This document shows, one piece after another, positions 1-42,371 of a stretch of 42,371 bases of DNA. The stretch is from Candidatus Campbellbacteria bacterium RIFOXYC2_FULL_35_25 (lineage in GTDB: Bacteria > Patescibacteriota > Minisyncoccia > Phycocordibacterales > UBA12079). The notes under the pieces were generated by a model that made no database searches, was not told the DNA's origin, and worked only from the letters and a program-made list of their open reading frames with translations. Each line of letters opens with the position of its first letter. Within the stretch, counting starts at the first letter, position 1. The DNA lies in contig MFAE01000002.1 of assembly GCA_001774495.1 (NCBI GenBank), positions 1-42,371 on the forward strand, given 5' to 3'. Both the position numbers and the translations under genes were made by a program.

Positions 1-2
1 AA

Positions 3-143
3 GTCACCTATGATGTTACAGATACAGCTGGCAATCCAGCCAGCAAAGTTACCCGCACAGTTGTTGTAGTAGCCCCAGTGTCAGAAGAAGTATCAGAAGT
101 TGTATCAGAAGAAGTGTCCACAACGACGGAGGCGCAGATTTAA
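3..143 (+). CDS. 3' end of a surface/repeat-domain protein (truncated by window start)
   Basis: Open frame from the window edge: VTYDVTDTAGNPASKVTRTVVVVAPVSEEVSEVVSEEVSTTTEAQI*; VTYDVTDTAGNPA resembles Ig-like/HYR/DUF5011-type surface repeats. Confidence 0.65.
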   Translation, partial: VTYDVTDTAGNPASKVTRTVVVVAPVSEEVSEVVSEEVSTTTEAQI

Positions 144-161
144 TAATTTATTTTTAAGAAA

Positions 162-190
162 AAAAGGGCTGTCCGACAGCCCTTTTCTTA
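162..190 (+). terminator. Rho-independent terminator
   Basis: aaaagggctgtccgacagcccttttctt stem-loop just after the stop at 143. Confidence 0.8.
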
Positions 191-382
191 ATGCTTGCTT
201 ATTTTGGTTTGTTTCTATAGACTGATTTTGCGTAATCATGCTTAGCGTTTAGTATATATTTTGCATAAAAATATATCTTGAGCGGTAAAGCGGGATCAGC
301 CTGTTTTATCCTGCCGGGCAACTGGTGGGGTAGTCGTCACAGACTACTATCTTTAGTTCTTTTTAAAGAAGGAGGTATCGTC

Positions 383-1411
383 ATGATTCAAACACAAGCG
401 TTGGAACTGTTAAAAAGGTCTCGCCTATTTTCTTCGTCGTGTGGTGTGGATTTGAAAATCCACAAGATGGATTTTCCGTTTAGATCGGGCACAATTTGGC
501 TTGAGCATTTGAGTAACGAAGGAAAAGATCTCTACCGTGGACTAGAGCTTATTGTCCGACGTTATATGAGATTTTGCGCTGAGCAGATCGTAAATAGTCC
601 TGGCCAAAAAGAAAAACATATCAACAGGCTTTGGGACGGAGTTTTTTCTTTTGCGGAAGATTTTAAACCAGAGGAAGTTTTTGAAAAAATATCTTCCGGT
701 TCGGAGTATTTTGATATCCCGATCAGTATCAACAATTCTGTGTTGAGGGTCAGGAGGTTTGGCAATTGTATCGGTATCAACGTGCTTCAGAATGGGAAAA
801 TTCACCAAGCAGGTTCTCTGATAATGGCTGGGATGTGCGACGAGGAAAAACGTGTTGTGGCAACTTTTGCCCATCGGATTGAGTGCTCAATCAAATTACC
901 CAGAAAACAGGGAAAAGAAAATTCTGTAGATGTGGATTTTGGCGAAGTACACACCCAAATTTCAAATGCTTGTCGGCATATTGAATGGGACCACCCATCA
1001 AAATGGTTTTCTGACCTTATTGGACGTTACGTTTCAGTCTGTTATTCCTCAGTTGGCTGTGAGGACGGGGTTGTCGTCGGGCGTCTGGGAGAGACTGAAA
1101 TTCACGCCGTAGTTGCTCATTCCGAAGAAAAGGAGCATGATTTCAGGAGAACTCCACAGTGGAGGAAGGGAAATACAACCCTCTTTCCAGAAAATCCTTT
1201 AATGTGCAATTTTGCCGATGGAGGTGACTTGTGTTTGTTGTTGATGGCACATAGTGGTCTTAAGAGTTATAACACCTTCGATGATTTTGATACTTCTCTT
1301 GATATCGCCCAATTGCAGTACCACCTCAGGATAGCTGGATCAGTTTTATTTACGCAGCTTTCCTGTATGTCAAAAGTTGACGAAATGGGGAGGACTTCTG
1401 CTTATCTGTGA
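383..1411 (+). CDS. hypothetical protein
   Basis: ORF track begins at 278, but ATG 383 has AAGGAGG 7 nt upstream; terminator follows at 1424. Confidence 0.7.
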   Translation: MIQTQALELLKRSRLFSSSCGVDLKIHKMDFPFRSGTIWLEHLSNEGKDLYRGLELIVRRYMRFCAEQIVNSPGQKEKHINRLWDGVFSFAEDFKPEEVFEKISSGSEYFDIPISINNSVLRVRRFGNCIGINVLQNGKIHQAGSLIMAGMCDEEKRVVATFAHRIECSIKLPRKQGKENSVDVDFGEVHTQISNACRHIEWDHPSKWFSDLIGRYVSVCYSSVGCEDGVVVGRLGETEIHAVVAHSEEKEHDFRRTPQWRKGNTTLFPENPLMCNFADGGDLCLLLMAHSGLKSYNTFDDFDTSLDIAQLQYHLRIAGSVLFTQLSCMSKVDEMGRTSAYL

Positions 1412-1423
1412 TTTTGTTGTTTT

Positions 1424-1456
1424 AACACCTTGCCTCTCTGGGGCAAGGTGTTTTTT
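1424..1456 (+). terminator. Rho-independent terminator
   Basis: aacaccttgcc...ggcaaggtgtt followed by a T-tract. Confidence 0.85.
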
Positions 1457-1458
1457 GT

Positions 1459-1488
1459 TTGACTTATTAAGTTGTATTATGATAAGAT
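1459..1488 (+). promoter_or_regulatory. putative sigma70 promoter of the rpsN-map cluster
   Basis: TTGACT - 18 bp - TAAGAT upstream of rpsN. Confidence 0.5.
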
Positions 1489-1520
1489 AGTCCTCGAGCT
1501 TGTAGAAGCTTTTTATATTT

Positions 1521-1706
1521 ATGGCGAAAAAATCAGTAATAGCTAGAGCAAATAAAACACCTAAATTTTCAACGAGAATAGTGAGAAGATGTTTTAAGTG
1601 TGGAAGAAAGCACGGCTACATGAGAGATTTTGATCTTTGCCGTATATGTTTTAGAGAGTATGCTAACGAGGGAAAAATCCCAGGAGTAACAAAATCTTCT
1701 TGGTAA
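1521..1706 (+). CDS. rpsN: 30S ribosomal protein S14 type Z (zinc-binding)
   Basis: 61 aa; [25 protein letters not shown] with two CxxC pairs. Confidence 0.96.
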
Positions 1707-1766
1707 TCATTTAATAAATAAACGATTAGGCTGTAACACATAAGTGTTAGACGCTAAACGTACAAT

Positions 1767-2156
1767 ATGGATAAAATTTCAAATTTAATAATAAGTATAA
1801 AGAATGCAAGTAATGCTCGAAAAGAGTATGCTTCTGTTCCTTTTTCTAAATTCAAGTTAGAAATCGCAGAACTTTTACAGAAAGAAAATTATATAAAATC
1901 AGTTTCAAAAAAAGGGAAGAAAGTGAAGAAAACTTTAGAACTTGAAATTTCCTATAACGAAGATAAATCTCCAAAAATCACGGATGTTAAAAGAGTTTCA
2001 AAACTTTCAAAGAGAATTTATTTTGGAGTAAAAGACATCAGAACAGTAAAGGGAGGAAAAGGTCTTTTGGTTTTATCAACTCCGAAAGGAATTTTGACAG
2101 ATAGACAGGCTAGAAAAGAAGGTGTAGGAGGAGAAGCATTATTTAAAATTTGGTAA
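1767..2156 (+). CDS. rpsH: 30S ribosomal protein S8
   Basis: C-terminal GLLVLSTPKGILTDRQARKEGVGGEALFKIW; operon order. Confidence 0.97.
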   Translation: MDKISNLIISIKNASNARKEYASVPFSKFKLEIAELLQKENYIKSVSKKGKKVKKTLELEISYNEDKSPKITDVKRVSKLSKRIYFGVKDIRTVKGGKGLLVLSTPKGILTDRQARKEGVGGEALFKIW

Positions 2157-2160
2157 TAAT

Positions 2161-2694
2161 ATGAGTAGAATAGGAAAAAAAGAAATAGAAATACCGGAAA
2201 AAACAGAAGTCGTTATAGTAAACGGTGAATTAAGGGTGAAAGGACCTTTGGGAGAATTGGTAAGGAAACTAAGACCAGAGATTGTTGTGAAGCAGGAAAA
2301 TAATATAATCACACTAGAAAAGGTTGAGGATACTGTTTTTACAAGAGCTTTGTGGGGAACTTATGCTTCACATATTTCTAATATGATTGCTGGAGTAAAT
2401 AAACCTTTTGAAAAGAAATTAATAGTAGAAGGAGTTGGTTTCAAGTCTAATGTTAAGGGTGAAGATTTGGTTATGAGTTTAGGCTTTTCTCACGATGTTA
2501 TAATCGCGATACCTAAAGATTTGACTGTTACCGTTGAAAAAAATATTATAACAATATCAGGTATTGATAAAGAAAGAGTTGGTAGTTTTACGGCAGATAT
2601 CAGAGTAAAAAAGAAACCAGAACCTTACAAGGGTAAAGGAATCAGATATGAAGGTGAAATTATCAGAAGAAAACAAGGGAAGAAAACAGCTTAA
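2161..2694 (+). CDS. rplF: 50S ribosomal protein L6
   Basis: MSRIGKKEIEIPEKTEV...GVGFK...PEPYKGKGIRYEGE. Confidence 0.97.
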   Translation: MSRIGKKEIEIPEKTEVVIVNGELRVKGPLGELVRKLRPEIVVKQENNIITLEKVEDTVFTRALWGTYASHISNMIAGVNKPFEKKLIVEGVGFKSNVKGEDLVMSLGFSHDVIIAIPKDLTVTVEKNIITISGIDKERVGSFTADIRVKKKPEPYKGKGIRYEGEIIRRKQGKKTA

Positions 2695-2701
2695 TTAAAA
2701 T

Positions 2702-3049
2702 ATGAGTACAACAAAGGTAGAAAAAAGAAATAGAAGGCGCAATCGTATTAGAGCCAAAATAACTGGAACAAGTAAAGTTCCTAGGTTAAGCGTGTTCAAA
2801 TCAAACAAAGCTATTTACGTTCAAATTATTGATGATGAGAATGGCAAGACATTAGTTTCTTATTCTTCTGAAAAGGTAAAGGGAGAAAAAGATCCTGCAA
2901 AAAAAGCGCAAAAAATTGGTAGTGATTTGGCTAAAATGGCGTTAGAGAAAAAAATAAAAAAGGTTGTTTTTGACAGAGGTGGTTATATTTATACAGGGAA
3001 AGTTAAGGCTATAGCTGATGGAGCAAGAGAAGGAGGTCTTGAGTTTTAA
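2702..3049 (+). CDS. rplR: 50S ribosomal protein L18
   Basis: [18 protein letters not shown]...[26 protein letters not shown]. Confidence 0.97.
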
Positions 3050-3081
3050 TTGATAGTTACTAGTTACTAATTTCTAAAAAA

Positions 3082-3720
3082 ATGGAAGAAACAAAAGAAA
3101 AAAATAATAACGATTCAGTAGGAGAAGTAAAAGAAATTACTCCTGTTACTCCTATTACTCCGGTTGTTGCTACTCCCATTACTCCTGTTGTTGCTGAGAG
3201 CGCAACTACAGCAGGGGCTCCTTCCTCCGAAAGGACTTTTAAGAAAAATGTAAGACCAAGAAAACCTAGAGAACGTTTTGAAAGACAAAAACCAGAATTT
3301 GATCAAAAGATTATTAACATCAGAAGAGTTACTCGTGTTGTTAAGGGAGGTAGAAGGTTTAGTTTTAGTGTTGCTATGGTAATCGGGAACAGAAAAGGAT
3401 CAGTAGGTGTTGGTATTGGGAAGGGATCTGATACAGCTTTGGCTATAGAAAAAGCAATTCGAGATGCTAAAAAGAATTTACTTAAATTAAAATTGACCGA
3501 CAACATGTCTATTCCTTACGAAGTAGAGGCTAAGTACTGTTCTTCCAGTGTTGTTATTAGACCAGCGAAAGGAAGAGGTATTGTGGCAGGAAGCTCCGCT
3601 AGAGACGTTTTAGAATTGGCAGGAATTACAGAGGTGGGCGCAAAATTTTTATCGAGAAGCAAGAATAAATTAAATAATGCTCAAGTGGCTATAGAAGCCC
3701 TAAGAGAATTTGAAATGTAA
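3082..3720 (+). CDS. rpsE: 30S ribosomal protein S5 with N-terminal low-complexity extension
   Basis: RRVTRVVKGGRRFSFSVAMVIGNRKGSVGVGIGKG core; T/P/V-rich N-terminal repeats. Confidence 0.96.
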   Translation: MEETKEKNNNDSVGEVKEITPVTPITPVVATPITPVVAESATTAGAPSSERTFKKNVRPRKPRERFERQKPEFDQKIINIRRVTRVVKGGRRFSFSVAMVIGNRKGSVGVGIGKGSDTALAIEKAIRDAKKNLLKLKLTDNMSIPYEVEAKYCSSSVVIRPAKGRGIVAGSSARDVLELAGITEVGAKFLSRSKNKLNNAQVAIEALREFEM

Positions 3721-3737
3721 TTATATAGATTTGTTAA

Positions 3738-3798
3738 TAAATTTCGCGAAGCGAAATTTATACTACAAACTACTCACTACTAACTACAAACTAAAAAA
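3738..3798. repeat. heptad/hairpin intergenic element (rpsE-rplO)
   Basis: taaatttcgc-gaa-gcgaaattta hairpin (3738-3760), then TACAAAC TACTCAC TACTAAC TACAAAC TAAAAAA (3764-3798). Confidence 0.8.
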
Positions 3799-3800
3799 AT

Positions 3801-4232
3801 ATGCAACTTCATAACATACAAAAGAATAAAAATAATAAAAAAAGCATCCGTGTTGGGCGTGGTGGAAAGAGAGGAAAAACTTCCGGTAAAGGACATAAAG
3901 GACAAAACGCAAGAACTGGAAACAGCGGACGACCAGAGATTAGGGATATGATCAAGAAAATTCCTAAGCTAAGAGGTTATAATTTTAAATCTAGAAAAGA
4001 TAATGCTGTTCCTGTTAATTTGTCAGCTCTTGATAAGACTTTTGAGAAAGACGCTATTGTTAATCCTAAAGAGTTAGTTAAAGAAGGTGTCGTGAAAAGA
4101 AAAAGTGGGAAGATGCCAGTTATAAAGATATTAGCAACTGGTGAAATAACAAAAAAAATTACGGTGTCAGGTTGTACTTTTTCTGAAATGGCAAAGGAAA
4201 AAATAGAAAAAGCAGGAGGAACGATTAAGTAG
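3801..4232 (+). CDS. rplO: 50S ribosomal protein L15
   Basis: RVGRGGKRGKTSGKGHKGQNARTG. Confidence 0.96.
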   Translation: MQLHNIQKNKNNKKSIRVGRGGKRGKTSGKGHKGQNARTGNSGRPEIRDMIKKIPKLRGYNFKSRKDNAVPVNLSALDKTFEKDAIVNPKELVKEGVVKRKSGKMPVIKILATGEITKKITVSGCTFSEMAKEKIEKAGGTIK

Positions 4233-4313
4233 TCTATAGTTGGTAGTCTATAGTCTATAGAATTTCGATAGTTTGTAATTTAACACTATAAACTATAAAC
4301 TATCGACTAAAAC
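4230..4313. repeat. heptad inverted element (rplO-secY)
   Basis: TAGTCTA TAGTTGG TAGTCTA TAGTCTA TAG ... CTATAAA CTATAAA CTATCGA CTAAAAC; first heptad contains the rplO stop codon. Confidence 0.8.
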
Positions 4314-4316
4314 ATT

Positions 4317-5585
4317 ATGAATTTTGCGAATAAATTAAACCTAATAATAAAAGATAGTAACCTAAGAAAAAGGATCCTTTATTTGTTAGGTTTTTTAGTT
4401 TTGTTTAGAGTATTAGCGGCTATTCCTGTTCCTGGAGTTGATGTTGCTAAATTACAAGAATTTTTCTCAAACAACCAATTCTTTGGTTTGATGAACATTT
4501 TTTCTGGGGGTGGTTTGTCTGGGCTATCTATCATAATGTTGGGGGTTGGTCCTTATATTACATCATCAATTATTATGCAGTTGATGACAATGATGTCTTC
4601 AAGATTAAAACAGCTTTATCATGAAGAAGGAGAAGCCGGGAAGAAAAAATTTAGTCAGTATTCAAGGTTATTAACTATTCCTTTGGCAGTTGTTCAGGGG
4701 TATGCCTTTCTTACTCTTTTGCAAAGGCAGGGAATTTTGGATAGTCTAGGTTTATTTGAGATGCTAACAAACATAAGTGTTATTGTGGCTGGTTCTGTTT
4801 TGTTAGTTTGGATTGGTGAGTTAATGTCAGAATTTTCTATTGGTAATGGAGTTTCTATAATAATTTTTGCGGGTATAGTTGCTGGTTTACCAACGGCTGT
4901 GAGTCAGAACATTTTTGCTTTTGATATTGCGCAATTACCACTTTATATTGCCTTTTTGTTCCTAGCCGTTTTGATCGTGGCGGGGGTTGTTGTTGTAACG
5001 GAAGCGGAGAGACCTATTCCTATTCAGTATTCAAAAAGAGTTAGAGGGATGAAAGTTTATGGTGGTGTTTCCACATACTTGCCGCTAAGAGTGAACCAAG
5101 CGGGCGTTATTCCTATTATTTTTGCTCTATCAATTTTGTTATTTCCTCAGATGATATTCAATTTTTTGGTGAATGTTAACAATGCCACACTGGTTAAGTT
5201 TTCAGAATTCGTGTTAGGTATTTTGAATAATGGTTGGTTTTACTCTATCTTTTATTTTATCCTAGTATTTTTGTTTACTTATTTTTATACAGCCGTTACA
5301 TTTGACCCAGAAGCTATCGCAACTAACTTACAAAGGAGCGGAGCCTTTATCCCAGGGATACGACCAGGAGCAAATACTTCTCAATACATCGGTAAAGTTT
5401 TGACCAGAATTACATTTGTTGGAGCTTTGTTCCTTGGCTTTATTGCAGTTTTGCCTTTAGTGATGAAAGCTATAACAGGTATCGCTTCTCTGGCTATTGG
5501 GGGAACCGCTCTTTTGATTGTGGTTTCTGTTGTACTGGATTTGGTTAAGAAGGTGGATGGGCAGGTATCAATGAGAGAATACTAA
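4317..5585 (+). CDS. secY: preprotein translocase subunit SecY
   Basis: Multi-TM; ITSSIIMQLM...GEAGKKKFSQYSR...ERPIPIQYSKRV. Confidence 0.98.
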   Translation: MNFANKLNLIIKDSNLRKRILYLLGFLVLFRVLAAIPVPGVDVAKLQEFFSNNQFFGLMNIFSGGGLSGLSIIMLGVGPYITSSIIMQLMTMMSSRLKQLYHEEGEAGKKKFSQYSRLLTIPLAVVQGYAFLTLLQRQGILDSLGLFEMLTNISVIVAGSVLLVWIGELMSEFSIGNGVSIIIFAGIVAGLPTAVSQNIFAFDIAQLPLYIAFLFLAVLIVAGVVVVTEAERPIPIQYSKRVRGMKVYGGVSTYLPLRVNQAGVIPIIFALSILLFPQMIFNFLVNVNNATLVKFSEFVLGILNNGWFYSIFYFILVFLFTYFYTAVTFDPEAIATNLQRSGAFIPGIRPGANTSQYIGKVLTRITFVGALFLGFIAVLPLVMKAITGIASLAIGGTALLIVVSVVLDLVKKVDGQVSMREY

Positions 5586-5587
5586 GT

Positions 5588-5648
5588 TAGTTTTTAGTTG
5601 ATAGTTTTTAGTTTTTAGAAAAAATTCGCCAGAAGGCGATTTTTTTAT
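5588..5648 (+). terminator. heptad repeats merging into a terminator
   Basis: TAGTTTT TAGTTGA TAGTTTT TAGTTTT TAGAAAA, then aaaattcgccagaaggcgattttttt. Confidence 0.65.
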
Positions 5649-5662
5649 TTTTAAACTTTATA

Positions 5663-5698
5663 AAAACGAACAACTCAACAGGTTGAGTTGTTCGTTTT
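5663..5698. terminator. 17-bp perfect stem-loop
   Basis: aaaacgaacaactcaac-ag-gttgagttgttcgtttt. Confidence 0.7.
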
Positions 5699-5758
5699 GG
5701 ATTTGAGGGTGATTGTAATATAATGAAAGTTGTTATTAAGTTAAAAATTTCTAATAAG

Positions 5759-6352
5759 ATGAAAAATCAAACATTCATATTTATAGGTAGATCTGGTTGT
5801 GGTAAGGGAACTCAAATTGACCTTTTATCAGAAAGATTAAAAAAAGATACTCCTGACATAGGCATTAATTATATTAGTACAGGGAAAGACTTAAGAAAAT
5901 TTTGGGCAGAGGAAGGCTACTCGCAAACTCTTTCTAAAGAAATCGTTGAAAATGGTGATTTACAGCCAGAATTTTTGGTGACTTATCTTTGGGGTAAAGA
6001 TTTGGTGGAAGATATGAAAGGTAACGAGCATCTCATTTTAGATGGAACTCCTCGCCGTTTGAACGAAGCCGAAGTGCTTGATTCAGCGATAAGATTTTAT
6101 AAAAGAGAGAATCCAATTGTTATTTACATGAATGTTTCTAGAGAATGGGCGATTGATAGATTGATGGGGCGAGGACGAGCCGATGATACTGTAGAAGGTG
6201 TAAGTAAAAGATTAGATTGGTTTGATCGCGATGTTATCCCTGCTATTGAATATTTAAAAAATAATTCTACTTATAAATTTCTAGACATAAATGGCGAACA
6301 AACTATTGAAGAAGTGAACAAAGAGATTATGGAGAAGGTTTATGGGGTATAA
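5759..6352 (+). CDS. adk: adenylate kinase
   Basis: FIFIGRSGCGKGTQ P-loop, LILDGTPRR, DD...R motif; alternative start 5723. Confidence 0.88.
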   Translation: MKNQTFIFIGRSGCGKGTQIDLLSERLKKDTPDIGINYISTGKDLRKFWAEEGYSQTLSKEIVENGDLQPEFLVTYLWGKDLVEDMKGNEHLILDGTPRRLNEAEVLDSAIRFYKRENPIVIYMNVSREWAIDRLMGRGRADDTVEGVSKRLDWFDRDVIPAIEYLKNNSTYKFLDINGEQTIEEVNKEIMEKVYGV

Positions 6353-6360
6353 TTAAACTA

Positions 6361-7125
6361 ATGATTTATTCTGAAGCAGAAATAAATATCTTACGTGAAG
6401 GGGGTAAAAGACTCGCTTATGTTTTAGGTGAAGTTGCAAAAAAAACTGTTCCAGGAGTAAAAATTTTTGAATTAAATGATTATGCCGAGAAACTTATTCT
6501 GGAAGGAGGTGATACGCCTGCTTTTTTGAATTATAAACCAGAGGGGTCTGGCTTTCCTTATCCTGCAAGTCTGTGCGTTTCGGTTAATGAGGGGATTGTT
6601 CACGGTATTTCAAATGGCAACAGTAGGGTTTTAAAGGATGGTGACGTCGTTGGTCTTGATCTTGGTCTTAGACACAATGGTTTTGTTACAGACATGGCGG
6701 TAACTGTTGGAGTAGGCAAGGTAGATAATGAGTCTAGGAAGCTCATAGAAGCCACAAAACAGGCTCTCTATGAAGGAATTGGACAAGCTAGGGCGGGAAA
6801 CACAACTGGCGATATAGGCCACGCCGTAGCTGAATTTGGAAAAAAAGCCAGGTTTAATGTAGCTGAAGATTTGGGAGGTCACGGTGTTGGAAAAAATGTC
6901 CACGAAGAACCTTTCATCCCCAATTTTGGCAGAAAAGGAAGTGGAGATAAATTAAGGTCAGGTATGGTTTTGGCGATTGAACCGATGTTGAATGCGGGTA
7001 CAAAAAGAATTGTTTTAGATGATGATGGATACACTTTCAATACTGCCGATGGAAAAAAGAGTGCTCACTTTGAACACACTATTTTGATAACTAATGGGGA
7101 ACCAGAGATTTTAACAAAGATTTAA
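6361..7125 (+). CDS. map: type I methionine aminopeptidase
   Basis: CVSVNEGIVHGI, GDVVGLDLGL, GGHGVGKNVHEEPFIPNFG, LAIEPML. Confidence 0.97.
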   Translation: MIYSEAEINILREGGKRLAYVLGEVAKKTVPGVKIFELNDYAEKLILEGGDTPAFLNYKPEGSGFPYPASLCVSVNEGIVHGISNGNSRVLKDGDVVGLDLGLRHNGFVTDMAVTVGVGKVDNESRKLIEATKQALYEGIGQARAGNTTGDIGHAVAEFGKKARFNVAEDLGGHGVGKNVHEEPFIPNFGRKGSGDKLRSGMVLAIEPMLNAGTKRIVLDDDGYTFNTADGKKSAHFEHTILITNGEPEILTKI

Positions 7126-7239
7126 CCAAGACCAAGACCAAGACCAAGACCAAGACCAAGACCAAGACCAAGACCAAGACCAAGGCCAAGGCCAAGACCA
7201 AGACCAAGGCCAAGGCCAAGGCCAAGGTTAGGGTTAGGG
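7126..7239. repeat. hexamer tandem array: 17 x CCAAGR followed by 2 x TTAGGG
   Basis: Direct read; starts on the base after the map stop codon. Confidence 0.97.
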
Positions 7240-7284
7240 TTTTTATTGAATAATAATTTTAAATAATTTATAATTTAATTTTAA

Positions 7285-7326
7285 TCTTTCTGATAAAAAT
7301 AGCGGTCGCTATTTTTATCAGAAAGA
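7285..7326. repeat. long palindrome upstream of the PaaX/Cas2-like gene
   Basis: tctttctgataaaaatagcg-gt-cgctatttttatcagaaaga; 20-bp perfect arms. Confidence 0.95.
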
Positions 7327-7359
7327 ATATCAAAGTATGGGTAAAAGAATTATATAAAA

Positions 7360-7938
7360 ATGGAAAAAATAAAGAAAAAAAGAAAGTTACGGGTTCCTGT
7401 TAAAAAAATTATTTTGGCTACCATTGCAATAGCTGGTCTCGTATCTGTAGCTGTTGTTGCCCCAAATGCTTTGCAGGCCATCGGGTATTTTTCTGGAAAT
7501 AAGAAATATAAAAAATATGATCAAAAATATTATGTTAACAGCGTAGTTGGCGGGTTGTTAAAAAAAGATTTAATTAAACTCGAAATAAAAAATGGTAAAA
7601 AATACATTCGTTTAACAAAGAAAGGAGAGCAAGAGTTAGCCCGATTAGAATTAAATGATTTTAAAATAAAAAAGCCAAAAAAATGGGATAAAAAGTGGCG
7701 GATTGTAATTTTTGATATTAAAGAGACAAGGAAAGGTACTAGGACTATTTTAAGAAGCACATTGAGTAGATTAGGTTTTGTAAAATTACAAAATAGTGTT
7801 TGGGTATTTCCTTATGATTGCAAAGAATTAATTGTAATGATGAAATCCAGTTTATTTTTAGGTAAAGATGTCTTGTATATGACTGTAGAAAAGATAGAGA
7901 ATGATAAATGGCTAAAAGAAGTTTTTGGGTTGAAATAA
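7360..7938 (+). CDS. PaaX-like protein with Cas2-like C-terminal domain and N-terminal hydrophobic segment
   Basis: WRIVIFDIKETRKGTRTILRSTLSRLGFVKLQNSVWVFPYDC (PaaX-C/Cas2-like ferredoxin-fold signature); N-terminal IILATIAIAGLVSVAVVAPNAL. Confidence 0.75.
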   Translation: MEKIKKKRKLRVPVKKIILATIAIAGLVSVAVVAPNALQAIGYFSGNKKYKKYDQKYYVNSVVGGLLKKDLIKLEIKNGKKYIRLTKKGEQELARLELNDFKIKKPKKWDKKWRIVIFDIKETRKGTRTILRSTLSRLGFVKLQNSVWVFPYDCKELIVMMKSSLFLGKDVLYMTVEKIENDKWLKEVFGLK

Positions 7939-7980
7939 TTCTGATAAAAATGACGGCCGTCATTTTTATCAGAATTATTT
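7933..7980. repeat. 48-nt perfect palindrome overlapping the stop codon of the PaaX/Cas2-like gene
   Basis: aaataattctgataaaaatgacgg/ccgtcatttttatcagaattattt; shares TTCTGATAAAAAT with 7285-7326. Confidence 0.95.
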
Positions 7981-8057
7981 TTTTGCTAAAGATCTTTTGT
8001 TTTTAACGTTTGGTTATGTTAATATATTGGCAATATTAACTTAATTTTTATAGAATT

Positions 8058-8663
8058 ATGGAACATTTTAGTAAAGAGAAAACATTAGTCATGGTTAAAC
8101 CAGACGGGATACAAAGAACTTTGGTTGGCGAAATTATTAAACGTTACGAAAGAGTCGGTCTTAAACTAGTTGGCTTAAAGATGATTGCTCCTAGTAAGGA
8201 GAAAATTGAGGAACACTATACCCTTGACCCAGAATGGAGAAGAATAACAGGAGAAAAGACAATAGAAAGTTATAAAAAAAAGGGCTTACAACCACCTTCA
8301 GAAAATCCTTTGGAGATTACTGCTATTATATTAGAAAATCTTAAAAAATATATGACAAGCGGTCCTGTTATTGCTATGGTTTGGCAAGGGGCCCACGCAG
8401 TTAAGATTTCAAGGAAGATTGTTGGTGGGACAGAGCCGTTCACTTCAGACGTTGGTACTATTCGGGGAGATTTTGTTCTAGATTCCTACCAAATGTCGGA
8501 TGCAGACGGGAGAGCTGTTCGGAATTTAATCCATGCCTCTGGTTCGGTTGAAGAAGCCGAAAAAGAAATAAAACATTGGTTTGAAGAAAGTGAAATTATA
8601 AGTTACAGGTTGGTACAAGAGCAAATGCTTTACGACGTAAACATCGACGGTATTTTTGAATAA
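8058..8663 (+). CDS. ndk: nucleoside diphosphate kinase (with internal insertion)
   Basis: TLVMVKPDGIQRTLVGEIIKRYE...GTIRGDF...NLIHASGSVEEAEKEI. Confidence 0.93.
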   Translation: MEHFSKEKTLVMVKPDGIQRTLVGEIIKRYERVGLKLVGLKMIAPSKEKIEEHYTLDPEWRRITGEKTIESYKKKGLQPPSENPLEITAIILENLKKYMTSGPVIAMVWQGAHAVKISRKIVGGTEPFTSDVGTIRGDFVLDSYQMSDADGRAVRNLIHASGSVEEAEKEIKHWFEESEIISYRLVQEQMLYDVNIDGIFE

Positions 8664-8743
8664 TTTTTTAATACTTTAAAATATTTCTTTTTACCGGAAT
8701 CGAGCATCCTTTTGCATCGTTGCCTCTACTTGGTTAAACGACT

Positions 8744-9433
8744 ATGGCTCAAAAAAAAGTTTGGGAAAAAGAATATCAAAATCCAAAGTTAGTGACAGGC
8801 TATGATAAGCCTCAGGCTTTTTTTCTTAAATTTTTGAAATATATAAAAAAGGATTTGGGTTTGAATCTGGGAAATTTTAGAATTCTTGACTTAGGTTCTG
8901 GCACAGGAAGGAATGCTAATTACCTTGCTCAAAAGGGAGCCCAAGTAATTGGAATAGAAATTTCTGATACAGCAATAAATTTAGCTAAAAACAGAGCAAA
9001 AGAAATTGGGGCGGAGACCAAATATATCAAACAGAGTATTGGCGAAAAATACCCCTTTGATGATAAAAGTTTTGATTTAGTTGTCGATATTACTTCATCC
9101 AATTCCTTGGATGAGAATGAAAGAGAGATTTATCTTTCTGAAGTTTTTAGGGTTTTGAAAAAAGATGGAATATTTTTTGTGCGAGCTTTGTGCAAGGACG
9201 GGGATAAAAATGCAAAATTTCTTTTGAAAAATAATTCTGGGAAGGAAAAAGATACTTATATAATGCCAGAGACATGTTTGGTTGAGAGAGTTTTTTCAAA
9301 AGATGATTTTATTCAAATTTATTCAAAATATTTTAAAATATTAAAAATGGAAAAAACAGAAAGTTATTCCACGATAAATAATCGCCAATTTAAAAGAAAT
9401 TTTTGGTTAGTTACTTTGATTCCTGGGCAATAA
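8744..9433 (+). CDS. class I SAM-dependent methyltransferase
   Basis: ILDLGSGTGRNANYLAQKGAQVIGIEIS...EVFRVLKKDGIFF. Confidence 0.88.
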   Translation: MAQKKVWEKEYQNPKLVTGYDKPQAFFLKFLKYIKKDLGLNLGNFRILDLGSGTGRNANYLAQKGAQVIGIEISDTAINLAKNRAKEIGAETKYIKQSIGEKYPFDDKSFDLVVDITSSNSLDENEREIYLSEVFRVLKKDGIFFVRALCKDGDKNAKFLLKNNSGKEKDTYIMPETCLVERVFSKDDFIQIYSKYFKILKMEKTESYSTINNRQFKRNFWLVTLIPGQ

Positions 9434-9549
9434 GCATTGTAATATAAGGGGCAGTCCACGCTCTGGTTATTTTGGTAAACAGTATTTGTTTTGTAGATTA
9501 CAAAACAAAAATAAATTTGCTTCAAGTATTGCAAGATTCTGTGGGGGTG

Positions 9550-9749
9550 TATAATTGTAGTAGAGCTATTTGGAACATTCCTACTAAAGCATCACAAGGG
9601 AATTCGTCGTATTGTTGCATTCAGGTGTAGCGCTCGGAATACCCACCTATGTAAAGAATAGGGATGGTGCTCCAGATAGTTCGTAGAAAAACCAGCACCG
9701 TATTTGGAATTAATTTAGAAAAATAATTTCAAATACGGAGCTGGTTTTC
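9550..9749 (+). ncRNA. candidate structured small RNA of unidentified family, promoter -10 to terminator
   Basis: TATAAT at 9550; pairable CATTCCTA/TAGGGATG and AGGTG/CACCT; bipartite terminator 9687-9749; no convincing ORF. Confidence 0.45.
9687..9749 (+). terminator. Rho-independent terminator
   Basis: ccagc-a-ccgtatttg...caaatacgg-a-gctgg followed by tttt. Confidence 0.75.
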
Positions 9750-9782
9750 TAAATTTTGGTGGTTATTGATAGGGAGGACTTT

Positions 9783-10208
9783 TTGAATAAGTTTAGTATA
9801 ATATATCAAGTGAAAAAAAATCTTTTCATATTTAATTTCGTTTTAATTTTTCTGATAGCCACACTTCACATACTGGCTATTAATTTTTTCTTGTACTGGA
9901 AATTCTGGTGGTTTGATATCCTTTTACATTTCTTGGGGGGTTTGTGGGTTGGTCTTAGTTTTTTGCAATTTTATTTTTTTTCTAATTTAATAAAGATTAA
10001 GAAAAAAAGTAATTTATTTATTTTTATTTTTTCTGTTCTGACTGTTTTGTTTGTTGGTCTTGGTTGGGAAATTTTTGAGTTTATTATAGGGGTTAATTTC
10101 TCTGAAAATTATTGGTCTGATACTATTTTAGATTTAATCATGGATACTGTTGGGGCACTGACAGTTTCTTTGCTTTTTATAAAACTAAAGATTTCAGCTT
10201 TTGAATAA
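9783..10208 (+). CDS. small membrane protein, DUF2238/YjdF-like
   Basis: TTG start with GGGAGG SD; WWFDILLHFLGG...GWEIFEFIIG...WSDTILDLIMDTVGA. Confidence 0.65.
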   Translation: MNKFSIIYQVKKNLFIFNFVLIFLIATLHILAINFFLYWKFWWFDILLHFLGGLWVGLSFLQFYFFSNLIKIKKKSNLFIFIFSVLTVLFVGLGWEIFEFIIGVNFSENYWSDTILDLIMDTVGALTVSLLFIKLKISAFE

Positions 10209-10227
10209 AATTTGTTAGAATACTTAA

Positions 10228-10248
10228 TATAATATAATATAATATAAT
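10228..10248 (+). repeat. 5-bp tandem repeat forming four overlapping TATAAT boxes
   Basis: tataatataatataatataat at 10228-10248, 7 nt before ATG 10256. Confidence 0.9.
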
Positions 10249-10255
10249 TTTTAAT

Positions 10256-10888
10256 ATGGAAATAAAAGAAAATAGTAATTTTAAAATAAAGCTTTGTGTA
10301 TCTGGTGCCGCTGAGACAGGGCATTGTGGTGCAGCGGCTTTCGACATAGCAGAAGAGTTAGGAAGAGAAATTGCTAAGCACGATGCAATTTTGGTAACGG
10401 GAGCAACCACAGGATTTCCATTACAAGCAGCTAAGGGAGCAAAAGAAGCCGGTGGAATCTCCATTGGTTTCTCACCAGCGTCAAGCGAGTACGAACATAG
10501 AAATATCTATAGATTACCCGTAGATTACATGGACTTGATGGTTTATACAGGTTTCGGTTACCCAGGGAGGGATTTGTTCCTAACAAGGGCTTCTGACGCC
10601 GTTTTGATAGGCTGCGGCAGGATAGGAACAATTCATGAGTTTACTGTTGCTTATGAAGATAAAAAACCAATAGGTATTTTAGAGGGAGACTGGACAATGG
10701 ATGAGACAATAAGAACTATAATGGAAAGAAGCAACAGACATAATGATAAGGTAGTTTTCGACACCGACCCAGCAAGGTTGGTTGAAAAAGTTATAGAATT
10801 GGTTAAGAAAGATAAAGAGGGGATAAACAGAGCTTACAAAAATTCAGAAGATTTTAATGGTGATTATTGCGTTGACCGGATATTTTAA
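10256..10888 (+). CDS. LOG-family / TIGR00725-like Rossmann-fold protein
   Basis: CVSGAAETGHCG...LVTGATTGFPLQAAKGAKEAGG...GFGYPGRDLFLTRASDAVLIGCGRIGTIHEF. Confidence 0.75.
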   Translation: MEIKENSNFKIKLCVSGAAETGHCGAAAFDIAEELGREIAKHDAILVTGATTGFPLQAAKGAKEAGGISIGFSPASSEYEHRNIYRLPVDYMDLMVYTGFGYPGRDLFLTRASDAVLIGCGRIGTIHEFTVAYEDKKPIGILEGDWTMDETIRTIMERSNRHNDKVVFDTDPARLVEKVIELVKKDKEGINRAYKNSEDFNGDYCVDRIF

Positions 10889-10906
10889 GAAATAAACAAA
10901 TAAAAT

Positions 10907-10940
10907 AAAAAACCGCAGGAGCTGACTCCTGCGGTTTTTT
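10907..10940. terminator. bidirectional terminator
   Basis: aaaaaaccgcaggag-ctga-ctcctgcggtttttt between convergent genes. Confidence 0.92.
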
Positions 10941-10946
10941 ATTTAT

Positions 10947-11291
10947 TTATTTAACTTGTTCGGTAATTCTCTGGAAAGTTTCAGGATGATTTTCTGCGAT
11001 ATCGGCTAATATTTTTCTGTTTAAACCAACTTCGTTTTTCGTTAATGTTCCTATAAATTTACTGTATGTAAATCCTAAAGCTCTCAATCCTGCATTCATT
11101 TTTACTTGCCATAGTTTTCTGAAATCACCCTTCTTCTTTCTTCTGTGAGCAAAAGCGTGAACTCCAGCATGCAAGATAGCCTCATGAGCTTGCGCTTCTT
11201 TCGTTGAGCGACCATTACGATAACCCTTTGCTAGACCTAGCATCTTTTTTCGTCTCTTTAATGAAGTTGTTCCTCTTTTTACTCTTGTCAT
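10947..11291 (-). CDS. rplT: 50S ribosomal protein L20
   Basis: MTRVKRGTTSLKRRKKMLGLAKGYRNGRST...LRALGFTYSKFI. Confidence 0.97.
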   Translation of the reverse strand: MTRVKRGTTSLKRRKKMLGLAKGYRNGRSTKEAQAHEAILHAGVHAFAHRRKKKGDFRKLWQVKMNAGLRALGFTYSKFIGTLTKNEVGLNRKILADIAENHPETFQRITEQVK

Positions 11292-11314
11292 ATATTAGTT
11301 TTTAGAACTTAGAA

Positions 11315-11494
11315 TTATTTTAAAAATCTACTTTTTGATTTCGATGTCATCACTATTGAGGTCATCTTCCTCTTTTTTAGGTTTTGTGACCCAGTTGCCT
11401 TAGCATTAAAATGTCCCTGGCCTATTTTCCTAGAGCTAAGTTTCCCGTTTTTACTTACTTTTATTCTTTTTTGGAATGATTTGTTTGTTTTCAT
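11315..11494 (-). CDS. rpmI: 50S ribosomal protein L35 (59 aa, absent from the ORF track)
   Basis: Manual minus-strand translation: MKTNKSFQKRIKVSKNGKLSSRKIGQGHFNAKATGSQNLKKRKMTSIVMTSKSKSRFLK*; sits between infC and rplT. Confidence 0.88.
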   Translation of the reverse strand: MKTNKSFQKRIKVSKNGKLSSRKIGQGHFNAKATGSQNLKKRKMTSIVMTSKSKSRFLK

Positions 11495-11618
11495 GTTTTT
11501 TTGAAAAAAGCGTTAATTAACACAGATATTTTCAATCCCACTATATTACATTATAAAACTTAATTTTTCAAGCCTTTTAATGAATCTAGACAAGTGTTAG
11601 TGTTAATTTAGGGATTCT

Positions 11619-12134
11619 TTATTTTTTCTCTAGTACCATTGTTAACCCTTTGGGGCTCTTTTTTGGGCCATCGGCAACTTTGTATTCCTCGGTGATTAGA
11701 TGCAGGACTCGGTCCATTCTTTCTTTCAAAAAATCGATTTGCATATATTTTGTTCGTCCTATTAAGAATAAGTCTAATTTTATTCTATTTCCTTCTTTTA
11801 ACCACTTAGATATATTTTTAGCCTTTAGTTCCAAGTCATGTTCACCGGTTCCCACTTTTACTTGGACAACCTTTGTTTCTGTTACATGAGATTTCGCCTT
11901 TGCTACCTTTGCCTTCTTTTTTTCATCGTATTGAAATTTACCATAATCCATTATTTTTGCAATGGGAGGATTAGTATTGGGTGATGTTTCTATAAGATCT
12001 AAATTCATCTCACGAGCTTTTAGCAAAGCATCTCGAGTCTTCATAACGCCCATGTTTTCAGCGTTGGGTCCAATAATTCTTACTTCTTCGGATCTTATTG
12101 CTTCGTTTATCCTTGTTTGTGGTTTATATGCCAT
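11619..12134 (-). CDS. infC: translation initiation factor IF-3
   Basis: NEAIRSEEVRIIGPNAENMGVMKTRDAL...DYGKFQYDEKKK...KVGTGEHDLELKAKNI. Confidence 0.97.
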   Translation of the reverse strand: MAYKPQTRINEAIRSEEVRIIGPNAENMGVMKTRDALLKAREMNLDLIETSPNTNPPIAKIMDYGKFQYDEKKKAKVAKAKSHVTETKVVQVKVGTGEHDLELKAKNISKWLKEGNRIKLDLFLIGRTKYMQIDFLKERMDRVLHLITEEYKVADGPKKSPKGLTMVLEKK

Positions 12135-12290
12135 TTATTTTTTATTTCTTGTATTTTTGTTGGGGCTCAAAATTATTTAGAAAAGTCCTTAAATACGCTT
12201 TACTTATAACATAAAATTACAGAAAAATCAAAGTCTTGGCAACTCCAAACTGCGAGATAATTTTAAAATACAGTATGGCATAATATAAGA

Positions 12291-12893
12291 ATGTTGAATT
12301 CGGAGGATAAGATTAAATTACTGTTGAGGGAGGTTAATAACGATTTGTTGAATTTTAAAAAATCTCCCTTATATAAATACAGAATAGAAAATAAGAACCT
12401 ACCGGTATTCGGCGAGGGAAGTTGTCGTGCGAGGATTATGTTTATTGGAGAAGCCCCTGGAAAAAAAGAATCCCAAACAGGACGTCCTTTTTGTGGGGCA
12501 TCAGGAAAAATGTTAGATGTTCTATTAGAATCTGTTGGTTTAAAAAGAGAAGATGTTTACATAACTAACATAGTGAAAGATCGACCTCCAGAAAACAGAG
12601 ATCCGTCAAAAGAGGAAATTGAGATGTATAGTTCGTTTTTAGACAGGCAGATAAAAATTATTCAGCCAAAGATTATTGCGACCCTTGGGCGTTTTTCTAT
12701 GAATTATATAATGCGTCATTTTGGGTTAGAGGATGAGATAGAAATAATAAGTAAAGCACACGGGAAATCTTACGAAGCTAAATTTTCCTACGGAAAAGTA
12801 AAAATAATTCCTTTGTATCATCCAGCGGTTGCTTTATACAATGGAGGAATGCGAAAAGTGTTAAAAAAAGATTTCAAAATTTTAGCGGAATAA
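12291..12893 (+). CDS. family-4 (Fe-S type) uracil-DNA glycosylase
   Basis: FGEGSCRARIMFIGEAPGKKESQTGRPFCGASGKMLDVLLESVGLKREDVYITNIVKDRPPENRDP. Confidence 0.92.
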   Translation: MLNSEDKIKLLLREVNNDLLNFKKSPLYKYRIENKNLPVFGEGSCRARIMFIGEAPGKKESQTGRPFCGASGKMLDVLLESVGLKREDVYITNIVKDRPPENRDPSKEEIEMYSSFLDRQIKIIQPKIIATLGRFSMNYIMRHFGLEDEIEIISKAHGKSYEAKFSYGKVKIIPLYHPAVALYNGGMRKVLKKDFKILAE

Positions 12894-12968
12894 TTGATTT
12901 TTTTTGCAAGAAGAGTATATTAATTTATAGAAATTTTCTTTCGTAACCAATTTTTTGAGGAGACATAT

Positions 12969-13166
12969 ATGAAATTTCAAATAAAATTTCGGTATTTCGG
13001 TCGTTGGCATTCTCCTTCAAAAAAACAAAAAAAGATTTTAGATGCACGGATAACAATATCAGGTATTAAATCGGAACTTTGGGATATCCTTGTTCAAGGC
13101 AAGCCTATCGCTATGAGAGAGTCTGTTTTGGGAGCTGAATATTGGTTGAGGGTGGCTAAATGGTAG
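12969..13166 (+). CDS. small hypothetical protein
   Basis: 65 aa; GAGGAGA SD upstream; terminator at 13170. Confidence 0.6.
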   Translation: MKFQIKFRYFGRWHSPSKKQKKILDARITISGIKSELWDILVQGKPIAMRESVLGAEYWLRVAKW

Positions 13167-13169
13167 TTT

Positions 13170-13208
13170 GGCAGTCTCGTGTATGTATACATATACGAGG
13201 CTGCTTTT
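13170..13208 (+). terminator. Rho-independent terminator
   Basis: gcagtctcgtgtatgtatacatatacgaggctgctttttatt. Confidence 0.8.
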
Positions 13209-13268
13209 TATTAGAATATATATAATGTAAAAATTTTAAAATTTTGAAAGAAATGTTAATATAAAAAT

Positions 13269-14684
13269 ATGAATAAACTACAAACAACACTACAAAGCAC
13301 AACCTTAAGGGTTATTTTTATTGCTATTTTAGCTCTTCTTTTACTTATCCCCGTAGGGATGGTTAAGTCTGTGATTTATGAGAGACAGGCAAATCGTGAA
13401 TTAGCCATTCAAGATATTACTTCAAAATGGGGGGAAGAACAGGTTGTTGCTGGGCCAATTTTAACAGTGCCGTATGACTTGTATCGAATAATAGATGGGA
13501 AACAAATTAAAGAAATAGCTTATGCCCATTTTTTACCTGAGACTTTAAATATTGAAACTACTGTTTCTCCTGAATTGCGATCTCGTGGTATTTATGATGC
13601 TGTGGTTTATTCTTCAAATATTTCTGTATCGGGAGATTTCGAAAAGCCCGACTTTGCTTTTCTTGGAATTAATTCCCAATTTGTTCATTGGAACGGTGCT
13701 TTTATTGCTATTGGTATTTCCGACATTAGAGGTTTAGAAGAAAGAACCGATTTCAAATTAAATAATCAAAATGTTAAATTTGTTTCAGGAATTATCACAG
13801 ACGATGTGATTAGGAATATTAGTAGTTTTAATCAACCAACATTTAGCCAATATGAAGAAAAAGTTAGGGCTATTACGGTGAATGGAATGGAAGGGGGAAG
13901 TGCTTCTGGCTTGAGTGTGAATGTCCCCGCTAATTCTCTTTATTCAAAAAGTAATTTTTCCTTTGATTTGAAGTTGAAAGGAAGTGGAAGATTGGCTTTT
14001 GCTCCTGTGGGGAAAACAACTGATGTGAAGGTTTCTTCAGAATGGGTTTCTCCAAGTTTCGACGGCTCTTTTTTGCCAGACAATAGAGAGGTGGATAACT
14101 CTGGCTTTACGAGTGATTGGCATGTTTTGGATTTGAATAGAAATTATCCCCAAGCTTGGGTAGGGAGTAATTATGGGATTTACGATTCTGTTTTTGGTGT
14201 GAGTCTTATTAACCCAGTTGATGGTTATCAGAAATCAGATCGTTCTGTTAAGTACGCTTTGCTTATTATCGCTCTTACTTTCTTGATTTTTCTATCTTTT
14301 GAAATGTTTAATAGAAAGAAAATTCACCCGATTCAATATATTTTAGTTGGTTTGGCTCTTGTACTTTTTTACGCTTTGTTAATTTCTACCTCAGAGATTT
14401 TAGGGTTTAACATTGCTTATGGAATTGCCGGAACCGCGACCATTGGGCTTATTCTCCTTTATTCCCTAACTGTTTTGAAGGAAAAAAAATTTGTAGCAAT
14501 AGAAGGGGGAGTTTTGATTTTCTTATATGCTTTTATTTATATCTTACTTCAATTAGAAGATTACGCTTTGCTTATCGGCAGTGTGGGGTTGTTCTTAATT
14601 CTTGCAACAATTATGTATCTCTCAAGAAAAGTCGATTGGTATTTATTGGATGGCAGAGGAGAACAAGACAAAATTGATTTATAA
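13269..14684 (+). CDS. creD: CreD-family inner membrane protein
   Basis: LIPVGMVKSVIYERQANRELAIQDITSKWGEEQVVAGPILTVPY; multiple C-terminal TM helices. Confidence 0.88.
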   Translation: MNKLQTTLQSTTLRVIFIAILALLLLIPVGMVKSVIYERQANRELAIQDITSKWGEEQVVAGPILTVPYDLYRIIDGKQIKEIAYAHFLPETLNIETTVSPELRSRGIYDAVVYSSNISVSGDFEKPDFAFLGINSQFVHWNGAFIAIGISDIRGLEERTDFKLNNQNVKFVSGIITDDVIRNISSFNQPTFSQYEEKVRAITVNGMEGGSASGLSVNVPANSLYSKSNFSFDLKLKGSGRLAFAPVGKTTDVKVSSEWVSPSFDGSFLPDNREVDNSGFTSDWHVLDLNRNYPQAWVGSNYGIYDSVFGVSLINPVDGYQKSDRSVKYALLIIALTFLIFLSFEMFNRKKIHPIQYILVGLALVLFYALLISTSEILGFNIAYGIAGTATIGLILLYSLTVLKEKKFVAIEGGVLIFLYAFIYILLQLEDYALLIGSVGLFLILATIMYLSRKVDWYLLDGRGEQDKIDL

Positions 14685-14687
14685 AAA

Positions 14688-14734
14688 ATAACAAAAAACT
14701 TCCAGTAACTAAGTTACTGGAAATTTTTTGTTAT
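14688..14734 (+). terminator. Rho-independent terminator
   Basis: ataacaaaaaacttccagtaact/agttactggaaattttttgttat. Confidence 0.85.
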
Positions 14735-14781
14735 CGGAGAGCATAGTTTGAATTTTCCTTTTTGGGTTTATAATATAAAAA

Positions 14782-15672
14782 ATGAAATTCCAAAAAAATT
14801 TTAAATTATATATTCTTGGTTTGTTTCTTTGCTTCAATTTTTTAATTTGGTATGGGGTTTTGGCTGAAGAAAGAAAAGAACTTATCGTAGCCTTTTTAGA
14901 CGTTGGGCAGGGGGATGCTATTTTTATTGAAGCTCCAAGCGGGAAACAGGTTTTGATAGATGGAGGACAAAATAGGCAGTTTATTAGTAAATTGTCAGAA
15001 GTGATGCCTTTTTATGATAGGTCAATTGATATGGTTGTTTTGACTCACCCTGATGAGGACCACGTTGGTGGGCTGCCTTCAGTATTAGAAAATTACACGG
15101 TTGATTTTGTTTTAGAACCAGGAGTCAACTCTGACAATGCCACTTATATAAAATTTGAAGATTTGATTAAAGAAAAAGGTATTGAGAAAGTTTTGGCTCG
15201 ACAAGGTATGAGTATTTGTTTAGACAATCTCCCAGGAACTAAGTCCCTGTCAGATTGCGGGGTTTTGTTGGAGGTTTTGTTTCCTAATCAAGATGCTTCG
15301 GAATTTGATACAAATTTGGCTTCGGTCGTTTTAAAATTAACCAATGGAGACAATTCATTTTTATTTACAGGAGATTCTCCCAAAAGTATTGAAAAATATC
15401 TTGTAGATGTTTTGGGGGATAACCTCGATGTAGATGTTTTAAAATTGGGACACCACGGTTCAAAGACTTCTAATTCGGATTTATTTTTGGGTTTTACTAG
15501 TCCAGAATATGCGATTGCTTCAGTTGGTTTAAATAATAGTTACGGGCACCCACATAAGGAAGTTTTGGATTTGTTGGAAAAGTTTGGAGTGAATTTGTTG
15601 AGAACAGATGAAGAGGGAACTATTATATTTAAAAGTGATGGGGTGAGTGATTTGAAGGTTGGAAGTTTATAA
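14782..15672 (+). CDS. ComEC/Rec2-type metallo-beta-lactamase-fold protein, secreted/anchored
   Basis: AFLDVGQGDAIFIEAPSGKQVLIDGG...VLTHPDEDHVGGL...LKLGHHGSKTSNS. Confidence 0.87.
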   Translation: MKFQKNFKLYILGLFLCFNFLIWYGVLAEERKELIVAFLDVGQGDAIFIEAPSGKQVLIDGGQNRQFISKLSEVMPFYDRSIDMVVLTHPDEDHVGGLPSVLENYTVDFVLEPGVNSDNATYIKFEDLIKEKGIEKVLARQGMSICLDNLPGTKSLSDCGVLLEVLFPNQDASEFDTNLASVVLKLTNGDNSFLFTGDSPKSIEKYLVDVLGDNLDVDVLKLGHHGSKTSNSDLFLGFTSPEYAIASVGLNNSYGHPHKEVLDLLEKFGVNLLRTDEEGTIIFKSDGVSDLKVGSL

Positions 15673-15718
15673 AGTATCGTCGAGTTCTTTTTGTTTAATT
15701 TTTGATATAATTTATTTT

Positions 15719-15958
15719 ATGAAAAAAATATTATTAATAATAACATCAATAATTTTAGCACTAGTAATAACCGCTACCTTTATGCAAGTAATTTCGGTTA
15801 TCTTTTATTCTGCGCAACTCTTGCTGAAGGGCTCAGAGTTATTTGTTACATTGGCATTTGCTTCTATGATTCCGATAGGCATTTTTTTCGTCCATGTTCT
15901 TTTTAAGAGTTATAAAATTATTTTTAATAAATTAAGTCAGTTGGAAGTATTTAAGTAA
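15719..15958 (+). CDS. small two-TM membrane protein
   Basis: Internal ATG of the 15659 ORF, 7 nt after TATAAT (15706-15711); hydrophobic. Confidence 0.55.
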   Translation: MKKILLIITSIILALVITATFMQVISVIFYSAQLLLKGSELFVTLAFASMIPIGIFFVHVLFKSYKIIFNKLSQLEVFK

Positions 15959-15985
15959 TAAGTGATAGGGACATATTTCGGAATT

Positions 15986-16018
15986 AAAAAAGGTGTAGCA
16001 CCGTAAGATGCTACACCC
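15986..16018 (-). terminator. terminator of the minus-strand gene 16045-16293
   Basis: aaaaaaggtgtagca...tgctacacc on plus, giving a T-tract on minus. Confidence 0.8.
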
Positions 16019-16044
16019 TCGGGGGTCTTCCTCAGACCTTGGTG

Positions 16045-16293
16045 TTATTGGGTGATCAGATATCCATACCCCAGACTTTGGCATGTGCCGTCGAACATCG
16101 GTGAAAGCCGAGCGGCCTCCATGAGAGATCTTGTCTGAGTATCAGACAAGATTCTCTCGTCGGCTTCTGTTTGGGTAAGAGCGAATATCAGAAGCTCTTC
16201 TTCCGACATCTGCTCAATAGCAGTTTTTTTGCCACCAAACGGCACAACGGATCCAGAAATCTCTCTAATACGTGCCCTTAATGCAGTTCCCAT
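16045..16293 (-). CDS. small hypothetical protein
   Basis: 82 aa; GGGGGAAG SD; consensus minus-strand promoter at 16346-16374. Confidence 0.6.
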   Translation of the reverse strand: MGTALRARIREISGSVVPFGGKKTAIEQMSEEELLIFALTQTEADERILSDTQTRSLMEAARLSPMFDGTCQSLGYGYLITQ

Positions 16294-16345
16294 GGATTCT
16301 TCCCCCTAGTACTTTGTTTGGATACCATTCCCATTTCCGTTCACA

Positions 16346-16374
16346 ATAATAACCCCGATTTACTTTTCTGTCAA
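16346..16374 (-). promoter_or_regulatory. sigma70-like promoter
   Basis: Minus strand TTGACA - 17 bp - TATTAT. Confidence 0.7.
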
Positions 16375-16397
16375 TGACAGAAGATAATAACTAAATT

Positions 16398-16440
16398 AAA
16401 AACCCCTAGTATCCATTAAGAATACTAGGGGTTTTTAAAA
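16398..16440. terminator. terminator (bidirectional)
   Basis: ttaaaaacccctagtat...atactaggggtttttaa. Confidence 0.85.
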
Positions 16441-16557
16441 TAATTTCAAATTTGGATGAAGAACGAGGAGTTGAGAAAAAATTTTTAGAGCCTTATTTGT
16501 TATAAGGTGAATAGAAATTTTTTTGAAAGACGACAAAGTTATGCGCCAAATTTGGAA

Positions 16558-16803
16558 TTATTTAATTAGGCCGGCTTTTTTAAGTGTGGCAAAAGCCCCA
16601 TTCTTATTGATAGTCTTAATAGCTTTAGTTGAGATAGTTAGCCTCATTGTTTTGTTTAATTCAGGAATAAAAATCTTCTTTTTTTGTAGGTTAGCTTTCC
16701 TTCTTTTCATCCCAGTGGGATTAAATTTGGTAGCACGAACACGATTGCTGTATCCTCCAGCCATCTTTGTATTTTTTCCTGTTATTGGGCAAGTTTTTGA
16801 CAT
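16558..16803 (-). CDS. rpmB: 50S ribosomal protein L28
   Basis: MSKTCPITGKNTKMAGGYSNRVRATKFNPTGMKRRKANLQKKKI. Confidence 0.93.
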   Translation of the reverse strand: MSKTCPITGKNTKMAGGYSNRVRATKFNPTGMKRRKANLQKKKIFIPELNKTMRLTISTKAIKTINKNGAFATLKKAGLIK

Positions 16804-16876
16804 AATTAATTTAATTTAAGTGATTGTTATGGTATCATAGGGTTAATTATTTTGCAATAAAAATTTATTTATATTT

Positions 16877-17494
16877 ATGGAAGTTGATTTTATATTTTCA
16901 ATAGTAATACTAATTATGTCGGTTGTGGTACACGAAGTGTCTCATGGATATACTGCCTATCTTTTTGGTGACCCTACCGCAAAGTTAGCGGGTCGACTTA
17001 CTCTTAATCCTTTTAAGCATCTAGATTTGCAGGGTTCGTTAATTATTCCTGCCATCGCTTATTATTTCACAGGTTTTATTTTTGGTTGGGCTAAACCGGT
17101 TCCTTATAATCCTTATAACTTAAAAAATGCAAAAGTTGGTGAGCCGATGGTGGCACTAGCGGGTCCTTTGTCTAATTTTCTTGTGGCTATCATTTTTGGA
17201 GTCCTAATTCGTTTTAGTGGGGAATTGGGTCTTGCCTCGGATTCTTTCATTAAAGCTACTGGCATGATCGTTTTAATTAATTTGGTTTTAGGCCTTTTTA
17301 ATCTAATTCCTATTCCTCCTTTAGATGGTTCAAAAGTACTTTTTGGCATTTTACCTCACAATTTAATAAAAGTTAGATACTTCTTAGAAAAGAATTATAT
17401 TTGGTTAATTTTGTTCTTTATTTTTTTCCTTTGGAAATTCCTTACTCCAGTAATTTCTCTTTTATTTTTCTTGATTACAGGGGTTGGGTTGTAG
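16877..17494 (+). CDS. site-2 protease family (M50) membrane metalloprotease
   Basis: VVHEVSHGYTAYLFGDPTAKLAGRLTLNP...LFNLIPIPPLDGSKVL. Confidence 0.93.
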   Translation: MEVDFIFSIVILIMSVVVHEVSHGYTAYLFGDPTAKLAGRLTLNPFKHLDLQGSLIIPAIAYYFTGFIFGWAKPVPYNPYNLKNAKVGEPMVALAGPLSNFLVAIIFGVLIRFSGELGLASDSFIKATGMIVLINLVLGLFNLIPIPPLDGSKVLFGILPHNLIKVRYFLEKNYIWLILFFIFFLWKFLTPVISLLFFLITGVGL

Positions 17495-17612
17495 CTGGTG
17501 GCTGTAAGCTTAAAAATGTTTGCATTTTGTTTCATAATATAGTAGATTTATAGCTGTTCAGTTTTGGAGTTTTTTCGAAAACTAAGAATCAAGAACTAAA
17601 AAATAAAAAAAG

Positions 17613-18023
17613 ATGTCAACAGTTAATCAATTACTAAAAAAGAGAAGAAAAAAAGATCCTAGAAAACCTAAGGCTATTGCTTTGAGCAAGGGTTTTAATC
17701 TTAAGAAAAATAAACCAACAACTTACCCATCTCCTTTCAAAAGGGGGGTTTGTGTTAAAGTAACTACCAAGACTCCAAAGAAGCCTAACTCAGCAGTTAG
17801 AAAGATTGCTAGAGTTCGTCTGACAAATGGAATGGAGGTAACAGCATATATTCCAGGAATGGGACACACACTTCAAGAGCACTCAGTTGTTATGCTAAGA
17901 GGGGGAAGAGTAAAAGACGTAGGAATTCGTTATACAATTGTCCGCGGAAAATTAGATACAACAGGAGTTGAAAAGAGAAGACAGAGCAGAAGTTTGTACG
18001 GGGCTAAAAAACCAAAGAATTAG
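17613..18023 (+). CDS. rpsL: 30S ribosomal protein S12
   Basis: [13 protein letters not shown]...[18 protein letters not shown]...GVKDVG-like region. Confidence 0.98.
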
Positions 18024-18118
18024 TAAGTAGTTGGTAGTGAGTAGTGAGTAGCAAAAAATTTGCAAAGCAAATTTTTTAAAAAGCTGTAAACTGTGAGCTG
18101 TCAGCTGTAAACTTAAAA
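18021..18118. repeat. heptad/hairpin element (rpsL-rpsG)
   Basis: TAGTAAG TAGTTGG TAGTGAG TAGTGAG TAG + aaaaaatttgc-aaa-gcaaatttttt + CTGTAAA CTGTGAG CTGTCAG CTGTAAA CTTAAAA; includes the rpsL stop. Confidence 0.85.
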
Positions 18119-18121
18119 AAT

Positions 18122-18592
18122 ATGAGAAGACCAATAAAAGACAAAAGAAATATTCAACCAGACAGAGTTCATGACTCATTGGTTTTAGAGCGTTTTATAA
18201 ATTATGTTATGTGTGACGGTAAAAAAAGTGTCGCAAGAAAAGTAGTTTATGGTGCTTTAGAAAATATAAAAGAAAAAGCAAAAACAAAAGACCCTATTGA
18301 AGTTTTCAATGGAGCTATAAAAAATGCTGGTCCTTTAATGGAAGTTAAGTCTAGAAGAATCGGAGGAGCTAACTATCAGGTACCTAGAGAAGTTCCAGAA
18401 AAGAGAAGATTAGCCCTTGCTATGAGATGGATTCTTGAGGCAGCTAGAGCAAAAAAAGGATCTTCAATGAGTAAAAGATTGGCTGATGAATTGATTGCTG
18501 CAAATAATAATGAAGGAGAGGTTATAAAGAAGAAAGAGAATGTACACAAGATGGCTGACGCGAACAAAGCTTTTGCTCATTTTGCATGGTAA
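18122..18592 (+). CDS. rpsG: 30S ribosomal protein S7
   Basis: MRRPIKDKRNIQPDRVHDSLVLERFINYVMCDGKKSVA...GGANYQVPREVPEKRR. Confidence 0.97.
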   Translation: MRRPIKDKRNIQPDRVHDSLVLERFINYVMCDGKKSVARKVVYGALENIKEKAKTKDPIEVFNGAIKNAGPLMEVKSRRIGGANYQVPREVPEKRRLALAMRWILEAARAKKGSSMSKRLADELIAANNNEGEVIKKKENVHKMADANKAFAHFAW

Positions 18593-18600
18593 AATAATTT

Positions 18601-18709
18601 TAAATTTAGAGAAATTCTTTGTCGACTTTGAAAAAAACTCCCTCACAGTATTTAAAATACGGCTCGGGAGTTTTTTTCTTGTCTCCTCGAATTTCATTTA
18701 AATTTAAAG
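18601..18709. repeat. three-tier hairpin, copy A (post-rpsG)
   Basis: taaatttagagaaattc...gaatttcatttaaattta outer, aaaaaaactccc/gggagttttttt inner, gtatt/aatac apex. Confidence 0.7.
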
Positions 18710-18875
18710 TTATTTTTTGTCATGCAAAATATTATTTTTATTTAGGGAGAATTTATTGCTAAAAGCAATAAATTGATATATAGTATTACGCAATTAATCG
18801 TTTTACGATTTTTTTGTTTGGCAACAAAAATTTAAAAATTATTTATAAGAAATTAATAATAGTTTTTTGTTTTTT

Positions 18876-18903
18876 CTAAAAACTAAAAACTAGCAACTAA
18901 AAA
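18876..18903. repeat. heptad array preceding fusA ATG
   Basis: CTAAAAA CTAAAAA CTAGCAA CTAAAAA, then CTATG (ATG at 18906). Confidence 0.85.
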
Positions 18904-18905
18904 CT

Positions 18906-21056
18906 ATGAGCAGAGATTACCCATTGGAAAAAGTTAGAAATATTGGAATTATTGCCCACATTGATGCGGGAAAAACAACTGTGTCCGAAAGAGTTCTTTT
19001 TTACACAGGACTTTCGCATAAAATCGGTGAAGTTCACGAAGGTGAAGCTACTATGGACTGGATGGAACAGGAGAGAGAAAGGGGTATCACAATTACTTCT
19101 GCTGCTGTTACAACATTTTGGACGCCAACTTATGCTACAGGTAATGACTCTTTGAAACATCGTTTTAATATTATCGATACTCCTGGACACGTTGACTTCA
19201 CCGCTGAGGTGGAAAGGTCTCTTAAAGTTTTAGACGGAGGTGTAGTCGTTTTCGACGGTGTAGCCGGAGTAGAATCACAATCAGAAACCGTTTGGAGACA
19301 AGCTGATAAATATAAAGTTCCTAGGATTTGTTTCATCAATAAATTAGATAGAACTGGTGCTTCTTTCGATAGGTCTTTCAAGTCCATTATAGATAGACTA
19401 ACACCTAACGCTGTTAGAGCTCAATTGCCTATAGGAGAAGAGGGAAATCACGAAGGTGTAGTGGATCTTTTAACGATGAAAGCTTACTACTTTGAAGGAA
19501 ATATGGGGATGGATGTTAGGGAAGATGAGATTCCCGCAGACATGAAAGCCGAGGCTGAAAAATTCAGAGGAGAATTTATTGAAAAAATTGTTGAAAACGA
19601 CGAGGCGTTAATGAATGATTATCTAGAAGGGAAAGAAATTCCTCTTGATAAACTAAAAGCGACCTTGAGAAAAGGAGTAATTGCTTTGCAAATAATTCCT
19701 GTTTTTACAGGTTCTGCTCTAAAAAATAAGGGAGTTCAAAAAATGCTAGACGCCGTTGTTGATTATCTTCCTTCTCCACTCGATGTCCCTGCTATTAAAG
19801 GAATCGATCCTAAGACAGATAAAGAAGTTGAAAGACCTTCTGATGACAATGCTCCTTTTGCAGCTTTGGCTTTCAAATTGCAAACAGACCCGTTCGTAGG
19901 ACAATTAACTTTTTTTAGAGTTTATTCAGGAACTGTTGAAGCTGGTTCATACATTTACAATTCAACAACTGGTGAAAAAGAAAGACTAGGAAGAATCGTG
20001 AGAATGCATGCCAACGACAGAGAAGAGGTAAAGAAAGTTTATGCTGGAGAAATTGCAGCCGCTGTTGGTCTAAAAAGTACAAGAACATCAGATACTTTGT
20101 GTGATGAAAACAATCCAGTTATTCTAGAGAAGATTGAATTTATGAAACCTGTTGTGGCCGTAAGAATTGAACCTAAGACTAAGGCTGACCAAGAAAAGAT
20201 GGGGTTAGCTTTGAAGAAACTATCAGATGAAGATCCAACTTTCACAATAAATACAGATGCTGAAACTATGGAAACTATTATTGCTGGTATGGGAGAACTT
20301 CACTTGGAAGTTTTGGTAGACAGAATGAGAAGAGAATTTGGTGTTGAAGCTAATATCGGTAAACCTCAGGTTGCCTATAGAGAAACGATTCAAATACCAT
20401 CTTCTGCCGAAGTCAAATATGTTAAGCAGTCTGGAGGTAAGGGTCAGTATGGTCATGTTAAGATTAGAATTAAACCGTTAGAAAAATTAACAGAAGAAGA
20501 GATAAAGAACCTTCCTAAAAATACTAAGAGATTTGATGGAGGAATAGAATTTGTTAACAGTATTAAAGGAGGAGTTATTCCACAGGAATATATTCCTGCT
20601 GTAGAAAAAGGAATTAAAGAAGGAATGGAAAGAGGGGTTGTGGCTGGTTATAAGATGGTGGATGTTTCAACAGAATTATATGATGGTACTTACCACGACG
20701 TAGACTCATCAGAAATTGCTTTCAAGATTGCTGCATCACAAGCTTTTCAAGAAGCAGCAAGAAAAGCTAACCCAGTTTTACTTGAGCCCATTATGAAAGT
20801 CGAGGTTGTTACCCCAGAAGAATTTATGGGAGACGTAACTGGAAACCTAAGTTCAAAGAGAGGTCAAATTGATTCAATGGACGACAGAGGAGGGAACAGA
20901 GTAGTGAATGCTAAAGTTCCGTTGTCAGAAATGTTTGGGTACACAACTACTTTAAGGTCTATGACAGAAGGAAGAGCTTCTTCAACAATGGAGTTTGACC
21001 ACTATGATGTTGTTCCTGTTAATGTAGCTAAGGAGATAGTTGAGAAGAGGAAATAG
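18906..21056 (+). CDS. fusA: elongation factor G
   Basis: [24 protein letters not shown]...DTPGHVDF. Confidence 0.99.
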
Positions 21057-21092
21057 AAAGTAGATTTAGTCTTTTTAATTTACAAAAAGTTA

Positions 21093-21120
21093 AAAAAATA
21101 CCGCTCGAGCGGTATTTTTT
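21093..21120. terminator. palindromic terminator
   Basis: aaaaaataccgctc/gagcggtatttttt. Confidence 0.85.
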
Positions 21121-21176
21121 TTAATCACATTTTTTCTAGTTTTATTTTTTAAAAAAAGTTATAATTCTTTTATAAT

Positions 21177-21458
21177 ATGGAAATAATAAATTTTGATATT
21201 GTAATGCTTGTTGTCATGATTGCCTCTTCCATTTGGGTATTCTTTATGATATCCGGTTATGGGGGAGTCATCGGGACTTCCTTTAAGACTATTGGGTGGG
21301 GGGCTATTTTTTTAGCAGGTTCTCATATATTTGAAGAATTAGCACATAAATTTATTACCTCGGAAATTAGTCAAACTTATGGTTTGTTGTATCACTCCAT
21401 AGAATTAGTTGGTTTTTTGATGATTATTTTTGGGCTTAGGATGTTGGTTAAAAAATAA
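21177..21458 (+). CDS. small membrane protein (paralogue 1)
   Basis: MISGYGGVIGTSFKTIGWGAIFLAG; hydrophobic segments. Confidence 0.65.
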   Translation: MEIINFDIVMLVVMIASSIWVFFMISGYGGVIGTSFKTIGWGAIFLAGSHIFEELAHKFITSEISQTYGLLYHSIELVGFLMIIFGLRMLVKK

Positions 21459-21526
21459 AATTTTTTGTTTCAAATGATTGTTGTTGGTTTTCGAATATTA
21501 ATAGATTATGTTATTATTATAAAATT

Positions 21527-21814
21527 ATGGAAGTTTCTTTCTCAGTAGTTGTAGATTTAATCTTTTTTTCAATTCTTGTTGGTTCATCTCTTTTGCTTTT
21601 TATTATGCTTAGGGGGTACGGAGGCTCAATTGGTAAAAGTTTCGGGATAATTGGATGGGGAGCCCTCGTCTTTGGTTTTGCTTGTATATTAGAAAAATTC
21701 TTGCTCCAATTTTTTGGTTCTTATGGAAGTTTAATTAGTATTTTTAAAAATTTTCTTGATGCCACGGCATTACTTTTAATTTTATACGGATTTAAGTCGT
21801 TTTTAGGTAAATAG
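21527..21814 (+). CDS. small membrane protein (paralogue 2)
   Basis: MLRGYGGSIGKSFGIIGWGALVFG; adjacent paralogue of the preceding ORF. Confidence 0.65.
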   Translation: MEVSFSVVVDLIFFSILVGSSLLLFIMLRGYGGSIGKSFGIIGWGALVFGFACILEKFLLQFFGSYGSLISIFKNFLDATALLLILYGFKSFLGK

Positions 21815-21973
21815 ATTTTTTTAGGAATGTTCGGAACTTCTCGAACAATTCTTGACTATTATTTATCTTTTGCTATTATATGAGGGTAACGCAGTAGCGT
21901 TTATTTTTATATTTAATCACTTGCGTTAAAAGCGCGGTGTTAAAGTTATTATTAATAATTTAAAAAAAAAATT

Positions 21974-23170
21974 ATGGCAACTGAAGAATATAACAGAGAC
22001 AAGCCTCACGTAAATGTGGGAACCATCGGTCACGTTGACCACGGAAAGACAACTCTTACTGCAGCTATACTGCACGTTCTTAACCTAGCAGGAAACAAGG
22101 TTAAGTTGAGAGGTATTGATGATATTGATAATGCTCCAGAAGAAAAGGAGAGAGGAATTACAATTGCTCTTTCTCACAATGAGTATGAAACAAATGCTAG
22201 ACACTATGCTCATATCGATGCGCCAGGTCACGCAGACTACATCAAGAACATGATTACCGGTGCCGCTCAAATGGACGGTGCGATTTTAGTAGTTGCAGCA
22301 AACGACGGTGCTATGCCACAAACAAGAGAACACATCCTTTTGGCAAAGCAAGTTGGTGTACCTAAGATTATTGTTTTCTTAAACAAGATTGACCTTGTTG
22401 ACGATCCGGAGATGGTAGAATTGGTAGAAGAAGAAGTTAAAGACATGTTGAATCAATATGAATATGATGGAGATAATACTCCTTTCATCAAAGGTTCCGC
22501 TGTTAAAGCTCTTGAGACAACAGCAGTAACAGATGAATGGGCAGTACCAATCCTTGAATTAACAAAACAATTAGATGAATACATCCCTGTTCCTGTAAGA
22601 GATACAGACAAACCTTTCCTTATGCCAGTTGAAGATATTTTCTCAATTGAAGGAAGAGGAACAGTTTGTACTGGAAAGATTGAAAGAGGTATCATAAAAG
22701 TTGGTGAAGAAATTGCTATCGTTGGTATTAAAGACACTGTTAAGACAACAGTTACAGGTATCGAGATGTTCAACAAATCACTTTCAGAAGGACAGGCTGG
22801 GGACAACGCTGGTATTCTTCTAAGAGGAGTTAAGAAAGAAGATATCACAAGAGGACAGGTTCTTGCTAAACCAGGAACTGTTACACCTCATACAGATTTT
22901 GAAGCAGAAGTTTTGGTTCTAAAGAAAGAGGAAGGAGGACGACATACACCATTCTTCTCAGGATACAAACCTCAGTTCTACATCAGAACAACTGACGTTA
23001 CTGGAGAAGTTACTTTGAAAGAAGGTGTTGAAATGGTTATGCCAGGAGATACCGCTGTGTTCAAAGTTAAATTACATTCTCCAATTGCTCTTGAAGAACA
23101 ACAAAGATTTGCTGTTCGTGAAGGAGGGAGAACTGTTGGAGCCGGAGTAGTCACAAAAATCACCGCCTAA
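21974..23170 (+). CDS. tuf: elongation factor Tu
   Basis: [23 protein letters not shown]... Confidence 0.99.
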
Positions 23171-23172
23171 GC

Positions 23173-23294
23173 AAGATTTCTAAATTTGACTCCTGACTTT
23201 GTCGGTATCAAGAAAATTTATTTCGCCGTATTGAAATACGCCTCAATAAATTTTCTCTCACCTCCTCGTCATGCATTCAAATTTAAAAATCTTT
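23173..23294. repeat. three-tier hairpin, copy B (post-tuf)
   Basis: aagatttctaaatttga/tcaaatttaaaaatctt outer; agaaaatttatt/aataaattttct inner; cgtatt-ga-aatacg apex. Confidence 0.75.
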
Positions 23295-23319
23295 ATCTTT
23301 GCCCAAACTTTTGAAATTT

Positions 23320-23370
23320 ATCGATTTGTCATTTTGCGCCTCATTTGGGACGCAAAAGTGACAGATTGAT
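23320..23370. repeat. stem-loop upstream of rpsJ
   Basis: atcgatttgtcattttgcg...cgcaaaagtgacagattgat. Confidence 0.6.
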
Positions 23371-23397
23371 ATAAAAAGAGTATAGTTAAAAAAAATT

Positions 23398-23751
23398 ATG
23401 GAAGAAACAACAAAAACAAAAAAGGTAGATAAGAAAGTTGATATTATTCAAAAACTTAGAATAAGAGTTTTTGCTTATGAGCATAAAATTTTAGACTCAT
23501 CTATAAAGCAAATTATAGATACAGCTTTAAGATTTGACGCTAATATTAGCGGACCGATTCCTTTGCCAACAGAAATAAAGAAATATACCGTTAACCGGTC
23601 TTCTTTTGTTCACAAGGATGCAAGAGAGCAATTTGAAATGAGGGTTCACCGAAGATTAATTGATATTTTGAATCCATCAGCAAAAATAATTGAGGCTCTT
23701 ACGAATCTTAGTTTACCTTCGGGAGTATCTATCGACGTTAAAATAATGTAG
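23398..23751 (+). CDS. rpsJ: 30S ribosomal protein S10
   Basis: KLRIRVFAYEHKILDSSIKQIIDTALR...GPIPLPTEIKKYTVNRSSFVHKDAREQFEMRVHRRLIDI. Confidence 0.97.
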   Translation: MEETTKTKKVDKKVDIIQKLRIRVFAYEHKILDSSIKQIIDTALRFDANISGPIPLPTEIKKYTVNRSSFVHKDAREQFEMRVHRRLIDILNPSAKIIEALTNLSLPSGVSIDVKIM

Positions 23752-23762
23752 TTTTATTTGCC

Positions 23763-23869
23763 CATTTTTACGTCATCTGCAAAAAATTTTCAATCACAAA
23801 ATTTTCACAATAGGATAACTATTGCTCAAATTTTGTTCAATCAAATTTTTCGCATCTAACCCAAAAATG
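23763..23869. repeat. large imperfect inverted repeat (post-rpsJ)
   Basis: catttttacgtcatctgcaaaaaatttt... caatag-gataa-ctattg ...aaatttttcgcatctaacccaaaaatg. Confidence 0.65.
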
Positions 23870-23889
23870 AACAAATATTGAATTTTAGA

Positions 23890-23942
23890 AATCAGCGTGA
23901 AGTTTTTTAAAACTTTGTTTTAAAAAACTTCACGCTGATTTT
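23890..23942. terminator. 25-bp perfect stem terminator
   Basis: aaatcagcgtgaagttttttaaaac-ttt-gttttaaaaaacttcacgctgattt, then gttttta. Confidence 0.85.
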
Positions 23943-24105
23943 GTTTTTATAGTCTTTGCGAGCGATAGCGAAGCAATCCAGAAGCAATCGAGAATCATTG
24001 ACAAAGTTTGACTGTTTGTGTATGTTTATTGTGTAATTAGTTCGTTTTTTATGAATAGTGGCAACATCCGTTTAGGATAGCCACACAACAGGGGAGGTTA
24101 GTACC

Positions 24106-24723
24106 ATGGGTACAAAAGCCGAAGAACAAGCAAAAAAATCCATTTTTTCTGTAGCAGTCGTTGCGGTTGAATTGGCAAAATTGTTTGAGAGAGCAGGGGC
24201 GAGTTTAGAGGAAATTGCCGATATCGCTCGAAGAGGAAATGAAGGATTTGCTCGGCAGTGTCTTGGTTTGTACCGTGGCACTCACGAGTTTGTTGAAATG
24301 TTCGACCCCACGACCTTAATCGACCGTAAAGGACTCTGGCTTTCCTCAAATTTTCAAAAAGACATTTTGTCGGTTGCAAAAAAGACGATAAGAGTTTCTT
24401 TGGAAACATCTTACTTTGATCTTGATAAACGAGAGGCAGACGTCGAGTTCAGGGGTCGTCTTGGTAAGAACCATGTTTTTACAGCCACAGAGTTTTGTCT
24501 TTGGCTCGACCAAAAAACTGCTCTTCAACCAAATGGAGAAGAAGGAGAGCTTTTAAAGAGAAATTTCTGTTACGTTTGCGGGGTTGATAATGAGGTCTTT
24601 GTTGTGCATGTTGATTGGTATGCCGGCGATCGGGAGTGGGTCGTGCGTGCTTATTCATTGGAGGGCGGTCCTGGGTCTTCTGGTAGTCGTGCCTTTTCTC
24701 GCAACAGTATCTTGGCAAAATAA
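24106..24723 (+). CDS. hypothetical protein
   Basis: 205 aa; GGGGAGG SD upstream of ATG; terminator follows. Confidence 0.65.
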   Translation: MGTKAEEQAKKSIFSVAVVAVELAKLFERAGASLEEIADIARRGNEGFARQCLGLYRGTHEFVEMFDPTTLIDRKGLWLSSNFQKDILSVAKKTIRVSLETSYFDLDKREADVEFRGRLGKNHVFTATEFCLWLDQKTALQPNGEEGELLKRNFCYVCGVDNEVFVVHVDWYAGDREWVVRAYSLEGGPGSSGSRAFSRNSILAK

Positions 24724-24749
24724 TCCTTTTTGACCCTTTGTACCCTTAC

Positions 24750-24795
24750 CCCCTTGGAAGCTTTGACGAAAGTCGAGGTAACCAAGGGGTTTTGT
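24750..24795 (+). terminator. Rho-independent terminator
   Basis: ccccttgg...ctttgac-gaaa-gtcgag...ccaaggggtttt. Confidence 0.8.
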
Positions 24796-25021
24796 TTTAA
24801 ATTTGTTCTTATTACTTACTACTTAATACCCGTCTACCACTGCGAGGCACAAGCGGGCAGGCTTATTACTAGAAATTTTAGTTCTACTAAAATTTTACTT
24901 GATTTTCTTTTCGATTTGTGTAGAATATAAGGATTATAAAAAAGGTTTGAGCCTTTTTTGTTTTTAAGGATTGATTCGGGGAATTCGAATTTAATTCGTA
25001 GTATTCGGATTATATAATTTT

Positions 25022-25639
25022 ATGAAATTTATTCTGGGAACAAAAGAACAAATGACGCAAGTCTTCAACAAAGAAGGTGTGGTTTTTCCTGTTACAATTA
25101 TAAGTGCAGGACCAATTACAGTAACCCAGATTAAAAACAAAGAAGGGGATGGTTACGAATCTATCCAAGTTGGCTACGGAGAAAAGAAAGAAAAAAATAT
25201 AAACAAACCTATGAAGGGACATTTGAAGGATTTGGGAAATTTTAGATATTTGAAAGAATTTTCTAATCCAGACAATACTCCTTTTGAAGTAAAAGTTGGT
25301 GACAAGATCGACGTTTCTTCTTTTAAAGAAGGGGAAGAAGTTGTTGTTTCATCAATCAGCAAAGGTAAGGGTTTCCAAGGTGTTGTGAAGAGACACAATT
25401 TCTCAGGAGGTCCTCGTTCACATGGGCAGAAACACAGCGAGAGAAAGCCAGGTTCAATCGGCTCCACAGGCCCTCAGAAGGTGTTTAAGGGAACAAGGAT
25501 GGCTGGAAGGATGGGAAGTGACAGGGTGACTGTTAAAAATCTTGAAATCGTTCAAATTGATAAAGAGAATAACCGAATATTAATAAAAGGAGCAATTTCT
25601 GGAAGACGAGGAACTTTAGTAGAAATAGTATCTACATAG
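25022..25639 (+). CDS. rplC: 50S ribosomal protein L3
   Basis: MKFILGTKEQMTQVF...GKGFQGVVKRHNFSGGPRSHGQKHSERKPGSIG. Confidence 0.97.
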   Translation: MKFILGTKEQMTQVFNKEGVVFPVTIISAGPITVTQIKNKEGDGYESIQVGYGEKKEKNINKPMKGHLKDLGNFRYLKEFSNPDNTPFEVKVGDKIDVSSFKEGEEVVVSSISKGKGFQGVVKRHNFSGGPRSHGQKHSERKPGSIGSTGPQKVFKGTRMAGRMGSDRVTVKNLEIVQIDKENNRILIKGAISGRRGTLVEIVST

Positions 25640-25743
25640 TTTACAGATGACAGTTTACAGTTTACAGAGCAAATTTTGGCTAAAGCTAAAATTTTCCAGA
25701 AAGAAAAACTGTAAACTGTAAACTGTAAACTGTAAACTTAAAA
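25637..25743. repeat. heptad/hairpin element (rplC-rplD)
   Basis: TAGTTTA CAGATGA CAGTTTA CAGTTTA CAG + aaattttggct..agctaaaattt + 4 x CTGTAAA + CTTAAAA; arms nearly fully complementary. Confidence 0.88.
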
Positions 25744-25746
25744 ATT

Positions 25747-26523
25747 ATGAAAACAGATATCTACAATCAAAACGGAAAAAAAACAGGTGAAATTTCATTA
25801 CCAGAGTCTGTTTTTGGTGTTGCTTTTAATAATGATTTGGTTCACCAGGTGGTGGTTTCTATGATGTCCAATAAGAGAGCCCCTATTTCTCATACAAAAG
25901 ACAGGGGAGAAGTTAGCGGAGGAGGTATAAAGCCATGGAGACAAAAAGGAACAGGACGAGCAAGACATGGTTCTAGCCGTTCACCGATTTGGCGTGGTGG
26001 AGGTGTAACTTTTGGCCCAACAAACGAAAAGAATTACAGTAGAAAAATAAACAAGAAAACAAACACAAAGGCTCTTTACACCGTTTTGTCACAGAAGTAC
26101 AGAGACGGAGAAATTCTTTTTGTGGATAATTTTGAATTAAAAGAACCTAAATCAAAAGATGCAAGAAATATTGTTTCTGATTTGAGCAACGTAAAAGGTT
26201 TTGAAGGGATGCTTTCCAAGAGAAAAAATTCACTACACATTGCTTTGGGAGACAAAGACAAGAACGTAGAAAAAAGTTTTAATAACTTTGGGAATATTCA
26301 AATTGGTGAAGTAAGAAATTTAAATATTTTAAATATTTTAAATTATAAATATTTGGTTATTTCTAATCCAGATAAAAGTATTGAATTCTTGACTGGTAAA
26401 AAAGGCGTTGAAAAAAACAAAGAAACAAAAACAGTTAAGAAAGTAGAAAAAAAAGAAGTAGTAAAAGAGGTAGAAGCAAAAGTTAAAGAAACAAAAGCTA
26501 AAAAAACAACAGTTAAAAAATAA
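25747..26523 (+). CDS. rplD: 50S ribosomal protein L4 with Lys/Glu-rich C-terminal tail
   Basis: KPWRQKGTGRARHGSSRSPIWRGGGVTFGP. Confidence 0.96.
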   Translation: MKTDIYNQNGKKTGEISLPESVFGVAFNNDLVHQVVVSMMSNKRAPISHTKDRGEVSGGGIKPWRQKGTGRARHGSSRSPIWRGGGVTFGPTNEKNYSRKINKKTNTKALYTVLSQKYRDGEILFVDNFELKEPKSKDARNIVSDLSNVKGFEGMLSKRKNSLHIALGDKDKNVEKSFNNFGNIQIGEVRNLNILNILNYKYLVISNPDKSIEFLTGKKGVEKNKETKTVKKVEKKEVVKEVEAKVKETKAKKTTVKK

Positions 26524-26531
26524 AGGTGATG

Positions 26532-26587
26532 TAAAAAAATTTGCGAAGCAAAATTTTTACTAAAAACTATCAACTATCAACTAAAAA
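26532..26587. repeat. hairpin plus heptad element (rplD-rplW)
   Basis: aaaaaaatttgc-gaa-gcaaaattttt + CTAAAAA CTATCAA CTATCAA CTAAAAA, then CTATG. Confidence 0.85.
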
Positions 26588-26589
26588 CT

Positions 26590-26898
26590 ATGAAAAACGT
26601 TTCAGATATAAAAAATAATATAGGTAAATCAGAAGGAGTAATTTTGAATCCGAGAATTACAGAAAAGTCTTCAGATAAAACTGCTGAAAATGTTTATGTT
26701 TTTGATGTTTCTCTTAGGGCAAATAAGGTACAAATAAAAGAAGCAATAAAAAATATCTATAAAGTTGAACCTAGAAAAATTAATGTTAGTAAAGTAGTAG
26801 CAAAGAACGTTTTCTCAAGAGGGAGAAAAGGGGTTAAGACAGGAGGAAAAAAGGCTTTTGTTTTCTTGAAGAAAGGAGACAAGATAGACATAATTTAA
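26590..26898 (+). CDS. rplW: 50S ribosomal protein L23
   Basis: VILNPRITEKSSDKTAENVYVFDVSLRANKVQIKEAIKNIYKVEPRKINV. Confidence 0.95.
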   Translation: MKNVSDIKNNIGKSEGVILNPRITEKSSDKTAENVYVFDVSLRANKVQIKEAIKNIYKVEPRKINVSKVVAKNVFSRGRKGVKTGGKKAFVFLKKGDKIDII

Positions 26899-26902
26899 GC
26901 TA

Positions 26903-26990
26903 ACAGATTACAGCTGACAGCTGACAGCAAAAAATTTGCGAAGCAAATTTTTAAAAAGGCTGTAAACTGTAAACTGTGAGCTGTAAGCTT
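26903..26990. repeat. heptad/hairpin element (rplW-rplB)
   Basis: ACAGATT ACAGCTG ACAGCTG ACAG + aaaaaatttgc-gaa-gcaaattttt + CTGTAAA CTGTAAA CTGTGAG CTGTAAG CTT. Confidence 0.88.
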
Positions 26991-27053
26991 CATTAATAAT
27001 TAAAGTTCGCAATAGCTGATAATTATTGCAGGCCGTAGAGCCGATATAAAAAC

Positions 27054-27896
27054 ATGAAGATAAATAAACCAACAACACCATCAAGAAGACACATGACCGG
27101 TATAAATTACCGAGATTTTTTGACAGCTTCTGAACCACATAAAGCTCTTACGAAAGGTGGAAAGAGGGGGGTAGGAAGAAACGCTTTCGGAAGAATCACA
27201 ACAAGACACAAAGGAGGAGGTCATAAGAGAAAATATCGTCAAATTGATTTTAAATATAATAAATTTAATATTCCAGCAAAGGTAGAAACTGTTGAGTATG
27301 ATCCATACAGATCAGGTTTTATTGCTTTGGTATGTTACGAGGACGGAGAAAGAAGATATGTTTTAGCTCCAAAATCTGTGAAGGTTGGAGACAAGATGAT
27401 TGTTTCAGAAAAGGCAGAATTGAAAGCTGGAAACAGAGTAATGCTAAAAAATGCTCCCGTTGGTACTTATGTTTACAATGTTGAGATAAAACCGTTGGGT
27501 GGAGCAAAGATTGCAAGGTCAGCTGGAAATTATGCAGAAGTAATTGCTCATGACTCTGGATACATGCACCTAAAGATGCCTTCATCAGAAATTAGAAAAG
27601 TTTTAGATACTTGTTGGGCTTCTATTGGAGAAGTTTCAAATGATGAACATAAATTGGTTGTTATTGGAAAAGCCGGAAGATCTCGATGGATGGGAATAAG
27701 GCCAACCGTTAGAGGTAGTGCCATGAACCCAGTTGACCACCCTTATGGAGGCGGAGAAGGAAAGTCAGGACGAGGTTTGAGAAGAGCCAAGACAAAGTGG
27801 GGCAAGCCATCAGGAAAGGGTCAAAAGACAAGAACACCGAAGAAATATTCAAATCAACTTGTTGTTAGAAGGAGAAAGGTTGGTAAGAAGCGATAA
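27054..27896 (+). CDS. rplB: 50S ribosomal protein L2
   Basis: GRITTRHKGGGHKRKYRQIDFK...NPVDHPYGGGEGKSGRG. Confidence 0.98.
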   Translation: MKINKPTTPSRRHMTGINYRDFLTASEPHKALTKGGKRGVGRNAFGRITTRHKGGGHKRKYRQIDFKYNKFNIPAKVETVEYDPYRSGFIALVCYEDGERRYVLAPKSVKVGDKMIVSEKAELKAGNRVMLKNAPVGTYVYNVEIKPLGGAKIARSAGNYAEVIAHDSGYMHLKMPSSEIRKVLDTCWASIGEVSNDEHKLVVIGKAGRSRWMGIRPTVRGSAMNPVDHPYGGGEGKSGRGLRRAKTKWGKPSGKGQKTRTPKKYSNQLVVRRRKVGKKR

Positions 27897-27930
27897 TTAT
27901 TTTAATTCAAAGTTTGAAATTATTTAAACA

Positions 27931-27963
27931 AAAAAACAATGGTTAAGGCCATTGTTTTTTTTT
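27931..27963 (+). terminator. Rho-independent terminator closing the rplB cluster
   Basis: aaaaaacaatgg-ttaagg-ccattgttttttttt. Confidence 0.9.
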
Positions 27964-27977
27964 GTGTTTTTAAACTA

Positions 27978-28006
27978 TTGACACTATTAAATAAGTAGCA
28001 TATAAT
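27978..28006 (+). promoter_or_regulatory. perfect-consensus sigma70 promoter
   Basis: TTGACA - 17 bp - TATAAT. Confidence 0.9.
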
Positions 28007-28012
28007 GTAAGT

Positions 28013-28197
28013 AAGAAAGAGAGTTGATTGTAACTTTTTGGTGAAGTTTTCCAAATCACTCCCCGTTCGCGCCCGGCGGAACCGGCTGTGGATGAAAGCT
28101 CCACGTAAGAGGGGTGGTAGGCTGAGTTCTTATAGCCGAACCACGTATCTAGAGAGTGATGCTGTGAGAAACCCCGTCGATTGGATGACGGGGTTTT
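28013..28197 (+). ncRNA. candidate multibranched structured RNA of unidentified family
   Basis: Consensus promoter; ATCACTC/GAGTGAT closing stem (28055-28061/28154-28160) with three internal hairpins; GC-rich versus surroundings; terminator 28169-28197. Confidence 0.65.
28169..28197 (+). terminator. Rho-independent terminator
   Basis: aaaccccgtc-gattggat-gacggggtttt. Confidence 0.9.
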
Positions 28198-28253
28198 CGC
28201 GTCTATCAGGAATCGTTTTTGCTACTAGGCTTAATAATTGATATTATATTACC

Positions 28254-29258
28254 ATGGTACAAAAAGTTCCTCCTAAAAATATAAAAGATATTGAGTTATC
28301 TCCTAAATCAATGACTATTGGCCTGTTGTCTTTGTTGGGTTTAGTCACTATATTTTTTAGTTTTTCTAGTTATATAAAATACAAAGAAAGAACAACTTTA
28401 AATAATGAGCAAGTCCAAACCTTACTTTCAAATTACGAAAAAAATCTTGAAGACCTTCAAAAAGAAGTTAATTCTTTAAGATTGGAAAGTGAGGGTGAGG
28501 TTTATGAAATAAAGAGAAAGTTAGCCGAAGAGGAAACTGTTAGAAAAGCGATTGAGCAAGAAAAACAATTTCAGGAAAAAATTTCTCAAGAAAAAATTAA
28601 TAATTTGGAAGCACGGCTTTCAGAAACCAGTTTGTCTCAGGACCTGACCTCTATAATAAAGCAATGGGAACCACTTATTGTTTATATAGCTTGTGACTCT
28701 AAATTAGCCAATTCTAATACTCACTATGATACTAGTGGTTCAGGCATAATGCTGAAATTCGAAGGAGAAGATGTAAAGGTTTTAACAAATAGGCATGTTT
28801 TACAAAGTCCCGATTCTTATAATTTAAGATTTTGTAGTATTGAGTTGCCCGATGGTAATTCAGAATATTCTGTTGGCATTGGAGATATTGAAGTCTCTGT
28901 TTCTGAGTATGATTGGGGAACTCTAAGTATAAAAAATCCTGATGTTTATACTTCGAAACTAACATCAACTTTGCCAAAATTTTGTGAGCAAAGGCCGTCT
29001 TTAGGAGACGAAATAGTCGTACTAGGCTTCCCTGGTATTGGGTCTACGGATAGCGTCACTGCTACCGACGGCATAATTGCAGGTTTTGATGGAAATTATT
29101 TTATAACTTCAGCAAAAGTAGACCAAGGCAATTCTGGCGGCGCTGCGATTTTAACAAAAAATAATTGTTTATTAGGGATTCCGACATTTGCTTCCTTGGG
29201 ACAAGTAGAGTCTCTGGCTAGAATTTTAGATATTTGGACTGTAATTGTTAAAAAATAA
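28254..29258 (+). CDS. membrane-anchored trypsin-like serine protease with coiled coil
   Basis: N-terminal TM, coiled coil, SGSGIMLKFEG..LTNRHVL, DWGTLSI, VDQGNSGGAAI. Confidence 0.85.
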   Translation: MVQKVPPKNIKDIELSPKSMTIGLLSLLGLVTIFFSFSSYIKYKERTTLNNEQVQTLLSNYEKNLEDLQKEVNSLRLESEGEVYEIKRKLAEEETVRKAIEQEKQFQEKISQEKINNLEARLSETSLSQDLTSIIKQWEPLIVYIACDSKLANSNTHYDTSGSGIMLKFEGEDVKVLTNRHVLQSPDSYNLRFCSIELPDGNSEYSVGIGDIEVSVSEYDWGTLSIKNPDVYTSKLTSTLPKFCEQRPSLGDEIVVLGFPGIGSTDSVTATDGIIAGFDGNYFITSAKVDQGNSGGAAILTKNNCLLGIPTFASLGQVESLARILDIWTVIVKK

Positions 29259-29349
29259 GGCAAAAATTTGACTTGTATATATTTAAAATGTTATCTTCAC
29301 GTAAGAAGCTTAATTCAGTTCTTTTTAACTAAGGAGAAAGGAGGCCCTT

Positions 29350-30036
29350 ATGAAGATAAAAATTTTTTGTTCCGTGTCGTTTATTGTTTTTTTCTTATGG
29401 ACAGGAAACATTTGGGCCTTTGAAAAATTGGAAATTTCTAGAGGCGTAGAATGGAAAGCTTTCGTTCACAGCAATCTTGTTTTAGGAGAAACTGAAGCGA
29501 ACAAAAACCCCCGTTATTTTAATGGCATGCGGGTTAAGCCTAAGTCTGTTTCCGGGGCTTATGTTTACGGCACTCAGCTTGAGTGGAATAAGTCTGACTG
29601 GGAAATAAATTTTGATTTGAAAGGCAAGTTAGAGTTGGCTCTTAATAAGATTGGGAATTTAGAATTTTCGACACAAGTCAAAAGAGGAGGGGAGTTTGGT
29701 TATCTATCCGTTGATACACAATGGTCAGAAGATCTTTTTCGGGTAGGTTTTAATTTTGAGCAAAAAAATTCTAGAACAACTCTAAAAAATGTTTTTTATT
29801 ACGTAGACAATGGTGTTTTTGGAGGAAATTTGTTTGTCGGGTATCTCCCTTCAAAATGGGTAGAATTTCACGCCCAGATTAGTGGGGAGAAAAATGTTCA
29901 AGAGTCGTTTAAAGCAGTTTGGGTGAATGGTTTAACCTTTTCATTCCCTCGGCAGATGAGTCTTTCGTTCGATTATGAAATCCACGAAAATCAGGAGGCT
30001 GATGCAATACAGGTTTGCTGGAAGTTCCTTTTTTGA
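29350..30036 (+). CDS. secreted beta-strand-rich protein, porin-like C-terminus
   Basis: AAGGAGG SD; signal peptide MKIKIFCSVSFIVFFLWTGNIWA; alternating beta pattern ending ...VCWKFLF. Confidence 0.6.
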   Translation: MKIKIFCSVSFIVFFLWTGNIWAFEKLEISRGVEWKAFVHSNLVLGETEANKNPRYFNGMRVKPKSVSGAYVYGTQLEWNKSDWEINFDLKGKLELALNKIGNLEFSTQVKRGGEFGYLSVDTQWSEDLFRVGFNFEQKNSRTTLKNVFYYVDNGVFGGNLFVGYLPSKWVEFHAQISGEKNVQESFKAVWVNGLTFSFPRQMSLSFDYEIHENQEADAIQVCWKFLF

Positions 30037-30058
30037 TTATTCTTCTTAGATTTTTGGG

Positions 30059-30100
30059 AGGTCGGAAGTTCAGCTTATGGCTGAACCTCCGACCTTTTTT
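30059..30100 (+). terminator. Rho-independent terminator
   Basis: aggtcgga-agttcagc...gctgaacc-tccgaccttttttt. Confidence 0.9.
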
Positions 30101-30306
30101 CTATATTTTGATAGCATATATTAATGAAAAGTTGCTAGTCGGGGGTATTTTCCTTAGGCTTGAAAAATGTATCCGAATTACTGAATGTTAAATGATAGGG
30201 AAATGACTAGACAAGAAAGGAGTTATGATGTGGACTATCTTGCTTAAGTAGTATATATCTAGCAAAGTTTAACAATTTTGATATAATATAGATTATTATT
30301 AACAAA

Positions 30307-30372
30307 AGTTTTTAGATAGCAGTTTTTAGTTTTTAGAGATAGTGAAAACTTTGCTTTACAAATTTTCACTTA
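30307..30372. repeat. degenerate heptad/hairpin element
   Basis: gtttttagatagcagtttttagtttttagagatag + gtgaaaa...ttttcac + ttactactcg. Confidence 0.6.
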
Positions 30373-30408
30373 CTACTCGATATTAGATGTTTGCTACTTA
30401 TTTATATT

Positions 30409-30618
30409 ATGAACAATACAGTAAAATGGGTAATAGGAGTAATTGTTGTTGCAGCAATAGTTTGGTTTGGTTTCATGAACAAATCAGAAGTTAAAGAAGA
30501 AGCAATAACAGAAGACACAACAACAGAAGAGGTTATGGATGTTGAAGTGAATATAGACGTTGTAGATCCAGGAGTTTCTGCAGATACAGAAGTTCCTACT
30601 GAAGAAGTAGCTCAATAA
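30409..30618 (+). CDS. small single-TM protein with acidic tail
   Basis: MNNTVKWVIGVIVVAAIVWFGFMNKSEVKEEAITEDTTTEE... Confidence 0.6.
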   Translation: MNNTVKWVIGVIVVAAIVWFGFMNKSEVKEEAITEDTTTEEVMDVEVNIDVVDPGVSADTEVPTEEVAQ

Positions 30619-30639
30619 TAAATTTATTATTGATATAAA

Positions 30640-30678
30640 ATAAAAAACTACCTGTACAGGTAGTTTTTTATTTTATAT
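30640..30678. terminator. palindromic terminator
   Basis: aaaataaaaaactacctgt/acaggtagttttttatttt. Confidence 0.85.
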
Positions 30679-30775
30679 TGCTATCTTAGAATTTTTTATT
30701 ATATTTTGATATTATAATAGTATCCTATTTTAGGTACTTTCAGCTTTATAAATTTTTAACTTTTTACTAATTTTT

Positions 30776-31672
30776 ATGCCAGAGTTACCAGAGGTACAAA
30801 CAATCGTGAATGATTTGAATAAGAAAGTTGTTGACCAGCAAATCATTGATTTTTGGAGTGATTGGAAAAAGAATGTTCGTCCAAGTTTTTTGAAATTTAA
30901 AAAAAAAGTTTCCGGAGCAAAAATCTTGGGGGTGAGGAGAAGGGGGAAACATATTGTTATTGATTTAGGTAATAAAAACTCGATTATTATTCATTTAAAA
31001 ATGTCAGGACACCTCTTGTACAAGCCGACAGCTGACAGCTTACAGCTAACAGCTAGAAGAAATTTTGGCTCCGCCAAAATTTCTTCTAAAAATGATTATT
31101 TTGAAGAGAGGGTGAATCAATATGTGCACCATAAATTCAGTTTGAAAAGTGGAGCAACTTTGGAATTTTCAGATATGAGAAAGTTTGGGTGGCTGTGGGT
31201 TGTTGCGACTGATGAAGTGGAAAATATTAAAGAAATTAAAAAATTAGGAATTGATGCTATGAGTGAAAATTTTAGTTTAAAAATTTTAAAAGATATTTTG
31301 AAAAGAAAGGTAAAAAGTATTATAGGAATTGTTCTTTTAGATCAAGGATTAATTGCAGGAATTGGTAACATTTACCGAAGTGAAATTTTATTTGAGGCAG
31401 AGGTTAATCCAAAAAGAAAAATTTTAACACTAAAAGAAAAAGAGATTGAAAAAATTTTTAAGGCAATAAATTTAATATTAAAAAAAGCAGTAAGAATGAG
31501 GGGGACTTCTGATGTTGATTATCGTGATACAGAAGGGAAGCCTGGCAGTTTCCAAAATGTTTTGAGAGTATACGGGAGAGACGGAGAAAGGTGCTTGGGG
31601 TGTAGAGGTTTGGTAATAAGGGAAAAGCTTGGACAAAGAAGCATATTCTTTTGCCCAAAGTGTCAGAAATAA
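30776..31672 (+). CDS. mutM: formamidopyrimidine-DNA glycosylase (with in-frame repeat insertion)
   Basis: MPELPEVQTIVNDL...IGNIYRSEILFEAEVNP...RSIFFCPKCQK zinc finger. Confidence 0.95.
   Translation: MPELPEVQTIVNDLNKKVVDQQIIDFWSDWKKNVRPSFLKFKKKVSGAKILGVRRRGKHIVIDLGNKNSIIIHLKMSGHLLYKPTADSLQLTARRNFGSAKISSKNDYFEERVNQYVHHKFSLKSGATLEFSDMRKFGWLWVVATDEVENIKEIKKLGIDAMSENFSLKILKDILKRKVKSIIGIVLLDQGLIAGIGNIYRSEILFEAEVNPKRKILTLKEKEIEKIFKAINLILKKAVRMRGTSDVDYRDTEGKPGSFQNVLRVYGRDGERCLGCRGLVIREKLGQRSIFFCPKCQK
31027..31087. repeat. heptad/hairpin element inside the mutM coding sequence
   Basis: GACAGCT GACAGCT TACAGCT AACAGCT + agaagaaattttggc-tcc-gccaaaatttcttct (15-bp perfect stem). Confidence 0.92.
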
Positions 31673-31704
31673 ATTACTTATAATATGTGTTAAAATTTGG
31701 TGAT

Positions 31705-32616
31705 ATGAAAAGTTTAAAAACCATTCGTTACGTTACAGAAAGCCACTATTTAATCATCGGCCTAGCTTTTATTGTCGGCCTATTATTTTCGGAGGGGATC
31801 CTGTGGGCTTCGGTTTATACGAAATTAATTCTGGCGACGATATTTTTTCTTAGCTCTATTAAAATTGATTTAAAAGAAGTTAAGGATTATTTAAACGATA
31901 AATTGTTGATTGCTTTTCTCTCTGTGGCATCTCTTTTTATATTACCTATCGTTGTTTATTATATAACTAATTTACTCTATCCCTCCCTTGCCGTGGCCTT
32001 CTTGATATTATCAGCGGTTCCTGTCGGCATGACGGCCCCTCTGCTTTCAGAAATTATTGGTGGTAAGTATGGTCTAACCTTGGTACTTACAGTGGTCACT
32101 TCTTTGTTGGCTCCTGTCACGTTACCTTTTATCCTTAACTTTTTAGCGGGGGCTTCCGTAAGTATTGATGCTCTTGGTATGTTCATTTTGTTAGCAAAAG
32201 TTATTTACGCTCCTTTTATTTTAGCCCAAATACTAAAGAGGTTTTGGCAGAAGAAAATAGACAAAATCTCTGTTTCTTTCAAGCCGTTATCTGTTTTGTT
32301 ACTAGGCGCTCTTATCGCTATTATCGTAGCAAAGCAATCCCACGTCATCATTGAGGGGTTTGACCTTCTTTATATAAGTTTATTATTTTTGTTTTTTCTT
32401 GTATTACATTTTGTTGGATACTTTATTGTTTTTTGGAAAAGTAAAAGTGAAAAAATTGCGGTCGCAATTTGTTTTACCTATATGAATTTTACCTTAGCGA
32501 TTGAGTTGGTAAATGAATTTTTTTCTGAGCCAGAGATTATTGTTCCAGTGGTACTTTCTATTGTCCCATGGACGATAATATTCATCCCTTTCAAACATAT
32601 TTCCCAAAAATTATAG
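31705..32616 (+). CDS. bile acid:sodium symporter (BASS)-like permease
   Basis: Multi-TM; FFLSSIKIDLKEVKDY...LSAVPVGMTAPLLSEIIGG. Confidence 0.65.
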   Translation: MKSLKTIRYVTESHYLIIGLAFIVGLLFSEGILWASVYTKLILATIFFLSSIKIDLKEVKDYLNDKLLIAFLSVASLFILPIVVYYITNLLYPSLAVAFLILSAVPVGMTAPLLSEIIGGKYGLTLVLTVVTSLLAPVTLPFILNFLAGASVSIDALGMFILLAKVIYAPFILAQILKRFWQKKIDKISVSFKPLSVLLLGALIAIIVAKQSHVIIEGFDLLYISLLFLFFLVLHFVGYFIVFWKSKSEKIAVAICFTYMNFTLAIELVNEFFSEPEIIVPVVLSIVPWTIIFIPFKHISQKL

Positions 32617-32654
32617 GGTGGTGATTTACCTCAATTTTTTGATATAATTAGTTT

Positions 32655-33242
32655 ATGAGTAAATATCAAGAAAAACAGTTTAATATGAATCTTCTTAGTG
32701 GGATATCAGAAAAACAAACAGAAGAACATTTAAAGCTTTATGCTGGCTATGTAAAACATGCCAATTTAATTCTAGAAAAAATAGAAGAGCTATCTGGTGA
32801 AGAGGGGGATAATTCTTACGTCATTTCTGAACTCAGAAGAAGGTTTAGTTTTGAGTTTAATGGCATGAGGATGCACGAATATTATTTTGAAAGTTTAGAA
32901 AAGGGTTCCAAAGGATTAAGTGATAGTAGTAAATTAGCGGAGTCAATTGGAAATCTAGATTCCTTTGTAGAAGAATTCAAACTTGTAGGGATGACTAGGG
33001 GAATAGGTTGGGTGGTAGCTTATTTTGACGAACCAAAGGACTCTATTCAAATAGCTTGGGTGGGGGACCACGAATTAGGACAATTAGGAGGGCTTCCAAT
33101 CATTTTAGTTATGGATATGTGGGAGCATGCTTTTATGGTTGATTATCTGCCAAGCGAAAAGAAGAAATACATTGAAGCTTTTTTTGATAACATTAATTGG
33201 GATGTCGTTGAAGAAAGATTTAATAAATTAAATATAAAATAA
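32655..33242 (+). CDS. Fe/Mn superoxide dismutase family protein
   Basis: FNGMRMHEYYFESL...GIGWVVAYFD...LVMDMWEHAFMVDY. Confidence 0.85.
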   Translation: MSKYQEKQFNMNLLSGISEKQTEEHLKLYAGYVKHANLILEKIEELSGEEGDNSYVISELRRRFSFEFNGMRMHEYYFESLEKGSKGLSDSSKLAESIGNLDSFVEEFKLVGMTRGIGWVVAYFDEPKDSIQIAWVGDHELGQLGGLPIILVMDMWEHAFMVDYLPSEKKKYIEAFFDNINWDVVEERFNKLNIK

Positions 33243-33243
33243 T

Positions 33244-33864
33244 ATGTCTAAAAAAAATAAAATTTTGTTAATCTTTGGTTTCATTCTTGTATTTTTTGGT
33301 TTATTTGTTTTGCGAGGGAATGAGGATGACTGGATTTGCCAAAATGGGGAATGGATAAAACACGGGAATCCTTCTGCAGAAATGCCAATTGGATTATGCC
33401 CAGGAGCTTTGATTGAAAGTTTTGAAGATTGTGTCAAAGCAGGAAATCCAGTAATGGAAAGTTATCCTAGACAATGTCGTAGTGGGGAAAATTTTTTTGT
33501 TGAGGGTATCGGCAATGAATTAGAAAAAATGGATTTGATTCGTTTGGATAACCCAAGACCTAATCAGGTGCTAAAAAGCCCTCTTGTAATTAGGGGTGAG
33601 GCTAGGGGGACTTGGTTTTTTGAAGCAGTTTTTCCTATTGTTTTAACTGATTGGGATGGAAGAATAATTGCCCAGAGCTATGCTACCGCCAAGGGTGATT
33701 GGATGACAGAAGATTTTGTTCAATTTGAGGGAATACTAGAATTTGAAAATCCAGAAAATATTGGTGATTTTTCTAGAAGAGGAGCATTGATATTACAAAA
33801 AGATAACCCTAGTGGTTTACCAGAGCACGATGATGCTTTAGAAATTTCTATTAGGTTTGAATAA
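33244..33864 (+). CDS. Gmad2 immunoglobulin-like domain lipoprotein/membrane protein
   Basis: N-terminal TM; IRLDNPRPNQVLKSPLVIRGEARGTWFFEAVFPIVLTDWDG. Confidence 0.8.
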   Translation: MSKKNKILLIFGFILVFFGLFVLRGNEDDWICQNGEWIKHGNPSAEMPIGLCPGALIESFEDCVKAGNPVMESYPRQCRSGENFFVEGIGNELEKMDLIRLDNPRPNQVLKSPLVIRGEARGTWFFEAVFPIVLTDWDGRIIAQSYATAKGDWMTEDFVQFEGILEFENPENIGDFSRRGALILQKDNPSGLPEHDDALEISIRFE

Positions 33865-33958
33865 CTCCAATTTTTGAAAAAAACATTCACGTATTCAACT
33901 TAATGCCTGGATGTTTTTTATTGGATATATTTGGGGTTTATGTTAACTTATATCTATT

Positions 33959-35755
33959 ATGGAAGAAGATAAAAAACAAATAATCTGGGACTTAACCTCT
34001 CTTTTAAGCGGAGATAATGACCCTAAAATAGAAGAAGAAAAAAAACTTATAGAGCAGGAAGCTTATGGGTTTATAAATAAATGGAAAGATAGAGATGATT
34101 ATCTTCAAGAGCCCTCCATACTTAAAGAAGCTTTAGACGAATCTGAAAAGATGTCCCGAAATTACGGTGACGTCGGTTTTTATTTTTGGTTACGAACATC
34201 ACAGGATCAAAATAATCCAGAATTGAAGGCTAAAGAAAACAAGTTACATGATTTTTATCAAAAAATAGCGAACGATATGCGATTTTTTGGAATGAGGGTG
34301 GCAAAAATTCCTGAGTCAGAGCAAGGTAAATTTTTAGAGTACGAAGGGTTGAATGAATACAAACATTATTTAGAAACATCTTTTACTGAAGCAAAATATT
34401 TATTGAGTGAGAAGGAAGAAAATATTTTGTCTCTTGAATCAAAAGCCGGTTTTTCAAATTGGGTGGATATGGTGGAAAGTTTTTTGTCGAAAGAGGAAGG
34501 GGAGATAATTTCTGAAAATAGTGAAAGAGAAATAAAACCTTTGGCAGAAATAATGAGCTTGTTGAGTAGCCAGAGCAAAGAAACGAGAGATTCGGCGAGT
34601 GAAGTACTAAATAAAATTCTTAAAAAACATTCTGATGTGGCAGAACATGAAATTAATTCCATACTGCACTCTAAAAAAGTTGATGACGATCTCCGGGGGA
34701 TTGAAAGGCCTGATTTAGAAAGGCACATTAGTGATGATATTGATAGTGAGGTAGTTGATGCCTTGATCGATTCTGTTTCAAGCCGTTTTGATACTGCTAA
34801 AAAATTCTATCAGTTAAAAGCAAAGTTGATGGGGGTAGATAAATTAAAGTACCACGAAAGAAATGTGCCTTATGGAAATATTGATAAGAAATATTCTTAT
34901 GAAGATGCTTCCAACTTAGTCTTGAAAGTATTTAAAAAATTAGATAAACAATTTTTTGATATTTATGACGGGTTTATAAAAAAAAGTCAGATAGACGTTT
35001 ATCCAAGAAAAAACAAAAGGGACGGGGCTTTTTGTGCCGGTAATTTAATTACTCAACCGACATATATTTTATTAAATCATGCGGATAAATTGCACGATGT
35101 TCTGACCATCGCTCACGAAGCGGGACATGGTATAAATAGTGAATTAATGAAGGAAAAACAAAATGCATTAAATTTTGGGACCCCTATGGCAACAGCCGAG
35201 GTCGCCAGTACTTTTATGGAAGATTTTGTTCTTGAGGATATTTTAGAGGGGGCAGACGATGAGTTGCGACTCGCAATAATGGTAGACAAGTTAAATGGTG
35301 ATATCTCTACTATATTTAGACAAATTGCTTGCTATCAATTTGAGCAGGAATTACACAAAGATTTTAGAGAAAAAGGTTATTTATCAAAAGAAGATATCGG
35401 TAAAATATTTCAAAAAAATATGTCTGCTTATATGGGCGATTTCGTTGAGCAGTCAGAAGGGTCAGAAAACTGGTGGATTTATTGGGGTCATATTAGAAGT
35501 TTCTTTTATGTTTATTCTTATGCTAGTGGTTTATTAATTTCAAAATCAATGCAAAATTCTGTGAAAGAAGACCCAAAGTTTATTGAGGAGGTAAAAGAAT
35601 TTTTGTCTGCAGGATTATCAGATTCTCCAAAAAATATTTTTAAAAAATTGGGTATCGATATTACAGATAAAAACTTTTGGAAAAAAGGATTGGATGAAGT
35701 TGACGCACTTTTAAATGAAACCGAAACTTTGGCTAAAAAATTGGGGAAGATCTAA
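33959..35755 (+). CDS. M3 family oligoendopeptidase (PepF-like)
   Basis: LTIAHEAGHGINSELM zinc motif; 598 aa. Confidence 0.9.
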   Translation: MEEDKKQIIWDLTSLLSGDNDPKIEEEKKLIEQEAYGFINKWKDRDDYLQEPSILKEALDESEKMSRNYGDVGFYFWLRTSQDQNNPELKAKENKLHDFYQKIANDMRFFGMRVAKIPESEQGKFLEYEGLNEYKHYLETSFTEAKYLLSEKEENILSLESKAGFSNWVDMVESFLSKEEGEIISENSEREIKPLAEIMSLLSSQSKETRDSASEVLNKILKKHSDVAEHEINSILHSKKVDDDLRGIERPDLERHISDDIDSEVVDALIDSVSSRFDTAKKFYQLKAKLMGVDKLKYHERNVPYGNIDKKYSYEDASNLVLKVFKKLDKQFFDIYDGFIKKSQIDVYPRKNKRDGAFCAGNLITQPTYILLNHADKLHDVLTIAHEAGHGINSELMKEKQNALNFGTPMATAEVASTFMEDFVLEDILEGADDELRLAIMVDKLNGDISTIFRQIACYQFEQELHKDFREKGYLSKEDIGKIFQKNMSAYMGDFVEQSEGSENWWIYWGHIRSFFYVYSYASGLLISKSMQNSVKEDPKFIEEVKEFLSAGLSDSPKNIFKKLGIDITDKNFWKKGLDEVDALLNETETLAKKLGKI

Positions 35756-35800
35756 AAGAGTTAAGAACCCATAATTAATATCTCACAGTTTTTTAATTTT

Positions 35801-35828
35801 AAATCCCCAGAGCAAGCTCTGGGGATTT
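35801..35828. terminator. 13-bp perfect stem terminator
   Basis: aaatccccagagc-aa-gctctggggattt. Confidence 0.8.
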
Positions 35829-35855
35829 GGTACACCTATTCGGTTGCGGAGTTTT

Positions 35856-36185
35856 TTAATGCGGGCCAAATGATACATGAAGACCTGCATTCCTGGATCC
35901 TTGTGCCACGGCTAACTTTGTTTTCTGCGAGTCGTTAGAATATACAATAATTTCTTGAACAGTCGTATTGTCTCTAATAGATAACATAATATTGGAACCG
36001 ATATCCCCAATTTTGACCCTTTTTTGTCCATTAGCTGATTTTAACCCTGCTTTGATAAAACCAATCTGAATCTTTGTAACTTCTGAAAGTTCGTTGGCAA
36101 TATCCACCACAGTTCCTGCCGCGGGGATAACTGTGGTGTGGCTGTTACAATATTTACCCCCCGATCTAGTATTTTTTGTTGACAT
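35856..36185 (-). CDS. conserved hypothetical protein
   Basis: SHTTVIPAAGTVVDIANELSEVTKIQIGFIKAGL...; GAAGGAAGGAG SD. Confidence 0.65.
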   Translation of the reverse strand: MSTKNTRSGGKYCNSHTTVIPAAGTVVDIANELSEVTKIQIGFIKAGLKSANGQKRVKIGDIGSNIMLSIRDNTTVQEIIVYSNDSQKTKLAVAQGSRNAGLHVSFGPH

Positions 36186-36389
36186 AATTTTTCTCCTTCC
36201 TTCTTTTCTATTTGAAAAAAATTATTTTTTTCTAAGTTTATTTAATACTATAATTGCTCCAATGTCAAACTCTACTGAGAAAACTTGGCTACATTTTATC
36301 TTTGTGATATTGTAACCAAAGAAAAAATTGTCTAGCATCGGTTACTATTGAAATATTAATAATAAAGACAATCAAGAGAGGGGAATGGA

Positions 36390-36800
36390 ATGAATATAAT
36401 TGTAAGAGCTTTTTTTATAGCAGTAACTTTCGTTGGGTGGGCGGTGATGAGTAAATACTGCAGACAAAATTTTGCTTGGTCAGCATCAATCGTTTTCTTC
36501 TTTACAGCCGTTCCTGTTCTTATTTTATCCCGAGCAACTTTGCTGAGTATCCCAGTGCCAGATATTAAATCATTTTTAATTTTGTCTGTTGCAGGTGCGT
36601 TGAATGGGTTTGGTGTTTATTTTTATTCTCAAACTCTTGAAAGAGCAGGAAACCAGAGCGGCGCTTTTATTGTTACAGTGTCTGTTGTTATGGTTATGGT
36701 TGCTCCACTACTAGCATATTTTGTTAATGGGGAAGTTATCAATCTTAAACAAACTGCTGGTTTGGTGTGTGCTATATCAGCGGTCTATTTATTAAGTTGA
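36390..36800 (+). CDS. EamA/DMT-like small (half-size) membrane transporter
   Basis: TM-rich; AGALNGFGVYFYSQTLERAGNQSGAFIVTVSVVMVMVAPLLAYFVNGE. Confidence 0.7.
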   Translation: MNIIVRAFFIAVTFVGWAVMSKYCRQNFAWSASIVFFFTAVPVLILSRATLLSIPVPDIKSFLILSVAGALNGFGVYFYSQTLERAGNQSGAFIVTVSVVMVMVAPLLAYFVNGEVINLKQTAGLVCAISAVYLLS

Positions 36801-36826
36801 TTGGTGGTTAATCCCCTAAAGTTTAC

Positions 36827-36863
36827 AAGGCTCGCTTCCGTGAGGAATAAGCGAGCCTTTTTG
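36827..36863 (+). terminator. Rho-independent terminator
   Basis: aaggctcgctt...aagcgagccttttt. Confidence 0.88.
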
Positions 36864-36876
36864 TTTTTAAAAAAAT

Positions 36877-36914
36877 AAATCCCCAGGGGTCGCTTACGCA
36901 ACCCTAGGGGATTT
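36877..36914 (-). terminator. stem-loop terminator on the minus side
   Basis: aaatcccc-aggggt...accct-a-ggggattt. Confidence 0.65.
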
Positions 36915-36955
36915 GTGTTTTCGGCCTTTACACTGGTTAAGTGCAAAGGCGGGAG

Positions 36956-37042
36956 TCAACCTCCTCCGCAGCCAGAGCAGCATTTTCCGCGACAGTGGGC
37001 AATCCGGGGGATGGTGAACCTTCTCATGTGCATTTTCCTCAC
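36956..37042 (-). CDS. 28-aa Cys/Gly-rich micropeptide
   Basis: Minus strand AAGGAGG-7 nt-GTG: (M)RKMHMRRFTIPRIAHCRGKCCSGCGGG*; not in ORF track. Confidence 0.5.
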   Translation of the reverse strand: MRKMHMRRFTIPRIAHCRGKCCSGCGGG

Positions 37043-37188
37043 GGTAGTTCCTCCTTCGTTGGGGGTTGGTGAGAACAACTTTATAAGAATAATAGATGAA
37101 AGATTTTTTTTGTCAATGTTTTTCTGTTTAGTAAAAAATTATTTTGTAGGTTGAACTTTTTGGTTTTTTTGTTATATTTAAAAATAAT

Positions 37189-37587
37189 ATGGTTAAAAAA
37201 GAAATAAATTTTGATTCGAAGAAAATTAAACACCTTGAATTTATCCAAGATATTATTGAGAGAATGATAAAGAGCTCCTTTTTGTTTAAGGGGTGGTGTT
37301 TGACTGTTTTGTTCAGTTTGATCACTTTTTCTAACGGCTCTGCGCATCAGTCAAAAGGAGTTTTTTATGCGGTTATTCTTTCTTTTTTCCTTATTGATGT
37401 TTATTTTGCCTATAAAGAGGAATCATATATAAATTTGTATAATAAAGTTAGAACAAATGAGACCACTGATTTTAGTTTAAAAATCCAAAAGATGTCAAAG
37501 AAAGCCTTCACCGATTCCTTGACCGCTTTTCCAAATTATTTTTTCTATTTATTTTTGATGTTAATGGTTTATTTACTGCATCTTTAG
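37189..37587 (+). CDS. small membrane protein, hypothetical
   Basis: 132 aa, two hydrophobic segments. Confidence 0.6.
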   Translation: MVKKEINFDSKKIKHLEFIQDIIERMIKSSFLFKGWCLTVLFSLITFSNGSAHQSKGVFYAVILSFFLIDVYFAYKEESYINLYNKVRTNETTDFSLKIQKMSKKAFTDSLTAFPNYFFYLFLMLMVYLLHL

Positions 37588-37683
37588 ATGTTAGTTGATT
37601 TAAATTTTTTAAAAGAGTACTATTTTTTGTAGATAGTGGTGGGTTAAAAGTACTTAAATTTTGCTAAAAAGGAGGGCTGAGGT

Positions 37684-37794
37684 ATGTATGGCATCGCAAA
37701 AGGCGCCGTTATAATTGCTCTTCTTTTTAATTCTGCTTTTCTTAATGACCGCGAGAGAGAGAAGAAGGAAGTTTTTTGGTTAATGCTGGTTTAA
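37684..37794 (+). CDS. 36-aa small protein
   Basis: AAAAGGAGGG SD; MYGIAKGAVIIALLFNSAFLNDREREKKEVFWLMLV*. Confidence 0.45.
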   Translation: MYGIAKGAVIIALLFNSAFLNDREREKKEVFWLMLV

Positions 37795-37803
37795 TGAAGG
37801 TTT

Positions 37804-37902
37804 ATGAAACACAACAAGCGTCTGCTGTTGAGAAAAGCAACATACCATGTCCCAGATGTTTCGTGGGGAGAATCGCTTACCACAAAAATAGAAACTCTCT
37901 GA
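37804..37902 (+). CDS. 32-aa small ORF downstream of the 36-aa ORF
   Basis: MKHNKRLLLRKATYHVPDVSWGESLTTKIETL*; starts 9 nt after the previous stop. Confidence 0.3.
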   Translation: MKHNKRLLLRKATYHVPDVSWGESLTTKIETL

Positions 37903-38080
37903 GGGAGAGTAACAAATTACTGCAGTTGCAGTAATCCAAAATGTCGGCGGAATGAAGAGGAAAAAAAGTATGTAGTTTTTTTGGGTTAGGGCAGGGGTCG
38001 CGAGACCCATGTTTTTCATTCTATTAATACTCTTAAAAAACCTGCTATAATAATACTATTATAAATTTAAATATTTTTTT

Positions 38081-39076
38081 ATGGATTTTTTAAATAAATT
38101 TGACCTAAAGTCTATTCCTATTTTTAAGATTTTAGGAATTGGACTCCTTGGGATTGTTTTCCTTACCGTAGCCATATCTTTTATTGGTTTTGGTTTTCGA
38201 ACAGCTTTTAATGGAAGTACCGGCTATAGCAGTGACTCCTCTTCGTCTAATAGCGGAATGATAGCTCCTTCAAGTTTGTCAGTAAGAAACGTTGCTACTG
38301 AAATGGCTCAGGATAGCAGTGTCGGGATGTATGATGAAAAAGATTTTGAAGTTACTGAGTATTCCGCCGTTATTAAGACGGGGAAGTTTAAAAAGACCTG
38401 TTCCAATGTGGAAGTTTTGAAAGGTCTAGACTATGTTGTTTTTGAGAGTAGCAACAAAAATGATACAAGCTGTTACTATACTTTTAAGGTTAAGAACGAT
38501 AAGGCCGATGAGGTATTAGGTGTGATTCAAGGACTTAAACCAGAGTCTTTACAAACAAATAAATTTACATTGAAAAACGTTATTGACGACTATACAAGCG
38601 AGATTGAAATCTTAACTAAAAAATTAGCCTCCGTTGAAAAAACCTTAACGGACGCTCAGAGTGCGTATGATCAAGTTACCGTTCTTGCAACAAGAAATCA
38701 GGATGTTGCAAGTTTGGCTAAAATAATTGAAAGTAAAATACAGTTAATCGAAAGATTGACACAAGAGAGGCTTAATACTAAAGAAAGAATAGACCGACTT
38801 AATCAAAGCAAGGCCGAACAAATTGATAGAGTGGATTATACTCTGTTTAGTGTTAGCGTTTACGATATTGTTATCTTTGATTTGAAGCAAATAAAAAACT
38901 CTTGGGTTTACGAATTGAAACAATTTGTGAACGAGTTTAATTCAATGATTCAGAATATTACAGTAGGTTTGGGTACCTATCTTTTCCAGTTGATACAAAT
39001 CATTATTTACCTATTTATTGCATTGTTTGTTGTAAAGTATGGGTGGAAGGCTGTTAAGAAAATTTGGAGAGCTTAA
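38081..39076 (+). CDS. DUF4349-like membrane protein with coiled coil
   Basis: N-terminal TM; EIEILTKKLASVEKTLTDAQSAYDQV...LIERLTQERLNTKERIDRL; C-terminal TM. Confidence 0.75.
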   Translation: MDFLNKFDLKSIPIFKILGIGLLGIVFLTVAISFIGFGFRTAFNGSTGYSSDSSSSNSGMIAPSSLSVRNVATEMAQDSSVGMYDEKDFEVTEYSAVIKTGKFKKTCSNVEVLKGLDYVVFESSNKNDTSCYYTFKVKNDKADEVLGVIQGLKPESLQTNKFTLKNVIDDYTSEIEILTKKLASVEKTLTDAQSAYDQVTVLATRNQDVASLAKIIESKIQLIERLTQERLNTKERIDRLNQSKAEQIDRVDYTLFSVSVYDIVIFDLKQIKNSWVYELKQFVNEFNSMIQNITVGLGTYLFQLIQIIIYLFIALFVVKYGWKAVKKIWRA

Positions 39077-39111
39077 CCAATTAGTGGCGCGGTAGCCTTG
39101 CGGATGTATTA

Positions 39112-39151
39112 AAAAATAACGTTAGAATAGTGATATTCTAACGTTATTTTT
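39112..39151. terminator. 18-bp perfect stem terminator
   Basis: aaaaataacgttagaata-gtga-tattctaacgttattttt. Confidence 0.9.
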
Positions 39152-39188
39152 GTGTGAAAAGATTTAATAAACTTACCTTATTTTCTTG

Positions 39189-39216
39189 TTGACTTTTTTT
39201 TTAGTTTGTATATACT
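39189..39216 (+). promoter_or_regulatory. putative promoter upstream of 23S
   Basis: TTGACT - 16 bp - TATACT. Confidence 0.55.
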
Positions 39217-39256
39217 AGGTGACATACTTTATATGATAAATAAAGATAACTTTAAT

Positions 39257-39322
39257 AAGCGGAAAAAGTAATAGGCATTTGATATTGTCTGTTAAACTAC
39301 CGCTTTAGTAAGCGGATTTTTT
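39257..39322 (+). promoter_or_regulatory. possible attenuator/short leader RNA upstream of 23S
   Basis: AAGCGG (39257-39262) could compete with terminator hairpin CCGCTT-tagt-AAGCGG-atttttt (39300-39322). Confidence 0.4.
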
Positions 39323-39639
39323 ATTAAAATTTTGTTGTTCGTGCTCAGTTTCAGCTTGCTGAAACTGAGCACGGATAGTAAGAAAGAAATGGCGGTAAGA
39401 TAGATTCATTGAAAATTGAATAATCAAAATTCATCCATGGAATCGGATGGGTTTTGTATGGGTCTTTAGTTTTAAATTATTTATAATTTAAGATTTTAGA
39501 TCTGTAGGTAAAATTAACAATTTGTTGTAAAACAAATTGTTGCATAATCACAGAAAAAAGAACCTCGAAAGGTTCGGTGTTTCAGATATTGAATTATCGT
39601 CTGAAACATTTTAAAAAATTGCGTTTTTTAAATTTCCTA

Positions 39640-42371
<2,732 letters not shown>

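Follow-up and report, generated by a model that had tools for sequence, protein, structure and literature searches.

The tandem heptads of the window form a dispersed, genome-wide family of elements and are not random low complexity. The window is a 42,371-nt stretch of the 782-kb source genome (G000), Candidatus Campbellbacteria bacterium RIFOXYC2_FULL_35_25. The 42 spacers of the window held 16 period-7 arrays, compared with a mean of 0.23 and a maximum of 2 in 200 order-1 Markov simulations. Across the whole genome we counted 166 period-7 arrays and 3-34 at the other periods between 4 and 14, the count at period 14 being partly a harmonic of period 7. TAG repeated three times at 7-nt spacing occurred 244 times, against 1-13 times at the other spacings from 5 to 12 nt, and the pattern TAGTNNNTAGTNNNTAGT gave 156 matches against 12 for the reversed pattern. 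About 190 heptad arrays were spread across the genome and were not confined to the window. The preliminary description had listed a set of heptad loci; all were inspected, and most were recovered independently by TRF as a 7-nt period. Its claim survived both a genome-wide comparison with chance, which the heptads far exceeded, and a comparison with relatives, where orthologous spacers were not merely the same sequence with point changes.

An element consists of about four near-identical 7-base words per arm, frequently mirrored about a small hairpin, and many elements are one-armed. The typical arm was 31 nt (four heptads + 3), with a length peak at this value in two genomes. The commonest heptads in G000 included TAGTTTT, TAGTGAG, TAGTTTA and CAGTTTA. 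Unrelated word classes (TAGT, CAGC, AAGT, GAAT, AATTT) coexisted in the one genome, each with a fixed core and a few variable positions, and the same word sets recurred genome-wide. Heptads were uniform inside each locus, as had been claimed. The left and right arms of two-armed elements often came from different word classes, and the central hairpins varied from locus to locus. The hairpin AAATTTGC-GAA-GCAAATTT, first described as common to the family, was exact or near-exact at about three loci while other centres differed; GCGAAGC was nonetheless enriched in intergenic DNA (65 observed, 4.9 expected), part of this belonging to other palindromes. Several elements folded well beyond shuffled sequence (z -3.5 to -9.6). 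An Rfam 15 search of the window at gathering score returned only LSU rRNA matches and none for the heptad elements.

The three-part design proposed for the loci was complete at four of them (4230-4313, 18021-18118, 25637-25743 and 26903-26990), and the others were one-armed; all arms are given on the forward strand. Between rplO and secY, the AG-sense left arm (4230-4260; TAGTCTA, TAGTTGG) opens with the TAG stop codon of ORF 3801-4232, the central segment (4261-4284) is AT-rich without a GC-based hairpin, and the CT-sense right arm (4285-4313; ACTATAA x2, ACTATCG) lies just upstream of the secY ATG at 4317. Between rpsL and rpsG, the AG-sense left arm (18018-18051; TAGTGAG, TAGTTGG) overlaps the rpsL stop (TAG at 18021) and is followed by the hairpin AAAAAATTTGC-AAA-GCAAATTTTTT (18052-18079) and by a CT-sense right arm of a different class (18081-18115; GCTGTAA, GCTGTCA) before the rpsG ATG at 18122. 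This whole element showed 88% identity over 103 nt to an element on contig 1. The rplC-rplD element has an AG-sense CAGTTTA left arm (25637-25667) starting at the stop of the rplC-like ORF 25022-25639, the central hairpin AAATTTTGGC-TAAA-GCTAAAATTT with flank (25668-25705) and a CT-sense right arm of CTGTAAA x4 (25706-25746) before the rplD ATG at 25747; both arms fold together in a stem of -42 kcal/mol. After the rplW stop, an AG-sense left arm (26903-26928; CAGCTGA, CAGATTA), the hairpin AAAAAATTTGC-GAA-GCAAATTTTT (26929-26958) and a CT-sense right arm of the GCTGTAA class (26959-26990) follow one another, and the complete genome G007 of the same genus carries GCTATCA-class words at this junction.

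Among the one-armed loci, the hairpin TAAATTTCGC-GAA-GCGAAATTTA (3738-3760), which includes GCGAAGC, precedes a CT-sense right arm (3762-3797; CTACAAA, CTACTCA, CTACTAA) finishing 4 nt upstream of the rplO-like ORF start at 3801. The hairpin AAAAATTTGC-GAA-GCAAAATTTTT (26533-26558) likewise precedes a CT-sense right arm (26559-26590; CTAAAAA, CTATCAA) adjoining the rplW ATG at 26590, where the orthologous spacer of G007 is about 2 nt long. A single CT-sense arm (18876-18906; CTAAAAA x3, CTAGCAA) adjoins the fusA ATG at 18906. An AG-sense left arm (5587-5618) directly follows the secY stop and is succeeded by a terminator-like hairpin (5619-5650), with no right arm. Two loci were weak: a marginal array of 2.3 copies, TAGTTAC x2 plus a degenerate unit (3054-3077, previously given as 3054-3081) within the small gap separating ORF 2702-3049 from the rpsE-like ORF 3082-3720, and an AG-sense TAGTTTT arm with one irregular unit (30309-30336), followed by a hairpin to 30372.

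The last locus (31023-31087) is not intergenic. It belongs to the reading frame of mutM (ORF 30776-31672), which carries an AG-sense arm (CAGCTGA CAGCTTA CAGCTAA) and the perfect hairpin AGAAGAAATTTTGGC-TCC-GCCAAAATTTCTTCT in frame; the mutM gene of G007 lacks it and has a different palindrome at that place. In-frame heptad arrays were also found in LeuRS, TsaD, pilin leaders, topoisomerase I (TopA), MnmA and others. Words differed in matched register at homologous sites, with CTACYMA against CTAAAAA in TsaD and three pilins and GCTG against GCTA words at two junctions.

The polarity of the arms relative to genes was fixed, AG-sense arms following stops and CT-sense arms preceding starts. Within 15 nt of gene ends, 52 CT-sense arms lay before a start compared with 8 of the wrong sense, and 45 AG-sense arms lay after a stop compared with 16. 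CT arrays ended 0-10 nt upstream of the start codon. The edge bias extended to long spacers, in which the arrays at most 15 nt from a CDS edge numbered 34 out of 83 and 34 out of 67 (11.9 and 10.4 expected). This anchoring in long spacers is not obviously predicted by plain tolerance of the sequence, and counts against the reading that we prefer below. Spacer types were occupied at similar rates (tandem 99 of 486, convergent 13 of 75, divergent 18 of 75). None of 49 genes preceded by a CT arm had a Shine-Dalgarno motif, but the motif also occurred in no more than 8% of other genes; because such sites are rare genome-wide, their absence here says little, and CT arms as a replacement for them were rejected. 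A stop-codon safety net in all frames was not general either, because the CAGTTTA class contains no stops in the AG sense.

Arm pairing gave a mixed picture. The two arms had been described as roughly complementary, and this was the case in G007, where pairing exceeded permutation, but same-spacer arms in G000 paired no better than permuted arms. Pairing between the 5' and 3' ends inside one gene's mRNA was also not above permutation. G.U mismatches were no more numerous than A.C mismatches (35 vs 45; p = 0.31) over 46 tandem arm pairs, and so there was no sign of selection for pairing in the mRNA strand, which favours a dispersed palindromic repeat at the DNA level. In other Paceibacteria, many of which carry period-7 arrays of a similar kind, the arms were mirror copies, with 36 of 45 pairs more alike in inverted than in direct orientation. 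For adjacent arms in G000 the inverted orientation was hardly better than the direct one (14 vs 11), a further point against the preferred reading.

Array turnover between relatives was fast. At orthologous tandem junctions of G000 and G007, arrays were present in both genomes at 20, in G000 only at 25, in G007 only at 27 and in neither at 89, so that only 20 of the 72 occupied junctions were common to both. The rpsE-rplO gap measured 80 nt in G000 and 7 nt in G007. G008, of the same genus, had 1 array per 100 kb (103 kb sampled) compared with 20.7-31.5 in G000, G007 and G010, and its rplO-secY spacer held a one-heptad version (TAGTTTACAG...CTGTAAA). Between G007 and G010 (91.7% protein identity), some spacers held elements of the same build with unrelated words, and in others one arm had changed while the hairpin was retained. 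Array-free spacers were likewise bimodal in their divergence between these two genomes, and replacement is therefore claimed for single cases only. Each genome had its own word dialect, and separate loci had changed their word sets in concert. A minority of spacers (13/88 and 6/69) had a second copy of at least 60 nt at 85% identity or more; some whole elements had copies 85-89% identical over at least 100 nt, and complete elements whose two arms differed in class recurred at unlinked loci.

We consider it an even call that these are dispersed, non-autonomous short palindromic repeats with heptad arms, acting at the DNA level and kept alike by copying or conversion. Copies would be quickly gained, lost and replaced at gene junctions and, in frame, in tolerant protein loops, and words would be kept alike within an array while drifting together genome-wide. 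The simplest process would be ectopic gene conversion or template switching, aided by the fold-back arms and hairpin, with whole elements occasionally copied. The location at CDS edges would mainly be where a compact genome, scarcely using Shine-Dalgarno sites, tolerates such sequence. We infer this process, the explanation of position by tolerance and an enzyme that makes new copies. The preliminary description had offered slippage, gene conversion or a replicating hairpin element; conversion or a spreading hairpin fits best and simple slippage poorly.

It is unlikely, in our judgement, that the elements work in mRNA, the CT arms as an unstructured or protein-bound initiation region, the AG arms as a 3' UTR and paired arms as an insulating intercistronic stem-loop. 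The fixed polarity agrees with such a role, but an inverted-repeat element yields the same polarity automatically. CT arms finishing just before start codons, and the lack of a Shine-Dalgarno motif in genes with such an arm, would also suit it, although words and presence turned over fast even upstream of ribosomal protein genes, convergent spacers were occupied equally often and the same arrays occur within protein-coding loops. Several elements fold strongly, yet G.U is not in excess and arms are frequently of non-complementary classes. Translational regulation has been proposed by MacGregor for TAACTGA repeats of the same polarity (PMC4679880).

A purely local origin by replication slippage and fold-back mutation within spacers, the loci neither moving nor exchanging sequence, appears distinctly unlikely. 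It would account for the homogeneity within loci and the one-heptad version in G008, and 7-nt unit changes are reported for cyanobacterial repeats (PMC4679880, PMC4476775). However, expansion was limited to period 7, and slippage predicts neither lengths that peak at 31 nt rather than tailing off, nor polarity at gene ends, nor word sets shared genome-wide and shifting together at separate loci, nor the recurrence of two-class elements at unlinked loci.

That a trans-acting protein binds the arrays at a 7-nt period, as DNA or as RNA, with the dialects reflecting co-evolution with that protein, has little probability. The fixed cores, the length peak and the register-matched differences between species are in line with it, but one genome holds many unrelated classes, the coding loops of MutM, TsaD and LeuRS are poor regulatory sites, and there is no candidate protein. 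It is similarly a long shot that Patescibacteria own an active templated writer, telomerase-like or conversion-like, of arrays of about four 7-nt copies from a genome-specific word set. If so, hundreds of sites, some of them in frame within essential genes, would be re-lettered together during species divergence.

Y1 transposases and reverse transcriptase were examined, and no agent behind the heptad arrays was found. Among 148 genomes of the order, Y1_Tnp was present in 44 of 52 heptad-rich and 46 of 96 heptad-poor genomes (odds ratio 6, p ~1e-5), while heptad richness showed no association with reverse transcriptase (p = 0.6); reverse transcriptase was rejected as the agent, as G007 is heptad-rich yet has no RVT_1 match. 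None of the six RAYT-like Y1_Tnp genes of G000 or the three of G007 was flanked by a heptad array, and most were bordered left and right by an evident non-heptad palindrome. Membership of the RAYT-mobilised REP/BIME type is highly improbable, despite the Y1 association and the many elements centred on small hairpins, given these other perfect palindromes, the eight heptad-rich genomes without any Y1 match (one with 168 hits) and an association that may mirror general repeat tolerance. No transposon with heptad ends was found. No target-site duplication was seen at occupied and empty junctions (G007/G010, G000/G007), but the spacers there are too diverged or fully replaced. That no agent and no target-site duplication were seen, and that most elements have no near-identical second copy, speaks against the preferred reading.

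By analogy, we favour a family that would behave like REP elements or Rickettsia palindromic elements (RPE) and is built like cyanobacterial heptad repeats. The STRR of heterocystous cyanobacteria are degenerate heptanucleotides, tandemly repeated and scattered through spacers. They resemble the present arrays in this design but use different words, and they are not known to have the inverted two-arm build or the gene-edge polarity. REP/BIME elements are also short, genome-specific palindromes in spacers with many copies, but they have no heptads, the RAYTs of G000 carry other palindromes, and central hairpins differing by locus replace the single conserved hairpin and foot tetranucleotide of REP/RAYT. 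MITEs have terminal inverted repeats; the arms of two-armed heptad elements favoured inverted over direct similarity by 36 to 9 in other genomes and by 14 to 11 in G000, and many elements are one-armed. Near-identical copies, typical of MITEs, existed for few spacers (13/88, 6/69), and a related autonomous transposon was not observed. RPE are short palindromes which, in a reduced genome, occupy spacers and also in-frame positions within protein genes that are unrelated to one another (PMC10969869), as the heptad elements do; they are ~150 bp with family-conserved sequence, in contrast to heptad elements of 60-110 bp with genome-specific words, whose only common feature is the 7-nt design, with words varying by class and genome.

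The preliminary description knew of no named family. Literature searches outside subscription journals and preprints found none described in Patescibacteria, but degenerate heptads are known in cyanobacteria (PMC4476775) and TAACTGA heptamer direct repeats in marine Beggiatoaceae, Cyanobacteria and Bacteroidetes (MacGregor, 2015, PMC4679880). The TAACTGA repeats are intergenic arrays of two to six tandem heptads that finish shortly before start codons; they occur in ribosomal protein operons and before fusA, are patchy among relatives and have no known mechanism; forward TAACTGA (orientation from BOGUAY) is the CT-sense, as before G000 starts. They differ in using a single fixed word instead of many degenerate classes and in having no inverted second arm or hairpin (one indirect repeat in 170 sets, PMC4679880), and G000 arrays also occur in frame within conserved protein loops. 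The exact TAACTGA unit (AG-sense CAGTTAT) was not among the 70 commonest G000 heptads. The heptad stem P6b of the Nostoc trnL intron (classes TDNGATT and NNTGAGT) likewise has degenerate heptads of few classes on both stem sides and whole-region replacement in related strains (PMC4476775), but it is one intron stem that must pair, unlike the dispersed G000 arrays with arms often unmatched.

The elements would link the otherwise isolated cyanobacterial and Beggiatoaceae reports of heptad repeats, which share start-codon polarity. Gene callers and alignments of the group should take account of the elements, as the repeat is often what contributes a stop codon, a start site or a loop of a protein. 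Patescibacteria genomes are very small, yet the elements fill the spacers that separate ribosomal protein genes and intrude into essential proteins. Should they be spreading, or be rewritten as dialects, they would be a source of rapid change other than point mutation, in spacers and in proteins, across a large bacterial radiation.

The window measured 42,371 bp at 35% GC (bases 1-42,371 of contig 2), and its genome of origin (G000) comprised 782,376 bp in 15 contigs and was rated 100% complete. In named collections the nearest relatives of the window's SecY were Candidatus Paceibacterota and Campbellbacteria, which places the genome in the Paceibacteria group of Patescibacteria. The heptad loci sat in or near ribosomal protein clusters (S12, S7, EF-G, L3, L4, L23, and L2), with S5, L15, and SecY assigned from gene order and sequence. 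The window end truncated a 23S rRNA gene starting at 39640 (39640-42371).

The preliminary description had listed about ten loci of tandem 7-base words with a hairpin. All of these loci were read in the sequence, and Tandem Repeats Finder reported period-7 arrays at every one except the weakest. A period-7 scan of the 42 window spacers gave 16 arrays, compared with a mean of 0.23 and a maximum of 2 when those spacers were simulated with an order-1 Markov model. Genes were called on all G000 contigs with a home-made hexamer caller (742 genes, 79% coding; calls approximate). Array detection was thresholded, and "absent" here means below threshold. The heptads also exceeded chance genome-wide, contrary to one of the refuting outcomes named in the preliminary description: G000 contained 166 tandem segments at period 7 (144 intergenic) and 3-34 at the remaining periods, and runs of three TAGs set 7 nt apart numbered 244, compared with 1-13 at the remaining spacings. 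The complete same-genus genome G007 (752,630 bp, single contig) showed 158 segments at period 7 and 4-38 at the remaining periods.

Arm length peaked at 30-32 nt in both genomes, equal to four heptads plus about three bases. Each word class kept a fixed core and varied at two or three positions (TAGTYKW, TAGTNNG, CAGTTTA, CAGCYNA, AAGTANN, and others). Two-armed spacers were more frequent than expected from independent arms (10 vs 2.4 and 8 vs 2.8). Close copies within the same genome were lacking for most elements and present for some; the rpsL-rpsG element matched one on contig 1 at 88% identity across 103 nt, spanning both arms and the hairpin.

Other repeats were observed. At window 7125-7226, where ORF 6361-7125 ends, the hexamer ACCAAG was repeated 17 times. 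In G000, octad arrays (period 8, AACARARR-like) lay behind near-identical duplicated gene ends at C7:658, C8:653, and C14:684, followed by differing terminators and heptad arms. Several contigs of G003, a genome of the same family, carried an identical 24-mer, AGCGTCAAGTTTACAGTTGTCAGT, at many sites, several about 104 nt from the contig start; it probably represents an insertion-sequence terminus.

Left-arm (AG-sense) arrays started at the stop codon or just downstream, and right-arm (CT-sense) arrays terminated 0-10 nt upstream of the start codon. Within 15 nt of gene ends, right versus wrong sense was 52 vs 8 and 45 vs 16 in G000 and 54 vs 10 and 38 vs 11 in G007, counts that rest on called starts. 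Of the 43 genes that had an AG arm, 25 ended in TAG, compared with 108 of the 570 lacking one, which indicates that the array often provides the stop codon. In spacers of 150-600 nt, arrays were found no more than 15 nt from a coding edge at three times the expected frequency. Tandem (20%), convergent (17%), and divergent (24%) spacers carried arrays at similar rates, and an inverted-repeat element would yield the observed polarity in all three alike.

Not all arrays were intergenic. The locus at 31023-31087 lies in frame within mutM, between MSGHLLYK and YFEERVNQY. This site held a different palindrome in G007, A/T heptads in the related genome G010, and a shorter loop in more distant family members. 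Both G000 and G007 carried in-frame arrays in LeuRS, TsaD, a glycosyltransferase, and type IV pilin leaders; G000 had a further one in a class I aminoacyl-tRNA synthetase, and G007 had others in topoisomerase I, MnmA, and a different class I synthetase. In TsaD four heptads occupied identical codons in both species, spelled CTACYMA in G000 and CTAAAAA in G007, a shift also seen in the pilin leaders. G000 also encoded a class I aminoacyl-tRNA synthetase (C6:61792-65475, L034) whose synthetase segments enclosed a histidine-phosphatase domain.

Orthologous spacers differed in array presence, as the preliminary description had anticipated for a mobile or slippage family: among tandem junctions, 20 carried arrays in both G000 and G007, 25 in G000 only, 27 in G007 only, and 89 in neither. 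The relatives compared were mostly metagenome assemblies. The rpsE-rplO spacer was 80 nt in G000 and 7 nt in G007, and rplD-rplW 66 nt and 2 nt, respectively. Array density per 100 kb was 20.7 in G000 and G007, 31.5 in G010, and about 1 in same-genus G008 (88% complete, 103 kb sample only), where the rplO-secY spacer had a version with one heptad. Despite 91.7% ortholog identity, several G007/G010 junctions carried elements that were built alike but composed of unrelated words; at one junction the left arm alone had changed and the hairpin was retained, and at another the element was unchanged. A REP-like palindrome (CCTGCCTGCCGGC...) lay within a heptad array in G010, at the ortholog of G007 409529, and was not in G007. 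At two junctions G000 had GCTG words and G007 had GCTA words. Between a heptad element and the rplB start (window 26990-27053), GTTCGCAATAGCTGATAATTATTGCAGGCCGTAGAGCC had a recognisable counterpart in G007 though the adjoining heptads had switched class. This region is possibly a ribosomal protein leader; folding by itself was not significant (z -0.7 and -1.0).

The 80 SecY loci analysed from named Paceibacteria, 1.3 Mb in total, held 121 period-7 arrays and 2-24 at the remaining periods, and 36 of 45 arm pairs were mirror copies. Across 148 genomes of the order the AGY heptad pattern was patchy and the listed words varied from genome to genome: 31 genomes had at least 15 matches and three times the reversed control, and 49 had at most two matches in total.

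TAACTGA repeats (MacGregor, PMC4679880) share with these elements the 7-nt unit, the site before start codons, the CT-sense there, the ribosomal operons, and the patchiness, but use a single fixed word without a second arm. Degenerate heptads make up both sides of a stem in Nostoc trnL P6b (PMC4476775), and Rickettsia palindromic elements, found in frame in unrelated proteins, are the precedent for the in-frame sites (PMC10969869). The heptad elements belong fully to none of these, and no published account of such elements in Patescibacteria was found in the literature searched.

Among candidate agents, RAYT-like Y1 transposases were associated with heptad richness in the 148 genomes (odds ratio about 6). 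However, RAYTs bear their own palindromes, unlike the heptads, and eight heptad-rich genomes had no Y1 match; the association may be a side effect of repeats being tolerated. Most RAYT-like Y1 genes, on contigs C6, C7, and C10 of G000 and at L060, L077, and L078 of G007, had their own perfect palindrome on both sides (e.g. GGGCTGTCGGACAGCCC), a REP-like system of Patescibacteria separate from the heptads. Reverse transcriptase showed no association with heptad richness in these 148 genomes.

The mismatches of 46 tandem arm pairs showed no sign of selection on an mRNA stem (coding-strand G.U 35 vs A.C 45, p = 0.31; modest power). The arrays within coding loops, their even distribution over the three spacer orientations, and their rapid gain and loss argue for a process acting on DNA. 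Given this and the lack of G.U excess, the favoured reading is a palindromic repeat of dispersed type; conversion or template switching would homogenise its words, and it would be kept where it is least harmful.
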